Shown here piece by piece: positions 1 to 64,000 of a stretch of DNA of 64,000 nt. The DNA lies in the NCBI RefSeq assembly GCF_020215645.1, contig NZ_CP084058.1, positions 5,642,001 through 5,706,000 on the forward strand. The letters are read 5' to 3'. A program made the translations under genes and the position numbers. The notes under the pieces are model-generated. The model was not told the DNA's origin. It was given only the letters and a program-made list of their open reading frames with translations, and ran no database searches. The stretch is from Nonomuraea gerenzanensis (GTDB lineage: Bacteria > Actinomycetota > Actinomycetes > Streptosporangiales > Streptosporangiaceae). Numbering within the stretch: the first letter of the stretch is position 1; each line of letters begins with the position of its first letter.

Positions 1-124
1 CGGGGCCGTCGGCGGCGGTGAAGGCGGCCTGGGCGGCGGCGATGAGCTTGTCACGGTTGCGCCGCGCGTCGCGGCGGACCGGCGGCCCGGCGGGATCGGG
101 CGGAGGTGTCGTGGCAGAAGTCAA
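1..124 (-). CDS. TetR-family regulator, N-terminus only (cut by window edge)
   Basis: The complement reads into the window edge with a typical TetR N-terminus: a basic stretch RRDARRNRDKLIAAAQAAF leading into helix 1 of the DNA-binding domain. A TTG at 124 is the best in-frame start I see; the weak start and missing C-terminus limit confidence. It is divergent from the aldo-keto reductase at 213, and two identical palindromes lie between them, so it probably represses both genes. Family assignment rests on about 38 residues. Confidence 0.7.
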   Translation of the reverse strand, partial: MTSATTPPPDPAGPPVRRDARRNRDKLIAAAQAAFTAADGP

Positions 125-126
125 AG

Positions 127-175
127 CGGAGGCACCTCCGGTAGTGCTACAGTGAACGTAACGGAGGCACCTCCG
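127..175. promoter_or_regulatory. Twin TetR-type operators in divergent promoter
   Basis: Two identical 14-bp inverted repeats CGGAGGCACCTCCG lie at 127-140 and 162-175, with starts 35 bp apart. The second extends to 8-bp arms AACGGAGG/CCTCCGTT (160-177). A possible plus-strand -10 TACAGT (148-153) lies between them. Their position between a tetR-like gene and its divergent neighbour suggests autorepressor sites; binding is inferred. Confidence 0.65.
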
Positions 176-212
176 TTTCTCCTTCTCATTTTCTCATGAG
201 AGCAGGTATCCC

Positions 213-1145
213 GTGACCTTCGAAGACACCCCCGCTTCCGCCGGCACCGAGCGCCCCGGCGACACCGGCGCGATGGCGGGCCGCACCGTCGCAAGGGTCG
301 GCTACGGCGCCATGCAGCTGGACCGCCTGCGCGGCGACCGTGACGCCGCCGTCGCCCTGCTGCGCCACGCGTTCGACCGCGGTGTCGACCATGTGGACAC
401 CGCCCAGTTCTACGGCGACGGCTTCGTCAACGACGTCATCCGCCAGGCGCTCCGCCCCGGGGACGACGTCCTGGTCGTCAGCAAGGTCGGCGCCACCTCC
501 GATCCCGGCGCCCCGATCCCGCTGCGCCTGGCACAGCGGCCCCACGAGCTGCGGGCCGAGACCGAGGCCAACCTCGCCGCACTCGGCGTGGAGCGGATCG
601 AGGTGATGAACCTGCGCCGCGTGGACGCGGGCATCACCATCCCCGTCCCCGACGACCAGGTGGTCGACCTCGACGACCAGCTCGCCGAGATGATCGCGCT
701 GCGCGACGAGGGCAAGATCGGCGCCATCGGGCTGAGCAGCGTGACCCTGGACGTCCTGCGCCGCGCCCTGCCCGCCGGCGTCGTCTGCGTGCAGAACGTG
801 CACAGCCTCGTGGCCCGCGACGACGAGGACGTGCTGCGCTGCTGTACGGACGAGCAGATCGCCTGGGTGCCCTACTTCCCGCTCGGCGGCGCGCTCCCGG
901 GCCTGGCGAAGGTGACCGACGAACCGGCCGTGCTCGCCGCCGCCCAGCACCTGGGATGCACCCCGGCGCAGGTCGCCCTGGCCTGGCTGCTGCACCGCGC
1001 CCCGAACGTGCTGCTCATCCCGGGCACCGCCGACCCGGGCCACCTCGACGCGAACCTGGCCGCCGGCTCGATCGTGCTGGACGAGGAGACCCTCGCCGCC
1101 CTCGACGCCATCCCGGCACGCCCGCTCGCCGCCCCGCTCGGCTGA
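213..1145 (+). CDS. Aldo/keto reductase
   Basis: 310 residues, GTG start. The (beta/alpha)8 AKR fold is indicated by GYGAMQL near residue 30, VDHVDTAQFYG (catalytic Asp62 and Tyr67), VVSKVG (Lys91) and the C-terminal cofactor region VLLIPGTADPGHLDANLAA. The usual catalytic His of the tetrad (LH) is replaced: the segment reads VMNLRRVD, as in the actinobacterial subgroup that lacks that His. It would reduce carbonyls with NADPH in the cytoplasm; the substrate is unknown. The divergent TetR and paired operators suggest induction by a small molecule. Confidence 0.9.
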   Translation: MTFEDTPASAGTERPGDTGAMAGRTVARVGYGAMQLDRLRGDRDAAVALLRHAFDRGVDHVDTAQFYGDGFVNDVIRQALRPGDDVLVVSKVGATSDPGAPIPLRLAQRPHELRAETEANLAALGVERIEVMNLRRVDAGITIPVPDDQVVDLDDQLAEMIALRDEGKIGAIGLSSVTLDVLRRALPAGVVCVQNVHSLVARDDEDVLRCCTDEQIAWVPYFPLGGALPGLAKVTDEPAVLAAAQHLGCTPAQVALAWLLHRAPNVLLIPGTADPGHLDANLAAGSIVLDEETLAALDAIPARPLAAPLG

Positions 1146-1253
1146 CAGGACGCGCTGCGCGCCAGCCGGCGGAAAATCGTTTCCCCACGCGTCACCGTTC
1201 TCACTACACTCGCCAACCGACACCGAAGACGTGACTCAGGAAGGGAGCCGGCC

Positions 1254-1361
1254 ATGCGCCACCACAGCGCCGTCGTCGTCTCCCTGTCGCGTCACGAGGT
1301 GATCCTGGTGTCTTCCTGGGCCCGGTGCCGGCTGCGCGGCCGCCACTGGTTGCTGCCCTGA
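1254..1361 (+). CDS. 35-residue leader ORF upstream of the EF-G paralogue
   Basis: ATG at 1254 is preceded by AGGAAGGGAG (1239-1248), an excellent ribosome binding site. The ORF ends at TGA 1359-1361, 80 nt before the GTPase start. The peptide begins MRHHSAVVVSLSRHEV and ends RGRHWLLP. A -10-like TACACT lies at 1205-1210. Leader ORFs with strong RBSs in front of ribosome-protection or target-modification genes often couple drug-induced ribosome stalling to downstream expression. That role is inferred from position, RBS strength and the downstream gene. Confidence 0.55.
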   Translation: MRHHSAVVVSLSRHEVILVSSWARCRLRGRHWLLP

Positions 1362-1441
1362 CCAGACCTCTCTCCGGGACTGTCACAGGCCGTCGAATCG
1401 CGCTGTCCTGTCCAGATTCCGTCCCGAAAGGGCCATGAGCC

Positions 1442-3451
1442 ATGCGTGCTCACGTCGCCAACACCCTGCACGACATCCGGAACCTCGGCATCCTCGCCCA
1501 CGTCGACGCCGGCAAGACCACCGTCACCGAGCGGATGCTCTACCTGACCGGCGCCACCTACAAGCGCGGTGAGGTGCACGACGGCACGACCGTCACCGAC
1601 TTCGACCCCCAGGAGCGCGACCGCGGCATCACGATCTTCGCCGCCGCGGTGAGCTGCGAGTGGGACGGGCACCGGATCAACCTGATCGACACCCCCGGCC
1701 ACGTCGACTTCTCCGACGAGGTGGAGCGTTCCTTGAGGGTGCTCGACGGCGCGATCGCGGTGTTCGACGGCGTGGCCGGGGTGGAGCCGCAGAGCGAGTC
1801 GGTGTGGCGGCGCGCCGACCGGCACGGGGTGCCGCGCATCGCGTTCGTGAACAAGCTGGACCGCGCGGGCGCCGACCTCGACGCGGCGGTCGAGTCGATC
1901 CGCCGCAGGCTGCATCCCGCGCCGCTGGTCGTGCAGTTGCCGATCGGGCGCGAGGACGGCTTCGCCGGGGTGGTCGACCTGCTCGCCATGCGGGCTCTGG
2001 TCTGGGACGGCGGCGTGCTGGAGGCCGGCCCGGTGCCCGGGCAGCTGCTGGAGGAGGCGCGGCGGCGGCGCCGGGTGCTGGAGGAGGCCGTGGCCGAGCT
2101 GCATCCCGGCGCGCTGGAGGAGTTCTGCGCCGAGCCGTCGGTGTCAGAGGCGACGCTGGTGGCGGCGCTGCGCGAGCTGACCGGCAGCGGCGCGGGTCTG
2201 GTGGTGCTGTGCGGCTCGGCGTACCGGGACCGCGGGATCGAGCCGCTGCTGGACGCTGCCGTCCGGTATCTGCCCTCGCCGCTGGACGTGCCCGCCGTAC
2301 GCGGGCAGGACGGGCAGCGGCGTCCGGCCGATCCCGGGGCACCGCTGGCCGCGCTGGCGTTCAAGGTGAGCGCGACGGCGACCGGGCGGCTGACGTACCT
2401 GCGGATCTACTCGGGCACGATGCGGAAGGGGGACACGGTGCTGGACGCGGGCACGGGACGCACCGAGCGGATCGCGCGGATCCTGCGGGTGCAGGCCGAC
2501 CGGCACGCCGAGACGGACCAGGCGGTGGCCGGCGACATCGTGGCCGTGGTCGGGCCGAAGGCGGCCCGCACGGGCACGACGCTGTGCGCGCCGGACGACC
2601 CGCTGCTGCTGGAGCCGCCGGGCGCGACCGAGCCGGTGGTGTCCGTGGCCGTCGAGGCGCGGCGCGGCACCGACGGCGACCGGCTGGCGGCGGCGCTGGC
2701 GCGGCTGGCGGAGGAGGACCCGTCGCTGGCCGTGCGCACCGACGCCGAGACCGGTCAGACCGTGCTGTCCGGGATGGGCGAGCTGCATCTGGAGGTGGCG
2801 GCGGAGAAGCTGCGGCGCGAGCACCGGCTGGCGGTGAGCGTCGGCCGGCCGCAGGTCGCGCTCAGGGAGACGGTCGGGCGAGGCGTGTCCGGGCTGCTGT
2901 ACCGGCACGTCAAGCAGGACGGCGGCGCCGGGCAGTTCGCCCACGTGGTGATCGACGTCGAGCCGCAGGACGAGGGCTTCGCCTTCGTCTCGGCGGTGAC
3001 CGGCGGCCGGGTGCCGCGCGAGTACGTGCGGGCGGTCGAGGCCGGCTGCCGGGAAGCGCTGTCCGACGGGCCGCTCGGCGGTCACCCGGTGACCGGGCTG
3101 CGGGTCACGCTGAGCGACGGGGCCACGCACGTCAAGGACTCCTCGGAGCTGGCGTTCCGCGCCGCCGGGCGGCTCGCGCTGCGCGAGGCGCTGCGCCGGT
3201 GCGCGATGGTGCTGCTGGAGCCGGTGGTGGAGGTGACGGTGACCGTGCCCGACGAGATGGCCGGCGGCGTGCTGGGCGACCTGTCGGCGCGGCGCGGCCG
3301 CATCTCGGGCTCCGAGGCGCGGGCCGGCGCGGTGGTGATCACCGCGGTGGTGCCGCTGTCCGAGGTGTTCGGGTACGCGACCCGGCTGCGTAGCCGTACG
3401 CAGGGACGGGGCACCTTCACCACGCGCCCCGCCGGGTACGCCCCCGCGTGA
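1442..3451 (+). CDS. Elongation factor G paralogue / ribosome-protection-type translational GTPase
   Basis: 669 residues. G1 AHVDAGKTT lies near residue 19, switch [10 protein letters not shown] near 80 and NKLD near 134, followed by EF-G domains II-V. The C-terminus [14 protein letters not shown] matches the EF-G end (SRTQGRA). It is shorter than housekeeping EF-G (about 700 residues), and no rpsL/rpsG/tuf neighbours are present, so it is an accessory copy. Possible roles are drug-induced ribosome protection (Tet/OtrA-like) or a stress EF-G; the sequence around the G domain is closer to EF-G than to TetM. The preceding leader ORF argues for inducible expression. ATG 1442 follows GAAAGGG. Confidence 0.85.
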
Positions 3452-3469
3452 ATCGGCGGGTGAACGTCA

Positions 3470-3509
3470 GGGGAGCGCCGGGCGGGTACGTCACCGCCCG
3501 GCGTTCCCC
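3470..3509. terminator. Bidirectional hairpin between convergent genes
   Basis: A 16-bp stem (3470-3485 with 3494-3509, one G-U pair) encloses an 8-nt loop just past the EF-G paralogue stop and faces the convergent permease. There is no U-tract, as is usual in actinomycetes. Confidence 0.7.
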
Positions 3510-3614
3510 CTCCGGCTCCGGCCGGCCGAGGGGAGAGCGCATGGTCGCCGGTGCTCGGAAGTGGGCCCGGCAGTGTGCGAGTGTCGCCCTCCGCGGCCTC
3601 CGGATCCCCGCGCG

Positions 3615-4904
3615 TCACAGGTAGCGCAGCCACAGGTACGGCGTGCACAGGGCGATCGTCACCACGGTGACGACGAGGCCGTACCGGGTGAACTGCCAGA
3701 AGCTGATCGGGGTGCCGTTGCGGGCGGCGATGCCCAGCACGACCACGTTGGCGGCCGCGCCCACCGCTGTGGCGTTGCCGCCGAGGTCGGCGCCGAAGGC
3801 CAGGGCCCACCACAGCACCTGGGCGTGCTCGTTGCCGCCGTTGGCCTGGACGAGGTCGGCGACGATGGGGCTCATGGTGGCCACGTACGGGATGTTGTCC
3901 ACGATCGCCGACAGCCCGCCCGAGGCCCACAGCAGCAGCATCGTGGTCAGGCCGAGCTGACCCTGGGTGGCGTCGGCGGCGAGCCGCGACACCTGGCCGA
4001 TCACGCCCGTGTGCACCAGCGCGCCGACCATGACGAACAGCCCGGCGAAGAACACCAGCGTCGGCCACTCGACCTCGCGGATGGCCTCCTCGGTGGTGAC
4101 CCGGGTGGCGGCGACCAGCACGCCCGCACCCAGCACGGCGACCACGGACGGCTCGTAGTGCAGCACCGGATGCAACACGAACGCGGCCATGACCAGCGCC
4201 AGCACGGCCAGCGACTGCCACAGCAGCCGGTGGTCGGCGATGGCCTCGCGCTCGTTCAGCGCCATCACCTCGGCCGCGCGCTCGGGGTCGTAGCGGAAGT
4301 ACCTGCGGAACAGCAGCCGGCACAGCCCGACGTAGACCACCATCAGCACGATGACCATGGGCGCCATGTGGACGAGGAAGTCGTTGAAGCTCAGCCCGCC
4401 GCGGCTGGCGATGATGATGTTCGGCGGGTCGCCGACGAGGGTGGCGGCGCCGCCGATGTTGGACGCCATGGCCTCGGCGATCAGGTACGGCGCCGCGGGC
4501 AGCGCCAGCCGCTCGCACACCAGGAACGTCACCGGGGCGATGAGCAGCACGGTGGTCACGTTGTCCAGCAGCGCCGACGCCGATGCGGTGATCACCACCA
4601 GCAGCACCATCAGCCGGTACGGGCGGCCACGGGCGCGCTTGGCCGCCCAGATGGCCAGGTACTCGAAGACACCGGTCTGCTTGAGCACGCCGACGATGAC
4701 CATCATGCCGAGCAGCAGGAAGATGACGTTCCAGTCGATGCCGGTCTCTTCGGAGAAGAACGCGGCCCCGGCGTCGGTGGCGTGGATGAGCAGCATGATC
4801 CCGGCCCCGCCGAGAGCCGCCGCCACCCGGTGCACCTTCTCGCTGGCGATCAGCCCGTACGCGAGCAGGAAGACCGCCACCGCCACCCAGGCGAGCACCG
4901 TCAC
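3615..4904 (-). CDS. ArsB/NhaD-type (SLC13-like) ion permease
   Basis: About 429 residues from the GTG at 4904, strongly hydrophobic with roughly 11 membrane spans. The motif GDPPNIIIAS and the repeat-related segments NIGGAATLVGD and LGGNATAVGAAANVV are typical of the ArsB/NhaD/P-protein transporters. Candidate substrates are Na+/H+ exchange or oxyanion export; the sequence cannot decide. I chose GTG 4904 because a longer reading would start inside the conserved leader motif, and because a 34-codon ORF (4901-5005) ends with TGA overlapping this GTG, an arrangement shared with the antiporter and TrkH genes in this window. Located in the membrane. Confidence 0.85.
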   Translation of the reverse strand: MTVLAWVAVAVFLLAYGLIASEKVHRVAAALGGAGIMLLIHATDAGAAFFSEETGIDWNVIFLLLGMMVIVGVLKQTGVFEYLAIWAAKRARGRPYRLMVLLVVITASASALLDNVTTVLLIAPVTFLVCERLALPAAPYLIAEAMASNIGGAATLVGDPPNIIIASRGGLSFNDFLVHMAPMVIVLMVVYVGLCRLLFRRYFRYDPERAAEVMALNEREAIADHRLLWQSLAVLALVMAAFVLHPVLHYEPSVVAVLGAGVLVAATRVTTEEAIREVEWPTLVFFAGLFVMVGALVHTGVIGQVSRLAADATQGQLGLTTMLLLWASGGLSAIVDNIPYVATMSPIVADLVQANGGNEHAQVLWWALAFGADLGGNATAVGAAANVVVLGIAARNGTPISFWQFTRYGLVVTVVTIALCTPYLWLRYL

Positions 4905-5005
4905 GCCGAGACCGCCCCATCCGGCAGCGCACACGGCGTGGCCGCGCCGATCAGGGCGGCGCGGGCGGCCGGGGGGCGGGGTGCGGTGAGATCGCGGGCG
5001 CGCAT
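4901..5005 (-). CDS. 34-residue upstream ORF coupled to the permease
   Basis: ATG at 5005 follows AGGAAAGGCACCC; the ORF begins MRARDLTAPRPPAAR and ends at TGA 4903-4901, overlapping the permease GTG (GTGA). It lies in a different frame from the permease. The arrangement implies that translation of the short ORF sets translation of the permease. No homology is recognised. Confidence 0.5.
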   Translation of the reverse strand: MRARDLTAPRPPAARAALIGAATPCALPDGAVSA

Positions 5006-5074
5006 GGGTGCCTTTCCTGACCGACGGCAAGGGCATCGCCGACCAGACTTCCCGGCACACCTGTCACCAACGTA
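5006..5074 (-). promoter_or_regulatory. Conserved 5' leader element, copy A (ArsB/NhaD permease)
   Basis: -10-like TACGTT (5074-5069), 12 nt, then GCCGGGAAGTCTGGTCGGC (5056-5038), then 32 nt to the upstream ORF start. Transcription should begin about 5 nt before the motif, placing it at the RNA 5' end. One of six copies in the window. Confidence 0.7.
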
Positions 5075-5118
5075 TCAAGACGCGCAAGGGCCCGGCACGC
5101 GCGGGGGGGTGCGCCCGG

Positions 5119-5751
5119 TCAGGTGACGAGCGGCAGCAGCGCCGCGTACAGCACCAGCAGCAGGAGCGACTCCCTGCGGCTGAGCCGTTTGCCACGGGCG
5201 AGCAGGGCCCAGGTCAGGCCGCTGACACCGGCCATCGCGGCGATGACGGCCGGCGCCATGGCAGGCGCCGTGGTGCCGGCGACTGCGATGACGGCGCCGC
5301 CGGCCAGGCTGTTGATCAGGTTGCTGCCGAGCAGGTTGCCGACCACGAGGTCGCTGTCGCCGCGCCGCTGGGCCTGCAGGCAGGTGACCAGCTCGGGCAG
5401 CGAGGTGCCGAGCGCGACCAGGGTGAACCCGACCAGATCCGGCGACAGGCCCGCCTCGACGGCCAGCGCCGCGACCAGCCCGGTGACGCCGAGGATCAGC
5501 GTCAGGTTGACGATGTTCGAGCCGACCAGCCCGGCCAGCGCCAGATCGGTCTGCCCGCGCAGGCTCGCCGTGCCGGTGACCACCAGTTCGGGCGCGCTCG
5601 TACCGAATCCGATGACGACCACGCCCACCACGACGGGCTGCAGGCCGAGCCGTTCGGCCAGGCGTCCTGAGCCGAGGACCAGGTGGTCGGCGGCGAGGGC
5701 GAGCACGATCAGCCCCAGCGCGCTGAGCGCCAGCAGGAGCAGCATGCTCAC
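5119..5751 (-). CDS. Na+/Ca2+ exchanger (CaCA) family protein, internally shortened
   Basis: 210 residues against about 310-330 for the family. Both ion-binding alpha repeats are present: GFGTSAPELVV with GSNIVN (residues 48-82), and LGTSLPELVT with GNLLGSNLIN (114-147). The two GTS(A/L)PE motifs are only 65 residues apart, whereas about 160 is normal, so roughly 95 residues, including the spans between repeats, are missing in frame around residues 95-103. Function is doubtful unless it assembles differently. GTG 5751 overlaps the stop of the ABC permease (GTGA), so it is the last gene of that operon; ATG 5745 is an alternative. Confidence 0.75.
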   Translation of the reverse strand: MSMLLLLALSALGLIVLALAADHLVLGSGRLAERLGLQPVVVGVVVIGFGTSAPELVVTGTASLRGQTDLALAGLVGSNIVNLTLILGVTGLVAALAVEAGLSPDLVGFTLVALGTSLPELVTCLQAQRRGDSDLVVGNLLGSNLINSLAGGAVIAVAGTTAPAMAPAVIAAMAGVSGLTWALLARGKRLSRRESLLLLVLYAALLPLVT

Positions 5752-7370
5752 TCTCCCCGCAGGTCACGCCGCTGGAAGGCGGCGACACCGGACAGCACGA
5801 GGAGCACGGTGACGGCGCAGAGCCCGAGCAGCGGGCTCAGGTCCACCGGCCCGCGCAGGGCCTGCGGCACGTGGGTGAAGGGTGACAGGCTCCGGATACG
5901 CTCGTCGAGCTGCAGCAGCTCGCCGAGCTGGGCGAGCAGGGCGAAGGCGAGCAGCGCCGCCCAGGCGAGTGCGGTCAGCCGGGGGAGCAGCCCGAACAGC
6001 AGCATCGCGAGCCCGGCCAGGGTCCAGGTGGCGGGCGCCTGCACCAGCGCCGCGCCCAGCAGCCGCAGGGCCTGTCCCGCGGGTTCGCCGATCCTGACGC
6101 CGTGGGTGATCCCGGCGGCCAGGCCGCTCGCGGCCAGGATCGCGGTGCTGCCGGCCAGTGCCACGCCGAGGTGGCCGGCCGTCCAGCGCCAGCGGGGGAC
6201 GGCGGTGGCCAGGACGGGCTCGGCCCGGATCGCCGTCTCCTCGCCCTGCAGCCGCAGGGTGGCCTGGATCGCGTAGCCACCGGCGACCAGGCCGAGCACG
6301 CTCAGCTCCGCTGCCAGGAACGTGTCGGTCAGCAGGCTCGCGCCGCCGCCGACGCTGGAGAGCAGCTCGGCCAGTCGCGGGTTGTCGCGCACGATGTCGC
6401 CGACGCTGTGCGCCAGCGCTCCGAACAGGGCACCCACGATCGTGAACGCCACCACCCAGCTCAGCAACACGCCGCGTTGCAGCCGCCAGGCCAGCGCGAC
6501 CGGTGCCCGCAGGGAGTCGGCGGCCTCGCGCGGGCCCGGACGCGGCGGCAGCAGCCCGGCCCCGAGGTCGCGCCGTCTGGCCAGGAGAGCCGCCGCCAGG
6601 AGCAGGGCCAGCCCGGTGGCGGCGAACAGGGCGAGCACCCACCACCGCTCACCGGCGAAGGGGCGCACGCGCTGGGCCCAGCCGAGCGGGGACAGCCAGG
6701 ACAGCGCTTCGATCCGGGCCGCGTCGCCGAGGGCGCGCAGCAGGAAGGCCGCGCCGAGGGCCGCGACCGCGATGGCGTTGGCGGTGCGGGCGTGCGCGGT
6801 CACCTGCCCGGCCAGGGCGGCGACGCCGGTGAAGGCCCAGCCGGTGCCGCTCACGGCGGCGCCGAACGCGAGTGCGCCCGCGACCGGCAGCCCCTGCCCG
6901 GCCAGGCCGAGCGTGATGAGCCCGCCGATCAGCAGGTTCGCGCCCGCGGCCACGAGCACCCCGGAGGCGGGCAGCGCGTGCCGGCCGACGGGGCAGGCGC
7001 CGATCAGCTCGGCCCGGCCGGTCTCCTCCTCGGCACGCGTGTGCCGGGTCACCACCAGAGCGCTCATCAGCGCGGCCAGCGCCGAGGCCATCACAGTCAT
7101 CCGCCAGGCGGTCAGCCCGCCGACGGAGGCGGCGTCGTAGACGGGCCCGGTCAGCGCCTGCAAGGCGGGCGCGGCGCCGATGGTGACGCCGAGCGCGATG
7201 CGCTGGGCCGCCTGCGGGTACAGCCCGGCGATGGCCGAGGCGCCGGCGACGACGAGACCGGCGATGACGACGACCCAGGCGGGCAGCAGCAGGCGGTCGC
7301 GGCGCAGCGCGAGCCGCACCAGCGCCTGCGTGCCGGTCATCGCGGGTCGCGGCAGTGCGCGGGCCGTCAT
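5748..7370 (-). CDS. ABC-2 type exporter permease
   Basis: 540 residues with about 12 predicted membrane spans in two halves, for example near residues 20-45, 290-310 and 440-480. The length and double-unit architecture fit the actinobacterial antibiotic/polyketide exporter permeases encoded beside DrrA-like ATPases. ATG 7370 overlaps the ATPase stop (ATGA). A longer in-frame extension upstream would run antiparallel-free through the ATPase gene and is not used. Expected to export a hydrophobic drug or lipid with the ATPase; the substrate is unknown. Confidence 0.85.
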
Positions 7371-8260
7371 GGCGCGACCTGGTAGTGGCGCAGGAACAGC
7401 TCCTCCAGGGTGGGCGGCTGACAGGTCAGCGCGCGTACGCCGGAGTCCGTCAGCAGCCGCAGCGCCCGCTGCAGGTGGTCCGCCTCGACCTGGAAGCGGA
7501 CCTGCGAGCCTTCGACGCTCAGGCCGTGCACCCCCTCCAGCCGGGACAGCTCGCCGGGGACGCGGCCGAGGTCGGCGCTGATCGAGGTGCGGGTGAGGCG
7601 GCGCAGCCCCGCCAGCGTGCCGGTCTCGACGGCGCGGCCGTCGCGGATGATGGTCACCTGGTCGCACAGCGCCTCCACCTCGGACAGCAGGTGGCTGGAC
7701 AGCAGCACCGTGCGGCCCTGCGCGCGCTCCTCGCGGATCGTCTCGCGGAAGGCCGCCTCCATGAGCGGGTCCAGGCCGGAGGTGGGCTCGTCGAGCAGCA
7801 GCAGCTCGACGTCCGAGGCGAGCGCGGCGACCAGCGCGACCTTCTGCCGGTTGCCCTTGGAGTAGGTGCGGCCCTTGCGGGTGGGGTCGAGGCCGAAACG
7901 CTCGCACAGGGCCGCCTTGCGGCGCCGGTCGAGGCCGCCGCGCAGCCGTCCGAGCAGGTCGATGGCCTCGCCGCCGGACAGGGTGGGCCACAGGACGACG
8001 TCGCCCGGCACGTACGCCAGCCGCCGGTGCAGCTCGACCGCGTGCCGCCAGGGGTCGCCGCCGAGCAGCTCGGCGTGCCCGGCGTCGGCGCGCAGCAGGC
8101 CGAGCAGGATCCGCAACGTCGTGGTCTTGCCCGAGCCGTTCGGGCCGAGGAAGCCGTGGACCTCGCCGGTGTGCACGGTGAGGTCGAGCCCGTTCAGCGC
8201 GCGGACGTCGCCGTAGCGCTTGACCAGGCCATGGATGAGGACGGCAGGACCGCTCGCCAT
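7367..8260 (-). CDS. ABC exporter ATP-binding protein
   Basis: 297 residues. Walker [10 protein letters not shown] (39-47), a signature-like YSKGNRQK and Walker [14 protein letters not shown] are present, followed by a C-terminal DrrA-type extension ([37 protein letters not shown], given here as a region of about residues 235-275). It powers the permease at 5748-7370. ATG 8260 directly follows the conserved leader (AGAAAGGCGCCCCC-ATG), with no intervening short ORF. Confidence 0.92.
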
Positions 8261-8333
8261 GGGGGCGCCTTTCTGAAGCCGGTCCGATGTGACGTTGCCG
8301 ACCAGACTTCCCGGCGCTCCACCACCGACGGTA
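8261..8333 (-). promoter_or_regulatory. Conserved 5' leader element, copy B (ABC exporter operon)
   Basis: -10-like TACCGT (8333-8328), 12 nt, GCCGGGAAGTCTGGTCGGC (8315-8297), then 36 nt ending AGAAAGGCGCCCCC at the ATPase ATG. The motif is identical to copies A, D and E. Confidence 0.7.
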
Positions 8334-8401
8334 ACAGTGCCGGATCCGCCGCGCCAGACGTTCGATCGCGTGGCCGCACGATCCTGTCCACGGCGGCGCT
8401 G

Positions 8402-8443
8402 TGCCCTGCTCTCATCGCTCCGGCCGGGTGAGGCCGGTGGCGC
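8402..8443 (-). pseudogene. Remnant of a TetR gene 3' end
   Basis: About 40 nt here match the end of the TetR gene at 37842-38459 with four mismatches. They encode the same last residues (ATGLTRPER, then TGA), and the match runs a few bases past the stop. No upstream TetR sequence is left. It lies immediately 3' of the FAD monooxygenase, which carries an operator like that TetR gene's own, so a monooxygenase-TetR unit probably once stood here. Confidence 0.6.
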
Positions 8444-8453
8444 CCCTCTCCTC

Positions 8454-9599
8454 TCAGCCCGCCAGCTGGAACTTGCGCTCGACCAGCCGGCGCACCGGCC
8501 CCCACGACGACAGCCGCAGCGGAAGCTGGGTCAGCTCCAGCACCAGCGGGTTGCGCGGGGCGTAGACCCCTTTCACGCGGCGGCCGAGCTGCTGTTTCTT
8601 CTCCGCCTCCGGCCGCAGCCCGGCCTCCCACTCCGCCAGCGCGGCCAGGACGTCCTCGCCGTGCCGCTCCAGCGCGGCGCCGAGCCGGTCGGCGCCGCCG
8701 ACGGCCAGCGAGGAGCCGTACCCGGCGAACAGCGTCACGCACCATGCGGCGTCGCCGAGCAGCACGACCCTGCCCTTGCTCCACCGGTCCACCACCATCT
8801 GGCTGATGGTGTCGAAGTAGACGGAGTCGGCCGTTTTCAGCCCTTCCAGGGCTTGGGGGACGAGCCAGCCCATGTCGCCGTAGACGTCGCGCAGCTCCTC
8901 CAGCGGGGTGTCCGCCCGGCCGCCGTCGGTGCGGTAGCCGAAGAAGGCGGCGGTGCGGCCGTCGCCGACGCTCATCAGCGCGAACGTGCGCCCGCCCGCG
9001 CTGATCGAGCCGGTCGTCTCCGGGGGCAGGCCCTGCGGCCGCTGCTTGAGCATGTAGACGGCGACCTTGTGCCCGAGGTCGAGGCGGTAGTCCTCTTCCG
9101 GGCCGAACACCAGCGCCCGCGTCGCCGAGTGCAGCCCGTCGGCGCCGATGAGCAGGTCGGCGTGCTCGGTGGTGCCGTCGCTGAGGGTGACGCGCACCGC
9201 GTCGGCGTCCTGGTCGACGGCGGTGATCGTGGTGGCGAACCGGATCGTGGTGTGGTCGGCGGCGGCCTCGTACAGCACTGCCTCGATGTCGCCGCGCAGG
9301 ATGTTGAACGCCTTTCTGCCCATGGTGGCCGCGATCGTCTCGCCGCTGAGCGCGAAGCGGCGCTCGCCACCGGGCTTGCGGTAGACCAGCTCGCGCGTCA
9401 CGAACGCGCGCCGCTTCAGCTCGGCCAGGACACCCATCCGTTCGGCCCCGTCGTAGCCGATGCCGCCGAACGTCACCCCGTAGCCGCCACCGCGCCGCGC
9501 CGGTGCCCGCTCGATCACCAAGGTGTCCCAGCCTGCCTGGTGCAGCCGCAGCGCTGCGGCGAGTCCGGCGATGCCCGCTCCGATGATGATGGCCCGCAT
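8454..9599 (-). CDS. FAD-dependent monooxygenase (aromatic hydroxylase class)
   Basis: 381 residues from ATG 9599, chosen because AAGGGGGACACGGAG precedes it and the dinucleotide-binding motif [11 protein letters not shown] starts at residue 6. [10 protein letters not shown] (about residue 150) and the FAD-contacting [18 protein letters not shown] (about 280) complete the PHBH-like signature. A flavin hydroxylase acting on an aromatic or polyketide substrate, possibly a drug-inactivating TetX-like enzyme; the substrate is not readable. A 27-bp inverted repeat just upstream (9629-9655) is its likely operator, resembling that of the TetR at 37842. Confidence 0.88.
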
Positions 9600-9628
9600 C
9601 TCCGTGTCCCCCTTCGTTGGTGTGTCTA

Positions 9629-9655
9629 TGAAAACATATCGTAGATTTGTTTTCA
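9629..9655. promoter_or_regulatory. Operator upstream of FAD monooxygenase
   Basis: Perfect inverted repeat TGAAAACA-N11-TGTTTTCA in an AT-rich island 30 nt before the start. The TetR promoter at 38470-38496 holds TGGAAACA-N11-TGTTTTCA, with the same length and arm sequence apart from one base. Confidence 0.7.
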
Positions 9656-9700
9656 CGGTGGTGGTGCGGCCCTGCTCTGGTGGAGGAGCTCCGGCGGTGC

Positions 9701-9766
9701 TAACGTCCGAGTCGGAGCGCCGGGAAGCCTGGTCGGCATTGTCGTCGGCTATGGGAAGAAGGCGCG
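9701..9766 (+). promoter_or_regulatory. Conserved 5' leader element, copy C (Rph-like gene)
   Basis: -10-like TAACGT (9701-9706), 12 nt, GCCGGGAAGCCTGGTCGGC (9719-9737), then 29 nt ending GGGAAGAAGGCGCG at the ATG. The single T-to-C change from the main form lies in the predicted loop. Confidence 0.7.
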
Positions 9767-12199
9767 ATGGAGCTGATCCGGCTGTCTGACACAGATGGCT
9801 CCATGCTCGGCCTCGTGGGCGGCAAGGCCGCCGGGCTGGGCGAGATGATCAAGGCGGGGGAGCGCGTCCCCGACGGCTTCTGCCTGACCGTCGAGTCCTA
9901 CCGGTCGGGGCACCTGCCCGAGAAGGCGCTGGTCGAGGCGTACGAGCGGCTCGGCGGCGGGCGGGTCGCGGTCCGCTCCAGCGCCACCGCCGAGGATCTG
10001 CCGGAGGCCAGCTTCGCCGGCCAGCAGGACACCTACCTCGACGTCGAGGGCGCCGACGAGCTGATCGACGCCGTACGCCGCTGCTGGGGCTCGCTGTTCA
10101 CCGAGCGAGCCGTCGCCTACCGTGCCGCCGCGGGCGTCGGTGACGCGGCCATGGCCGTGGTGGTGCAGCGCATGATCGATCCGGTCGCGGCGGGGGTGCT
10201 GTTCACCGCGAACCCGATCACCGGCTGCCGCACCGAGATGGTCGTCGACGCGGCTCCCGGCCTGGGCACCGCCATCGTCGAGGGCACCGTCGTACCCGAC
10301 CACTACGTGCTCGACCAGCGGCGGGAAGCCGCACCGAACCCCGGCGGCTGCCTGAGCGCGGAGCAGCTCGGCCGGCTGCGGGCGGCCGGGCTGCGGCTGC
10401 AGCAGCACTTCGGCTCGCCGCAGGACATCGAGTGGGCGCTCGACGACGCCGACACGCTGTGGCTGCTGCAGTCCAGGCCGATCACCACGCTCTTCCCGCT
10501 GCCGCCCGACACCGGCGACACGCGGCTCTACCTGGAGTTCGGCCACGTTCAGGGCATGCTCCGCCCGTGCACCCCGATGGGCGTGTCACTGCTCAAGACG
10601 GGCGGAAGCCGGTGGTTCCAGGAGGCGGGAGCCCGGATCGACCGGCGGGACCCGCTGCCCCGGCTCGTGCCGATCGGCGGCAGGCTCTACTTCGACGTGA
10701 CCGACTTCCTGCGCAACACCACCATGCGCAGGCGCATCGGCACGTCCCTGGAGATCTACGGGCCGAGAGTGCAGGGCGCCGTGCTGCGCATGCTCGACGA
10801 TCCGAGGTTCGCGCCGCGCCCCGGCCTGCCCTTCCACCTCGGCAGCGCGCTCAAGGGCGCCGTGCGGATGGTGCCCGCCGGGCTGGTCGGAGTGGTGTCG
10901 AGCCTTTCCGACCCGGTTCGCGGGCGAGCCCGCGCCCGCCGCGGCGTCGCGGAGATCAAGCGGATGATCGTCCCGCCGGGCGCGTCCGCCACGGCCGCCG
11001 AACGGCTGCGCTGGGTCGTCGAGGACTCCCACCGGGGGGTCATGAGCATCGACATGCGCGGGATCCTGTGGCCGCTGGCGGCAGGCCTGATCGCCGGGAC
11101 GATCCCGTCCGCGCTGCTCGAGGGCGTCGCCACGGACGAGGAGCTCGACACCGTCCTCGGCGGCATGCCCCACAACGTGACCACGCAGATGGACCTCAAG
11201 CTCTGGGACCTGGCGGTGCGGGCACGCGCGCACCGCGACCTCTTCCTCGGCACCCCACCGCAGGACCTCGCCGCGAAGTACTTCGCCGGCGAGCTCCCCG
11301 ACATCGGGATGGCCGGCTTCCTGGCCGCCTACGGCATGCGCGCGGCGGCCGAGATCGACGTCGGCGTGCCCCGCTGGAGCGAGGACCCGGCGCCGCTGTT
11401 CGCCACCATCGCCAACTACCTGCGCGTCGAAGACCCCGGCCAGGCACCGGACGCGCGGTTCGAGGCGGCGGCGGCCAGGGCGGAACGGATGATCGAGACG
11501 CTGTCGCGGCGGGCGCGGCTCAGGCGCCCGATCCGCGGCCGGCTGGCGGTGTTCTTCATGCGCCGCTCACGGCAGCTCACCGGGCTGCGGGAGATCGCGA
11601 AATTCGCCTGGCTGCCCGCGATCCAGGCGTGCCGCGAGCAGCTCCTCCTGGCCGGCGCGGACCTGGCCGCCCGCGGCCGGCTGGAGCGCGCCGACGACAT
11701 CATGTTCCTGACGCTGGACGAGGCACGAGCCGCCGCTCACGGCGTGGATCAGCGAGAACTGGCCGTAAGCCGGCGTGCGGAGCACGAGCGGGAGCTGCGC
11801 AGGCGCACCGTCCCGGGCGCGCTGCTGTCCGACGGGACCGACGTGGAGGCGCTCGCACCCGCCGAACCGGCCCAGGACGGCGTGCTGACCGGCATGTCCG
11901 GGGCCGCCGGGCACGCGACCGGCAGGGCGCGGGTGATCCGGGACCCGGCCGGCGCCCGCATCGAACCAGGGGAGATCCTCGTCGCACCCACCACGGACCC
12001 CGGGTGGACGCCGCTGTTCATGACCGCCGCCGGCCTGGTGACCGAGACCGGTTCCCCCGTGGCGCACGGCCCCACCGTGGCCCGCGAGTACGGGATCCCC
12101 GCCGTCATCTGCGTCCGAAACGCGACGAACGAGATCAGGACCGGCCAGTTGATCACCATCGACGGCGCGGCGGGCACGGTGCGGATGGAGCCCGAATGA
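9767..12199 (+). CDS. Rifampicin phosphotransferase-like / PEP synthase-family enzyme
   Basis: 810 residues. The ATP-grasp part shows GLVGGKAAGLGEM (residues 15-27), VAVRSSATAEDLPEASFAGQQDTYLD (about 66-91 as a region) and QSRPITTLFPLP (about 236). A long central segment is followed by the swivelling phosphohistidine domain: TTDPGWTPLF and the His in SPVAHGPTVAREYGIPA (His767). This order and these motifs are those of Rph enzymes, which phosphorylate rifamycins, and of PEP synthase relatives. The central substrate domain is divergent enough that rifampicin cannot be assumed. It is controlled by leader copy C, not by a recognisable rifamycin-associated element. Confidence 0.85.
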   Translation: MELIRLSDTDGSMLGLVGGKAAGLGEMIKAGERVPDGFCLTVESYRSGHLPEKALVEAYERLGGGRVAVRSSATAEDLPEASFAGQQDTYLDVEGADELIDAVRRCWGSLFTERAVAYRAAAGVGDAAMAVVVQRMIDPVAAGVLFTANPITGCRTEMVVDAAPGLGTAIVEGTVVPDHYVLDQRREAAPNPGGCLSAEQLGRLRAAGLRLQQHFGSPQDIEWALDDADTLWLLQSRPITTLFPLPPDTGDTRLYLEFGHVQGMLRPCTPMGVSLLKTGGSRWFQEAGARIDRRDPLPRLVPIGGRLYFDVTDFLRNTTMRRRIGTSLEIYGPRVQGAVLRMLDDPRFAPRPGLPFHLGSALKGAVRMVPAGLVGVVSSLSDPVRGRARARRGVAEIKRMIVPPGASATAAERLRWVVEDSHRGVMSIDMRGILWPLAAGLIAGTIPSALLEGVATDEELDTVLGGMPHNVTTQMDLKLWDLAVRARAHRDLFLGTPPQDLAAKYFAGELPDIGMAGFLAAYGMRAAAEIDVGVPRWSEDPAPLFATIANYLRVEDPGQAPDARFEAAAARAERMIETLSRRARLRRPIRGRLAVFFMRRSRQLTGLREIAKFAWLPAIQACREQLLLAGADLAARGRLERADDIMFLTLDEARAAAHGVDQRELAVSRRAEHERELRRRTVPGALLSDGTDVEALAPAEPAQDGVLTGMSGAAGHATGRARVIRDPAGARIEPGEILVAPTTDPGWTPLFMTAAGLVTETGSPVAHGPTVAREYGIPAVICVRNATNEIRTGQLITIDGAAGTVRMEPE

Positions 12200-12316
12200 C
12201 GGGATGACGGCGCACACCCGGCCTCGGTGCGTTCGACGTGCCCGCAGCCTGGAACGACGTCGACCACCGAGCCGGCGGCCCCACCGCCGTGCCTGGGCGG
12301 CCACTCGCCCAGATCT

Positions 12317-12374
12317 AGGGATATCCCTGAGCCACGCCCTGAGACGCCGGCGCCACGCCCGGAGGTAACCTCCG
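12317..12374. promoter_or_regulatory. Palindromes upstream of the kinase gene
   Basis: AGGGATATCCCT (12317-12328) is a perfect 12-bp palindrome of the kind bound by NarL/LuxR-type response regulators. CGGAGGTAACCTCCG (12360-12374) has 7-bp arms and resembles the CGGAGG/CCTCCG operators at 127-175, but with a spacer one base longer. Both lie between the Rph-like stop and the kinase start; regulator identity is unknown. Confidence 0.4.
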
Positions 12375-12437
12375 CCGGAAGGGCCTTCACGCACGTGCGC
12401 GAGCACGTCCGCGGTTCCACCGGCGCGGAGGGAGTCG

Positions 12438-15400
12438 ATGGTTCAGGCACCGTTCGCTCAGTCACATGCTCAGCAGTTCGGGGGTTACTGGCTCGGCAGG
12501 CAGCTGGGTGCCGGTGGCCAAGGCGTCGTCTACGAGGCTTACGACGGGACCGGCCGGCGGGTGGCCGTCAAGCTGCTGCGTCCGGATCGCGACGTGGACG
12601 CGCGGACGCGCGCGCGATTCGCCAAGGAGGTCGCGGCCACGCGCAAGGTGGCTCCGTTCTGCACCGCGCGGGTCATCGCCGCCGAGCCGGACGCGCCGCA
12701 GCCGTACCTGGTGAGCGAGTACGTCGACGGCCCCAGCCTGCAGCGCGCCGTCACCGAGCTCGGCCCCTTCGGCCCGATCGAGTTGCACAGCCTGGCCACG
12801 GGGGTCGCCACCGCGCTGACGGCCATCCACCGGGCCGGAGTCGTGCACCGCGATCTCAAGCCCGCGAACGTCGTCCTGGGACCCGACGGCCCCAGAGTGA
12901 TCGACTTCGGTATCGCCAAGTTCGAGGGCTCCACCCTCACCGACGCGGGCGTGGTTCCCATCGGCACACCTGCCTACCTGTCGCCCGAACGCGTGCGCGG
13001 TGAGCCCGCAGGCCGTCCGGCCGACGTGTGGGCGTGGGGGGCGGTGGTGCTGTTCGCGGCTTCCGGCGCGCCTCCGTTCGCGGCCGAGACCGCCGCCGCC
13101 ACCTACCAGCTGATCCTCACGCGGCAGCCGGACCTGTTCCCGCTCGACGGCACGCTGCTGCGCCTGGTGGCGGCGGCGATGTCCGCCGATCCCCGCGAAC
13201 GGCCGCGCGCCCAGGACCTGCTGGAGGTCCTGACAGGCGGCGCGGGCGACCTCCTCGTCGCCGGGAGCCAGGCCGCGCGGGCGGCGCGGCGACCGGCGGA
13301 CCTGCCCGCCACCCCCGGCGAGCGTACGCTCGGCGACCTGGCCGAAGAGGCGTACCGGAGATACGACCCGCAGGACCAGGCCCTCCTGCCCGGACTGTTC
13401 CTGCGCTTGGTGCTGCCGGGAGGCACTCCGGAGACGATGCTGCGCCGGGCCCGCCTGACCGACCTGCTCGACGGCTCCGTCGCGCCGGAGCGTGCGGGTC
13501 ACGTGCTCGCCGGCCTGGTCCGCGGCGGCCTCGTTCGCAACGAGGGCGGCGACGTGGCGTTGGCCAGTGCCGCGCTCATCCCGGCCTGGCCGAGGCTGCG
13601 CGAGTGGATCGACGAGGAGGGCGAGGGGCTGGGGCTGCACGCTCGCCTGAGCGGCGCGGCCCAGCGCTGGCAGGCGAGCGGCCGCGACCCAGCGGAGCTG
13701 TACCGGGGCGCGGAGCTGCGGGCCGCGCTGGACCGGCCCTCCGGCAGCAGCGACCGTCTCGTCCTCAACCAGCTGGAACGCGCGTTCCTCGACGCCTCCG
13801 CCACCTATCTGCGGGCGCAGGACCGTCGCCGCCGGCAGGTCACGGCCGTGGTCTTCGTGCTCGCCGCCACCGTGCTCGCCACCGCCTCGATCCTGGTGGC
13901 GCAGACCAGGAGCGAAGGGGCGAACCAGCTGCGGAGCTCGGCCCGGCGTACCGCGGAAACGGCCCAGCGCCTGCGGGCGAGCGAACCCATCAAGGCGATG
14001 CTGCTGAGCGTCGCCGCCTGGCGGCTCGCGCCCGGCGATCCCCGGGTGTACGCGCAGTTGCGCAGCTCGCTGGCGCAGCGTGAGCTGGATGTGTTCCGGC
14101 CGCCCACCAAGCCGGGCGACGCCCGGCACGCCCTCGGCGCGAACGGGAAGACGCTGGCCGTGGTCAACGCGGGCACGGCGACTCTCTACGACCTGGCCAC
14201 GCACCGCGCGCTGCATGTCGTCGGGGGTGTCGGGGACGAGGTGCGGTCCATCGCGCTGCGTCCGGACGGGCGGGTCCTGGCGGTGAGCGGCGACCGGGAC
14301 ATCACCCTGTGGAACCTCGCCTCCGGCCGGCGGATCGGGCGCGCGTTCGGATCGGGCGCCGAGCAACTCGCCTTCGACGCGGGCGGTGACGTCCTCATCG
14401 CCCGGACCGCCGGCGACGCGTGGCAGACCTGGTCGCTCACCCGCGCCGGGACGCCCTCCCTGATCCGGCGCGTCACCCAGGCGACCGAGCTCCAGGTGGC
14501 TCGTGACGCCCGTACCAGCGTCGAGGTGTCACCCACCCGGCGGTACCTGCTGCGCGACCGGCGCGGATCATCGCCGGCCCCGGGCGGTCTCGACCAGGCC
14601 ACGGGGCTGACGGCCGCCTTCAGCCCCGACGGCAAGGTCATGGCGGTCGGGGACGGCCTGGACGCGCGGCTGTGGAACGTGGCACGGGCCCGCTGGTCGC
14701 GCGTGGTGCTGCACGGCGCCAACCCCTTGACCATGTCCTTCAACGCCGATGGACGTTATCTCGCCACCTGGGACGGCACAGCCGTCAGCGTGTGGTCCCG
14801 TACGGGCACCCGGGTGCTGAACCATCCGCTCCCGGCTCTGACCGGTGAGCCCCGCTTCGGGCCCGGGGATCGCACTCTCGTCTGCCTGCTGTCGGACGGC
14901 ACCGCGGTCGTGCTCGACCTGGCCGGCCTGACCCGTTCCGATGCCACCATGACGCCGGGAGCCGCGGCGGCCGCGTTCGACGGCCGGGCCGAGCGCGTGG
15001 CGGTCCAGGGGGCGCGCGCCACCGAACTGTTCCGGACCCGCACACGCGCCGCGGAGCTGCGGCTGAGCCGCGCCGGCGTCCCCGGGGCCGTGCTGGCTTT
15101 CAGCTCGGACGGCGTCTACCTGGCCATGACCACGCCCGACCAGCCCGAGGTGGCCATCTGGAACACGGCCCGGCGACGGCTGGAACGGACGCTGACCATC
15201 GACGCGCCGCAGGTCGCCGGTCTGGCGTTCCGGCCGGGCGGCACCACTCTGGCGATCGCTCCCCTGGGAGAGTCCTGGGGGGACCTGCAGCTCTGGGACG
15301 CCAAGCGGGGAGTCCACCTCGAAACGATCGCGCACCCCGGCGGTGACGGCATGGCATTCGACTCCGCCGGCACCGCGCTGGTCGTCAACGGCGGCGACAA

Positions 15401-15920
15401 CAGCGGAGTGATCGGGCTCTCCCCTCGCCGGCTCCGTCCCCGGCCCTTCGGCCCGGACTCCGACGGGGTGCTGGGGGTGGCGTACAGCCCGGGCAACGCG
15501 ATGATCGCCACCGGCCGCACCGCGCACGGCGTCGACCTGTGGAACGCCACCGATCTGAGCCTCATCCGGCGGCTCGCCGCCACCGACGCGATCTTCGACC
15601 AGTTCCAGGTTCTCGCCTTCAGCCCCGACGGCCGCACGCTGGCGGCAGGCGGCTTCGCGGGCCGGATCTGGCTGTGGAACGTCTCCGACGGCGCACTGCT
15701 CGGAGAGCCGGTCCCGCAGCACGCCGGCCACATCCTGGCCCTGGCCTTCACCCCCGATGGGGGCACCCTCTACAGCCTGGGGGAGGACGGCGCCCTGCGC
15801 ACGCACCCCATCACCGCTTCCGGCCTGGCCACCGAGGTCTGCGCCCGCGCCCGCGCCAGCCTGTCGCCCGGGGAATGGAGCCGCTACATCGAAGATCAGC
15901 CCCCGCGGAGGGTCTGCTGA
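12438..15920 (+). CDS. Ser/Thr kinase - nSTAND-like segment - TM - WD40 fusion
   Basis: 1160 residues. Residues 17-270 form an intact Hanks kinase: GAGGQG loop (24-29), Lys45, Glu64, HRDLKPAN (137-144), DFG (156-158). Residues about 290-455 contain AWPRLREWIDEEGEGL and RDPAELYRGAELRAAL, segments characteristic of the region between the NTPase and WD40 repeats of actinobacterial nSTAND proteins, yet no P-loop is present. One TM helix (about 467-489) follows, then WD40-like blades (for example LAFSPDGRTLAAGGFAGRIW). The kinase should be cytoplasmic and the propeller outside. It probably senses an extracellular ligand or cell-envelope state; substrates are unknown. Confidence 0.88.
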   Translation: MVQAPFAQSHAQQFGGYWLGRQLGAGGQGVVYEAYDGTGRRVAVKLLRPDRDVDARTRARFAKEVAATRKVAPFCTARVIAAEPDAPQPYLVSEYVDGPSLQRAVTELGPFGPIELHSLATGVATALTAIHRAGVVHRDLKPANVVLGPDGPRVIDFGIAKFEGSTLTDAGVVPIGTPAYLSPERVRGEPAGRPADVWAWGAVVLFAASGAPPFAAETAAATYQLILTRQPDLFPLDGTLLRLVAAAMSADPRERPRAQDLLEVLTGGAGDLLVAGSQAARAARRPADLPATPGERTLGDLAEEAYRRYDPQDQALLPGLFLRLVLPGGTPETMLRRARLTDLLDGSVAPERAGHVLAGLVRGGLVRNEGGDVALASAALIPAWPRLREWIDEEGEGLGLHARLSGAAQRWQASGRDPAELYRGAELRAALDRPSGSSDRLVLNQLERAFLDASATYLRAQDRRRRQVTAVVFVLAATVLATASILVAQTRSEGANQLRSSARRTAETAQRLRASEPIKAMLLSVAAWRLAPGDPRVYAQLRSSLAQRELDVFRPPTKPGDARHALGANGKTLAVVNAGTATLYDLATHRALHVVGGVGDEVRSIALRPDGRVLAVSGDRDITLWNLASGRRIGRAFGSGAEQLAFDAGGDVLIARTAGDAWQTWSLTRAGTPSLIRRVTQATELQVARDARTSVEVSPTRRYLLRDRRGSSPAPGGLDQATGLTAAFSPDGKVMAVGDGLDARLWNVARARWSRVVLHGANPLTMSFNADGRYLATWDGTAVSVWSRTGTRVLNHPLPALTGEPRFGPGDRTLVCLLSDGTAVVLDLAGLTRSDATMTPGAAAAAFDGRAERVAVQGARATELFRTRTRAAELRLSRAGVPGAVLAFSSDGVYLAMTTPDQPEVAIWNTARRRLERTLTIDAPQVAGLAFRPGGTTLAIAPLGESWGDLQLWDAKRGVHLETIAHPGGDGMAFDSAGTALVVNGGDNSGVIGLSPRRLRPRPFGPDSDGVLGVAYSPGNAMIATGRTAHGVDLWNATDLSLIRRLAATDAIFDQFQVLAFSPDGRTLAAGGFAGRIWLWNVSDGALLGEPVPQHAGHILALAFTPDGGTLYSLGEDGALRTHPITASGLATEVCARARASLSPGEWSRYIEDQPPRRVC

Positions 15921-15944
15921 CCCACGGCCCACGAGGAGAACCAG

Positions 15945-16856
15945 ATGAAGAAGTCACAGGCGGACATCGAGACCATCACCGTCGACCCGGATCCGGTGGT
16001 GCTGGATCGAGACACGGTCGTCACCATCGAGGTGACGACAGCTGGAGCAACGGAGGTGACGGGTTCGCTCGAAGCGCCGGACGGCACCCTCGTTCTTCTC
16101 CGCTTCGACGGCTCCCCGGATGAGCAGCTCTGGCGCGCCGAGCACCCGTTCCCGGCGGAATCCCAGTCCGGCTCCTGGCTGCTGACGGTCGAGGTGCCCG
16201 GTCTGCTCGAAGAGCGCGATCTGGTGGTCTACGGGAAGCCGCCGCCCGGCGAGATCTCCTTCATGCTCTTCGACGTGCAGCCTCGGGTGGCCGCAGGCAG
16301 CGAGCCCGTGGTGGCCGACGGTTTCCTGGAGATCGACGAGTCCGGGTTCGGCGGCCAGCGCGTGTCGATCGCGTTCAAGGGGTTGCAGGACGACGACTGG
16401 GCGGAGATCGGTGAAGCGGTCACCGACCAGGAGACCGGGTACTTCAGCGCCGAGATCGTACCCGACACCGGGGAGGTGCGGGCTGAGCTGTGGCTGCGGC
16501 CTGATCCCCGCGAGGACGCGGATGTCGTGCTCAGCGAGAGCATTCCGTGCACTCGCGCGACCTTCGCCGGGCGGGGGGCGGCCAGCATCCTGTCCACCAC
16601 CAATTCGTCGGCGTGGGTGAGCGGGCGGAACACCGTGCGGTGCAAGCTGCATCGGGGCGTCGCGAACTCGGCTGCGGGAGGCAGGCTGGGGAACGCGAGG
16701 ATACTGATCAACTACATTCCGCCGGGCGGGAGGGCGAGGCCCGCGCGGAAGCCCGGAGGCGGTGGGATGGCGATAGGGAGGACTACGGCGCTGGGAGCTT
16801 TCGCGGTGAAGTCGGCTACGGAGGGGAGTGGGGGCTGGGATGCCGTTCTTCTGTGA
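15945..16856 (+). CDS. Ig-like beta-sandwich protein, probably frameshifted at its end
   Basis: 303 residues, starting 24 nt after the kinase stop with the RBS GAGGAGAACCAG. No signal peptide. Two or three Ig-like beta-sandwich repeats are suggested by alternating VxIEVTT/GTLVLL and TGYFSAEIVPDTGEVRAEL patterns. The C-terminus ends SGGWDAVLL at a TGA, but the next frame continues as FFCEGGVATGTLA and stops at 16936-16938, which is how such domains usually end (GTLA after WxAVF). I infer a single-base indel near 16845. The function is unknown; co-transcription with the kinase suggests a partner or substrate. Confidence 0.6.
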   Translation: MKKSQADIETITVDPDPVVLDRDTVVTIEVTTAGATEVTGSLEAPDGTLVLLRFDGSPDEQLWRAEHPFPAESQSGSWLLTVEVPGLLEERDLVVYGKPPPGEISFMLFDVQPRVAAGSEPVVADGFLEIDESGFGGQRVSIAFKGLQDDDWAEIGEAVTDQETGYFSAEIVPDTGEVRAELWLRPDPREDADVVLSESIPCTRATFAGRGAASILSTTNSSAWVSGRNTVRCKLHRGVANSAAGGRLGNARILINYIPPGGRARPARKPGGGGMAIGRTTALGAFAVKSATEGSGGWDAVLL

Positions 16857-17112
16857 AGGCGGTGTTGCCACCGGGACGCTGGCTCCTCGGCTGACTGAGA
16901 TCTTCGATCAGCGTCAGCGTATGGAATCTACATCGTAAAGGCGCCGGGACTGTCGGCCACAAGAACCGCGGGCCAGCCACCACATCAGCGAGGCGGAGGC
17001 GATGCGGATGGCGTCGCGTGGGCCTCAAGCGCTTCTGCATTCGGCATGAGTGACGAAGACGTGGGTGAGGTCGTTAGGAATCGTCACATGCTGTGGACGG
17101 CTTGGCCGGGGG

Positions 17113-17562
17113 TCAGGGCTGTGTTCGTGGTGAGTGGGTGGCGTCGTAGTGGCGTCGGTTGCTGTTGATTTCTTGTCGGTGTGTGGTGGCCCATTCGGCG
17201 AGCGCGGCGACAGAGTCCAGCAGTGTTGCGCCAAGCGGGGTGAGCGCGTAGTCGACGCGCGGGGGAACGCTGGGGTGCACGGTCCGGGTGAGGAGGCCAT
17301 CACGCTCAAGTTGCCGCAGGGTCAGGGTGAGCATGCGCTGCGAGATCCCCGTGACCGCGCGGTGCAGTTCGCTGAAGCGCAGGGTTCGGTCGCGGAGCTG
17401 CCCGATGACCAGGATGCTCCACTTGTCGCCGATCAGGGCGAGGATCTGCAGCACCTGCCGGCATACCTCATCCTCCGGCTCGCGGCCGTCCGCGCCTTCT
17501 GGCGCCAGTGGCGTGACGTCGCGGCGCTGCCCGGCCGGGGTGCTGCTCCTGGGGGGTGTCAA
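17113..17562 (-). CDS. HxlR-family transcriptional regulator
   Basis: 149 residues with a winged helix: ALIGDKWSILVIGQLRD, FSELHRAVTGISQRMLTLTLRQLERDGLLTR and PPRVDYALTPLG are all HxlR hallmarks. The TTG at 17562 is supported by GGAGG six bases upstream. It is divergent from the SDR at 17713 and probably represses it in response to a redox or electrophile signal, as QorR/HypR relatives do. Confidence 0.9.
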   Translation of the reverse strand: MTPPRSSTPAGQRRDVTPLAPEGADGREPEDEVCRQVLQILALIGDKWSILVIGQLRDRTLRFSELHRAVTGISQRMLTLTLRQLERDGLLTRTVHPSVPPRVDYALTPLGATLLDSVAALAEWATTHRQEINSNRRHYDATHSPRTQP

Positions 17563-17712
17563 GGGTTACCTCCATGTACGTCACCGACATGAATGTGCCG
17601 TCTTGCCACCGTCAGGGCAGTGACAAATCATGCTGTTGCGAACAAAGAGTAACTGCCTGATGGTCGGGCTGCGGCTGTGCGCAGCGTGCCCGCTGTGATC
17701 GGAAGGGATGTC

Positions 17713-18420
17713 GTGGTGGCGAAGACGCTCGTCATCGTCGGTGCCGGCCCGGGGCTGGGGATGGGTGTGGCCCGGGCTTTCGGCAGGCACGGTTTCCAGG
17801 TGGGGCTGATCGCCCGCAGCAAGGACGCCCTGGACGCCTTGGTGGGTGATCTGGCCGGTCTGGGCGTCACAGCTGCGGCTTTTCCCGCCGATATCCGAGA
17901 TCGTAACGCGCTGGCCGATGCCCTCACCAGGGCCGGGGAGGCGCTGGGACCGGTTGATGTCCTGGAGTACAGCCCCAGCCCGACCGGGCCGATCACCCGC
18001 GCCGCACAGACCACGGTGACATCCGCCGCCGCCCAGTTCGAGCTGCATGTGCTGGGCGCGGTGACGGCCGTGGGACAGGTGCTACCGCAGATGCTCGCCC
18101 GGGGTGAGGGGACACTGCTGCTGACCACCGGTGTGTCCTCCACCATTGCCGCGCCATTCCTGGCCAACGTGGGGCTGGCCATGGCCGGCTTGCGCAACTG
18201 GGCGCACGCGCTGCACGCCGAACTCCGCCCCCAGGGGATTCACGCGGCAACGGTGACGATCGCCTCCGGCGTCATCCCGGGCGACGAGGTGGCCGACCCT
18301 GATGCCATCGGTGCCCGCTACTACAGCCTGTACCAGCAGCGAGACCGTGCGGAAGAGGTCATCGGTAACCTTGAGGCGTTCCGCGCCCTGGTCGCTGAGC
18401 GGGCCGACGGGCACGGCTGA
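17713..18420 (+). CDS. SDR-fold oxidoreductase lacking the YxxxK motif
   Basis: 235 residues from GTG 17713, with GGAAGGGA just upstream. The Rossmann motif GAGPGLGMGVA follows TLVIVG. Where classical SDRs carry YxxxK, this protein has FLANVGLAMAGLRNW, so the catalytic Tyr and Lys are absent. This variant is seen in a known SDR subgroup next to HxlR regulators. It may bind NAD(P) without classical catalysis or use another mechanism. Confidence 0.85.
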   Translation: MVAKTLVIVGAGPGLGMGVARAFGRHGFQVGLIARSKDALDALVGDLAGLGVTAAAFPADIRDRNALADALTRAGEALGPVDVLEYSPSPTGPITRAAQTTVTSAAAQFELHVLGAVTAVGQVLPQMLARGEGTLLLTTGVSSTIAAPFLANVGLAMAGLRNWAHALHAELRPQGIHAATVTIASGVIPGDEVADPDAIGARYYSLYQQRDRAEEVIGNLEAFRALVAERADGHG

Positions 18421-18469
18421 CCGGCTCCGTCTGCGGCAGGCTGGGCGGCCTGTTCGTGGGATCGTTCGA

Positions 18470-18931
18470 CGAGCGGGCTCCGCCTTGGGGAACTTGGGGC
18501 GGCGTAGAGCCTTCTTCGCGCGCGGCTGCGCAGACTTCGGCATGGCATTGAGGACGTTGGCCGTGTGTGTACCCAGCACCTCTGTCCGCGGGTGGCGGGC
18601 CGTGCAGGTAGAGCACCGGCAGCACCTCGCTGATTTTCGGGGACTTGCGGCACCAGGGCGGCACGATTCAGGAGAAGATCCGCTTGCGCTCGCCGGTGGT
18701 GTCGTCGACGCGCTCGTCGTTCACCCGCGGCGCCTTCACCTCGACCTCGCCGGCTGCGGTGGTGACCTTCCGCGGCCGGGTGACAGCCGTCGCGCTGGTC
18801 GGCCAACTCGGCCATGTAGGCGTTGACCTCGGCCTCCAGTGCGGCGGCCAGCATTCTTCGTGCGCCCTCCCGGACGATCTCGTCGATCAAGGAGAGGAGC
18901 TGTCGTCGTTCACTACGCTGAGCACGGACAT
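18470..18931 (-). pseudogene. IS256-family (Mutator) transposase remnant
   Basis: The complement begins MSVLSVVNDDSSS, then, after a frameshift, LIDEIVREGARRMLAAALEA, EVKAPRVNDERVDDTTGERKR, PPWCRKSPKISEVLPVLYLHG, a jump of about 120 codons to RCWVHT and NAMPKSAQPRAKKAL, and finally KFPKA. All are IS256 transposase landmarks in order, with several indels and deletions. The catalytic DDE residues are mostly gone, so it is dead. I did not identify terminal inverted repeats. Confidence 0.85.
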
Positions 18932-19284
18932 GTCTCCCCGGCCGGTGCCGCGCACACCGGTCTTGCTCGGTGACCTATCGATCAATCACTCGGGAACGTA
19001 CGTCCTCCCCGAGCCGATCCACAGGTCCTGAGCATTGCTCTCACTGTGATGGATTGCTCGTATCGGCGGCAGCGGATCACATGGCGGTGTGTTCAGCTGC
19101 ACGTGGCGGTGTCCTTCACCCGAACGCGCCCTGCGCGCCACCTCGGCCGGGCGAATGTCCGCCGAATCGCCGGACCCTACGACCCCGGTCGCAGACCGGT
19201 CGTGAGAGGTCATACCGAGGTCGCGCGCAACTCTCCACATTGAGGCCGTTGTCCGGGCGAGGTCACTCCGCCACGGTGATCACC
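18932..19284. other. Intergenic DNA, no gene supported
   Basis: Between the transposase remnant and the hydrolase start. The open frames here are GC-rich shadows with biased composition (for example a reading rich in Arg/Pro/Ser). The hydrolase promoter is probably in the last 100 bases, but I see no clear -35/-10 pair. Confidence 0.5.
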
Positions 19285-20715
19285 ATGACTGTGACCGTGT
19301 TCTTCGGCTTGTCCCTCGTAGAACTCCTGGCCTTGGCGGCAGCCGTCCTGCTCGTGCCGGCCGGCTGGCTGCCGCCCGGCGCGCGCCGACCCGTAACGTG
19401 GGCTGGTGCGGCAGTCCTCGCTATGTCCGCGATCGTGCTGGCCGTGCTCGGGATCCGCTGGCAGCTCATACCCGTCCTGACGGGCGGGGCCATCGCGGTG
19501 ACGTTCGCCGCTCGTCCCCTGCTGAGGCGGCGTGCCGGGCGGCCCGCACGGCGGGCCCGGTGGTGGCCGGCCCTGGCGGGGTCGGCGGCATGCCTGGCGC
19601 TGATCCTCGCGGGCGCGGTGGCGGCGTGGGCGCTGCCCCGGCCCGTGTTCCCCGAGCCGGCGGGCGCCTACGCCGTCGGCACCACCGTCGTGCAGTGGAC
19701 CGATCCCGATCGAGCGGAAACCGCCACGTCCCGGACCGATGACAAGCGGACGGTCGTCGTCCAGCTCTGGTATCCCGCACAGCCCGATCCTGCCGCCCGG
19801 CGGGCGTGGTACCTGGGACGTACGGCACAGGAGGCACGGCTCGTGGCCCGCGGCGAGGCCGACTACCTCGGCCTGCCGAGCTTCATCCTGGACGAGGCGG
19901 CACGCGCCCACACGCGCTCCGTGCCTGACAGCCCGGTGGCGACGGCAAGCGGCCGTTTCCCCGTGGTCCTGTTCTCGCCCGGGCTCGGAGGCGTGCGCAC
20001 CCAGAGCACCGCCTGGGCTCAGGAACTGGCCAGCCGCGGCTACGTCGTGGCGGCCCTCGACCACCCGTACGACTCGGCCGTCGTCACCCTCACCGACGGC
20101 CGGACGATCCGTACCCGCGTCGCGTCCACCGGCGACCAGGCGGAGGACGACAGGCGCGCGGCCGGATGGACAGCGGTCAGGGCCGCCGACCTCAGCTTCG
20201 CGCTCACCCAGCTCGGCCGCCTGGACCGCGGCGAGATCCCGGGCCTCCTGACCGGGCGGCTCGACCTCGGCCGGGCCGCGGCGACCGGCCACTCCCTCGG
20301 GGGCGCCGCCGCCCTGCAGACCGCCCGCCAGGACCCCCGGTTCGCAGCCGTCATCGACATCGACGGCTTCCCGCGAGATCCCGCACCGCAACCGTTCGAC
20401 CAGCCCGTGCTCGCGCTCACCCACGACGTCAAGCCGGGCGAGGAGCCGGACTACATTTCTCGCCTCACGCGGGTGCTCCAGCTCAGCACAGCGACGAGCT
20501 ACCGGCTCACCGTCCCCGATTCCGCGCACCTCACCTTCACCGACGCTCCGCTCTTCCTGCCGCCGCTGCCCACGCTCGTCGGCTCCCTAGGCCGGACCGC
20601 CGGGCCCCGGATCACCGCGGCGGCAACCGTCGCCTTCCTCGACGCCGCACTTCGCGGCGAATCCAGCGACCTGGCCGCAGACCTGTCCAGGTACGGCCAC
20701 CTGACTGTCCTGTAG
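19285..20715 (+). CDS. Membrane-anchored alpha/beta hydrolase (PAF-acetylhydrolase-like)
   Basis: 476 residues from ATG 19285. Four hydrophobic segments occupy residues 1-130, followed by an extracellular hydrolase domain. It begins QLWYPAQP, continues FSPGLGG and then GHSLGGAAALQTA (nucleophile elbow GxSxG, about residue 333), with a catalytic His in PDSAHLTFTD near residue 410. This is the layout of actinobacterial PAF-acetylhydrolase/dienelactone-hydrolase-like lipases or esterases. A longer reading upstream lacks hydrophobic character and is not used. The substrate is unknown. Confidence 0.85.
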   Translation: MTVTVFFGLSLVELLALAAAVLLVPAGWLPPGARRPVTWAGAAVLAMSAIVLAVLGIRWQLIPVLTGGAIAVTFAARPLLRRRAGRPARRARWWPALAGSAACLALILAGAVAAWALPRPVFPEPAGAYAVGTTVVQWTDPDRAETATSRTDDKRTVVVQLWYPAQPDPAARRAWYLGRTAQEARLVARGEADYLGLPSFILDEAARAHTRSVPDSPVATASGRFPVVLFSPGLGGVRTQSTAWAQELASRGYVVAALDHPYDSAVVTLTDGRTIRTRVASTGDQAEDDRRAAGWTAVRAADLSFALTQLGRLDRGEIPGLLTGRLDLGRAAATGHSLGGAAALQTARQDPRFAAVIDIDGFPRDPAPQPFDQPVLALTHDVKPGEEPDYISRLTRVLQLSTATSYRLTVPDSAHLTFTDAPLFLPPLPTLVGSLGRTAGPRITAAATVAFLDAALRGESSDLAADLSRYGHLTVL

Positions 20716-20760
20716 GGGGTCGTGGCCGCTCGGTGTCGGGCTCGGGCCTTGCGTCCGGAT

Positions 20761-20777
20761 GGCGGCTCCGAGCCGCC
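20761..20777 (+). terminator. Possible terminator after the hydrolase
   Basis: GGCGGC-TCCGA-GCCGCC forms a 6-bp perfect GC stem 46 nt after the hydrolase stop. Short, with no U-tract, so only a candidate. Confidence 0.35.
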
Positions 20778-20871
20778 CGTGCCGGTATCGGGGCGAGCGG
20801 CCTCTTTCGTTTGCCAGCTCATGCGATGCGGCCCGCGACGAGTGGGTCCGCGACAGGATGAGCGGACGGCG

Positions 20872-21533
20872 TCAGAGGCCGAACATCGGACGACACGATG
20901 CCATCCCGTCGACCCTTACGGGGTGCCGGTCCTGCTGAGCACACTTCTGCCTGGTGAGCTGTAGACGATCGGACATGAGGGCCTCGTCACCGCGGGCGTC
21001 CACCGAGACGCCGTCGTGCTCGTAGCCGAGCTTGCGGGACACGCCCTGAGAGGCGTGGTTGTCCTGGAACACCTCGGTACGCGCAGCGCGTGCGTCGAGG
21101 TGGTCGAAGGCCAGGGTGAGCAGGCCGACCCGAGCCTCGGTTCCGTAGCCCTTGCCTTGGTGTTCGATGCCCAGCCACGAGGACGTGGTGACCTCCCGGA
21201 CGACGAGGAAATCGCGTGCTCGAAGCGTGACCATGCCAAGCGGTTGGCCATGGTCGAAGACCCCGAGGCCGAGTTGCCACGCTGCCACGCTGCCACGCTC
21301 CATCCTGCGAGCCGGCTCCAGTGTCCTTGGAGCACAGACCGTGCGCGTTCTTCAGGACCGCCGTCGGTCCACGGGGTCAAGAACGGGCGCTCGTCTGCCC
21401 GGTGCACGTCTTCGGCTGCCAGATGTGCGAGTGCCGCCAGTTCTTCCTCCCGTGGCAGGCGGAGTTCAAGTCGTGGGGTGAAGATGGTCAGGCCGTATTG
21501 CGGCCACAGGTCAGAAAGCACGGGCCGGATCAT
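20872..21533 (-). pseudogene. GNAT acetyltransferase disrupted by an 8-bp repeat
   Basis: Two frames of the complement make one GNAT protein. The first part (from about 21533) reads MIRPVLSDLW, LTIFTPRLELRLP and PFLTPWTDGG. The second starts SVAAWQLGLGVFD and holds the acetyl-CoA region SSWLGIEHQGKGYGTEAR and the C-terminal LGYEHDG. The frame breaks inside three tandem copies of TGCCACGC (21275-21298). With two copies the frame is restored exactly as GWSVAAWQLGLGVFD. The lesion is therefore one repeat unit, consistent with slipped-strand mispairing. The acetyl acceptor is unknown. Confidence 0.8.
21275..21298. repeat. 8-bp tandem repeat (3 copies) inside acetyltransferase
   Basis: Three perfect head-to-tail TGCCACGC units. 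The unit length is not a multiple of three, so each gain or loss changes the frame of the gene on the complement. Confidence 0.9.
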
Positions 21534-21713
21534 GACGACTGAGTCGGTGCCAGGCAACTGAATTACGGCCGATACCAGGATGGTCATCGGCATGTCAGTG
21601 CCTTGCAGTTGAGCGCGCCCATGCTCCCTTTGAGCCGCAGTGCTGCGAGCTGCGGCCCACCAGGTCGGACGCAGTTGCCAGAAGCTCTGCGAGACACGCT
21701 CCGACGGGCTGCC

Positions 21714-21857
21714 TCAGTCGAGCGTCGCACAAGGTCGGGAGTTCGGCTCGGCAGCGACGGCGTCTCCTTGGGCGCGGGTGTGGACGGACAGGCCGGTGTC
21801 CTCGGGGAAGTGCTGGCGCAGCAGGCCGTGGGCGTTCTCGCCGGAGCCGCGCTGCCA
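21714..21857 (-). pseudogene. IS30-family transposase C-terminal remnant
   Basis: The complement encodes WQRGSGENAHGLLRQHFPED and LSVHTRAQGDAVAAE, the conserved IS30 C-terminal stretch (normally WQRGxNENxNGLLRQYFPKGTDLS). Only about 47 codons remain; the DDE core and N-terminus are absent. Confidence 0.8.
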
Positions 21858-21884
21858 GGGCCTGGCCGGGGAGACGGAGAACTC

Positions 21885-22277
21885 ATGGTGTACAACCTGT
21901 ACCACACGCGGCTGACCGAGCAGGCCGGGCTGCGGGGCGGGCGCGTCGTCTTCGGCCGGGACGGGACGATCGCCCTGGATGAGGCCGGGTTCGGGCCCGG
22001 GGTGGCGGTGAGCGGGCGGATCGGGCTCACGTCCGAGGGCGTGGCCGCGGCGGCGCTGACCGTCGCAGCCGGTGGCTCGCCGCAGCGGCTCGCCGCATCG
22101 GGTGGAGGTGGCGTGGGAGGCGTTCGGCGGGCGGAACGGCCCGCGTTGTCCGGCACGTTCGACGGAACACCTTTCAAGGACCTCGCGCCCGATGAGCTGG
22201 GAAGTTCTCTGGCGGAAGCACCCGCTTTGAACGTGTTCAGTCCGCCGCGCTACGCTCGATCCAGACCTTGGGGGTAG
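21885..22277 (+). CDS. Unrecognised 130-residue ORF, probably a gene fragment
   Basis: Begins MVYNLYHTRLTEQAGLRGGR and continues VVFGRDGTIALDEAGFGPG. The first two thirds have protein-like composition, but I recognise no family. The part after about residue 75 (QRLAASGGGGVGGVRRAE) looks like non-coding shadow. It sits directly behind the IS30 remnant with no clear RBS, so it may be the cut end of a larger gene. Confidence 0.3.
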   Translation: MVYNLYHTRLTEQAGLRGGRVVFGRDGTIALDEAGFGPGVAVSGRIGLTSEGVAAAALTVAAGGSPQRLAASGGGGVGGVRRAERPALSGTFDGTPFKDLAPDELGSSLAEAPALNVFSPPRYARSRPWG

Positions 22278-22281
22278 CCGG

Positions 22282-23241
22282 ATGAAAATCGTGATACCCG
22301 GAGGAACCGGGCAGGTTGGCACCATCCTCGATCGCACCCTGACAGCCGCGGGCCATGACGTCGTCATCCTGACCAGGCGGCCCGCGCGTGAGGGCCACGT
22401 CCACTGGGACGCCGCGACCCTGGGCCCGTGGGTCAAGGAGATCGACGGCTGCGACGTCGTGATCAACCTCGCGGGCCGCAGCGTCAACTGCCGCTACACG
22501 CCGGCGAACCTGCGCGCCATGATGGACTCACGGGTTCGCTCCACCCGCGTGGTCGGCCAGGCCGTCGCGGCGGCTGCGTGCCCTCCCCGCGTCTGGCTGC
22601 AGATGAGCACGGCCACCGTCTACGCGCACCGTTTCGACGTCCCCCATGACGAGGCGACGGGCGTGATCGGCGGTGGCGAGCCCGGCGTGCCGGGTTACTG
22701 GGCCTGCAGCGTGGAGATCGCGCAGGCGTGGGAGCAGGCGCTGGAGGAGGCCGATACGCCGCACACGCGCAAGGTGAGCCTGCGGGCCGCCATGGTGATG
22801 AGCCCGGATCGGGGCGGCGTGTTCGAGGTGTTGCTGCGGCTGGTGCGCCTGGGGCTGGGCGGCGCGGTCGGTGGTGGTGCGCAGTACGTGTCGTGGATCC
22901 ACGATCAGGACTTCGTCCGGGCGGTGGAGTTCCTCATCGGGCGGGAGGACCTCGACGGGCCGGTCAATCTCGCCGCGCCGGCTCCCTTGCCGCAGCGTGT
23001 GTTCATGCGGGCGCTGCGGCGCGCGCGGGGAGTTCCGGTCGGGTTGCCCGCCACGAGGTGGATGGCCGAGGTGGGGGCGTTCGTGCTGCGCTCGGACACG
23101 GAGCTGCTGCTGAAAAGCCGCAGGGTCGTGCCCGGCCGGCTGCTCGGCGCGGGTTTCACCTTCGGCCACCCGGAGTGGCCAGGGGCGGCCGCCGACCTTG
23201 TCCGGCGGTCAGGTCGTGAACAGGAGACGCGGGGCCTGTAG
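22282..23241 (+). CDS. NAD(P)-binding sugar epimerase-like protein (YfcH/TIGR01777 type)
   Basis: 319 residues. The Rossmann motif is IPGGTGQVG (5-13), followed by DVVINLAGRSVNCRYTPAN, QMSTATVYA and a C-terminal DUF1731-like end (RRVVPGRLLGAGFTFGHPEW). These features define the TIGR01777 subgroup of epimerase-like SDRs; no substrate is established for it. The start overlaps no other gene, and GGGGGTAGCCGG precedes the ATG. The 3' end overlaps the convergent STAS remnant by 33 nt. Confidence 0.9.
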   Translation: MKIVIPGGTGQVGTILDRTLTAAGHDVVILTRRPAREGHVHWDAATLGPWVKEIDGCDVVINLAGRSVNCRYTPANLRAMMDSRVRSTRVVGQAVAAAACPPRVWLQMSTATVYAHRFDVPHDEATGVIGGGEPGVPGYWACSVEIAQAWEQALEEADTPHTRKVSLRAAMVMSPDRGGVFEVLLRLVRLGLGGAVGGGAQYVSWIHDQDFVRAVEFLIGREDLDGPVNLAAPAPLPQRVFMRALRRARGVPVGLPATRWMAEVGAFVLRSDTELLLKSRRVVPGRLLGAGFTFGHPEWPGAAADLVRRSGREQETRGL

Positions 23242-23400
23242 GGCGATGAGGACGCTCAGCGCCCAGCCGCCGTGGAAGATCAGCTGGCTCAGGTCGAGCA
23301 CCAGCGGCTCGTCCGGCCGGCGGCGCGCCTGGGTGAGGCGGACCTGCAACGGGACCGCGTTGAGCGCGCCGGCCAGGCGCACCAGCGTGACGCCGGGCAA
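23209..23400 (-). pseudogene. Truncated STAS (anti-sigma antagonist) domain
   Basis: 63 codons from a TTG, with an in-frame stop just upstream. GVTLVRLAGALNAV, EPLVLDLSQLIFHGGWALSVL follows the STAS pattern V(R)LxGxLDA...LVLDLSxxTFxxxxGLxVL. The phosphorylatable Ser region (SAG in homologues) reads GGW, and the domain is shorter than the usual 100-110 residues. Probably a dead remnant. Confidence 0.5.
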
Positions 23401-23425
23401 AGCTCACAAGTCAACGTGAGTGGAA

Positions 23426-23746
23426 TCAGGATGCCTCCCCGTCCGGTGCGCTGCCCGTCGTGGGCTCCCGCACAGGAGAGGTGCTCGGCGCCGGGAGAGG
23501 GCTTGTGCCCGCGTCGGCTGAGCCATCGGCTCGGAGCCGGTGCCGGACCTGTGCCAGCCGTTCGGCGATGAGGGGAGCGCGGTCCCTGGCCTGCCGGGCA
23601 CGCTCGGCGGCGGCCCGCGCGTGTTCAGCGGCAACGCCGGCCCGCAGGGCGGCCAGCCGGGCGATCTCTCGGGAGAGCGAAAGCAGCACCGAGGCCGGTT
23701 CTGCGGGCTCATCAGCGCTGACAGGGGGCGGATATGGGGCGGTCAT
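23426..23746 (-). CDS. Small Ala/Arg-rich coiled-coil protein
   Basis: 106 residues from ATG 23746. Residues 25-80 (SREIARLAALRAGVAAEHAR and following heptads) form a strong coiled coil. No catalytic motif. It resembles in style the small proteins at 25493 and 26452 that accompany the two ANTAR genes nearby, suggesting a common role, perhaps as a signalling partner. Function unknown. Confidence 0.55.
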   Translation of the reverse strand: MTAPYPPPVSADEPAEPASVLLSLSREIARLAALRAGVAAEHARAAAERARQARDRAPLIAERLAQVRHRLRADGSADAGTSPLPAPSTSPVREPTTGSAPDGEAS

Positions 23747-24364
23747 GGGGACCACACTCCCGATGCGGGAGTTTCCTCTCGGAGCGATGGCTTGTCGCCA
23801 CGGCGACATGTCCGGCGAATCGGACCGCCATCACCGGGAGCGTCCCTCTGGCAGTGACCGGGCGCTCACCTCGTTGAGCATCCAGTTCGCCGGAGGCACC
23901 GACATGGAACATGCCGTGCCGCCGGCCAGATCGACTAAACACGCAGTCAAAGCGTTGTCGTCTTCACGCTACGCGCTTTTCGGCGGGCGGACGACCCCGC
24001 AAGCGTGCTCTTCCGCTCGCCGCAAGGTGTTGATCTTCTGCGGGCATGCCGGCCGCACAAGGAGCGGCTCCCCGCAGTGCTGCGAGGAGCCGTAGGTGGC
24101 CTTGATCCGAAAGCGGGTCGCCTGCATGGCCGCTACGGCCGGGCTCGGCGAGGAGATCTCCGCCCGCATCACCGCTGAGCACGACCCCGCCGCACGACGC
24201 AGGCCTCGTCGAGATTCGCGCTTCCCGTGTGGGGCCGTCGTCGTGGCACGGCGTCCGCTGCCGAGGAGAGTCCGCTGATCAATGGGCCGCCGCATTCCCT
24301 TCGCCACGGGCGCGGCAGGTATCGGTCCCGGAGGGCCTGGGGCCTTCGGACACCTCGGGGTAAA
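23747..24364. other. Intergenic stretch, no gene supported
   Basis: Both strands carry only short, low-complexity frames. A plus-strand frame at 24096-24278 (MALIRKRVACMAATAGLGEE) is possible but has no RBS or homology. Nothing firm. Confidence 0.4.
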
Positions 24365-24604
24365 GTCGAGGGCGTAGGCCGGTCGTGACCGGCTGTTCGA
24401 CCATTTGGGACGGTTCCGGCCGGGAAACCGGACTCCGCCGGTCCGTCGGGTGATGCGCCGGAAAGGCGACGTGTCGCCGGGCCGCACAGAGAAGCCCTTC
24501 TCGAAGGGCGGCCCCGGATGCGACCGGGTGCCGCACGGGCGGCGCTAGAGCCCCGAGCACGGGGGCGGCAGCCTGGCTCGCGCCCCCCGTTGAGGAGGCC
24601 CCGC
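24365..24604 (+). promoter_or_regulatory. Structured leader before the GAF-ANTAR gene
   Basis: Successive hairpins: a nested stem GTCGA...TCGAC enclosing GGCCGGT-CGTG-ACCGGCT (24365-24401); a GNRA-type CCGG-GAAA-CCGG near 24420; GCCCTT-CTCG-AAGGGC (24494-24509); and GGGGGCG...CGCCCCC (24561-24587) ending five bases before the RBS GAGGAGG. The downstream gene encodes an ANTAR RNA-binding protein, so autoregulation by antitermination is plausible. I did not find a clean pair of the six-base loops that ANTAR targets require. Confidence 0.45.
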
Positions 24605-24605
24605 T

Positions 24606-25406
24606 ATGGGTCCGACCGACGACCCCGTCCCGAGCTGCGAGCCGGCCCGGACCGGCATCGGCGCCGGCGCCGGGCTGGATGACGGCTTCCTGCAGGAACT
24701 CACGGCGGCGCTGCTGGCCACCAGCGGCATCGAGGCGGCCTTGAACGAGATGGCCAACGCCGCGGCGCGCATCACTCCCGGCGCGCCGATGGCCGGGGTG
24801 ACGCTGCGGCTGGGCGGCCGGGTCCGCACGGTCGCCTCCTCCGAGGTGACCGCGTTGCTGGTCGATGAGCTCCAGTACGACAACGGCACCGACGGCGGCC
24901 CGTGCCTGGAGGCCATCGACACCGGCCTGGTGGTACAGGTGGACGATCTGGCCACCGAACACCGCTGGGGCGAGTACTCCGCCCTGCTGCTGGCCCACGG
25001 GCTGCGCAGCATCTACTCCCACCCGCTGCGGGCCGGTGAGCAGGTGATCGGGGCGCTGAACATGTACGCCCCCACCACGGCCGAGACCGCGTTCGGCCCG
25101 GCCGCCCGCCGGGCCATCGCCCGCGCGGCCGAGCACACCGGGCTGCTGCTGCACGCGGTGCTGCAGGCGGCCCGGCACGCGGAGATCACCGCCCAGCTGC
25201 GCGAGGCACTGGCCCAGCGTGCGCTCATCGATCAGGCCATCGGCATCCTCATGGGCCAGCGCCGCTGCACCGCCGATCAGGCGTTCGCCCTCCTGCGGCG
25301 CGCCGGCCAGAGCGGCAATCGCTCCCTGCGGGAGGTCGCCGCCGACATCATCGCCGCCTTCACCGGTGGGCGGTCGGAGCCGCCCCCTTTCACCGATCCA
25401 CCCTGA
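24606..25406 (+). CDS. GAF-ANTAR response regulator
   Basis: 266 residues. A GAF domain spans about 30-185 (GPCLEAIDTGLVVQVDDL, RSIYSHPLRAGEQVIGALNMYA) and an ANTAR domain about 195-258 (IDQAIGILMGQRRCTADQAFALLRR, LREVAADI). GAF-ANTAR proteins sense small ligands and bind RNA to prevent termination. The structured leader upstream is a candidate target. RBS GAGGAGG at 24592-24598. Confidence 0.93.
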   Translation: MGPTDDPVPSCEPARTGIGAGAGLDDGFLQELTAALLATSGIEAALNEMANAAARITPGAPMAGVTLRLGGRVRTVASSEVTALLVDELQYDNGTDGGPCLEAIDTGLVVQVDDLATEHRWGEYSALLLAHGLRSIYSHPLRAGEQVIGALNMYAPTTAETAFGPAARRAIARAAEHTGLLLHAVLQAARHAEITAQLREALAQRALIDQAIGILMGQRRCTADQAFALLRRAGQSGNRSLREVAADIIAAFTGGRSEPPPFTDPP

Positions 25407-25492
25407 CCGGCCCAGGGCCGGGGTCGGGGGCGGGGTACGGGCCGGTCGCGCAGGCCGCCGGGAACGGGAAGGACACGCCAGGCACCGCTGCC

Positions 25493-25714
25493 ATGAACGG
25501 GGCCGGGGATCGGCTGGAACGCTCGCGTGAGCGGGCGGTCCGCGCGCGGGCCCGGCTGGTCGGAGCGCGGGAGCGGCTGGACGAGGCCCTCGCCCGCGGG
25601 CAGCGCGCCGACCAGCGGCTGAGAGAGATCCAAGCCGAGCTGGCGCGCCGGTGGATCGACGCCCCTCCTCCGGCCGGCGATGGCGCGCGGGCGGAGGGCC
25701 GGCCCGGTCCATGA
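25493..25714 (+). CDS. 73-residue coiled-coil protein between ANTAR genes
   Basis: Nearly all of residues 5-55 is a charged helix (DRLERSRERAVRARARLVGA and following). Starts 87 nt after the GAF-ANTAR stop. No known domain. The repeated association of small helical proteins with ANTAR genes here (23426, 26452) is the main reason to call it real. Confidence 0.45.
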   Translation: MNGAGDRLERSRERAVRARARLVGARERLDEALARGQRADQRLREIQAELARRWIDAPPPAGDGARAEGRPGP

Positions 25715-25849
25715 CCACGGCAGACACTTCGCTGCTTTTCGCTCCCGGGCTGCTCCCTTAGGGTGAGATTCGCCCGGCGACGGCAGCGCGAGCGACGGCG
25801 CGTCCGTCGCGTCGCGCGTGACAGACGTCACCCGGTCTGGAGGTGTCGA

Positions 25850-26539
25850 TTGCTGCACGAACACGAGATCCGGACAGCCGCGGCGCTGCTGGCCGCGCTG
25901 GCTCCCCCTGACGGCGACCACCCGTTGAGCCGTCAGGCTCTTCAGCTGGCCGACCACCTGCGCTCTGTCGCAGCGCATGCCGCCCACCTGCCCAGCCCTC
26001 CTGCGGATGCCTCCGTCCCGGACGGCGTGCTGACCGGCCCGGCCTGCACCGACCTGGCCCGGCGAGCAGCCGCGCGGGCGGCGCTGGCCGCGCAGATGCG
26101 CGAGCGCGCCGCCGAGAACGCCCGGCGCGCCGCGAGCGCCCTGGCCACCCTGCGCGCCCGGCAGACATCCCTGGTCGCGCGGGGCTGGCTGCCCGGCACC
26201 GACGGCGCCGTCCTGGATCGATCCGAGGCGGCCCGGTGGCGGTACGACGCCCGCCAGCACACCCTCATCAACCGTGCGGTAGGCATCCTCATGGCCCAGC
26301 ACCGCTGCACCACCGCGCGCGCTCTGCAGACCCTGCATGCCAGGGCGCGCCGGCAGGGCTGTGACCTGGCCCAGGCCGCAGCGGAGCTGATCAGCTCGGT
26401 CAGCGGCGAGCCGCCCCCTTCCCCGGCAGGCGCGACCGACTCCCGGACGGCTCACACCGGCTCCGGCCCCTCGGCCACCCGCGGACCGCCGGGCCGGTCG
26501 GCCGGGTCGTCCAGGACGAGGTGGTCGGCGCGGGCCTGA
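25850..26539 (+). CDS. ANTAR-domain RNA-binding regulator
   Basis: 229 residues from TTG 25850, chosen for the GGAGG at 25839-25843. The N-terminal helical region (about residues 1-130) lacks a GAF signature. ANTAR motif at about 140-190: LINRAVGILMAQHRCTTARAL...LAQAAAELI. The last 45 residues are Pro/Arg/Ser-rich and overlap the convergent gene at 26452 by 88 bp, so the true protein may be unusual at its end. It probably acts on transcript antitermination. Confidence 0.8.
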   Translation: MLHEHEIRTAAALLAALAPPDGDHPLSRQALQLADHLRSVAAHAAHLPSPPADASVPDGVLTGPACTDLARRAAARAALAAQMRERAAENARRAASALATLRARQTSLVARGWLPGTDGAVLDRSEAARWRYDARQHTLINRAVGILMAQHRCTTARALQTLHARARRQGCDLAQAAAELISSVSGEPPPSPAGATDSRTAHTGSGPSATRGPPGRSAGSSRTRWSARA

Positions 26540-26724
26540 GCTCGGCCGATCTGCTCCTCCAGCTCACACATCCGGTCGCGGAGTGCGCGCATGGCCCCGA
26601 TCAGGGCGGCGGTCTCCCGCCGTGTCTCGTTGAGCCGTCGCCGGCGATCCCGGGCCTGGTCGCGCCAGTAGCGGGCGGACATCGCGAGCAAGTCGGGATG
26701 GCGCAGGAGCTGATCATCATCCAT
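26452..26724 (-). CDS. 90-residue coiled-coil protein
   Basis: ATG 26724 with GGGAGC seven bases upstream. Residues 15-65 form an amphipathic, charged helix (YWRDQARDRRRRLNETRRET and following, then ELEEQIGRAQARADHL). Convergent with, and overlapping, the ANTAR gene end. Function unknown; third small helical protein in this cluster. Confidence 0.6.
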   Translation of the reverse strand: MDDDQLLRHPDLLAMSARYWRDQARDRRRRLNETRRETAALIGAMRALRDRMCELEEQIGRAQARADHLVLDDPADRPGGPRVAEGPEPV

Positions 26725-26930
26725 CGGGGCTCCCTGCGAGGGTGTGACTCGATGGTCTCACGGTCTCACCGCAGTGGTACTTCCGCTGGGCGGCGGCCGG
26801 ATCCCGCCGCATCGCCGAGGCCGAAGCGCGCACTTCCCGAGGGCAGGAAGTGGTCGAGGACGTCATCGACACCGCCGTGGCGGGACAGGGCATGGCCGCA
26901 GACGGCGTGGCAGGAGCAGGCGGGCTGACC

Positions 26931-28217
26931 TCAGGGTGAAGGAGCCGCGTGATCGCGCGCGTGCGAGCGGAACACGCCGTAACCGGTCATGGCCACGTCG
27001 ATCGAGAGCCCTGCCACGACGGCGGCGCCGGCGACGGCCGGACCGGGCATGGCGGTGCTCGCCAGCGCTGCGGCACAGACGAGCAGGGCGACGCCATGGG
27101 CCAGGCTCGCCGCCGTCAGCCAGCCGGTGGCGACGGCCGCCATGACGGCGCCGCGCAGGTAGCCGCGTACCAGCCACAACGCGGGAACGGGGGCCAGCAG
27201 CCACGACCAGGCCAGGGCGAACGACGTCAGCTCGGCCGGCACGGCCAGCAGGCCGTGCAGGTAGACGCCGGCCGGCCCGGTCGCCAGCACCAGCACGAAC
27301 ACGCAGGTGAACGCGACGCCCAGCCGGACCGTCACCCGCCGGGGCGCGGTGCCGCGCGGCTGCCTGCGCAGGGCGCCGGCGGCCACGGACTCCCAGTCGC
27401 TGGTGGGGGAGGCGAAGAGCATCGCCAGCTCGTACAGCGCGGGCCAGACCACCAGGGAGGCCGCCGAGCGGGCCGAGTGCGCGACGGCGATCGTGGTGAC
27501 GAGCATCGGGGCCATGACGAGCAGCCGCGCCGCCGACACGTCGGCGTGGCGGCGGATCAGCTCACGGTACGGGCTCGGTGCGGGTGGCGGCTCGAAGGGC
27601 AGGCTTCGGGCGGCCACGGCCAGGTAGGCGGCCTCGGTGAAGGCGCCGGCCGACAGCGCCAGCCCGGCGACCAGCGCGCCGTGGGCGGGCCAGAGCGCCG
27701 TACCCGCCCAGGCCAGGGCGAGGGTGCCGAGGAGGCGCAGGACGGTGGCCGGGGCGATCGGCCGGGTCCGCCCGGTGACGATCAACCGCCCGTGCAGGTA
27801 GCGGCGCAGGGCCACACCGAGCGCGTTGGGGGTGAGGCCGAGCAGTCCGGCGCGGATGTGGCCGAGCAGGGCGGCGTCGGCGTCGAAGGCCAGCCGCACG
27901 AGTGTGACCAGCGGCGGCACGGTGGCCAGCGCGGCCAGCACCAGGGCGGCCGCCAGTCCGGTCAGCAGCGCGTGGCGGCGCAGCCGTCGCCAGGAATGGC
28001 GGCCGTGCGCGGTGACGGCGAGCGGCGTGACGGCCAGCCCGGGGGAGTTGACCACGACCAGGATCGCGACGCAGACGCCCATCGCCGCCAGCACCAGCGG
28101 GCCACCGGCCGAGCGGGCCGCGGCGGCGTAGACGACGGGGATCTCCAGCACCAGCATCGACGCGCCCAGCGCTGTCGGCCACCAGAGGGCCAGCAACCCG
28201 CGCTCGGCCGAGGCCAT
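26931..28217 (-). CDS. Polytopic membrane protein, MATE/flippase-like
   Basis: 428 residues from ATG 28217, preceded by GGAGGGAGAGGACG. About 12 hydrophobic spans in two halves, with PTALGASMLVLEIPVVYAA at the N-terminus resembling the first helices of MATE/MurJ-type flippases, but I see no diagnostic catalytic residues. Probably exports or flips a lipid-linked or small molecule. Divergent from the sigma-factor remnant at 28352. Confidence 0.65.
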   Translation of the reverse strand: MASAERGLLALWWPTALGASMLVLEIPVVYAAAARSAGGPLVLAAMGVCVAILVVVNSPGLAVTPLAVTAHGRHSWRRLRRHALLTGLAAALVLAALATVPPLVTLVRLAFDADAALLGHIRAGLLGLTPNALGVALRRYLHGRLIVTGRTRPIAPATVLRLLGTLALAWAGTALWPAHGALVAGLALSAGAFTEAAYLAVAARSLPFEPPPAPSPYRELIRRHADVSAARLLVMAPMLVTTIAVAHSARSAASLVVWPALYELAMLFASPTSDWESVAAGALRRQPRGTAPRRVTVRLGVAFTCVFVLVLATGPAGVYLHGLLAVPAELTSFALAWSWLLAPVPALWLVRGYLRGAVMAAVATGWLTAASLAHGVALLVCAAALASTAMPGPAVAGAAVVAGLSIDVAMTGYGVFRSHARDHAAPSP

Positions 28218-28351
28218 CGCATCACGTCCTCTCCCTCCATCGTGGACTCCCCGTGTTCGGGCTGGATAGGCGTGCGGGCCCTGGCCGCGGCGCTCCACGA
28301 CGAGCCCGCCGGCGGGCCTTCCTGTCGGACCCGGCCGCTAGGCTCACCGGC

Positions 28352-28823
28352 GTGAGCACGGTCGAGGACACCGACGTGGAGCAGGCCCGGCTGCCGGCCG
28401 CCGCGCGAGGCGGTGCGCACGCCGCCTTCGACGCCCTGGTCGCGCCGCACCGGCGGGCGCTGCACCTGCACTGCTACCGGATGCTCGGCTCGCTGGACCA
28501 GGCCGAGGACGCGGTGCAGGAGACGCTGCTGCGGGCCTGGCGCGGGCTGGGCGGCTACGAGGGCCGGGCGCCGCTGCACCACTGGCTGCACAGGATCGCG
28601 ACCATGGCCTGCCTGCGAGCCGTCGAGCGCCGTGATCGGCTGCCCGCCGTGCACGCCCACCTGCAGCCCTACCCTGACACGCTGCTCGATCCCGCGCTGG
28701 TGGCCGAGCGGCGCGAGGAGGTGGCGCTGGCCCATGACCCCGCAGGGGGTGGCGGGGATCGTCGGATTCCCTGACCGGGAGCTGTTCGGCTGGTTCGATC
28801 TGCCAGGGGAGGGCGGAGCGTGA
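28352..28823 (+). pseudogene. ECF sigma factor with internal deletion
   Basis: From GTG 28352 the frame encodes sigma region 2 (FDALVAPHRRALHLHCYRML, SLDQAEDAVQETLLRAWRGL) and the linker YPDTLLDPALVAERREEVALA, then loses homology. In another frame, just before the TGA at 28821, VAGIVGFPDRELFGWFDLP matches the extreme C-terminus of the long ECF sigmas with a SnoaL-like tail. Region 4 (promoter -35 recognition) and the SnoaL domain are therefore deleted with a frameshift, and the gene cannot make a working sigma. Confidence 0.8.
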
Positions 28824-29074
28824 CGAGGTTACGCGACCTGCGCAATCTGGGGCCCAGGAGCGAGGAGTGGCTCGCGCTGGTCGACGTGCGCGAGCCCGGG
28901 CGACTCGCCGAGCTCGGCGCCGTCGAGGTCTTCCGGCGGCTGCGGGACGCGGCCGTCCCCGGGCTGTCGCTGAACGCGCTGTGGGCGATGGAAGGCGCCC
29001 TCACCGACACCGACTGGCGCAACCTTCCGCCGGGCCGCAAGGAGGAACTGCTGGCCGAGCTCGCAGAGGGCTAG
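28820..29074 (+). CDS. TfoX C-terminal-domain protein
   Basis: 84 residues. LRNLGPRSEEWLALVDVREPGRLAELGAVEVFRRL (residues 5-40 region), LSLNALWAMEGAL and LPPGRKEELLAEL match the TfoX/Sxy C-terminal helical domain as a stand-alone protein. GTG 28820 overlaps the TGA of the sigma remnant, so it was once coupled to the sigma gene. In actinomycetes the role of this domain is not established. Confidence 0.85.
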   Translation: MTRLRDLRNLGPRSEEWLALVDVREPGRLAELGAVEVFRRLRDAAVPGLSLNALWAMEGALTDTDWRNLPPGRKEELLAELAEG

Positions 29075-29205
29075 CCGGCTCATCGCTTCATGTCTCATTC
29101 CGCGCGCCCGATGCGGTAATCCGCCGGACGGCGATGAGCGGGCGCGTCGAGCCGGATCTGTCGGGGTGAAGGGTCGCGCCGCGACCCCGCATCAGGGAGA
29201 GCCTC

Positions 29206-30150
29206 ATGGATCCTCGCACCGTCGTCGAGCCCTACTACCGCGCCTGGCAGGAGCAGGCGGGCGACATGAGCCGGGTGCCGCTGGCCGACGACTTCACCTT
29301 CACCGGCCCCGTCGCCGGTTTCACCGACAGCGCCGGCTACCGCGCCATGGCCCGCCAGGCCGGCGCGGCGGTCCGCGGTTTCCGGGTCCGCCACCAGTTC
29401 ACTGACGGTGACCTCGTCTGCTCCGTCATCGACTGGGAGATGGACCCGCTGCCCGGCAGCCTGACCGCCGCCGAGCTGCTGCGCGTCCGCGACGGCCGGA
29501 TCGTCTCCGGTGAGCTGATCTACGACGCGGAGGACCTGCGCCGCGCGATGAGCGCGACTCAGCGGCCGGACGTCACGGCCCTGCTCGAACGCAGTCACAC
29601 ACACGTGGCCCACGTCCTGGGCCAGGTCGGCCCGCAGGGCTGGGCGGCGGTCGGCCCGTGCGCGAAATGGACCGTCCGCCAGACGGCCGACCACCTGGCC
29701 GGCGCCCTGCTGCTGCTCGCCCGCATCGCCGAGGGCGACCAGGTGGACCCGGCCGAGCTCGACGCCCAGCGCCAGGCCGACACCGACCACCTCGGCACCG
29801 ACCCCGCCGCCGCCTTCCGCGCGATCGCCGCCCGTTCGGTGGCGGCCTTCGCCGAGCCCGGCACCCTGGAAAGGCCGTACGCGTTCATGGGTGCCACCGT
29901 GCCCGGCGCCGTGCTGGCCTCCATCAGCCTGCACGAGTCGCTGGTCCACGGCTGGGACATCGCCACCGGCGCCCATCTGCCCTACCCCGCCGACGACGAC
30001 CTCGTCCAGGCGGTGTGGCAGTACGCCGAGACCGGCGTCGGTGACGACCAGCGCCGCGCCGGACACTTCGCCGACGCGATCCCCGTGCTTTCCACCGCCC
30101 CGCTGCTGGTCCGGCTGCCGGCGCACCTGGGACGGCACGTCCAGCGATGA
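29206..30150 (+). CDS. NTF2/SnoaL-like domain fused to a TIGR03086-type DinB protein
   Basis: 314 residues. Residues 1-108 have the NTF2-like pattern (VVEPYYRAWQEQAGDMSRV, LADDFTFTGPV, ELLRVRDGRIVSGELIYD). Residues 118-310 match the mycothiol-dependent DinB/maleylpyruvate-isomerase-like family (KWTVRQTADHLAGALL, metal-binding His in DHLAG, and SLHESLVHGWDIA). The two halves are usually separate proteins. Ends in a strong terminator. Confidence 0.85.
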   Translation: MDPRTVVEPYYRAWQEQAGDMSRVPLADDFTFTGPVAGFTDSAGYRAMARQAGAAVRGFRVRHQFTDGDLVCSVIDWEMDPLPGSLTAAELLRVRDGRIVSGELIYDAEDLRRAMSATQRPDVTALLERSHTHVAHVLGQVGPQGWAAVGPCAKWTVRQTADHLAGALLLLARIAEGDQVDPAELDAQRQADTDHLGTDPAAAFRAIAARSVAAFAEPGTLERPYAFMGATVPGAVLASISLHESLVHGWDIATGAHLPYPADDDLVQAVWQYAETGVGDDQRRAGHFADAIPVLSTAPLLVRLPAHLGRHVQR

Positions 30151-30156
30151 ACCGGC

Positions 30157-30188
30157 CGATCGCCGCCCGCACTCGCGGGCGGCGATCG
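30157..30188 (+). terminator. Strong hairpin terminator
   Basis: Perfect 14-bp stem CGATCGCCGCCCGC / GCGGGCGGCGATCG with an ACTC loop, seven bases after the preceding stop. Confidence 0.8.
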
Positions 30189-30358
30189 CGCGGCCGTCAG
30201 TACCGCGGCCGTCAGCGTCTGCGGGGCGCCGGTGCAGGAGCTGCCGAGGCCGACATGGATCGGCGGGTCGCCATCGCCGAGGAAGGCGGGACGGCCTGCC
30301 TGGCCCGGCAGTGAGGCGCCCGTCAAGGACGCGTCTGTCGTCGAGACAGGGCCCCTGT

Positions 30359-30431
30359 TAGGGTGGGTGCGGAGCGCCGGGAAGTCTGGTCGGCAAGATC
30401 GTGCACATTGATTCGACCGGAAGGCCGTTCC
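30359..30431 (+). promoter_or_regulatory. Conserved 5' leader element, copy D (cation/proton antiporter)
   Basis: -10-like TAGGGT (30359-30364), 11 nt, GCCGGGAAGTCTGGTCGGC (30376-30394), then 37 nt ending CCGGAAGGCCGTTCC at the short ORF start. Confidence 0.7.
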
Positions 30432-30458
30432 ATGACGACCCCCGCGCGGCGCCCCTGA
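30432..30458 (+). CDS. 8-residue upstream ORF coupled to the antiporter
   Basis: ATG 30432 follows GGAAGG; peptide MTTPARRP; its TGA (30456-30458) shares an A with the antiporter ATG (TGATG). The same layout occurs before the ArsB/NhaD permease and TrkH. Confidence 0.5.
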   Translation: MTTPARRP

Positions 30459-31684
30459 TGGGCGTGCTGCTGACCGCGTTCGCGTGCGTGCTCCTGCTGG
30501 CCGTCCTGCTGTCCGGCCTGGCCCACCGCACCATCCTGTCCACCGCCGCGCTGTTCCTGGTGGCCGGGTTCGTGCTGGGCGACGGCGTGCTCGGCGTCGT
30601 CTCGCTCAAGCCCGGTGACGACCTGGTGGCCACGCTGGCGGAGCTGGCGTTGTTCACCGTGCTGTTCACCGATGGCATGCGGGTCGGCTGGGCCGAGCTG
30701 CGCAGTGCCTGGCGGCTGCCCGGCCGGGCGCTCGGCTGGGGCCTGCCGCTGACCCTGGTCATCACCGCCCTCGGGGCGCACTACCTGCTCGGGCTGGGCT
30801 GGATCGAGGCGCTGCTGATCGGCGCCATCCTCGCGCCCACCGACCCGGTGTTCGCCGCCGCGCTGGTCGGCAACGAGAAGGTGCCGCCCCGGCTGCGGCA
30901 ACTGCTCAACGTCGAATCCGGCGTCAACGACGGCCTGGCGCTGCCGTTCGTCATCCTCTTCCTCGCCGTCGCGGCCGGATCCGACGACCTGCACCTGGGC
31001 GAGCTGGGCCTGGAGCTGGGGCTCGGCATCGTCATCGGGGTCGCCATCCCGTGGGTGGCGATCAAGCTGGAGCAGACCCGCTGGTTCGCCGCCTCCACCC
31101 CGTACGAGCCGCTCAACGCGCTGGCCATCGGCCTGCTCGTGCTGGCCGTCGGCAAGGCCACGCACGGCAACCTGTTCCTGGCCGCGTTCTCCGCCGGCAT
31201 CACGGTGGCCACCTTCGGGCCGCGGCAGCGCGAGTCGTTCGAGCACTTCGGCGAGCTGATCGCCGAGGTGTTCAAGCTCGCGGCGCTGCTGGTGTTCGGC
31301 GCGCTCATCACCCCGGCCCTGCTCGGCTCGGTCGGCTGGCAGGGGTGGCTGTTCGCGGTGCTCGCGCTGATCGTGGCCCGGCCCGTGGCGATCTGGCTGT
31401 CGTTCCTGCGCTCGGGGCTGAGCGTGCGCGAGCAGGCGGCGGTGGCCTGGTTCGGGCCGAAGGGGTTCGCCTCGGTGGTGTACGGGCTGCTGGTGCTGGG
31501 GTCCGGGATCGCCGCCGCCGTTCCGGTGTTCCAGATCGTCGCGGTGACCATCGTGCTGTCGATCCTGCTGCACTCCTCCACCGACATCGTGGTGGCCCGC
31601 TGGTTCGACGACGAGCGGGAGGTTCCGGCCTGGTACGGCACCGTCACCCGCAAGATCCGCCGCCGGGAACGCCCCTTGCAGTGA
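30458..31684 (+). CDS. CPA1-type Na+(K+)/H+ antiporter
   Basis: 408 residues from ATG 30458 with about 12 membrane spans. LAPTDPVFAAAL (about residue 128) and NVESGVNDGLALP (about 150-162, with the ion-binding Asn-Asp pair) are CPA1/NhaP signatures, as is FGPKGFASVVYGL near residue 333. It exchanges Na+ or K+ for H+. An upstream in-frame GTG at 30401 lies inside the leader motif region and is not used; the overlapping short ORF favours 30458. Confidence 0.9.
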   Translation: MGVLLTAFACVLLLAVLLSGLAHRTILSTAALFLVAGFVLGDGVLGVVSLKPGDDLVATLAELALFTVLFTDGMRVGWAELRSAWRLPGRALGWGLPLTLVITALGAHYLLGLGWIEALLIGAILAPTDPVFAAALVGNEKVPPRLRQLLNVESGVNDGLALPFVILFLAVAAGSDDLHLGELGLELGLGIVIGVAIPWVAIKLEQTRWFAASTPYEPLNALAIGLLVLAVGKATHGNLFLAAFSAGITVATFGPRQRESFEHFGELIAEVFKLAALLVFGALITPALLGSVGWQGWLFAVLALIVARPVAIWLSFLRSGLSVREQAAVAWFGPKGFASVVYGLLVLGSGIAAAVPVFQIVAVTIVLSILLHSSTDIVVARWFDDEREVPAWYGTVTRKIRRRERPLQ

Positions 31685-31709
31685 CGAGCGGAGGCGCCAT
31701 GGCGTCCAC

Positions 31710-31862
31710 TTGCCCCTGCACCCCGTGGCGAGCCTGCCGGCGGGGCCGGTGGAGTATCGCCTGGAGGGAGACGGCGTCAGGACGGTCGTGGTGGTGCCGG
31801 AAGCCGAGCTGGCGGATCTCCGCGTTGCCGCGAGAATCGTTGAGCTCCTCGCGGCAAGGTGA
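31710..31862 (+). CDS. Possible 50-residue protein after the antiporter
   Basis: A frame starting at TTG 31710 reads LPLHPVASLPAGPVEYRLEG and then VRTVVVVPEAELADLRVAAR, with protein-like composition and coding-type third positions. A GGAGG with an ATG at 31699 is in a different frame, so a one-base deletion may have separated start and body. No family recognised. Confidence 0.3.
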   Translation: MPLHPVASLPAGPVEYRLEGDGVRTVVVVPEAELADLRVAARIVELLAAR

Positions 31863-31948
31863 GGGGTGGCGACCACAGCGGCGGTGGCCTCTTCGATCCG
31901 CCGGCCACGGGCCCGGCGGCAGCTGATGCAGTGGCGAGGCTGTCCAGG

Positions 31949-33157
31949 TCAGGCGAGGGTGGTCGGCTCCGGCAGGCGCGGTGGCCGCCATCGCCAGGTG
32001 GCGTTGCCGTCGGCCGTGATGCCCTTGCGCCACAGTGGTGCGGGCATGAGCCGGATCATGGTGACCAGGGCTCGGTGCGCCGCCGCGGAGGTGGTGCGGT
32101 GCCCGTCCGCGCGGGCGCCGCGAGCGGTGGCCTGGGTGCGGGGCCGGCGCTCGGCGTCGTAGCGGCCCAGCGCGGCCTCGATGCCGGGCCCGGCGTGGAG
32201 GGCGGCGGCCAGCACGACCGCGTCCTCGATGGACTGGCCGGCCCCCTGGCCGCGGTCGGGGCTCATCGCGTGGGCGGCGTCGCCCAGCAGCGCCACCCGG
32301 CCACGGACGTACGTGGGCAGCGGGTCCAGGTCCCGGATGTCGATGTGGATCACGGCCTGGGCCGGGGTGGCCGCGACCAGGTCGGGGATCGGGCGGTGCC
32401 AGGCCGCCACGCGGCCGGCCACCTCGGCCTTCTCCCGCTCGTAGCGCAGGTCCGGCCGGTCGGCGGGGGTGACGAAGGCCCAGTAGGCGCGGCCGCGGCT
32501 GACCGGGTGGATGAGGAAGTAGCTGCCCGGGCCCATGGTGACGCTGCCGTCCAGCCCGCCGGGCGGCGTCGGGTGGTCGCCGGGTGAGGTCGCGGAGCCG
32601 CCGGGAACCGCGCTGACGTCCGTGACGCCGAGCCAGGCGGTGCGGCCCAGGAAGCGCGGCGGTGGCGCGTCCGGCCACAAGGCGCGACGCACGGCGCTGC
32701 GGATGCCGTCCGCGCCGATCACCAGGTCCGCGCTCGCCTCGCCGCCGTCCCAGGTGACCGTCACGCCGCGGTCGTCCTGGCGCAGGCCGGTGACCTCCGT
32801 GCCGGTGCGGACCCAGCCGGTGGGCACCGCCTGCAGCAGCAGCCCGTGCAGGTCGGCGCGGTGGAAGGCGAGCATCGGCGTCGGGTCGCCCCGGCGGGCG
32901 CGCTGCAGGTAGCGGCCGTCGGGCAGGCGCAGGTTGCCGGCCGAGTAGGAGGGCACCCCCGTGGCGCGCGCCTGCTCGCCGACGCCGAGTTCGTCCAGGG
33001 CCCGCAACGCGTTGGGGGCCTGCGACATGCCGGCGCCGATCTCACCCAGCGCGGGGGCGCGTTCCAGTACGGTGGCCCGCCAGCCGATCCGCCGCAGGGC
33101 GACGGCCGTGGCCAGGCCGCCGATGCCGGCGCCGACCACGATCGCGTGCCCGGTCAT
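31949..33157 (-). CDS. FAD-dependent monooxygenase (salicylate hydroxylase-like)
   Basis: 402 residues from ATG 33157, which overlaps the regulator stop (ATGA). Motifs: GAGIGGLATAVAL (9-21), a GD-type GADGIRSAVRRAL near 163 and GDAAHAMSPDRGQGAGQSIEDA near 290 (region). These give a PHBH-fold flavin hydroxylase acting on an aromatic ring; the substrate is unknown. Co-transcribed with, and probably controlled by, the MarR/GbsR-like regulator upstream. Confidence 0.9.
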   Translation of the reverse strand: MTGHAIVVGAGIGGLATAVALRRIGWRATVLERAPALGEIGAGMSQAPNALRALDELGVGEQARATGVPSYSAGNLRLPDGRYLQRARRGDPTPMLAFHRADLHGLLLQAVPTGWVRTGTEVTGLRQDDRGVTVTWDGGEASADLVIGADGIRSAVRRALWPDAPPPRFLGRTAWLGVTDVSAVPGGSATSPGDHPTPPGGLDGSVTMGPGSYFLIHPVSRGRAYWAFVTPADRPDLRYEREKAEVAGRVAAWHRPIPDLVAATPAQAVIHIDIRDLDPLPTYVRGRVALLGDAAHAMSPDRGQGAGQSIEDAVVLAAALHAGPGIEAALGRYDAERRPRTQATARGARADGHRTTSAAAHRALVTMIRLMPAPLWRKGITADGNATWRWRPPRLPEPTTLA

Positions 33158-33612
33158 GCGTCCTGCCCGGGAAGGGGCGTGGTCTGGAACATCTTGGCCA
33201 TCCATTCGAAGGTGGTGTGCGCCTGGCGGATGCGCTCGGCGCGCTCGTCGTCCGGCCCGACCAGCTCCAGGCCGTCGCGGGTGATGTCGAGGAAGGAGGT
33301 GAGGCCGGCGATCTGCTTGCGGACCACGACCACCCAGGCGTCCTCGGCCATCCGGTAGTAGACGGTGCGCTCGCCCGGCCGGGTGCGCCAGGTCAGGAAC
33401 CCCATGCCGGACAGCAGCCGCAGGTTCGAGGTCAGCGAAGCGCGGCTGGCGCCGATCGCCTCGCTGATCTGCCCGGCCGACTGCTCCGGCGGGTCGCACA
33501 CCATCAGCCAGCCCAGCACCCGCCCGGCGATCGGCGGCACCCCGTCTCGGGCCAGGTACATGGCCACCCGCTCGACCCATTCCAGCAGCGGATCCTGCTC
33601 GCTCACACCCAC
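33154..33612 (-). CDS. GbsR/MarR-type transcriptional regulator
   Basis: 152 residues. Winged-helix region at about 25-95: IAGRVLGWLMVCDPPEQSAG, ISEAIGASRASLTSNLRLL, GERTVYYRM. This is the GbsR-like subset of MarR regulators. First gene of the operon with the FAD monooxygenase. The inverted repeat at 33622-33649 just upstream is its likely operator. Confidence 0.88.
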   Translation of the reverse strand: MGVSEQDPLLEWVERVAMYLARDGVPPIAGRVLGWLMVCDPPEQSAGQISEAIGASRASLTSNLRLLSGMGFLTWRTRPGERTVYYRMAEDAWVVVVRKQIAGLTSFLDITRDGLELVGPDDERAERIRQAHTTFEWMAKMFQTTPLPGQDA

Positions 33613-33621
33613 TCCTGTTGC

Positions 33622-33649
33622 AGTTGTTTCAGTACAAGCTGAAATAACT
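33622..33649. promoter_or_regulatory. Operator of the GbsR/MarR regulator
   Basis: AGTTGTTTCAG-TACAAG-CTGAAATAACT: 11-bp arms with one mismatch around a 6-bp spacer, 10 bp upstream of the regulator start. It also touches the -10 of the orphan leader copy F on the other strand, so the regulator could control both. Confidence 0.65.
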
Positions 33650-33650
33650 G

Positions 33651-33738
33651 TATCGCGTTCAGGGGTGAGCCGGGAAGTCCGGTCGGCCCGCGTCGCCGGT
33701 CGGCGCGGAGAGGTGGAGGACTTCAGTCAAGGAATCCG
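33651..33738 (+). promoter_or_regulatory. Conserved 5' leader element, orphan copy F
   Basis: TATCGC (33651-33656), 12 nt, GCCGGGAAGTCCGGTCGGC (33669-33687), then GGAGAGGTGGAGG and, after GTCAAGGAATCCG, a GTG at 33739. No gene on this strand follows: the next DNA is the 3' end of convergent trkH (ends 33862). A transcript from here would run antisense into trkH. Confidence 0.6.
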
Positions 33739-33861
33739 GTGACCACCACCGCCACCCAGGCAGTGACCGTCACGCGGACACCGTCCGGTCCAGCGGCGCC
33801 TGCAGCGTCACGGTGCCGAGTGGCCTGGGAAGGCGTGGACCTCGCCGCAGAGGGCCCCGCG

Positions 33862-35214
33862 TCAGCCGAGGATCACCTTTTCCTCCGGCAGTTCGTAGCG
33901 GCGGGTGCGCTGTTTCAGCGCGAGCGCCGAGCCCAGGGTGAGCGGGCCGATGCGGCCGATGAACATCAGCACGCTGAGCAGCACGTGCCCGGCCAGCGAG
34001 GTGTGGGCGGTGATGCCGGTGGACAGGCCGTTGGTGGCGAAGGCGGAGATGGCCTCGAACAGCACCTGGTCGAGGCTGTGCGGAGTGATGATGAGCAACA
34101 GCCAGGTGGAGATCGTGACCAGCATGACGCCGAGCAGGCCGATGGACAGCGCCTGCCGCTGCGTCGCGGAGGGCAGCCGCCGATGGCCGATGTTGACCTG
34201 ATGCTCGCCGCGCAGTTCGGACCAGATGATGAAGAGCAGGAAGCCGAACGTGGTGACCTTGATGCCGCCCGCGGTGCCGGCGCTGCCTCCGCCGATGAAC
34301 ATCAGGACGTCCGTGACGAGCCAGGAGGAGGGGTACATCTGGCCGATGTCGAGGGTGTTGAAGCCGCCGGAGCGCGGCATGACGGCGGTGAAGAAGGCGG
34401 CCAGCAACTTGCCGGAGTCGTCCAGGGGGCCCATCGTGGCGGGATTGCGCCACTCGGTCATCAGGAACGCGAGGGTGCCGGCGCCGAGAAGCAGCGTGCT
34501 CGCGCCGACGGTGATGCGGGTCAGTACGGACCAGCGCCGCGGGTGCCGCCAGGTGCGCAGCAGTTCGAAGACGACCGGGTAGCCGAGACCGCCGACGATG
34601 ACGGCCAGGGCGATGGTCAGGCAGATCCACGGGTCGGTGACGAAGCGCATCAGGTTGTCCGGCCAGAGCGCGAAGCCGGCGTTGTTGAACGCCGACACCC
34701 CATGGAAGACGCCCAGGTAGACGGCCCGGCCCAGCGGCTCGCCGTACCCGGTGACGAACCGTACGGCGAGGACGGCGGCGATGGCCGCCTCGCAGATCAG
34801 GCTGAAGGTCACCACCTTGCGCAGCACGTGCCGCAGATCCGCCGCGACCACCGACTTGGTCTCCAGCTGGGCGGACAGCCTGGCGCGCAGGCCGACCCGG
34901 CCGGAGACGATGACCATGATCAGTGTGGCGAGCGTCATGATGCCCAGCCCGCCGGCCTGGATGAGCAGGACGATCACCACCTCACCGAACACCGACCAGT
35001 GCGTCTCGGTGTCGACCACGACCAGGCCGGTCACGCAGACGGCGGAGGTGGCGGTGAACAGAGCCGTGAGCCAGTGGGAGCTGTCCCCTGCGGTCGTGGC
35101 CAGCGGGGTGCCGAGCAGAAGTGTCCCGATGAGCACTGCCGAGCCGAACCCGGCCGCGATGACCACGGCCGGATGCCGGCCGCGACCCGGCACAGCCGGG
35201 TGGCGCCGCATCAT
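33862..35214 (-). CDS. Trk/Ktr-type potassium transporter membrane subunit (TrkH family)
   Basis: 450 residues with eight or more spans and four P-loop-like selectivity repeats, visible as TSAVCVTGLVVVDTETHWS, SAFNNAGFALWPDN, MPRSGGFNTLDIGQM and FATNGLSTGITAHTS, each carrying the conserved Gly of the K+ filter. KtrB/TrkH proteins need a RCK partner (KtrA/TrkA), which is not encoded in this window. ATG 35214 overlaps the TGA of a 19-codon ORF (ATGA), behind leader copy E. Confidence 0.92.
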   Translation of the reverse strand: MMRRHPAVPGRGRHPAVVIAAGFGSAVLIGTLLLGTPLATTAGDSSHWLTALFTATSAVCVTGLVVVDTETHWSVFGEVVIVLLIQAGGLGIMTLATLIMVIVSGRVGLRARLSAQLETKSVVAADLRHVLRKVVTFSLICEAAIAAVLAVRFVTGYGEPLGRAVYLGVFHGVSAFNNAGFALWPDNLMRFVTDPWICLTIALAVIVGGLGYPVVFELLRTWRHPRRWSVLTRITVGASTLLLGAGTLAFLMTEWRNPATMGPLDDSGKLLAAFFTAVMPRSGGFNTLDIGQMYPSSWLVTDVLMFIGGGSAGTAGGIKVTTFGFLLFIIWSELRGEHQVNIGHRRLPSATQRQALSIGLLGVMLVTISTWLLLIITPHSLDQVLFEAISAFATNGLSTGITAHTSLAGHVLLSVLMFIGRIGPLTLGSALALKQRTRRYELPEEKVILG

Positions 35215-35270
35215 GAGATCACCCGGCGCTGCGGGTCGCCGGACACGCTGACAACGCCGTCATCCATCAT
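35211..35270 (-). CDS. 19-residue upstream ORF coupled to trkH-like gene
   Basis: ATG 35270 preceded by GGAGGCTCCGCG; peptide begins MMDDGVVSVSGDPQRR; its TGA overlaps the transporter ATG as ATGA. Third instance in the window of leader motif, short ORF, then overlapping transporter start. Confidence 0.55.
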   Translation of the reverse strand: MMDDGVVSVSGDPQRRVIS

Positions 35271-35344
35271 CGCGGAGCCTCCGTTCGGTCGCGCGGCCAT
35301 AGACATCGCCGACCAGACTTCCCGGCACTCCGGGCCATACCGTA
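35271..35344 (-). promoter_or_regulatory. Conserved 5' leader element, copy E (TrkH)
   Basis: -10-like TACGGT (35344-35339), 12 nt, GCCGGGAAGTCTGGTCGGC (35326-35308), then 37 nt to the short ORF ATG. Confidence 0.7.
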
Positions 35345-35526
35345 GCGCAGCGCGGGCGCGACCAGAACAAGCCGGCCGGCGCCGGGGCCATCCAAGGAGC
35401 ATGTGCTTGCGCGGCAGCGTCCGGGGATCGAGCAGAGACGTGCGTGCAACGCAGATGCGACCCGCATAATCGCGGCCTACAGGGCCCGCTTCCCTTTCCG
35501 CTGACCATTTGGTTAGTATGCTGTCC

Positions 35527-36165
35527 ATGCGATCAGCCGAGGATGATCTGACCGCCCGAGCCCGGATCAGGAACGCGGCGCTGGAGCTGTTCGGCGCCGA
35601 AGGAGTCGGCCGGGTGAGCCTCCGTGCGGTGGCCCAGCGGGCCGGCGTCTCGCACGCCCTGGTCCTGCATCACTTCGGCACCAAGGAGGGCCTGCGCCAG
35701 GCCTGCGACGACTATGTGATGTCCCTGGTGCGCGATGCTCCGGACGCCGATCTGGGCGACGCGGCCGGGCTGGCCGCCATGCTGGAGGCGGGCACGGCGG
35801 TACGCCGCTACCTGGGACGGGCGTTCCTGGACGGCACCCCGCAGGCGGCGGCGCTGTTCGACGAGCTCGTCGCCGCCACCGGTCAATGGCTGGAGCAGGG
35901 CGTGCGCGAGGGCTGGGTGCAGCCCAGCGACGACCCGCCGGCGCGGGCCGCGATGTACGTGACCTATCTGCTGGCACCGCTGGCGTTCGGCGAGCAGCTG
36001 GCGCGCTCGCTGGGCGTGACGGACGTGCACGACCTGCGGGCGTTGCTGCGCTTCTCCCGCGCCGGCGTCGAGATCTTCACCCGCGGCGTGTTCGCCGACG
36101 AGCGCGCCCTGAAGGCGTGGGACGCCATGCGTGACGAAGGCGGGCCACAGCGCGGCTCGCGGTGA
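35527..36165 (+). CDS. TetR-family regulator
   Basis: 212 residues from ATG 35527. HTH at about 5-52: RARIRNAALELFGAEGVGRV, LRAVAQRAGVSHALVLHHFG. A -10-like TAGTAT at 35513-35518 ends eight bases before the ATG and there is no RBS, so the mRNA is probably leaderless. In-frame ATG 35518 and TTG 35509 are alternatives. It precedes the CocE-type hydrolase by 36 nt and may be co-transcribed with it. Confidence 0.9.
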   Translation: MRSAEDDLTARARIRNAALELFGAEGVGRVSLRAVAQRAGVSHALVLHHFGTKEGLRQACDDYVMSLVRDAPDADLGDAAGLAAMLEAGTAVRRYLGRAFLDGTPQAAALFDELVAATGQWLEQGVREGWVQPSDDPPARAAMYVTYLLAPLAFGEQLARSLGVTDVHDLRALLRFSRAGVEIFTRGVFADERALKAWDAMRDEGGPQRGSR

Positions 36166-36201
36166 ACGCCGCGCCTGCTGCCCAGGAAAGGAACATCCGT
36201 C

Positions 36202-37821
36202 ATGAGCATCACCGCCAAGATCCTGGCACGCAGGGCGAAACTGGCCCCGGCGGAGACCAAGGACGTGATGGTCGAGCAAGATCTGCCCATCCCCATGCCG
36301 GACGGCATCGTGCTGCTGGCCGACCACTACGCCCCCCAAGGGCTCGGTGACCGGCCGACCGTGCTGATCCGCTCGGTGTACACCGACAGGACCAAGGGCG
36401 CCATGGTCAGCCGCCTGGTCGCCGAACGCGGCTTCCATGTCGTGGTCGTCAGTGGCCGCGGAACCTGCGGATCCGGCGGGACCCTCACCCCGTTCGTCTC
36501 CGAGCGCGACGACGGCCTGGCCGTCCTGGAGTGGCTGCGCAAGCAGCCGTGGTTCACCGGCGAGCTGGGCACACTGGGACAGAGCTACAACGGCTACACG
36601 CAGTGGGCGATCGCCGTCGGCGCCGGGCCCGAGCTGCGGGCCATGAGCACCTCGCTGATCGGGTCCAACGCCTACAATCTGATCTACCCGGGCGGCGCGC
36701 TGGCTCTCGAGCTCTTCCTCGGCTGGATCAGCATGGTCGCCCAGCAGGAGAAGCCGCTGCCCGTCTACCTGTCCACCGTGGCGTCAGGCGGCAGGAGGCG
36801 GGCGCGGGCCGCCCGCCACCTCCCGCTCACCGAGGCCGACACCGTCGCCATCGGCGCCGTGGCCCCGCACTGGCGGGACTGGCTCGCGCATCCCGACGCC
36901 GGCGACCCGTGGTGGTCCGCCGGTGACCACAGCCGGGACCTCCCGGCGGTGTCCGCCCCGAACCACCTGGTCAGCGGCTGGGACGACGTCGCGCTGCCCG
37001 GCCTGGTCCGCGACTACCAGGCGCTGCGCAAGGCGGGGCGCGAGCCGTACCTCACCATCGGGCCGTGGCGGCACTGGGACGCGGCGCTGTCGACGACAGC
37101 GCTGCGGGAGAGCCTCGTCTGGCTCCGCGCCCACCTGTTGCAGGACCGGAACGGTCTGCGCGCGACGCCGGTGCGCATCTACGTCAGGGGTGCGGAGGAG
37201 TGGCGCGACCTACCGGCCTACCCGCCCGCCGAGGTGCGACCGCAGCGCTTCTACCTGGGCGCGAACGGCGCTCTGGGAGGCGATCCGCCTGCTGACTCCG
37301 CGCCCGACCGTTACCGCTTCGACCCCGCCGACCCGACCCCGGCGGTGGCCGGGATGTCCCGCATGATCGGCATCTCGCGCAGGACCGGGGAGAGCGTGCT
37401 GGCCGGGCGTGCCGACGTCCTGACCTACACCGGCGAGCCGTTGCCGGCCGATCTGGAGGTCATCGGCGTCCCCGCCGCCGAGCTGCATGTGACCTCCAGC
37501 CTCGCGCACACCGACTTCTACGTACGCGTCAGCGACGTGGCCCCCTCGGGCACGATCACGCAGGTCTCCGACGCGCTGCGCCGGTTCGCCGCCGACCGTC
37601 CGCTCGACGGGATGGCCGAGATCGAGCTGGCGCCCGCGGCCTTCCGTTTCAAGCGCGGCCACCGCATCCGGGTGCAGGTGGCGAGCGCGGCCTACCCCCG
37701 CTGGGACCGCAACCCCGGCACCGGCGAGCCACCCGCCACCGCGAGCGCGATGCGCGCAGCCGACCAGCAGATCCACCACGATCCCAGCCGTCCGTCGGCC
37801 GTCGTGCTGCCGGTCACCTGA
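36202..37821 (+). CDS. CocE/NonD-type serine hydrolase (X-Pro dipeptidyl peptidase fold)
   Basis: 539 residues, RBS AGGAAAGGAAC. N-terminal S15-type alpha/beta domain: GRGTCGSGG (85-93), nucleophile Ser128 in GQSYNGYTQW, His region near 290 (IGPWRHWD). A C-terminal jelly-roll of the XPP type (ADLEVIGVPAAELHVTSSLA, FKRGHRIRVQV) completes the fold. Hydrolyses an ester or amide bond of an unknown compound. No signal peptide, so cytoplasmic. Confidence 0.9.
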   Translation: MSITAKILARRAKLAPAETKDVMVEQDLPIPMPDGIVLLADHYAPQGLGDRPTVLIRSVYTDRTKGAMVSRLVAERGFHVVVVSGRGTCGSGGTLTPFVSERDDGLAVLEWLRKQPWFTGELGTLGQSYNGYTQWAIAVGAGPELRAMSTSLIGSNAYNLIYPGGALALELFLGWISMVAQQEKPLPVYLSTVASGGRRRARAARHLPLTEADTVAIGAVAPHWRDWLAHPDAGDPWWSAGDHSRDLPAVSAPNHLVSGWDDVALPGLVRDYQALRKAGREPYLTIGPWRHWDAALSTTALRESLVWLRAHLLQDRNGLRATPVRIYVRGAEEWRDLPAYPPAEVRPQRFYLGANGALGGDPPADSAPDRYRFDPADPTPAVAGMSRMIGISRRTGESVLAGRADVLTYTGEPLPADLEVIGVPAAELHVTSSLAHTDFYVRVSDVAPSGTITQVSDALRRFAADRPLDGMAEIELAPAAFRFKRGHRIRVQVASAAYPRWDRNPGTGEPPATASAMRAADQQIHHDPSRPSAVVLPVT

Positions 37822-37841
37822 CGCGGGGCACCGCGCTGCTA

Positions 37842-38459
37842 TCATCGCTCCGGCCGGGTCAGGCCGGTGGCGACGAGGTCGATGAGCCGGTCGAGGATCT
37901 GCGGGTACAGGTCGGGGCGGGCCAGCCGGTCGCGGTGCAGCGGCATCATGAGGACGGCCTGCAACACGCCGACGATCACCTCAGGGTCGTCGCCGGAGAG
38001 GTCGTCGCTGTGCTCGGCCAGGTAGGCCGCCAGGGCGGTGACCGGGTTGTCCGGGGCGGAGGTGACTCGGTCGAGGTCCAGTTTCCTGGCCACGGCCGCC
38101 ATCTCCTCGGGGTGGGTCATCAGCCTGCCGTAGAGGGGGTTGCCGTCCAGCTCGGCCAGCGTGGCGTGCAGGAAGGCGCGCAGCCCGGCGCGGGTGCCGG
38201 GCTCCTTGCGCAGCGCTCCGTCGATGACTCTGCTCTTGACCTCGGCCATCTGGGCGAGCATCAGCTCCAGGTACAGCGCTTCCTTGGAGTCGAAGAAGAC
38301 GTAGAAGGTGCTCTTGGCGATCCCGGTGCCCGCGACCAGGTCCTCCAGGGAGGTCTTGCGCAGGCCCTGGGTGGTGAACAGCCGCAGGCCGTTGTCCAGG
38401 AGCAGCCGCGTGATGCGCGCCTTTTCCGCGGCCGAGAAGGCGGGAGGCATGAGGTGCAC
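37842..38459 (-). CDS. TetR-family regulator with autoregulatory operator
   Basis: 205 residues. HTH at about 12-57 (ARITRLLLDNGLRLFTTQGL, LEDLVAGTGIAKSTFYVFFD). ATG 38459 with AAGGTGCACCTC upstream. Its promoter holds TGGAAACA-N11-TGTTTTCA (38470-38496), almost the same as the operator of the FAD monooxygenase at 9.6 kb, where a copy of this gene's last codons survives at 8402-8443. It therefore probably represses that distant gene too. Convergent with the hydrolase gene. Confidence 0.9.
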   Translation of the reverse strand: MHLMPPAFSAAEKARITRLLLDNGLRLFTTQGLRKTSLEDLVAGTGIAKSTFYVFFDSKEALYLELMLAQMAEVKSRVIDGALRKEPGTRAGLRAFLHATLAELDGNPLYGRLMTHPEEMAAVARKLDLDRVTSAPDNPVTALAAYLAEHSDDLSGDDPEVIVGVLQAVLMMPLHRDRLARPDLYPQILDRLIDLVATGLTRPER

Positions 38460-38469
38460 CTTCCGTAAG

Positions 38470-38496
38470 TGGAAACATGTTGATCAGATGTTTTCA
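38470..38496. promoter_or_regulatory. TetR operator
   Basis: TGGAAACA-N11-TGTTTTCA, 27 bp, one mismatch between arms (extended arms GTGGAAACAT/ATGTTTTCAC), centred 24 bp upstream of the TetR start. Same length and arms as 9629-9655. Confidence 0.7.
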
Positions 38497-38736
38497 CAGC
38501 GACCGGAGTCTGGCCTGGGTCTGGTCGCCGCCGTCGGCGTCCTTGGCCTGCTCCGTGCCTTCGCGGAGGGTTCTTCTCGTCGATGAGTGCCGCCTCCTGC
38601 GTCTGCATCCAGTCCAGCGCCGCCGCACCCACCGGCGCGGTCGCCCGATGCGGGGATGGGCGCGCTTGACTTCTGGGCGTGCACCCGCTGATCAGGGCAG
38701 GCAGCGAGACTGTTGGCACGGCGTCCGGGTCGTCTG

Positions 38737-40200
38737 TCATGAGCGCCAGGGGTACTGGTCGTGGTACGGGTCGCCGGTGTCGCGCAGCCAGGCGTCCAGG
38801 GCGGCCCGCTGGGCGGTCAGCACCGCGGTGGTCTCCGGGCCGGTGCCGCCGGCGAGGTTGTGCAGGCAGTGCGGGTCGGCGTCCAGGTCGTAGAGCTCTT
38901 CGGGGACGCGGTGCTGGTAGAAGGTGACCCGTTCGGCGACGGCGGGGTCGGTGGCGGCGGCGGTGACCATGGCGCGCCAGGTCAGGCCGGACATGTTCTC
39001 GGCCTGGTAGCCGGCCTGGCCGTCGGACCAGGCGTTCCAGACGTAGCTCCAGCGCGGGCCGTGGAGGCCGCGCATGTCGTAGCGGGCGCCGTTGGCGGAT
39101 TCGTGGAAGACCGTGGCGATCTGGCCGCGGCCGGCCTGGAGGCCGCCGTCCAGCAGGGAGGTCAGGTCGCGTCCGTCGAGACCGTCCGGCGACTGCGCGC
39201 CGGCGGCCCGGCAGAGCATCGGGAACAGGTCCATGGTGGAGACGAAGTGCCGGTGGTCGGCGTGGCCGGGGCGGGTGACGCCGGGCCAGCGGATGATCAG
39301 CGGGGTGCGGGTGCTGTGCTCGTAGCAGTTGGCCTTGGCGTACGGCACCGCGATGCCGTTGTCGGACATGAAGATCACGATCGTGGACGAGGCCAGCCCG
39401 GCGGAGTCCAGGGCGGCCAGGACGGCGGCGAGCGTGTCGTCGGAGCGGCGGGCGCTGCTGAGGTATTCGGACATCTCCTTGCGGATGTCGGGCAGGTCGG
39501 GCAGATAGCCGGGCACGGTGGCCTCGTCCGGGGTGTAGACGCGGGACGGGGCGGCCATGGTGGCGCGTTGCTCGGGGGTGTAGCCGATCTGTTCGGCGGC
39601 GCTACCGTGGTAGGGGCGGTGCGGGTCTTCGGCGTTGGCCATCAGGAAGAACGGCCGCCCTTCCGTCTTGGCCCGCTCGAACAGCGTGGTGGCCGCCTCG
39701 GCGTAGCGGGCCGGGTTGCGTCCCATGCCGAGCTGGTCCGGGTCGGCGCGCAGGTCCCAGGTGAACCGGTCGACGGGCGTGAGGTGGCCGGCCTTGCCGA
39801 GGATGCCGGTCAGGTAGCCGCGCGGGCGCAGCAGGTCGTTCAGGACCGGGACGTCGTCGCGGATCGGCTCGAAGCCCTCGGCGCCGTTGCGGTGCGGGTA
39901 GCGGCCGGTCAGCATGGCCGAGCGGCTCGGCTGGCAGATGGCGACGGGGACGTGCGCCCGGTGGAAGCTCGCGCCCTGCCGGTGGAGCCGGTCGATGGCC
40001 GGGGTGAGATCGGCCCGGCCGCCGAAGCAGCCGGGGCTGTCGCCGCCCAGGTCGTCGACCGTGAACAGCAGGATGTTCGGTGTGGCCTGCGCGGAGTCGC
40101 CGTGGGCGGAGGCCGCGGGCACGGTGAGGGGAGATACGGCGGCGACCGCGGCCGCCCTGGACAACAGGGTGCGGCGGGAGATCGCTGACGCTCGGTTCAC
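38737..40200 (-). CDS. Tat-exported sulfatase (type I, Cys-dependent)
   Basis: 487 residues from GTG 40200. A twin-arginine leader SAISRRTLLSRAAAVAAVSP precedes an Ala-rich cleavage region. Metal Asp49-Asp50 in TVDDLGG; active-site Cys89 in CQPSRSAMLTGR, the CxPSR site that formylglycine-generating enzyme modifies; GRYPHRNG and SDNGIAVP complete the sulfatase core. It acts outside the membrane on a sulfated substrate. A formylglycine-generating enzyme is not encoded in the window. AAAAGGATCATGGA precedes the start. Confidence 0.92.
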   Translation of the reverse strand: MNRASAISRRTLLSRAAAVAAVSPLTVPAASAHGDSAQATPNILLFTVDDLGGDSPGCFGGRADLTPAIDRLHRQGASFHRAHVPVAICQPSRSAMLTGRYPHRNGAEGFEPIRDDVPVLNDLLRPRGYLTGILGKAGHLTPVDRFTWDLRADPDQLGMGRNPARYAEAATTLFERAKTEGRPFFLMANAEDPHRPYHGSAAEQIGYTPEQRATMAAPSRVYTPDEATVPGYLPDLPDIRKEMSEYLSSARRSDDTLAAVLAALDSAGLASSTIVIFMSDNGIAVPYAKANCYEHSTRTPLIIRWPGVTRPGHADHRHFVSTMDLFPMLCRAAGAQSPDGLDGRDLTSLLDGGLQAGRGQIATVFHESANGARYDMRGLHGPRWSYVWNAWSDGQAGYQAENMSGLTWRAMVTAAATDPAVAERVTFYQHRVPEELYDLDADPHCLHNLAGGTGPETTAVLTAQRAALDAWLRDTGDPYHDQYPWRS

Positions 40201-40335
40201 TCCATGATCCTTTTCATCGCGTACGGGGAGATCCAGGTGTATTCGGGCAGGCGTTTCCGCGGCGTTTCCGGACGGCACCCCGGACCGAGTGGTCCCGCAC
40301 TCCGTCACCGCCCACGGCTCCAGCCCTGCCTGCCG

Positions 40336-41130
40336 CTACTCGGCGGCTGTGGTGATCAGTTCGCGGGTGTCGTCGATCAGCTCCTGAATGGGCGGATTGG
40401 TCCTGTCGGCGTAGTTGAACAGGAAGACGACGACCCAGCCGCTGTCGATATGCACGTCGAGCAGCGTGGAGGTGCCCAGCGAGCCGCCGCCGTGCCCGAT
40501 GATCTGCTGTCCGTTCCGGTTGCTGGCCAGAGCCCGGCCGAACCGCTCCAGGTCCGGCGCCGTGGTGAAGGCGTCGCCCGCCGGCGTGCCGATGTACGGG
40601 CTGCCGTACTGCTCCGGATACTCCAGGGTGTCGACCCGCTGGCCCGCGGCCGAGGTCGTGTACGGGTGGGCGATGTCGTCGTCGGACAGCTGCTGCGGGC
40701 GGGTGTAGTAGTCCGTGCGCGACATGCCGGCGACGTCGAAGACGTGCTTGCGGACGTAGTCGTAGAAGGACTGGCCGGACACTTCCTGCACGATCGCGCC
40801 GAGAGTGCAGAAGCCCGAGTTGCTGTAGCCGGACTTGGTGCCGGGTGTGAAGAGCAGCGCCGACTTACGGATGATCCCCATGATGCCGTCCAGCATCGCG
40901 GCGCCGCTGGTCCACTTGCCCGCGTTCGCGCGGAAGTCCTCCGAGGTCTGGAAGTTGGCCAGGCCGAAGGTGTGGGTGAGCAGATGGTGCACGGTGACGG
41001 CGTCGGCGACGGCGGAGGGGAAGCCGCCCAGGTAGGCGCCGATCGGCTGGCCGAGGTCGAGCTTGTCCTGTTCGGTCGGTTGCATGATCGCGATGGCGGT
41101 GAAGAGCCGACGGGCGTCTGCAGTTCGCCA
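40336..41130 (-). pseudogene. Beta-lactamase-like serine hydrolase, N-terminally broken
   Basis: The frame from about 41113 reads RLFTAIAIMQPTEQDKLDLG and continues through LLTHTFGLANFQ, a YSN motif (KSGYSNSGFCTLG), and HGGGSLGTST (the HxG motif) to residue TTAAE. This is the class C / serine-hydrolase fold. The SxxK nucleophile segment, expected just before LFTAIAIMQ, is scrambled (TSMANCRR in another frame), and an in-frame TGA lies upstream. The catalytic Ser-Lys pair and the N-terminus are missing. Confidence 0.75.
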
Positions 41131-41639
41131 TCGACGTCACGACGAGCAACCCGCGTCCAGCCCAAGCTGCGCCCGGCCATGTACAAGGCCGCCGAGGACG
41201 TGCTCTGTCCCGACCGCTGACATGCGCATCGGCCTCAGCCAGGTAGGCGGCAGCGAACCCATCCCAGGATCGTCGATCAGAGACTCGGCGGAGATGGGCC
41301 AGCGACCGCACACGGAGCGACGGCGGCCGTGGCGCAGCCCGGCCGTGTGCGTACGCGCATCCGACGACGGCGACATCGATGCCGCGCCTGTCTGCCGGGG
41401 CTAGCGGGGTCGTGGTCAGCCGCTGGTAGTCGGCCTCGAAGAGGGGGCCCAGGATGCGCGCGCCGATGTAGAGCATGGGCTCGCGCATCGACGGCATCCG
41501 GCGCCTGGACGCGGTCACCAAGTGGCCCGGCTCCCCACCGAACGCCAGCGGCGGACGCGTTTTCATCGGCAACGGCGGCGGGGCGAGAAGCTGGCCAAGC
41601 GTCCCTACATCGATCTGTTCCGCACCCCGAGCTTCCCAT
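41131..41639. other. Degenerate coding DNA, no intact gene
   Basis: On the complement a protein-like segment LYIGARILGPLFEADYQRLT, AVVGCAYAHG and (in another frame) SWDGFAAAYLAEADAH suggests a decayed gene broken by indels. I cannot name the family. Confidence 0.4.
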
Positions 41640-41793
41640 CCAGCCGGTCGGCAGCACTGCGCTCGCCGGCGGCAACACCAACTGGACCATCTACCGCGAC
41701 CGCGACCTGATGGGCATCTTCCTGAGCAACTGCGAGCTGGACACCCAGGCGATCATCGACCAGGAAGGACGGGCGGTCTTCGGCACCGCCTGA
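41640..41793 (+). pseudogene. C-terminal fragment of a serine hydrolase
   Basis: GGNTNWTIYRDRDLMGIFLSN, then AIIDQE, is the usual C-terminal strand and helix of class C-like serine hydrolases, but on the strand opposite to the fragment at 40336. No N-terminal part remains. Confidence 0.6.
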
Positions 41794-42125
41794 CCAGGGC
41801 GACGCCGACGCGCGGGCCCGCTGCCTTCGACCGGTTGTGGTGGCAGCGGGCCGATGCGTTGTTCGAACCGGCGTCCGGCCGGAACTCGGCCAGCAGGTCG
41901 TAGGAGGCGAACGGTGGCCCGTGCTGGCCGATGGTTTGCCCGGACAGTGTCCCCGGCCGCCTGGCGAAGCCGGTAGGACCGCTCCGCGATCAGTTCGGAC
42001 GTGGGGCCGCCCAGGCAGGTCGAGCCAACGATCATGAGTTCTCGGCGGTGCCTACTGCCCAGAAGGTGCCCTTGTCGCTGTGGGTGAACAAGGTGGCTTT
42101 GATCCCGGCCTGGTGCGTGCTGGGA
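41794..42125. other. Intergenic stretch, nothing supported
   Basis: No frame here has an RBS or recognisable protein. It ends at the stop of the small secreted protein gene. Confidence 0.4.
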
Positions 42126-42428
42126 TCAGTCGACGCACATCGCTTCGTGGGTGGACTGGAAGACCCAGGTGCCGCCACCCGGAGAGGTATAGATGCCGAA
42201 ATTCTGATAGGTCCCAGGGGTGCAGTCGTGGCCGACCGCGAGGACGGCCTGCCGGGCCCGCCGTTCGGCCGCCGCCACCCCTTCCGCGTAGGTGTTGCCC
42301 GCGCCCACGACAGTGGCGCTGCGGGGAGTGTCATAGCCGTCGGCGTGCGCGGCCACGGGCGTGGTTGCCAGGCCGACCGCCAACGCTGAGGCGAGGCCGA
42401 ATCGGCGGAGTAAAGTGACTTTTCGCAT
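42126..42428 (-). CDS. Small secreted protein
   Basis: 100 residues from ATG 42428, RBS AAGGAG (42438-42433 on the complement). A Sec signal peptide covers about residues 1-30 (RRFGLASALAVGLATTPVAA, cleavage near AHA). The mature part holds two Cys (HDCTPGTY and EAMCVD), probably one disulfide. No named domain recognised. The local DNA is less GC-rich than its surroundings. Confidence 0.75.
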   Translation of the reverse strand: MRKVTLLRRFGLASALAVGLATTPVAAHADGYDTPRSATVVGAGNTYAEGVAAAERRARQAVLAVGHDCTPGTYQNFGIYTSPGGGTWVFQSTHEAMCVD

Positions 42429-43089
42429 GGTTCTCCTTACAGGGGCGGGCATTTGGTTGATCGATGCTAATTCGGCGGCAGCGTCGACCGTATGTCACAA
42501 GATTTCGGCGGTCGTTGCCTCATGGTGGAGCGCATGGCTGAGGCCACTCCAATGAATTCTCATTCAATTGGAGCGAGAGTTGTTGTGTGCTGCGCCTCGC
42601 ATGCCTCCACCGTCCGCCCTCCACTGCACTACGGGGTCGGCCGGCCAGAATGCCGGCCGCTCCGGTCATGCGACTGCGCTGCCGAGTCGCCCTCGAGCGC
42701 CGCCTCGAGATCTACAAGCATGCATACTTTGATCGCTGCCGGGACCACTGTCAACGGTTGTGGCGAGGCCCTTTCTGTTGCCAACTTTCGGGCTCCGGGG
42801 GCGGCAGGTTCAATTCCGGCCATATTGTGAACTCTGCGCTGGAGTCAGCGCTGAAAGCCATTGTCGCCGTGTCTCTGCTTGGCGATCTTGTGCGTGCCGT
42901 GCTGCACATTTTCGGTCGGAGACGCAGATTGTGAGACGGTCGGTTCGGCCAGCGCGCACCGGCATTGATGAAAGTTTCATCGGCGCATGGCCGCGCCGCC
43001 CCTGGCGATTTGTCTTCGCGAGAACACGGCTTCACGTCTCTGCGACCAGATAGCCCTTCGCTTCCGGGGAAGGATGCGAAGGCGTAAAT
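42429..43089. other. Lower-GC intergenic stretch
   Basis: 660 bases with no supportable gene. Composition is visibly more AT-rich (for example around 42550-42575), suggesting imported or decayed DNA. A T-arm-like GGTTCAATTCCGGCC near 42806 is not part of a foldable tRNA. Confidence 0.4.
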
Positions 43090-43627
43090 GACTAACACCT
43101 CGGGATGGTCGGCATGCTGGCCATGTTCGCCGGCACCGCCGTACCGGCCCAGGCCAGGGGCGCCGGTGAGGATGACGTTGTCGAGTGCGCCGGCACGCCA
43201 GGCGGTCAGGACGGCGGACAGGCAGGTGAGCAGCTCGCCCAGCGATGCGTGGGCGGGGCCGCCAGGTCCCGGCACGCCCGTGCCATGGGCTCCGACCGTC
43301 AGTACCCCGCTGAATGTGATGTCGCTGACGGCCGACACCGGCCATGGCGAAACGGAAATGCGTCGGCTCGTCCATGGTGACCCCGGCACCGGCCCGGACG
43401 GTGGGTGGCGTGCGGACAAGCAGCTTCACCTCGGTCAGGTGCCGGGTGGCGTCGGCCAGCACCGCCCCGCCGGTGCGCTCGCGCGACCAGCTGCGGTACC
43501 GCTCGCGCCACAGCCGTGTCTGGCCCGGAGAACCCGATAGGCGGGGCCTGGCCGGCCGGGCCAGTGGCGGGGTCGTCGGGGATGGGCAGGGCCGGGACGT
43601 CCGAAGGCTCCGATACAGATCATTCAC
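43090..43627 (-). pseudogene. FAD-linked oxidase remnant
   Basis: Across shifted frames of the complement: TRLWRERYRSWSRE, VTMDEPTHFRFAMAGVG, SATSHSAGY and DITFSGVLTVGAHGTGVPGP. This resembles the N-terminal FAD-binding half of cholesterol/xylitol-oxidase-type flavoproteins (GVLxIxxHGTxVP). Several frameshifts, no intact frame, and the C-terminal substrate domain absent. Confidence 0.6.
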
Positions 43628-43645
43628 GCAGGCCCAGGACGGCGA

Positions 43646-44445
43646 TCAGCACGGGTGCACGCGACGGACCGCATCGAGCAGGCGCCGCAGGTGCAGGGTG
43701 TCCGGGGCGACGGCGGTGACCAGGAGGGCAGAGCCGGCGAGCGGGGTCAGCACGGCCTGCCCGTTGGCGGGGTCGTCGCCGAACAGCCGGACGCCGGGCG
43801 GATCTTCGGCGTAGGCGGGGTCGACGATGAGGAGCTGGCCGGCGGCGCGGTGACCGGCCAGGACGGCGGGGCCGTCCCAGCCGGGCGCGTCCGGCCCGTA
43901 CGCGCTCTGCTGGTCCAGCAGGAGATGTCCGTCGTGCCGGACGGTGAGGCGGGTGGTCAGCCGGCCCGGCGGTTCGCCGGCCCGGCCGAGGACCTGTTCT
44001 TCGCGCAGGACGAGACGGGCGCCGGCGGCGACGTCGACGGTGCAGCTCTGGCGCAGGTTGCTGCGGGCGGCGCTGATCAGCGGCTCGGGCAGCCAGTGCA
44101 GGCTCGCCTGCTCAGCCACGCTCAGGTGCACGTCGTAGGTGGCGTGCCCGGGAGTGGCGCCGCGCAGCGCGATGGTGGCGGCGGCCGTGGTGACGTGCAG
44201 GTGGGCGCCGGGTTCGACGGCGGCTTCGATGCGCAGCCGATCGCCGCCGAGCGGGGCGCTCATCACGCCCAGGACGCACACCCGCGCCTGATTCCCCTGC
44301 GGACGGTGGCGGCGCAGGTCGAAGGGGCCGGCACCGGCCAGGACGGGAAGCGCGGTCTCGTCTCCCACGCTGATCGCCCTGATCCGGGCGGCGGCATGCA
44401 CGCCACAGGCGGTGCACCCCGCCGCAGCGGACTGAGGGGCGATGC

Positions 44446-44449
<4 letters not shown>
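43646..44449 (-). CDS. ureD: Urease accessory protein UreD
   Basis: 267 residues. [40 protein letters not shown] and [20 protein letters not shown] are UreD/UreH signatures. UreD binds apo-urease with UreF and UreG to deliver nickel. GTG 44449 overlaps the ureG stop (GTGA). Last gene of the urease operon. Confidence 0.93.
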
Positions 44450-45159
<710 letters not shown>

Positions 45160-45205
45160 GACTGCTCCAGACGTCGGGAGGCGAACAGGCCGAGAAGCGA
45201 ACGGG

Positions 45206-45880
45206 TCAGGAGGCGAACAGGCGCATCGGGCGGGCGGCGTGCTGTTCAGCGGTGATGTCGAGTAGCGGCGCGGAGGCGGCGGGCAACACCTGCACGCCCT
45301 CGGCCTGGACGCGCTGCGCGGCTTCGGCGGCCAGCTCAGTGAGGTGGTCGATGTCGGCGGCCAGGTGGGCCAGGACGGCGGTGGCGTCGAAGGGGTCGAG
45401 GCTGAGCAGACGGACGGTGGCGGTGGCCGGGCCGCTGACACTCTCGTACGCGGCTGCGTAGGCGGCGTCCAGCGGCGTCAGACCGGCCGAGCGGGCGGCC
45501 AGGCCGAGGACGACGCTCTGGTGCGCGCCGCGAGGCAGGGCCGTGGCCAGGGCGTCGAGTTCGGGCGAGGGCCAGGCGGCGCGGGCGGCACGCAGCAGTT
45601 GCCGGCCGAGCTTGCGCGCGACCTGTCGCAGGGCGGGTGAGGGGGTGCGGGCGTCGGCGGCCTCCTCCAGCAGGAGCGGGTCGTATCCGGCGGTGGCCGC
45701 GGCGGCCAGGCCCGCCGCGGCCAGGCCCGCCGTGTGCAGCCGGCCGCGGCAGAACTCCCGCAGGCTCGCCACGTCGCGCACGCGTCGCGCGGCGACGGCC
45801 GCCTCGGCCCCGCCGGAGTGGGCGTGCCCGCCGGCGGGAAAACGGCCGTCGGCCAGGACGAGCAGCGCGGCACGGTTCAT
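45206..45880 (-). CDS. ureF: Urease accessory protein UreF
   Basis: 224 residues from ATG 45880. [19 protein letters not shown] and [19 protein letters not shown] are UreF motifs. Forms the UreDFG chaperone. Another in-frame ATG at 45901 has no RBS. The 3' end and following 30 bp carry a short direct repeat (GGAGGCGAACAGGC at about 45177 and 45210). Confidence 0.9.
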
Positions 45881-45954
45881 CGGGCGCGGCACACCTTTCA
45901 TGCGCGGGGCGGTCGTTCGCGGGGCGCGATCAGTGGACGATCATCAGGTGGTGG

Positions 45955-47913
45955 TCAGAAGAGGAAGTACAGCTGCGCCATCGGCAGCTCACTGGCTCCT
46001 TCACCGTGGCCGGCGATCTCCTCGATCTCCTTGCCGAGCTGCTCGACCTCGGCGTCGATCCCCGTGATCTCCTCGGTCGTGGCGGTCTCCGTCCTGCTCA
46101 CGGTCTCGTCCTCCAGGCCGCCGATCATCACCTCGAAGGTGTTGGGGTCGACGCGGATGTCGGGGCGGGCGTCGTTCTCCCGCATGTCGGCCTTGAAGAC
46201 CTTGCGGGTGCCGCGGATGGGCCTGAACGGCTTGCGCACGGCGACCCGGTCGGCCAGACCGGCCTCGATGGCGGCCGCGGTGACGAAGTTGACGGAGTTG
46301 GCGGCCGGGGCCCGGCCGGTCGCTCCCCACATCGGGCGGGGCAGGATCGGCTGCGGGGTGGTGATGGAGGCGTTGGCGTCGCCGACCTGCGCGTAGGCGA
46401 TCTGCCCGCCCTTGATCACCCGGTGCGGCCTGACGCCGAAGAACTTCGGCTCCCACAGCACCAGGTCGGCGAGCCGGCCCACCTCGACCGAGCCGACCTC
46501 GTGGTCGATACCGTGCGCGAGGGCCGGGTTGATGGTGTACTTCGCGACGTAGCGGCGGGCGCGATGGTTGTCGTGCCCGTCCTGGCCCGCCTGGTCGCCG
46601 TCCAGCGCGCCGCGCCGCTCCTTCATCACATGCGCGGTCTGCCACGTCCGCGTGATCATCTCGCCGATGCGGCCCATCGCCTGGGCGTCCGACGACATGA
46701 TCGAAATCGCGCCGATGTCGTGCAGGATGTCCTCGGCGGCCATCGTGGCGGGCCGGATCCGCGACTCGGCGAACGCAAGGTCTTCTGGCACCAGCGGGTT
46801 GAGGTGATGGGCGATCATCACCATGTCGATGTGCTCCTTGACCGTGTTGACGGTGAAAGGCCGGGTCGGGTTGGTGGAGGCGGGCAGCACGTTCGGCAGG
46901 CTCACCATTTTGAGCATGTCGGGGGCGTGGCCGCCGCCGGCGCCCTCGACGTGGAAGACGTGGATGGGGTGGTCGCCGATGGCCGCGATGGTGTCCTCGA
47001 CGTTGCCGGCCTCGTTCAACGAGTCGGCATGCAGGGCGAGCTGCACGCCGGTCGCCTGGCACACCTGCAGGCAGCGGCGCAGCACGGCCGGGGTGGCACC
47101 CCAGTCCTCGTGGATCTTGAGACCGAGAATGCCCGCTTCCACCTGGTTGTACAGCGACTCGACCGACATCGTGTTGCCCTTGCCGAGCAGCCCGATGTTG
47201 ACCGGGAAGCCGTCCAGCGCCTCGAACAGCCGGGCCACATGCCAGGAGCCCGGGGTGACGGTGGTGGCGGTGCTGCCCTCGGCGGGACCGGTGCCGCCGC
47301 CGATCAGCGTGGTCACCCCGGAGGCCAGCGCCTCATGGATCTGCTCGGGGCAGATGAAGTGCACGTGAGTGTCGACGCCGCCCGCGGTGAGGATCTTGCC
47401 GTTGCCCGAGATGACCTCCGTCTCCGGGCCGATCACGAAGTCCGTGGCCGTGGGGTGCCCGTCGTGCAGCCGATCCATGGTCTCGTCGTTGTAGGCCTTG
47501 CCGAGCGCGACGATGCGGCCGTCGCGGATGGCGACGTCGGCCTTGACGATCCCCCAGTGATCCAGGACGACCGCGCCGGTGATGACGGTGTCGGGCGGCT
47601 GAGGGGCGCCGAACCGCGCCGGGTCGCGTGGCGCGCACGACTGGCCCATCGACTCCCGCACGACCTTGCCGCCGCCGAAGATGACCTCGTTGCCGCTGTG
47701 GCCGGGACCGCCGCACCAGTCCTCGGTGATCTCGATGCGCAGGTTGGTGTCGGCCAGCCGGATGCGATCTCCCACGGTGGGCCCGAACCGGTCGGCGTAG
47801 TCGACCCGGCTCAGGGGCTGATGCCTATCCTGTCGGAGTGGCTCGGGCGGCGGCGCCGACGTCGATGTCGCCGGCTCGGGTGCCGGCGGCTCAAGGGTCG
47901 GTGAGTCAGTCAC
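45955..47913 (-). CDS. ureC: Urease alpha subunit UreC, flap Cys replaced
   Basis: 652 residues against about 570, with a Pro/Ala-rich N-terminal extension of about 35 residues. Nickel ligands: His183 and His185 (DTHVHF), carbamylated Lys266 (GLKIHEDWG), His295 (LHAD), His321 (HVFHVEG), Asp409 (SSDAQAM). The mobile-flap Cys of classical ureases (VCHHL) is Ala368 here (MIAHHLN). The C-terminus is also unusual: instead of the ADG...LTCEPA strand it has an acidic Glu/Thr-rich insert before the standard end [13 protein letters not shown] 47913 overlaps ureAB. Confidence 0.95.
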
Positions 47914-48592
47914 GGAGCTTGCCTCCGACCTGGCCGTTCAGGCCCTCGACGACGCGCCTGCCCTCGATGGGCACCAGCTCCACCTCCAGGGGGTTAGGGG
48001 GTTCGAAGCGCACTGAGCTGCCGGCGGGGATGTTGAGCCGTTTGCCGTAGGCGGCCTCGCGGCTGGGCTCGATGGTCAGGCGGGCATTGACCTCATAGAA
48101 GTGGAAGTGCGAGCCCACCTGGATGGGACGGTCATCGGTGTTGGTGACCGTCACGGTCGTGACCTCGCGACCGGCGTTGAAGGCCACCGGGGCGGCATCG
48201 CGCGGATGGTCGATCTTTCCGGGGTGAACCGGTGTCGCCTCCTTGCTCCCTTCCGGAATGGGAAGGATGCCCAGCTTCTGTATGGGGTGGCGAAGGGTGA
48301 CCATCTTGGTGCCGTCGGGGAAGGTGGCCTCGATCTGGAGGTCGCTGATCATCTCGGCCACGCCGGGCATGACCTCGTTGTACGTGGGCAGCGGCAGGTC
48401 GTCCGGTTGATGCTTCAGCTCCATGAGGTCCGCGACGGATCTGCCGTCCCGGGCCCCTTCCAGCACGTAGGCGGTCAAGATCGCGACCGTCTCGGGGTAG
48501 TTGAGCTTCCGCCCTCGCCTTTTCCTCTTGTGGGCCACGTCCGCGGCCACATGGATCATCAGACGTTCCTGCTCATGCGGAGTCAGATGCAC
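47906..48592 (-). CDS. ureAB: Urease gamma-beta fusion (UreAB)
   Basis: 228 residues from GTG 48592 (AGGTGGCGGA upstream). Gamma part 1-100 ([49 protein letters not shown]) joined to beta part 115-225 ([46 protein letters not shown]). This gamma-beta fusion is known from Streptomyces-type and Helicobacter ureases. First gene of the operon. Confidence 0.95.
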
Positions 48593-48849
48593 TCCGCCAC
48601 CTCGCCTTCGCTCCGCCCCGGGCTCTCCCGGGGCCCACCACGGTGCGGACACCGACCGGCCTCAGCCATGCGGCGGCCGTCGCTGGCTCCAGGCGGGACC
48701 GCAGCTCCCGCCTATGCCCACAGAACGTAACTTGATGAATACGGAGAGTGTCCTAGCGTGACGGTGAGGAGTCCATCACCAGCGTCCTTGCCTGTCACAG
48801 ATACCGCATCCGGCCGACGTGCGCGCGGGTCGGCACTCGCCTGGCTGGG

Positions 48850-49167
48850 GCCGGACCGGTGGCGTCATCTGTCACATCCACCCCCGGGTTTGCCGATCGT
48901 CGCCTTCGCTGGGCGACCGCCACCACCCGCCTGCTGCCCCGCCTGCTGGGCGGGCGCACCGCCGGGCCGCTGACATCTGCCTGGTCGCCGGCCGGGGGAC
49001 GTCTGTCCTGCCCGTGCGCGGAGTACCTGTTCAAGACCGCCTCCGCCGAGCTGGACCCGCACGGGCGAGCGTGGACGCTGCACCAGCTCCGCCATGGCGC
49101 ACTGACCCACCTGCCCGCCGTCGGCGGGCGCGGTGCCGCAGGAAGTGTGGAGGAAGCAGGCGGCTGA
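48850..49167 (+). pseudogene. Tyrosine recombinase (integrase) C-terminal remnant
   Basis: WATATTRLLPRLLGGRTAGP, CAEYLFKTASAELDPHG and TLHQLRHGALTHL match the catalytic domain of actinobacterial integrases; the HxLRH box with its catalytic Arg-His is present. The active-site Tyr and everything N-terminal are lost. A trace of a past mobile element. Confidence 0.65.
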
Positions 49168-49229
49168 TCATCAGGTGCGAGGTGTATCTGTGGGACGGGC
49201 GCAGGAGATCGCAGCGGTTGGTGGTTGTC

Positions 49230-50096
49230 GGCGAGGTCGGGGAGCTCGGTGGACAGCAGCTCGCCGGCGGCGCCGTCGAGGAGCCGGGCCATCTGTGTGG
49301 AGCGGGGGAGCATGGTCTGCTCGTAGGCGTGGACGGCTTCGTCGAGGGTGTCGTGGTGAGCGATGGCCAGGGCGAGGTCGCACGCGTCCAGCAGGGCGAG
49401 GTTGACGCCGACGCCGAGCGGGGGCATGAGGTGGGCGGCGTCGCCGAGCAGGGTCACTGTGGGGTTGTGCTCCCGGGTGTGCGGGGCGGGGCAGGGCGTA
49501 GATCGGGCGGTCGACGTAGGGGCCGTCGTTGTCGGTGATCAGCCGGCGCAGGCGGGGCGACCAGTCGCGGTAGCGCTCCAGGAGGAGGGCGCGGATGCCG
49601 TCGGTGTCTCCGATGGTGAGACCGCCGGCCGTGATCCAGTCGGCCGGGACGCGCTGGATGAGGCAGACGCGGATGTGGTGGCCGCCGTTGCGCTGGGCGA
49701 ACAGGCCGCGCTCGCCGTCGGCCGCGGCGGCGCTGCCCTGGCCGACGAGCTCGGCGAACCTTGGACCAGGCGCCGTCGGCGCCGATGACGGGATCGGCTT
49801 CGATGGTGGCGCCGCCCGCGAAGTGCAGCAGCCGGGGGCCTTCGGCGGGGCCGCTGATGTCCTGCAGCGTGTGGCCCCAGCGCACGGTGCCGGGCTGGAG
49901 CGAGTCGAGCAGCAGGTCGCGTAGAAGGCTGCGGTCGATCTCCGGTTTGAACCGCTCGCCCTCTTCGGGGATGTGGTGGAAGAGCATCGTGCCGGCCCGG
50001 TCCAGCTGGCGCATCTCCTGGCCCTCGGGCCGGTTCCCGTGATAGCCGACCAGGGCGGAGCTGCCTCCGGTGCCGGTCAACCAGTAGATCGTGGCG
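49230..50096 (-). pseudogene. TetX-like FAD monooxygenase remnant
   Basis: Collected from shifted frames of the complement: RLLHFAGG and GADGAWSKV, then (next frame) FAELVGQGSAAAADG to PIYALPRP, then (third frame) VTLLGDAAHLMPPLGVGVNL and AYEQTMLPRSTQMARLLDGA. These are the middle and C-terminal parts of a TetX-type hydroxylase. The N-terminal FAD-binding GxGxxG is missing, replaced by an alpha/beta-hydrolase start (50097-50261). At least two frameshifts and one deletion are present. Confidence 0.7.
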
Positions 50097-50261
50097 TGCG
50101 TGGCGAGTGTCGTGGCCGGCGAGCCCCAGCTGCTCGCGATCGCCGAAACCGGGGAGCGTCAGCGGATGCGCCTGGTGGCCGCGGGCGGTGAGCAGCGGTG
50201 TGACCCTTTCCCAGGCCCACGCGCCGAGGAACGAACCGCCGACGAGAACGATGGTCGACAC
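50097..50261 (-). pseudogene. Alpha/beta-hydrolase N-terminal fragment
   Basis: MSTIVLVGGSFLGAWAWERV, TPLLTARGHQAHPLTLPGFG is the first strand, oxyanion loop and second strand of an esterase. The frame breaks after about 55 codons, where monooxygenase sequence begins, so two genes have been spliced by deletion. Confidence 0.65.
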
Positions 50262-50329
50262 CCGGTCGGCTCCTTTCGATCGGTCTCCTATCGGCGCAAG
50301 GCTAGGGAGGATTGTGGACGTTTTCTGCC

Positions 50330-51093
50330 CTCATGAGGGTCGGCGCCGTGTCCCGTCCCGCGTCCTGGCGCTGCTGGAGATCCGCAAGAGCGCGGCCTGG
50401 TGCCCGCCGACGAGCTGGCTCGGCGCCTGGATGTGGACGCCCGTGGCGGTCGCCGTCGCGGTCGCGCTGGCCGGTGGCAAGGATCGGTCGGCAGGGGAGC
50501 CAGGCCCGGCCGACCGGGCGCTGGTCAAGCTCAACCGTGTCCTGCCCGCGCCGCTGCGCCGGCTCGCCACCATGGCCCTCTACCGGCACCTGGAGGCCAA
50601 GGCCGAGCTCACCCAGCTGATCGCCGACGCGGCGTTCGCCGAGATCGACTATCCCGAGCCGCCGCCGGGATGGCGTTCCCACCTACGGGTGGCCGCTCAC
50701 CTGCAGTGGACGGCCTACCAGCGCCATCCGTGGCTGCCACGGCTCGTGTCGATCACCCGGCCGGCCGCGCTGCCCGGGCAGCTCGCGTACGGGGTCTGGA
50801 CCCTGCGCGCGCTCGACGGCCTTGGCCTGGACCCGGTCACCCGCATGCACGTCTACGGCACGATCGTGAACTACGTCCGGGGACGGCGATCAACATCGAG
50901 GGGGAGGCGATCGCCGAGTTGGACACGGGGATGACCAGCAAGCAGTGGGGCAAGGCCAAGCTGTCCGTCGACGGGCCGCTGATCGCCCACTCGCGGAGCC
51001 GGGTGCCGAGCTCGATCTGGAATCGCTGTTCGCCTTCGGCCTCGAACGCCTGCTGGACGGCCTGACCATCGTGATCGCGCCGCCACGCACCTG
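50330..51093 (+). pseudogene. TetR-family regulator remnant
   Basis: ATMALYRHLEAKAELTQLIA, HPWLPRLVSITRPA and VYGTIVNYVRG match the tetracycline-repressor-type C-terminal domain; in the next frame INIEGEAIAELDTGM and in the third LESLFAFGLERLLDGL complete the usual end. The HTH before ATMALYRHL is degraded. At least three frameshifts. Confidence 0.65.
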
Positions 51094-51161
51094 ACCGGCC
51101 GGCGCCTGGCACATGGGCACAGCGCCACCACCGGCTAACCGGAACCCTGTGGCACACGTGT

Positions 51162-51548
51162 TCATCGGGCGTCGAAGGCCGTCCTGGAGTCCAGGATGCC
51201 GGCAGCGTTGTCCTCGGCCCATCCGGCCAGGTCGCGGACGACCTTGAGCAAGCTGAGCCCGCGCGGGGTCAGCGCGTAGTCGACCCGCGGGGGAGTGGTG
51301 TCATGGACGGTACGCGTCACCAGGCCATCCCGCTCCAGGCCGCGCAGTGTGGTGCTGAGCATGCGCTGGGTGATGGGCGCGCTCATCCGGCGCAGCTCGT
51401 TGAACCGCCGGGTGGTGTCGCTCAGCTGGCAGATGACGACCACCGACCACTTGTCGCCGATCCGCTCCAGCACGTCGCGGATCAGGTCGCGGCCCTGCTC
51501 GCACAGCTCCGCAACGGTGCCGTCCGCCTGGGTGACCCGGTGCGCCAT
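51162..51548 (-). CDS. HxlR-family regulator
   Basis: 128 residues from ATG 51548. VLERIGDKWSVVVICQLSD, FNELRRMSAPITQRMLSTTLRGLERDGLVTR and PPRVDYALTPRG define the family. A single N-terminal Cys (ELCEQG, about residue 17) lies where redox-sensing HxlR proteins such as HypR carry theirs. Divergent from the quinone-oxidoreductase-like gene. Confidence 0.92.
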   Translation of the reverse strand: MAHRVTQADGTVAELCEQGRDLIRDVLERIGDKWSVVVICQLSDTTRRFNELRRMSAPITQRMLSTTLRGLERDGLVTRTVHDTTPPRVDYALTPRGLSLLKVVRDLAGWAEDNAAGILDSRTAFDAR

Positions 51549-51707
51549 GGCAAGCAGTATACGAGCTATACCAGGTTCCGGCAGGGAACGGTTCTCCCGG
51601 TGATACCTAGGCAGGTCGAAGTGCCTTCTTGCCGCTTCCGCCGAGGCCATGCGACGGTACTGAAGTCGTACTAGGTATAAGAAGAGAACCACTGAGGAGC
51701 TGCGATT
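51549..51707. promoter_or_regulatory. Divergent HxlR-type control region
   Basis: AT-rich repeats in otherwise GC-rich DNA: TATACGAGCTATA (51558-51570 region) next to the regulator start and GTACT-N6-GTACT with AGGTATAAG (51655-51682) before the oxidoreductase. They are likely regulator-binding sites; exact boundaries uncertain. Confidence 0.45.
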
Positions 51708-52667
51708 ATGCGAGCGGTCGGGCTGTATGAGTTCGGCGGGCCGGAGGTGTTGCGGGTCGTGGACCTGCCGGAGCCGCATGCCGGGCCCGGCGAGGTGCGG
51801 GTGCGGGTGCGCGCGGCCGCGGTGAATCCGGCGGACACGTTGTTGCGCTCCGGCGTGCTCGCGCAGTCGTTCGCCGGGGTGCCGGCGCCGTACGTGCCCG
51901 GGATGGACATCGCCGGCGTGATCGACGAGATCGGCCCCGGCACGGAGACCACGCTGTCCGCGGGAGAGCCGGTGATGGCGATGGTGCATCCGATCGGCCC
52001 GGCGGCGGGCGGCTACGCCGAGTACGTGGCGCTGCCGGCCGGCTGGGTCGTCCGCGCGCCGGCGGGAGCCGATCACCCGGCGGCGGCGACGCTGCCCATG
52101 AACGGGCTTACCGCGCTGCTGACGCTCGACCGGCTGGCGCTCGCGCCCGGCTCGGTCCTCGCCGTGGCCGGGGCGGCCGGGACGCTCGGCGGCTACCTGG
52201 TCGAGCTGGGCGGGCAGGCGGGACTGCGCGTGGTCGCCGATGCCGCACCCGCCGACGAGGACCTGGTCCGCCGCTTGGGCGCGGCCGACGTCGTGGCGAG
52301 AGGATCCGGCGTCGCCGAACGTCTCCGGGCCCGGTATCCGGACGGTGTGGCCGCGGTCGCCGACACGGCGCTGGTCGGAGCAGATCTGCTCCGAGCCGTA
52401 CGCGACGGTGGCCAGTACGCCCGCTTCCGCACCGCCGGCGAGCCCGGCGGCCAGGAGATCGACGGCGGCGGCCGGGTCACGGTGCTGACACCGTTCGTCC
52501 CCGACTACGCGGGGCGGACGGACAAGCTGGACCGGATCCGCCTGCTCGCCGAGTCCGGCGCGCTCACCCCGCGCGTCGCGGCGGCACTGCCCGCCGAGGA
52601 GGCGGCCGAGGCGCACCGGCGGCTCGAGGCCGGCGGTCTTCGCGGCCGGCTCGTGCTCACCTTCTGA
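51708..52667 (+). CDS. NADP-dependent quinone-oxidoreductase-like enzyme (MDR superfamily)
   Basis: 319 residues. FGGPEVLRVVDLPEPHAGPG, AAAVNPADTLLRSG, VPYVPGMDIAG-like segment and the nucleotide-binding GAAGTLGGYLVELG (about 153-166). No Zn ligands, so of the QOR/crotonyl type. It probably reduces quinones or enones under the control of the divergent HxlR. Confidence 0.9.
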   Translation: MRAVGLYEFGGPEVLRVVDLPEPHAGPGEVRVRVRAAAVNPADTLLRSGVLAQSFAGVPAPYVPGMDIAGVIDEIGPGTETTLSAGEPVMAMVHPIGPAAGGYAEYVALPAGWVVRAPAGADHPAAATLPMNGLTALLTLDRLALAPGSVLAVAGAAGTLGGYLVELGGQAGLRVVADAAPADEDLVRRLGAADVVARGSGVAERLRARYPDGVAAVADTALVGADLLRAVRDGGQYARFRTAGEPGGQEIDGGGRVTVLTPFVPDYAGRTDKLDRIRLLAESGALTPRVAAALPAEEAAEAHRRLEAGGLRGRLVLTF

Positions 52668-52698
52668 CCTCACCAACCCACACATCGAAGGAGCACTC

Positions 52699-53463
52699 AT
52701 GTCCACACGTTTCGCGGAAAAGGTCATCCTCGTCACCGGTGCCACCTCGGGCATGGGCCGAGCCGCCGCCGAGCGGATCGCGGCCGAGGGCGGACACGTC
52801 ATCCTGGCCGCGCGCGGCAAGGACGCGGGCGACGCGCTGGCCGCCGAGCTCCGTGCCGCCGGAGGCGAGGCGACCTTCGTCCCCGCCGACGTCACCGTGG
52901 AGGCCGAGGCGGCGGAGCTGGTCCGGCAGGCGGTGAGCCGGTACGGCCGGCTCGACGGAGCCTTCAACAACGTCGGCGCCGCCACCGCCGCCGGCGCGGT
53001 GACGGACGTGGACGGCGACGCCTGGCACGCCGACCTGGCCCTCAACCTCAGCAGCGTCTTCTTCGGCCTGAAGTACCAGATCCCCGCGCTGCGGGCGGCC
53101 GGCGGTGGCGCGATCGTCAACAACGCCTCCGTCCTCGGCGTCACCGGGCAGGCGGGCATGGCCTCTTACAGCGCCGCCAAGCACGGGGTGGTCGGGCTGA
53201 CCCGGTCGGCGGCGCTCGACGAGGCCCTGTCAGGAATACGGATCAACGCCCTGGTCACCGGCGGCGTCGACACGCCGCTGCTGCGCGGGAACCTGGGCCC
53301 GTCGCCGGAGGAGTCCCTGCGTGCTGCCGGAGCGATGCACCCGATCGGACGGATCGCGCTGCCGGAGGAGATCGCGGCGTTCGTGGCGTTCCTGCTGAGC
53401 GACGAAGCCCGGTTCGTCACCGGCGCCGCGCTCGCCATCGACGGCGGCATGACCGCCGCCTGA
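52699..53463 (+). CDS. Short-chain dehydrogenase/reductase
   Basis: 254 residues. TGATSGMGRAAA cofactor loop (about 13-24), NNVG (about 93), catalytic Tyr157-x3-Lys161 in SYSAAKHG, and the C-terminal GAALAIDGGMTAA. Begins 31 nt after the preceding gene with AAGGAGCACTC, so the two oxidoreductases form an operon. Confidence 0.93.
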   Translation: MSTRFAEKVILVTGATSGMGRAAAERIAAEGGHVILAARGKDAGDALAAELRAAGGEATFVPADVTVEAEAAELVRQAVSRYGRLDGAFNNVGAATAAGAVTDVDGDAWHADLALNLSSVFFGLKYQIPALRAAGGGAIVNNASVLGVTGQAGMASYSAAKHGVVGLTRSAALDEALSGIRINALVTGGVDTPLLRGNLGPSPEESLRAAGAMHPIGRIALPEEIAAFVAFLLSDEARFVTGAALAIDGGMTAA

Positions 53464-53597
53464 GCTCGGAGTCTCAGAGGGATCTGTTTGTCGGATGACG
53501 CGGATCAATCGCCGATCGTCGCGGCTGGTCGCGGGTCGGTCGGGCTGCGTCGCGGAATCCAAGCGTCGTCGGTCACCCAATCACCTCGCGGTGCGGT

Positions 53598-54023
53598 TCA
53601 TGCATCCGCCTCGCCGGTGGCCTGCGGTGGTGCCGGTGAGTGAGGCGATGCCCGTAGGAATTGGAGGGCCTCCTGCACTGACGGCTCCACCTGGAACACG
53701 GCCCGCAGACCGGTGATCGTCAAGATGCGCTCCACGCGGGCCGGGAGCCGCGTCAACACCAGGGCGCTGCGCTGTTCGCCGCTCTGGCGCAGCAGCAGCA
53801 CCAGTACGCCGACGGCTGCGGAGTCGCAGAACGTCACCCCGCCGAGATCCACCACCAGCCCGGCCGCCGGTGTCGCCTCCCATGCTGCCTTCACCCGCTG
53901 GTGCAGCACAGCGGCGCAGGCGTGGTCGAGGTCTCCGGCCGCGCGTGCGACGATGAAGCCCTCGTGCGAGGCGATCGAGACAGTGCATCGTTCAGCAGGT
54001 TCGGCTGTCTCCTGCACGTTCAT
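53598..54023 (-). CDS. STAS-domain anti-sigma factor antagonist
   Basis: 141 residues (start at ATG 54023; ATG 54032 also in frame). STAS pattern: FIVARAAGDLDHACAAVLHQ, GLVVDLGGVTFCDSAAVGVL with the Ser that anti-sigma kinases phosphorylate, and LTITGLRAVFQVEPSVQEAL. A SpoIIAA/BldG-type partner-switching protein. No cognate anti-sigma kinase gene nearby. Confidence 0.85.
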   Translation of the reverse strand: MNVQETAEPAERCTVSIASHEGFIVARAAGDLDHACAAVLHQRVKAAWEATPAAGLVVDLGGVTFCDSAAVGVLVLLLRQSGEQRSALVLTRLPARVERILTITGLRAVFQVEPSVQEALQFLRASPHSPAPPQATGEADA

Positions 54024-54446
54024 GGTGTCCATCATCCGGCATACCGCCGCCGGCATTCGAACATCTCGCAGGCGCGCCTTGCCGTTTCTCGCCAGGAATG
54101 GGTCAGGCCACGGCGGGGGATGTCGCTTTGAGGGGTGCGCCATCCCGCTGCCCTGGGAGCAAGAGTTCTGGCCACGGCCGTGGTCTGTGAATCGATTCTC
54201 TGATCCGGTTTCTGCCGGATAAGCGGTGAGCCGGTGGGTGCGAGTGTTGGGTGGGTGTGCCGCCGGGATGGGCCGGACGCTGGAGGCTTGGGTGACGGGG
54301 CGGAGCGTGCCCCGTCGACGCTGTCTCGGCCAGGACACAGAAGTCGGGCGGATGTCCCTTGGCCGGCGTCGCACGTGCTGCGGCCAGCCTGGCACCAGCA
54401 CATGCTCGGTCTCCTGCGCGCGACCAGGCCCGGGAAACGGCGTTGA
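54024..54446. other. Intergenic stretch, nothing supported
   Basis: Contains the STAS gene promoter region and otherwise only shadow frames. No hairpin or repeat stands out. Confidence 0.4.
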
Positions 54447-55640
54447 TCAGGCGGCGATGTGCTCCGGACGGACGCCCAAGCCGATGAAGCGGCCCAGGAG
54501 GTGGCGCAGTGGCGGCAGTGCCCTGAACGCCGTGAAGATCGGTGGCACGTGCTGGGTCGTGTCGTCGCTCAGGCTTCTCGGATAGAGATCGCGCAGGAGC
54601 CCGACCTGGAAGGCTTGGGTGATCCTCGCGGCGCGTTCTCTGCGTGACTGCACCCGGGCCAGGTCGGCGTCGCGGGGCCGGCCGCCCCGGGCGAGCAGCG
54701 GGCCCAGCAGGTTGGCGGTGGCCACCGCGTCCTGCACCGCCAGGTTGATGCCCACGCCGCCCGCGGGTGACATGGCGTGGGCGGCATCACCGATGCACAG
54801 CAGCCCTGGCCGGTGCCAGCGGGGCAGCCGGTCCACCCGGACGCTCAGGTGGTGTAACGCCTCCCAGCCGTTGATCGCCTCCATGCGGTCGCGCAGGGCG
54901 GGGGCCAGGTGCGCCACCCGGCTCCGGAACGCCGGGAGCCCGGCGGCCTTCAACCGGTCGAAGGCGTCCGCCGGGATCGCATAGGCGATCTGCCAGTAGT
55001 CGCCACGATCGATGGAGATCAGCGCCCCCTTGCCGCCTTGAAAGAAGGGCACTTGGTCCTGGGGGCGGCGGGGTAGGTGGAACCACAGCACGTCCATGGG
55101 GGGCGAGGCGCTGACTGGGGTGAGGCCGGCGCGGGCCCGTACGGTGGAGTGGCGGCCGTCGGCGCCGAGCACCAGGTCGGCCCGCACCTTCACGGGGCCG
55201 TCGGCGGTGTCGGCCAGGACGCCGGTCACCCGCCCCCGCTCGGTGAGGAGCTCCGTGACGTGGGCGCGCCGCAGGAGCCGGAAGGAGGGGTAGGCCGTGG
55301 CCTTGCCGGCCAGGAAGTCCAGCACGTCCCATTGCGGCATGAACGCGATGTAGGGGCAGCGCACGTTCAACCGGCTGAAGTCGGCGAAGGTGACGTCCCT
55401 GCCGCCCATGTTGACCGTCACCTGGGCCATCTCGCTGTGCGGGAGGGTGAGGAAGTCCTCGATCCAGCCCAGCTCGGCGATCAGTTCGAGAGTGGAGGGG
55501 TGGACGGTGTCGCCGCGGAAGTCGCGCAGGAAGTCGGCGTGTTTCTCCAGCACGATCACATCCACGCCCTGGCGGGCGAGCAGGAGACCAGCCATCATGC
55601 CCGCGGGGCCGCCCCCGACGACACAGCACTGTGTGCGCAT
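54447..55640 (-). CDS. TetX-like FAD-dependent monooxygenase
   Basis: 397 residues from ATG 55640. GGGPAGMMAGLLLARQG (8-24), RGDTVHPSTLELI with the Arg that contacts FAD, LVLGADGRHSTVRARAG and CIGDAAHAMSPAGGVGINLAVQDA (about 290). Hydroxylates a bulky aromatic or polyketide compound. Starts one base after the TetR stop and is presumably repressed by it. Confidence 0.92.
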   Translation of the reverse strand: MRTQCCVVGGGPAGMMAGLLLARQGVDVIVLEKHADFLRDFRGDTVHPSTLELIAELGWIEDFLTLPHSEMAQVTVNMGGRDVTFADFSRLNVRCPYIAFMPQWDVLDFLAGKATAYPSFRLLRRAHVTELLTERGRVTGVLADTADGPVKVRADLVLGADGRHSTVRARAGLTPVSASPPMDVLWFHLPRRPQDQVPFFQGGKGALISIDRGDYWQIAYAIPADAFDRLKAAGLPAFRSRVAHLAPALRDRMEAINGWEALHHLSVRVDRLPRWHRPGLLCIGDAAHAMSPAGGVGINLAVQDAVATANLLGPLLARGGRPRDADLARVQSRRERAARITQAFQVGLLRDLYPRSLSDDTTQHVPPIFTAFRALPPLRHLLGRFIGLGVRPEHIAA

Positions 55641-55641
55641 C

Positions 55642-56196
55642 TCATCCTTCTTCCGCGAAGAGCAGCCCGACCAGGGCCGCGATGTCGATGGGGGTGCCCA
55701 GCCGCCGGTTGACGGCGACGGTGGCGAACAGGGTTCTGGCGGCTGTGACGGTGTCGTGCGGGCGCAGCTCGCCGGCATCGATGCGCTCGAGCAGGAACTC
55801 GCCGATGAGCCGCTGCCCCTCACCGACCAGCGTCGCCAGCGGGGCACGGGCCTGGGTGGCGCTGAAGAACACCGTCATCAGTTCGGCGTTCTCGGCCATC
55901 AGCCGATCGAACGCCTCAAGCAACTCGGTCAGCACCACGACAGCCGGTCGGGTGCTGTGAGCCTGTGTCCGCAGCTGCCGCAGCCGGGGGAGGAAACCCC
56001 GCTCCGACAGCAGCGTCTCCACCATCGCCTCCTTGCTGTCGAAGTAGCGGTACAGCAGGCCCGGCGTCACATCGGCGGCCTGGGCCACATCCTTGACCGT
56101 GGCTCCGTCCACACCCTTGTCGGCGAACACGCGCAGGGCCGCGTCCAGCAGTCGTTCTCGGCGCCATGCCGCCTGTTCACTTCGCGTCCGGGACAT
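55642..56196 (-). CDS. TetR-family regulator
   Basis: 184 residues. HTH: RRERLLDAALRVFADKGVDG, TVKDVAQAADVTPGLLYRYF (about 12-50). ATG 56196. A near-palindrome at 56208-56227 immediately upstream is the likely site for autoregulation of the TetR-monooxygenase pair. Confidence 0.92.
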   Translation of the reverse strand: MSRTRSEQAAWRRERLLDAALRVFADKGVDGATVKDVAQAADVTPGLLYRYFDSKEAMVETLLSERGFLPRLRQLRTQAHSTRPAVVVLTELLEAFDRLMAENAELMTVFFSATQARAPLATLVGEGQRLIGEFLLERIDAGELRPHDTVTAARTLFATVAVNRRLGTPIDIAALVGLLFAEEG

Positions 56197-56207
56197 TCCC
56201 CACCTCG

Positions 56208-56227
56208 TTGAGTAAATGTTTATTCAA
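56208..56227. promoter_or_regulatory. Operator of the TetR-monooxygenase pair
   Basis: TTGAGTAAATGTTTATTCAA: 20-bp imperfect palindrome (8 of 10 arm positions match), AT-rich, typical of AcrR/TetR sites, 12 bp from the start codon. Confidence 0.6.
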
Positions 56228-56229
56228 TG

Positions 56230-56893
56230 TATCACGCCGGTGATCCTTTCGTCGGTGCCCTCTTCGGGCGCGCCTCAGGTAAGGGCCGGCCGCGCTCCAG
56301 AGCGCAGGGACGTGGACGGGGAACCGGATCGCCATGGTCACCCGTGAGATACGACGGTCGCTCGGCGGCAGTGCCTGCCACCCGTCCGATCCGGCTGCTG
56401 CGCGGCCGGGAAAGCCGCCTCGGCCACGGACGAACGGCCGGTCCCGCCGGCCGGAGCCGGGCTGCGCGCACCGATCCCGCGCCGTCACCGACCGGGTGCG
56501 GCCGTCGAGATCATCGCCGCGGCGGCGACCTGCACCGAGATGTGGCCCGAACTGCCGCCGGAGACGCCGACCGCCACCCAGGTCGTGGACCTCGGGCCCG
56601 GCGACGCCGTACTTCCGCGAGCGCTTCGGCGCCTTCGACTTCGGCGGCTGCACCCCGATCCTGTGGAGCGGCTGGATCGGTGGTCGACCTGCACCGCCGC
56701 CACCCCCGGCCCCGGCCAGCTCACGCCGCTGGCCATGATGCCCGAACGGGGTGCTGCTCGTTCCGTCACCGTACTTCGTCGGGGTCGTCGCCGGGGTACT
56801 GATGATCGTGGCGGCGCGGAGGACGTCCAGGGGCCCTGTCTGGGAGCGGACGGGACTCAACGGCGCGCCGCAGCATCGCCCCCTCCGCGTTGA
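56230..56893. other. Decayed stretch, no intact gene
   Basis: The plus strand contains disconnected protein-like segments (YFRERFGAFDFGGCTPILW; SPYFVGVVAGVLMIVAAR, a membrane helix) in different frames. Probably the wreck of a small membrane-protein gene; family not recognised. Confidence 0.35.
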
Positions 56894-57541
56894 TCAGAAG
56901 CGGAACATCTCGGTGAATCGGCCGAGTAGCGCGGGATCGCCCTCGATGCGCATGCTGCCGTCGCGGAGTAGCTCGTCCGGGGTCTTGCCGCCGCTCATCA
57001 GCTCGCGGACGGGGTAGCCGGCCAGCCGTTCGATGACGAGGTCGGGGGAGGGATGAGGGCCGATGCCGACCGCGAGCTCTCCATCGGTGATCTGCAGGCG
57101 GAGCGTGATGTCGCTCATGCGGACCTCGTAGCCGGCAGTGACTGCGCGGGCTGCTTCCGGCCGGAAAGCAGTGCGGAAGGACATGGCGATCGACTCGGCG
57201 GTGATGAGCTCGCCGGGGCGGGGCTCGGTGAGTGTCCGGGCGCCCCAGCGGCCCAGCGCGACCAACGCAGGTTCGAGGTCGCGGCCGTAGTCGGTCAGCT
57301 CGTAGACCACGGCGCGCTCGGGGTGCGGCAGCGCGCGCCGGGTGGCCAGGCCGGCCTCTTCCAACTGTTTGAGGCGGGCCGAGAGGATGTTGGTCGGGAT
57401 GGACGGCAGGCCCTTGTGCAGGTCTGTGAAGCGCTGGGCGCCGATGAGCAGGTTGCGGATGATCAGCATGCTCCACCGCTCGCCGACCATCTCCATCGCG
57501 CGGGCCAGGCCGCAGAACTGTCCGTACTCGCGAGACGCCAT
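56894..57541 (-). CDS. HxlR regulator with C-terminal sterol-carrier-like domain
   Basis: 215 residues from ATG 57541. HxlR part 1-100 (MEMVGERWSMLIIRNLLIGA, FTDLHKGLPSIPTNILSARL, AVVYELTDYG); C-terminal part 130-215 (RLQITDGELAVGIGP, DLVIERLAGYPVRELMSGGK, MRIEGDPALLGRFTEMF) is SCP2-like, a ligand-binding module. TATGAT lies nine bases before the ATG without an RBS, so the mRNA may be leaderless. ATG 57553 also in frame. Divergent from the RibD-like reductase. Confidence 0.88.
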   Translation of the reverse strand: MASREYGQFCGLARAMEMVGERWSMLIIRNLLIGAQRFTDLHKGLPSIPTNILSARLKQLEEAGLATRRALPHPERAVVYELTDYGRDLEPALVALGRWGARTLTEPRPGELITAESIAMSFRTAFRPEAARAVTAGYEVRMSDITLRLQITDGELAVGIGPHPSPDLVIERLAGYPVRELMSGGKTPDELLRDGSMRIEGDPALLGRFTEMFRF

Positions 57542-57567
57542 GATGCAAATCATAACCGATGCTTCAA

Positions 57568-57580
57568 TTGACAAAGTCAA
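57568..57580. promoter_or_regulatory. Palindrome in the divergent promoter
   Basis: TTGAC-AAA-GTCAA, perfect, 28 bp upstream of the HxlR start and 74 bp before the reductase start. Likely regulator site overlapping a -35. Confidence 0.55.
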
Positions 57581-57653
57581 CTTGCAAAAGACAAGCTTGC
57601 TGGCCACGGGGCCGTGGAGCGGTCCGCACAGATCGTCTGCAAGGAGTAATCAC

Positions 57654-58199
57654 GTGACCGCCGAACGCAAGATCGTGGCCGGGCTGTTCATTTCGCTGGA
57701 CGGTGTGGTGGAAGCACCGGAGAAGTGGCACTTCCCCTACCTGAACGAGGAGATGAGCGCCGCGGTCGGCCAGATGCACGCCATGGCGGACATCCTGCTG
57801 CTGGGACGGGCCACCTACGAGGCCTTCGCCGCGGTCTGGCCGCACCAGAGCGGCGAGCTGGCCGATCAGCTGAACACCATCAACAAACTGGTCGTCTCGA
57901 CCACCCTGGACAAAGCGGAGTGGAACAACTCGGCTCTGATCAAGAGTGACATCGTCAACGTGCTGGCCGGCCTCAAACGGCAAACCGGCAGGAACATCCA
58001 GCTTTCGGGCAGCATCAGCCTGACCCGCACGCTGCTGCACGCCGGCCTCATCGACGAGTTGCGCCTGCTGGTCCATCCCATCGCGCTGGGCAGTGGGCGG
58101 CGGCTCTTCGCCGCGGACACCGGCCCGGTGCCCCTCGAGCTCACCCGATCCGCCGTGTTCAGCACCGGCGTCGTCGACCTGACCTACCGGCCGGCCTGA
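57654..58199 (+). CDS. RibD C-terminal / dihydrofolate-reductase-fold protein
   Basis: 181 residues from GTG 57654, RBS AAGGAG. GLFISLDGVVEAPEKWHFPY, LLLGRATYEAFAAVWP, LVVSTTLD, LSGSISLTRTLL and LVHPIALGSGRRLF are typical of the small actinobacterial YyaP/RibD-C proteins. Probably an NADPH-dependent reductase of unknown substrate. Confidence 0.92.
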   Translation: MTAERKIVAGLFISLDGVVEAPEKWHFPYLNEEMSAAVGQMHAMADILLLGRATYEAFAAVWPHQSGELADQLNTINKLVVSTTLDKAEWNNSALIKSDIVNVLAGLKRQTGRNIQLSGSISLTRTLLHAGLIDELRLLVHPIALGSGRRLFAADTGPVPLELTRSAVFSTGVVDLTYRPA

Positions 58200-58310
58200 A
58201 CCACCCGAACGCGGAAGAGGCCCGGCAAGGCGCGCACTGCGACTGCTGGGTTCGCACCTTCCGGCCAGACCACCATGGGGTCCCATCCCCGCTGCAGAAT
58301 GGAGAGACGC

Positions 58311-58598
58311 ATGTCGTTCCAGGCCTACCTCGACAACATCGAGGACAAGACGGGGCTGACCCCACGCCAGTTCATCGCTCTGGCGAAGGAACGCGGCTTC
58401 GACGACCCGTCCGTGAAAGCCGGAGTGGTCGTCGACTGGCTGAAACAGGACTACGAGCTCGGACGCGGACACGCGATGGCGTTGGTGCACGTCATCAAGA
58501 AGGGGCCGAAGATCGACGCCGAACACGTCGGCAGCTCGGGCTCCCACCGCGACGCGTCCGACACGCTCTGGCTGGACGGCAAGCACAACCGGCCCTGA
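58311..58598 (+). CDS. DUF4287-domain protein
   Basis: 95 residues, RBS GGAGAG. YLDNIEDKTGLTPRQFIALA, VVVDWLKQDYELGRGHAMAL VHVIKKG (two adjoining segments) match the DUF4287 helical family, small proteins of unknown function often near RibD-like or DinB genes. Confidence 0.88.
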   Translation: MSFQAYLDNIEDKTGLTPRQFIALAKERGFDDPSVKAGVVVDWLKQDYELGRGHAMALVHVIKKGPKIDAEHVGSSGSHRDASDTLWLDGKHNRP

Positions 58599-58615
58599 CG
58601 AACCGGACGAGCTGC

Positions 58616-58873
58616 ATGGACGGCGGGCGCCCGCCTTTCCGGGCGGCACCGTCCCCGCAGGCGGACCTGGAAGCGGCCGGGGTCGAGCTGGTCATGCCCG
58701 GCGTGCGGCCGGTGCTGACCGACCTGCGGGCGCTGGGCCTGGTGGACGGCACACTGACCGCGCTCGCCCCGGCCACCGCGATCGACGTGCTGGTGCGGCG
58801 GCGCATCGAGCAGACCCATCGCCGGCTCACCGAGCTGACCCTCGCGTGGGACGTGCTCACCGAGCTAGGAGCC
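58616..58873 (+). pseudogene. LuxR/TrmB-type regulator N-terminal fragment
   Basis: About 84 codons: ALGLVDGTLTALAPATAIDV, LVRRRIEQTHRRLTEL, AWDVLTEL. This resembles the helical N-terminal region of actinobacterial TrmB-like LuxR-family regulators. The expected continuation is not in frame; it is found inverted, on the other strand, at 58865-59030. Confidence 0.6.
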
Positions 58874-59030
58874 TTGGCGGGCTCGGGTCTTCGGATGCGC
58901 GAACTCTCCGGGATCGGCGCTCAGCATCGTACGGAAGCGGCGGGTGACGGCCGCCCCCTCGGGGATGTGCTCCACCATCTGGACCGGCCGGCCGCTGCGA
59001 TGCTCCTCCGTCACAGGACAAGGACACGGC
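58865..59030 (-). pseudogene. Inverted middle segment of the same regulator
   Basis: The complement reads EEHRSGRPVQMVEHIPEGAA, VTRRFRTMLSADPGEFAHPK and then a stop. In intact relatives this stretch directly follows AWDVLTEL(A). Here it lies in opposite orientation, so a local inversion of about 150-170 bp broke the gene. Confidence 0.6.
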
Positions 59031-59040
59031 TGGCGGGCTG

Positions 59041-59331
59041 TGATGCTCGTTCCCGACCTTCCGCCGCGCGACGGGCGGACGCTCTGCCGACTGCTCCACG
59101 AGGCCCGCCATGTTCTGCTCGACCTGGGCGCCCCGGCGGTTCCCGCCCCGGTCGCCGACCACGTGCACCGCCTGGGCGGGGCCACGTACGAAGGGGATCT
59201 GGACGGTGACGTGCCGGGGGGAGTGGCGTGAGGTCGGCGCGGCCCTGATCCGGCCCGACGACCACGTTCACTGGGCCGCGGATCGCTGGGGATCTGCGCG
59301 GCGGAAGAGCGTGAGCGCGGACGCTATGGGC
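59041..59331 (+). pseudogene. C-terminal fragment of an FAD monooxygenase
   Basis: MLVPDLPPRDGRTLCRLLHE, ARHVLLDLGAP and, after a frameshift near 59231, ALIRPDDHVHWAAD follow the thioredoxin-like C-terminal domain of PgaE/rifampicin-monooxygenase-type hydroxylases (pDLxLxDG...LL...LLDL...LVRPDxHVAW). No FAD-binding part is present. Confidence 0.55.
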
Positions 59332-59398
59332 TCACCATGGTGCACCTCTGGGTGAGCGGGCAGCGTCCCGGTTGCTCATGACGGAGGTGGCGCTCCGG

Positions 59399-59800
59399 TT
59401 ACTGCCCGGGATGCCGGGGCCCGCGCCCGTCGCGGCTCTCGTGGGCGGCCCGGCTGGCTTCGATGTGGGGAACGTGCTCGATGGCCCAGCCGGCGAGGGC
59501 GAGCGCGGGCGGGATGAGGCTCTTGCCGGTGGGGGTGAGGGCGTACTCGACGCGCGGCGGGACTTCGGCGTGGACGGTACGGGAGACCAGGCCGTCGCGT
59601 TCGAGATGGCGCAGAGTCAGGGTGAGCATGCGCTGGGAGATGCCGGGGATCTGCTGGTGCAGATCGGTGAAGCGCACGGTGCCCTGGTCGAGGGTGGCGA
59701 CGACGAGCAGGGTCCACTTGTTGCAGATGCGGTCGAGGATGGCGCGCAGGACGCGGCCGCCGTCTCCGCGGATCAGGCAGGTGTGCTCGTAGCCCGGCAT
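59399..59800 (-). CDS. HxlR-family regulator
   Basis: 133 residues from ATG 59800, RBS AGGGGG. ILDRICNKWTLLVVATLDQG, FTDLHQQIPGISQRMLTLTLRHLERDGLVSR, PPRVEYALTPTG. Cys in HTCLIRG (about residue 7) and in RICNKW could sense redox stress. Divergent from the DoxX gene. Confidence 0.92.
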   Translation of the reverse strand: MPGYEHTCLIRGDGGRVLRAILDRICNKWTLLVVATLDQGTVRFTDLHQQIPGISQRMLTLTLRHLERDGLVSRTVHAEVPPRVEYALTPTGKSLIPPALALAGWAIEHVPHIEASRAAHESRDGRGPRHPGQ

Positions 59801-59821
59801 GACAACCCCCTGTGTGTTACG

Positions 59822-59831
59822 CACACGTGTG
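59822..59831. promoter_or_regulatory. Palindrome in the HxlR/DoxX divergent promoter
   Basis: CACACGTGTG, perfect 10 bp, followed by CTTTTGTAAGG; 22 bp upstream of the HxlR start. Candidate operator. Confidence 0.45.
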
Positions 59832-59933
59832 TGCCTTTTGTAAGGCTTTCAATAGTGACGCATGATGAGGCTCCTTACGACCGGTAACCATTGGGCCCGG
59901 TCTCCCGTTCTTCCTGATCGTGAAGGTGTCCTC

Positions 59934-60299
59934 ATGGAGTTGTCGTACTGGGTCGTGGCGGCGCTGCTGGCCGTGCTGTACCTCTTCGCCGGCGGCAAGA
60001 AGCTCGTTCAGAGCCGGGAGCGGCTGCAGCCGATGATGGGCTGGGTCGACACCGTCCCGATGCCGCTGGTGCGGTCGATCGGCGTGCTGGAGGTGCTCGG
60101 CGTGGCGGGGCTGATCCTGCCGCCGCTGACCGGGGTCGCGGTGTGGCTGGCGGTGGCCGCGGCGGCCGGTCTGGCGTTGATCCAGGTCGGGGCCATCGTG
60201 CTGCATGTGAGCCGGGGCGAGGTGTCGGTGGTGTGGCTCAACGTGGTCGCGCTGGCGGTCGCGGCGGCGGCGGTGTGGCTGGCCACCGTGTGGCTCTAG
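59934..60299 (+). CDS. DoxX-family membrane protein
   Basis: 121 residues from ATG 59934 (GAAGGTG upstream). Four membrane spans (VVAALLAVLYLFAGGKKLV, VLEVLGVAGLILPPLTGVA, LAVAAAAGLALIQVGAIVL, NVVALAVAAAAVWLATVWL), with the DoxX FAGGKKL motif. Members act in thiosulfate or redox-stress metabolism in some bacteria; here probably controlled by the divergent HxlR. Confidence 0.9.
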   Translation: MELSYWVVAALLAVLYLFAGGKKLVQSRERLQPMMGWVDTVPMPLVRSIGVLEVLGVAGLILPPLTGVAVWLAVAAAAGLALIQVGAIVLHVSRGEVSVVWLNVVALAVAAAAVWLATVWL

Positions 60300-60334
60300 A
60301 CGAGCCGGTCCGGCGCGGCGGCCCGGCCGGGCCT

Positions 60335-60401
60335 CGCGCGATCCACCGGCGCGGGAGCGACGGCCTGCCTGCTTGGGGAACGGCCGCCGGCGGATCGCGC
60401 G
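60335..60401. terminator. Bidirectional terminator between doxX-like and carbonic anhydrase genes
   Basis: 16-bp arms at 60335-60350 and 60386-60401 (one mismatch) with a 35-nt loop, between two convergent stops. Confidence 0.65.
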
Positions 60402-60407
60402 AAGCGG

Positions 60408-61100
60408 TCACACCAGCCGGGTGACCTTGCCGGTGTCGAGCGAGTAGTACCCGCCCACGATCTTGAGCTTACGGTCGGCGATGCGCGGGGCGAGCAGTTT
60501 GTCGGCCTTGAGCTCGGCCACGACGTTGGTGGTGTTGATGCGGATCATCCTGTCCACGTCCCCGCGGGCCTGCTTGTAGGCGGGCCGCAGGTCGGTCACG
60601 ATGCGCTGCAGGTGGCCGGGGAGCTTCGTGCCCTCCTTGAGAGCGTGGGCGGCGGCGGTGACAGCGCCGCAGCGCTGGTGGCCGAGCACCACGATCAGGG
60701 GGGTGTCCAGCTCGGCGGGGCCGTACTCGATGGCGCCGGCGACGAGGGGGTCGATGGTCTGGGCGGCGCTGCGTACGGCCAGGATGTCACCGACCCCGAG
60801 ATCGAAGACGATCTCCGGGGTGACGCGGGAGTCGATGCAGGAGACGACCACCGCGTACGGCTCCTGCTTCTCGGCGACCTCCGCGCGCCGGGTGGCGTCC
60901 TGGTGGGGGTGGGTGGAGGCGCCGGCGGCCCAGCGCCGGTTGCCCTCACGCAGCTTCGCCCACGCCTCGTCCGGGGTGGTGGGGCGGCGTGTGGCGGTGC
61001 GGGTGAGGCCGTACGCCGCCCCGCCGTCTAACAGCGCCCCTCCGGCGACCAGCCCGGCGGCGAGCAGTACTGTACGTCGGCCGATGATCTTCTTAGTCAT
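60408..61100 (-). CDS. Exported beta-carbonic anhydrase
   Basis: 230 residues from ATG 61100. N-terminus MTKKIIGRRTVLLAAGLVAG has a twin-arginine-like start and hydrophobic core, so the enzyme is probably exported or lipid-bilayer anchored. Zn ligands and catalytic dyad: Cys88, Asp90, Arg92 (CIDSR), His141 and Cys144 (GHQRCG). EGNRRWAAG and the C-terminal KIVGGYYSLDTGKVT fit the beta class. It would convert CO2 to bicarbonate in the envelope, where urease-released carbonate is also handled in some bacteria. Confidence 0.93.
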   Translation of the reverse strand: MTKKIIGRRTVLLAAGLVAGGALLDGGAAYGLTRTATRRPTTPDEAWAKLREGNRRWAAGASTHPHQDATRRAEVAEKQEPYAVVVSCIDSRVTPEIVFDLGVGDILAVRSAAQTIDPLVAGAIEYGPAELDTPLIVVLGHQRCGAVTAAAHALKEGTKLPGHLQRIVTDLRPAYKQARGDVDRMIRINTTNVVAELKADKLLAPRIADRKLKIVGGYYSLDTGKVTRLV

Positions 61101-61214
61101 AGGATCCAGTATGCAGTACACGGAATACCATGCCTCCAAGGCGTAGCTGACTGCGGACGACCGCTGCCGCGCGCTGACGCCCGGCCAGCACGGTGACAGC
61201 CCGCAGTTCCAGGA

Positions 61215-61420
61215 CTCGAGACCAGCGCGACAACCGGCGCCCGCGCGGCTCGGCCGGAGGGCGGCCCGCCGGTTCCGACGCCGAGCGCTACAAGGCACGT
61301 CACGTCGTCGGCCGGGGGATCAACCGGCTGAAGACTTCCGCGCCGTGGCCACCCGCTACGACGAGCGTGCCTGCATCTTCCTCGGCGCTCCGTCCGGCCG
61401 GCGACGCGTTCGTCGGACAA
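61215..61420 (+). pseudogene. IS5-family transposase C-terminal remnant
   Basis: GGRPAGSDAERYKARHVVGR, GINRLK, then in another frame DFRAVATRYDERACIFLGA. In intact IS5/IS427-type transposases GGRPxxFDxExYKxRHxVERxINRLKxFRAVATRYDK is continuous. One frameshift; the remainder of the element is missing. Confidence 0.75.
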
Positions 61421-61462
61421 ATTCGCTACCCGGCGGCCGCAGCGCCGTGATAGACAACCGAC

Positions 61463-62233
61463 GTGCAGAACATCTTGGAGTTTCCCAAGGTCCTGCTGAT
61501 CGAAGACCGCTCGGCCGCGTTCCGCGCCGCGATCGCGTCCGCCCCCGACCTTGACGTCCAGGTCCCGACCTGCCCGGACTGGACGCTGCGCGAACTGGCG
61601 CAGCACCTCGGCGACGGGCGCCGCCGCCAGGCCGCCATCGTCGCGGCGGGCCCGGACGCTGAGCCCCCGGCGAAGACGGGCCCGAAGGACGCCCCGACCG
61701 CGCCCCGCGACCGCGAAGCCCTGGACGCCTGGCTCGCCGAGTCAACCGAGCTCATGCTCGCCGCGATGCGCGAGGCCGGCCCGGACCGCGGCTGCTGGAC
61801 CTGGTGGGGCCGCTCGCAGGCCCCGGAGACCAGCGGAGCCGTGGCCCGGCACCAGATCCAGGAGATCGCCGTCCACACCTACGACGCCCAGCTCACCCAG
61901 GGGGTCGCACAGCCGCTGCCGACGGACGTCGCGGTCGAGGGCGTCGACGAGTTCCTGACGACCGTCGCGGCGACGACCGTCCCCTGGCCGTTCAAGCCGG
62001 CGACCATCGACCTGCACGCGACCGAGGGCCGCTCCTGGCGCCTGACCCTCGACGCCGACGGCGTCCGCTGCGACGACCTCGCCGCCGACGCGGAGCCGGG
62101 CGACCTGGCGATGCGAGGCGCAGCGAGCGAACTGGTCCTCTACTTCTACGAGCGCGTCCCGCTCGGCCGCCTGGAGACCACCGGCGACACCGAGCCGATG
62201 GAGCAGCTCGCAGACTGGGACCCGAACGCGTGA
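61463..62233 (+). CDS. Mycothiol-dependent DinB-like protein (TIGR03083 type)
   Basis: 256 residues, GTG 61463. VPTCPDWTLRELAQHLGDGR (about 34-53), HQIQEIAVHTYDAQLTQG (metal-binding His region) and a C-terminal EELVLYFYxR-like segment (SELVLYFYERVPLGRLETTG). Typical of the actinobacterial maleylpyruvate-isomerase-like family. TAGACA lies just before the GTG with no RBS, so it may be leaderless. Confidence 0.88.
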   Translation: MQNILEFPKVLLIEDRSAAFRAAIASAPDLDVQVPTCPDWTLRELAQHLGDGRRRQAAIVAAGPDAEPPAKTGPKDAPTAPRDREALDAWLAESTELMLAAMREAGPDRGCWTWWGRSQAPETSGAVARHQIQEIAVHTYDAQLTQGVAQPLPTDVAVEGVDEFLTTVAATTVPWPFKPATIDLHATEGRSWRLTLDADGVRCDDLAADAEPGDLAMRGAASELVLYFYERVPLGRLETTGDTEPMEQLADWDPNA

Positions 62234-62604
62234 AAGGCGCACTTGCGACGCATCCGTCGGTTGCCCGCGCTCCTGCGGGCGCCACTGAGCCCTGGGGATC
62301 GGCGCAGGGCCTCGCGGCGGATGCGGATGATCCGGTCGCGCGCCCCATCCCGGTGGCCGGGGCGTCCAGCAGGTAGAGCACCGCGGTCAGCGGTGGACCC
62401 CAGATCCGGGTGGCCGGTGATCCGCGGCGCGGCTCGGCCGGGAATCCGTGACGCGGCCGAGGGCGTCCACCAAGGTTCTGAGGCGGCTTTCACCTGCGGC
62501 TCCGCCGGGCGGCTGAGGCGAGCGGGAAGAACAAGACTGTTGTCCGCTGATTTTCTCGTGCACGGTTGTCGGCGTCCCCACCCCATGCCGACAGGAGTTC
62601 CAGC
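62234..62604. other. Intergenic stretch before the carotenoid oxygenase
   Basis: No supported gene. The last 100 bases are less GC-rich (TTGTCCGCTGATTTTCTCG) and probably contain the carotenoid-oxygenase promoter. Confidence 0.4.
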
Positions 62605-63951
62605 ATGTCCGAAGCCGTGCCGCTGCACCTGGCGGGCAACAACGCACCGGTCGCCGAGGAGGTGACCCTGAAGCCGTCCAAGGTCGTCGGCGAGATCCCG
62701 GCCGAGCTGAGCGGGCAGTTCTTCCGCAACGGGCCCAACCCGCGTACCGGCTGGTCGCCGCACTCCTTCGCGGGCGACGGAATGATCCACACCATCGCGC
62801 TGGAGGGCGGCAGGGCTCGCTGGTACCGCAACCGGTACGTACGCACGCCGCTGTACGAGCACCCCGGCCAGTCCCGCCTCGCCCTCGCCTTCGACCAGGA
62901 GACCGGCCGGATCGACTACCGGGTCACCACGGCCAACACCCACCTGATCGCGCACGCGGGCCGGCTGTTCGCCCTGGAAGAGGGCGGCTTCCCGTACGAG
63001 GTGACGCCGGACCTCGCCACGATCGGGGCGTACACCTTCGACGGGGCCCTGCGGACCCCGATGACCGCGCATCCGAAGACCTGCCCGATCACCGGTGAGC
63101 TGCTGTTCTTCGGCTACCGGCTGCGCCCGCCGTACCTGACCTGCTACCGCGCCTCGCCCGCCGGCGAAGTGGTGCAGAGGAGGGTCGTGGACGTGCCGCG
63201 GGCGACGATGATGCACGACTTCGCCATCACCCGCCACCACGTGATCTTCATGGACCTGCCGGTCGTCTTCGACCCCGCCCAGGCGGCGGCGGGCGGGCCG
63301 CCGTGGCGCTGGGACGACGCGCACCGCGCCCGGTTCGGCGTGCTGGCGCGTATGGCCGGCGACGACGCGCCCGTCCGCTGGTTCGACATCGCCCCGTGCT
63401 ACGTGTGGCACACCATGAACGCCTTCGAGGACCCGCGGGGCGACACGATCACCGTCACCGGCACCCGTGTCCGCACGCTGTGGCGCGGCGGCGCCGGAGA
63501 CCTGGAGGGCGGGCTCCCGGTCGTGTACCGCTGGACGCTGGACCTGAGGTCCGGCGCGGTCGCCGAGGAGGCACTCGACGACACGCCCAGCGAATACCCC
63601 CGGGTGGCCGACTCGGTGCTCGGGCTGCCCCACCGTTACGGCTACACGACGAGCTTCTCCCTGGACGCCGAGCCGGAGCGGTCGGAGATCTACGCCTACG
63701 ACCTCATCGGCGGCGGGCGGGCGGTGCACCGCCTCCCCGCGGGCCACACCTGCGGCGAGGCCGTCTTCGTGCCCCGGGCCGGGGGCGGCGAGAACGAGGG
63801 CTTCCTGATGACGTTCGCGCACGATCGCGCCGCCGGCACGAGTTACCTGGCCGTCCTGGACGCCGCCGACCTGGCCGCGCCCCCGCTCGCCGAGGTGCAC
63901 GTACCGGTGCGTGTCCCCGCGGGCTTCCACGGCAACTGGATCCCGGCCTGA
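62605..63951 (+). CDS. Carotenoid cleavage oxygenase (RPE65/CCD family)
   Basis: 448 residues from ATG 62605, RBS ACAGGAG. The family start ELSGQFFRNGPNP, GDGMIH, and the four iron-binding His are all visible: His156 (TAHPK), His204 (MMHDFAIT), His269 (VWHTMNAFED) and His442 (GFHGNWIP). Cleaves a polyene or stilbene double bond with O2; the exact substrate is not predictable. Confidence 0.95.
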   Translation: MSEAVPLHLAGNNAPVAEEVTLKPSKVVGEIPAELSGQFFRNGPNPRTGWSPHSFAGDGMIHTIALEGGRARWYRNRYVRTPLYEHPGQSRLALAFDQETGRIDYRVTTANTHLIAHAGRLFALEEGGFPYEVTPDLATIGAYTFDGALRTPMTAHPKTCPITGELLFFGYRLRPPYLTCYRASPAGEVVQRRVVDVPRATMMHDFAITRHHVIFMDLPVVFDPAQAAAGGPPWRWDDAHRARFGVLARMAGDDAPVRWFDIAPCYVWHTMNAFEDPRGDTITVTGTRVRTLWRGGAGDLEGGLPVVYRWTLDLRSGAVAEEALDDTPSEYPRVADSVLGLPHRYGYTTSFSLDAEPERSEIYAYDLIGGGRAVHRLPAGHTCGEAVFVPRAGGGENEGFLMTFAHDRAAGTSYLAVLDAADLAAPPLAEVHVPVRVPAGFHGNWIPA

Positions 63952-63974
63952 GTATCGAGGGCGCACCTTCATCG

Positions 63975-63998
63975 GGCCAGGCAAGGCTCAGCCTGGCC
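63975..63998 (+). terminator. Terminator of the carotenoid oxygenase gene
   Basis: GGCCAGGC-AAGGCTCA-GCCTGGCC: perfect 8-bp stem 23 nt after the stop. Confidence 0.65.
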
Positions 63999-64000
63999 TG

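What the first reader, a model, noticed from the sequence alone, without database searches (positions are those of the whole stretch)
5038..35344. A six-copy 5'-terminal leader motif shared by ion-transport, exporter and Rph-like genes
GCCGGGAAGYCYGGTCGGC occurs at 5038-5056(-), 8297-8315(-), 9719-9737(+), 30376-30394(+), 33669-33687(+) and 35308-35326(-). Every copy lies 11-12 nt after a -10-like hexamer (TACGTT, TACCGT, TAACGT, TAGGGT, TATCGC, TACGGT), so the motif should be at the very start of the RNA. It is then 29-37 nt to a purine-rich RBS and start codon. Two alternative hairpins are possible: outer GCCG/CGGC, or inner CCGG/CYGG. In copy F the inner G-U pair becomes G-C, a compensatory-type change. 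Targets are an ArsB/NhaD permease, an ABC exporter, an Rph-like enzyme, a CPA1 antiporter and TrkH. Six widely separated copies in the same promoter-relative position argue for a regulon-wide RNA or promoter-proximal element. I cannot match it to a named riboswitch family; nhaA-I/II, ydaO and Mg2+-responsive classes should be compared.
Basis: partly seen in the sequence, partly recalled or inferred. Interest (0 to 1): 0.9.

Follow-up and report, generated by a model that had tools for sequence, protein, structure and literature searches.

The report
Actinobacterial 5'-end hairpin on ion-transporter mRNAs
Several genes here are predicted to start their messages with the same 24-base RNA hairpin, which recurs in many actinobacteria, mostly in front of sodium and potassium transporter genes, and matches no catalogued RNA family, so it may be an unknown gene switch for salt balance.

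Summary
The motif is real: six exact copies in the window (0.49 expected), eight in the genome. With its free-standing flank it is a 24-nt element, GG[U/A]G[U/C/A]-GCCGGGAAG[N]CUGGUCGGC, found in 49/59 genomes (core), 89/100 of the family and 77/296 of the phylum, with no reversed-control hit in these three. TANNNT lies at -19 to -17 in 139/198 instances, and in 0/198 on the other strand, so the element should be the RNA's first bases. Of 133 downstream proteins, 70 are NhaA, 15 Na+/H+ exchangers, 5 ArsB/CitMHS, 4 TrkH. RNA-level constraint: two partner-free searches gave 10 stem variants; the 7 with a -10 in register are all compensated C-G to U-A. The flanking pair is mostly U.G or C.A and avoids Watson-Crick (C-G 2 seen, 29.4 expected). 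The 3' strand also pairs with the leader near the ribosome site. No Rfam match. Best reading: an undescribed cis-regulatory RNA, perhaps a Na+-type riboswitch. Ligand and direction are inferred; SD accessibility did not resolve them.

The parts
5036..5061 (-). Element copy A (26 nt, predicted RNA 5' end near 5061), U.G flanking pair; leader of the ArsB/NhaD-like permease
5069..5074 (-). -10-like TACGTT of copy A
   Evidence: position class tested
8295..8320 (-). Element copy B, C.A flanking pair; leader of ABC ATPase 7367-8260(-)
8328..8333 (-). -10-like TACCGT of copy B
9714..9739 (+). Element copy C, C.A flanking pair; leader of PPDK_N / Rph-like enzyme 9767-12199(+)
9701..9706 (+). -10-like TAACGT of copy C
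30371..30396 (+). Element copy D, C.A flanking pair; leader of the cation/proton antiporter
30359..30364 (+). -10-like TAGGGT of copy D
33664..33689 (+). Element copy E, A.C flanking pair; no credible gene downstream (runs antisense to the TrkH 3' end)
33651..33656 (+). -10-like TATCGC of copy E
35306..35331 (-). Element copy F, U.G flanking pair; leader of TrkH 33862-35214(-)
35339..35344 (-). -10-like TACGGT of copy F
3615..4904 (-). Target: CitMHS/ArsB/NhaD-like permease, from the GTG at 4904 that overlaps the stop of the short leader ORF (the listed ORF, 3615-5060, begins inside the element)
   Evidence: (scanned as 3615-5060)
7367..8260 (-). Target: ABC exporter ATPase (DrrA-like, below model cut-off)
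9767..12199 (+). Target: PEP-synthase / rifamycin-phosphotransferase-like enzyme (below the Rph model cut-off)
30458..31684 (+). Target: Na_H_Exchanger family, most like K+/H+ antiporters (below cut-off), from the ATG at 30458
   Evidence: (scanned as 30401-31684)
33862..35214 (-). Target: TrkH potassium uptake protein

Best explanation
An undescribed cis-regulatory RNA of Actinomycetota at the predicted extreme 5' end of mRNAs for monovalent-cation homeostasis. SHOWN by comparison: promoter-fixed position and orientation; one hairpin (GCCG/CGGC closing an 11-nt conserved loop) flanked by a strongly preferred U.G or C.A pair; compensatory changes in the stem. SUPPORTED by statistics: the hairpin's 3' strand GGUCGGC is complementary to a later part of the same leader, near the ribosome-binding site, so hairpin and long-range helix exclude each other. 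INFERRED: the hairpin is an aptamer; a signal, most likely Na+ or a related ionic condition (Li+, K+, pH) given the targets, stabilises it against the long-range helix and so changes translation (or mRNA stability) of the transporter. As the hairpin would be the first thing transcribed, the choice could be made co-transcriptionally. My weights: cis-acting RNA about 0.93; riboswitch-type rather than protein-bound about 0.6; monovalent cation or pH as signal about 0.45.
For: Recurrence over the phylum with 0 reversed-control matches. Fixed distance to a -10 in 139/198 and never on the other strand, 0/198. Stem variants searched with the partner left free: U1 always with A17 (5/5, five genera, 1 control match), U2 always with A16 (2/2, 0 control matches); all seven have a TANNNT at -18, while the 3 other matches of these searches have none. 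Pair count: outer structure 100% paired, covariation score 0.206 vs 0.096 shuffled, 0/500 (variants are over-represented because I looked for them). Flanking pair T-G 90, C-A 55, T-A 12, C-G 2 of 198; Fisher p 3e-28 on those 159; T-G 45, C-A 16, T-A 1, C-G 1 in the first 88 places listed; both states within each of four genomes checked. GGUCGGC pairs downstream 0.757 vs 0.523 (120 leaders, p 2e-13) and beats 80/80 sampled permutations (84 leaders). SD-motif pairing 0.40 vs 0.25 (84 leaders, p 3e-7). Targets.
Against: The isolated 26-mer is not unusually stable (z 0.00, -1.00, -0.66), and the minimum-energy fold is the outer hairpin in only one of three. In whole leaders the outer hairpin is predicted at 0.7% (8% with shuffled downstream parts) and costs 9.6 kcal/mol; enforcing it raises SD accessibility in 24/84 and lowers it in 24/84, so no switch direction emerges. 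CGACC enrichment (64/198) is clear against order-1 and order-2 models (25, 32) but weak against order-3 (49, maximum 65). Longer or other motif segments are less special: 2/80 permutations match segment 8-18, 3/15 match GCCGGG, 38/80 match the 5' half. Near-invariance would also suit a protein site. Some targets (Rph-like, ABC, hydrolases, SpoIIE, STAS, DUF998) are not cation transporters. No expression or binding data exist here.
Confidence: 0.62

Rival explanations
1. A protein, not a small ligand, binds the 5'-terminal hairpin (a post-transcriptional regulon): an RNA-binding regulator of Actinomycetota recognises the GGAAGNCUGGU loop and blocks or promotes translation or mRNA decay.
For: Loop and stem hardly vary (4 of the first 88 places listed, where 3 mismatches were allowed, change a core position other than 9 or 11); spread to many unrelated genes, up to 20 core copies in one genome (G007); weak intrinsic stability.
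Against: Complementarity of the leader to the 3' strand is not needed by this model, though not excluded. I did not search for a candidate protein.
Confidence: 0.25
2. A DNA operator overlapping +1 to +24 bound by a transcriptional repressor.
For: Imperfect dyad GCCG..AG-N-CT..CGGC with a free centre; symmetric double changes are also expected of a dyad operator.
Against: Fixed position and orientation: -10 in register in 139/198, on the opposite strand 0/198; the flanking pair is anti-palindromic (T-A 12 and C-G 2 of 198 against 47 and 29 expected); changed and canonical sites coexist in the same genome (G238 and G410); asymmetric core.
Confidence: 0.06
3. A 5'-terminal stability or transcription-start element (protective hairpin or initial-transcribed-sequence effect) without a specific signal.
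For: Predicted location at +1; hairpin at the very 5' end.
Against: Sequence is more constrained than a protective hairpin should need; target set is functionally skewed (70/133 NhaA).
Confidence: 0.05
4. A repeat or mobile element spread by copying.
For: Clusters: 6 copies in 30 kb here; 10 on one contig of G007.
Against: Flanks of the six window copies differ; compensatory changes; promoter register.
Confidence: 0.01

Closest known systems
Na+-I riboswitch (DUF1646 motif, Rfam RF03071 'Sodium')
   Same: 5' leader RNA in front of cation transporter genes; conserved nucleotides in stem and loop (passages read in PMC9337991).
   Different: [quoted passage not shown] 0 of 41 genomes (this one and relatives) match at E<=1, with filters that lose some weak matches. 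Ours is one hairpin of about 24 nt at the predicted +1.
[quoted passage not shown]
   Same: Most often in front of nhaA (passages read in PMC9646797), as here.
   Different: No Rfam match to them in the window or 20 loci even at E<=5; the word stem 'actinobacteri' occurs 0 times in the paper's main text.
dauA and nqrA-II motifs (riboswitch candidates)
   Same: Leader RNAs of Streptomyces (dauA) or of a Na+ pump (nqrA-II).
   Different: dauA is a three-stem junction with 57 Streptomyces members; nqrA-II has four stem-loops in Pasteurellaceae (passages read in PMC11109978).
ydaO (c-di-AMP), M-box and crcB (fluoride) riboswitches
   Same: Also control ion transporters (recalled).
   Different: No match among all 4227 Rfam families in the window or 20 loci at E<=5.

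Membership tests
Na+-I riboswitch (RF03071) | Match to the covariance model | tested here: not met
   window and 20 loci; 0 of 41 genomes at E<=1
Li+-I / Li+-II riboswitches | Match to the nhaA-I or nhaA-II covariance model | tested here: not met
   neither appears among the 7 and 7 matches listed at E<=5
Li+-I / Li+-II riboswitches | Association with nhaA | tested here: met
   70 of 133 downstream proteins hit PF06965
ydaO, M-box, crcB and other Rfam families | Match to any of 4227 models at the element | tested here: not met
   the only overlap is a sub-threshold ar35 hit (25.1 bits, gathering 45, E 1.1) on the opposite strand that ends 11 nt inside the element of L282
Riboswitch (as a kind) | Conserved structured RNA in the 5' leader with compensatory changes | tested here: met
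Riboswitch (as a kind) | Competing structure linked to SD or terminator (expression platform) | tested here: inconclusive
   competing helix supported; direction of SD exposure not resolved
Riboswitch (as a kind) | Direct ligand binding changes structure and expression | not testable with these tools
   needs in-line probing and reporters
DNA operator of a repressor | Palindromic covariation of half-sites and use in either orientation | tested here: not met
   stem changes are symmetric (which fits), but the flanking pair is anti-palindromic and the -10 register exists on one strand only (139 vs 0 of 198):

The most novel reading that the evidence does not exclude
A new riboswitch class with one of the smallest aptamers known, about 24 nt starting at +1, sensing Na+ (or Li+, K+ or pH) throughout Actinomycetota and coordinating antiporters, K+ uptake, ABC export and stress proteins as one post-transcriptional regulon. 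The preferred U.G or C.A+ pair at the stem base would be part of the ion or proton sensor.
Probability: 0.3. Interest if true: 0.92.

Novelty: new variant of a known kind. Interest (0 to 1): 0.76.

Why it matters
A leader RNA this conserved in many Actinomycetota is absent from Rfam 15. If it is a switch, it would define a salt or pH homeostasis regulon in Streptomyces, Nonomuraea and relatives and give a testable RNA sensor for monovalent ions, of which few are known (recalled). Its 24-nt length and position at the predicted +1 would also make it a minimal control element.

Tried and rejected
Inner CCGG/CYGG hairpin: no two-sided changes. Coding (leaderless GTG) reading: position -3, the middle of that GTG, is A, G or C in about 22%, and among the first 88 places the variable core positions are 9 and 11, not third codon positions. 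Two-tetrad G-quadruplex using the GG pairs: the compensated variants destroy the last GG. Loop pair 6-14: three variants fit (G-C, G-U, U-A) but only one has a -10 in register, and the search for position-6 variants gave 6 matches against 6 reversed-control matches, 5 of the 6 without a -10; so it stays tentative. SD-release model: not resolved. Further left-arm variants listed (90 places, 3 control matches): besides the two compensated ones, five (L309, L310, L370-L372) have no -10 in register and are taken as background. One search used a pattern with one G missing; its zero result is void and the search was repeated correctly, in fewer genomes. One search's enforced-hairpin comparison did not apply the constraint; one search replaces it. 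Viral-contig scan: 74 stretches; 4 with enough flank carry the GCCG core, none with the GG-N-G flank. Literature: sequence strings (one insect paper, unrelated by its title) and topic searches (listings seen) gave no description of it; passages only were read in PMC9646797, PMC9337991, PMC11109978, PMC8632094, PMC2864571 and PMC6429828; the 2017 survey of 224 motifs is not held, and no supplements could be read, so a mention there cannot be excluded beyond Rfam.
Full report
OBSERVATION. GCCGGGAAGYCYGGTCGGC occurs exactly six times in the window, at the stated coordinates (0.49 expected at up to 3 mismatches, 0/100 shuffles reach six), and its 16-base core eight times in the 12.07-Mb genome. 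The window matches Nonomuraea gerenzanensis NZ_LT559118 at 100% over a 101-base test. A covariance model, built with these copies included, separates the six (37-47 bits) from everything else in the window (16.6 bits or less).

EXTENT AND SPREAD. Aligning 143 exact-core instances (4 of them viral-contig stretches) shows that the flank, which was not part of the pattern, is conserved too: GG[T/A]G[T/C/A] before the core, [A/G] after it. That the core itself is nearly invariant rests on searches that allowed change: (up to 3 mismatches in 26 nt) only 4 of the first 88 listed places differ at a core position other than 9 or 11. The core 16-mer is found in 49 of 59 genomes (own genome and relatives), the 26-nt form with up to 3 mismatches in 89 of 100 family genomes, and the exact 24-nt form in 77 of 296 phylum genomes (so 219 lack that exact form), with no reversed-pattern control match in those three calls. 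Of the 80 whose titles were displayed, 63 carry it: 62 Actinomycetota and one Chloroflexi MAG (L064), whose copy has no -10 in register; 11 stretches from other phyla lack it.

POSITION. TANNNT begins at -19, -18 or -17 in 139 of 198 instances, against a mean of 4.3 in seven other three-offset windows and 0 of 198 on the opposite strand. A start 6-7 nt after the -10 puts the first GG at or next to +1. No transcript data were available, so the 5' end is inferred. The median distance from the G at 0 to the chosen start codon is 56 nt (171 instances, 167 with an ORF of 60 aa or more).

TARGETS. Downstream frames were chosen by a base-composition and length score of mine, not from annotation. Of 133 proteins scanned (from 171 instances: those of 100 aa or more from loci up to L171, cut at 260 aa), Pfam hits are NhaA 70, Na_H_Exchanger 15, ABC_tran 7, CBS 6, CitMHS/ArsB 5, TrkH 4, PPDK_N 4, then smaller groups and singletons including Na/Ca exchanger, PP2C, STAS and DUF998 (25 of 28 families shown). 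Of 8 further proteins from motif clusters, 5 hit families: SpoIIE, S15 peptidase, alpha/beta hydrolase, DUF998, STAS. In the window: ArsB/NhaD-like permease, ABC ATPase, PPDK/Rph-like enzyme, cation/proton antiporter, TrkH. The sixth copy (33669+) has no credible gene.

RNA STRUCTURE. I searched for stem variants leaving the partner free. With position 1 not C in 394 class genomes there are 7 matches (1 reversed-control match): 5 have U1, all with A17, in five genera; the other two (A1 and G1, one genus, also A17) have no -10 in register and lie before ORFs that look TetR-like to me by eye. With position 2 not C in 286 genomes there are 3 matches (no control match): two U2-A16 and one unpaired without a -10. 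Thus the 7 of 10 matches that have a -10 in register, all at -18, are all compensated. Counted on 60 sequences (34 distinct), the outer hairpin plus a tentative 6-14 pair is 100% paired, with a covariation score reached by 0/500 shuffles; the inner hairpin has no two-sided change. Those counts include variants I had looked for. In G238 and G410 a compensated and a canonical copy coexist.

FLANKING PAIR. Positions -1 and 19 frame the stem. Among 198 instances: T-G 90 (55.8 expected), C-A 55 (24.8), T-A 12 (47.2), C-G 2 (29.4), A-A 15 (9.5). On the 159 with a pyrimidine at -1 and A or G at 19 Fisher p is 3e-28, or 1e-25 with one instance per locus. The first 88 places give T-G 45, C-A 16, T-A 1, C-G 1. 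Each of four genomes examined, three of them only in part, holds both U.G and C.A copies (own genome: 4 C.A, 3 U.G, 1 A.C), so common descent does not explain it. U.G and protonated A+.C are isosteric wobble pairs (recalled); avoidance of Watson-Crick pairs is not expected of a DNA palindrome.

COMPETING PAIRING. In 120 leaders the 3' strand of the motif pairs with downstream sequence at 0.757 against 0.523 for dinucleotide-shuffled downstream parts (p 2e-13), while the outer hairpin falls to 0.007 from 0.081. In 84 leaders with a clear SD (of 118 in the length range), GGUCGGC binds the leader better than 80 of 80 sampled permutations; segment 8-18 is matched by 2 of 80, the 5' half by 38 of 80. 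SD-motif pairing is 0.40 against 0.25. Overall SD accessibility is not lower than with shuffled spacers (0.43 vs 0.40), and enforcing the outer hairpin does not change its mean (24 up, 24 down of 84). CGACC, the complement, occurs in 64 of 198 leaders (expected 25, 32 and 49 under order-1, -2 and -3 models; order-3 maximum 65). So a competing helix is supported; its effect on translation is not shown.

KNOWN FAMILIES. No Rfam family reaches its gathering score in the window. At E up to 5 none of the listed matches overlaps a window copy, and in 20 further loci the only overlap is a sub-threshold ar35 hit on the opposite strand of L282 (E 1.1). The Sodium family is absent from 41 genomes searched. 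Literature searches found no description (see Tried and rejected).

VERDICT. A genuine, apparently undescribed cis-regulatory RNA of Actinomycetota, most likely a salt- or pH-linked leader switch; ligand versus protein, and direction of control, remain to be tested.

Noticed in passing
window 4901-5005(-), 30432-30458(+), 35211-35270(-): In copies A, D and F the first start codon after the element opens a short ORF (34, 8 and 19 codons) whose stop overlaps the transporter start (GTGA, TGATG, ATGA): likely translational coupling. Copy A's short ORF begins MRARDL, like the CBS-domain proteins at L039 and L087, as if a CBS gene had been deleted.
   Followed up: partly
window 33664-33870(+): Element copy E with a promoter-like hexamer but no credible gene, running antisense to the TrkH 3' end: a relic or an antisense RNA.
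   Followed up: partly
window 1442-3451(+), 8454-9656(-), 31949-33580(-): EF-G-like protein (669 aa) and two FAD_binding_3 monooxygenases near Rph-like and DrrA-like genes: a neighbourhood with several resistance-like genes.
   Followed up: no
L365, L366, L367 (genome G007): Genome with 20 core copies (19 by the model), ten on one contig, some as divergent pairs.
   Followed up: partly
L064:7039-7064: Full 24-nt form in a Chloroflexi MAG contig, but without a -10 in register: chance, transfer or a misbinned contig.
   Followed up: partly
window 12438-15920(+): 1160-aa Ser/Thr kinase with WD40 repeats.
   Followed up: no
window 47331-47662(+): Below-cut-off match to 5_ureB_sRNA (30.4 bits, gathering 40, E 0.0003).
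   Followed up: no
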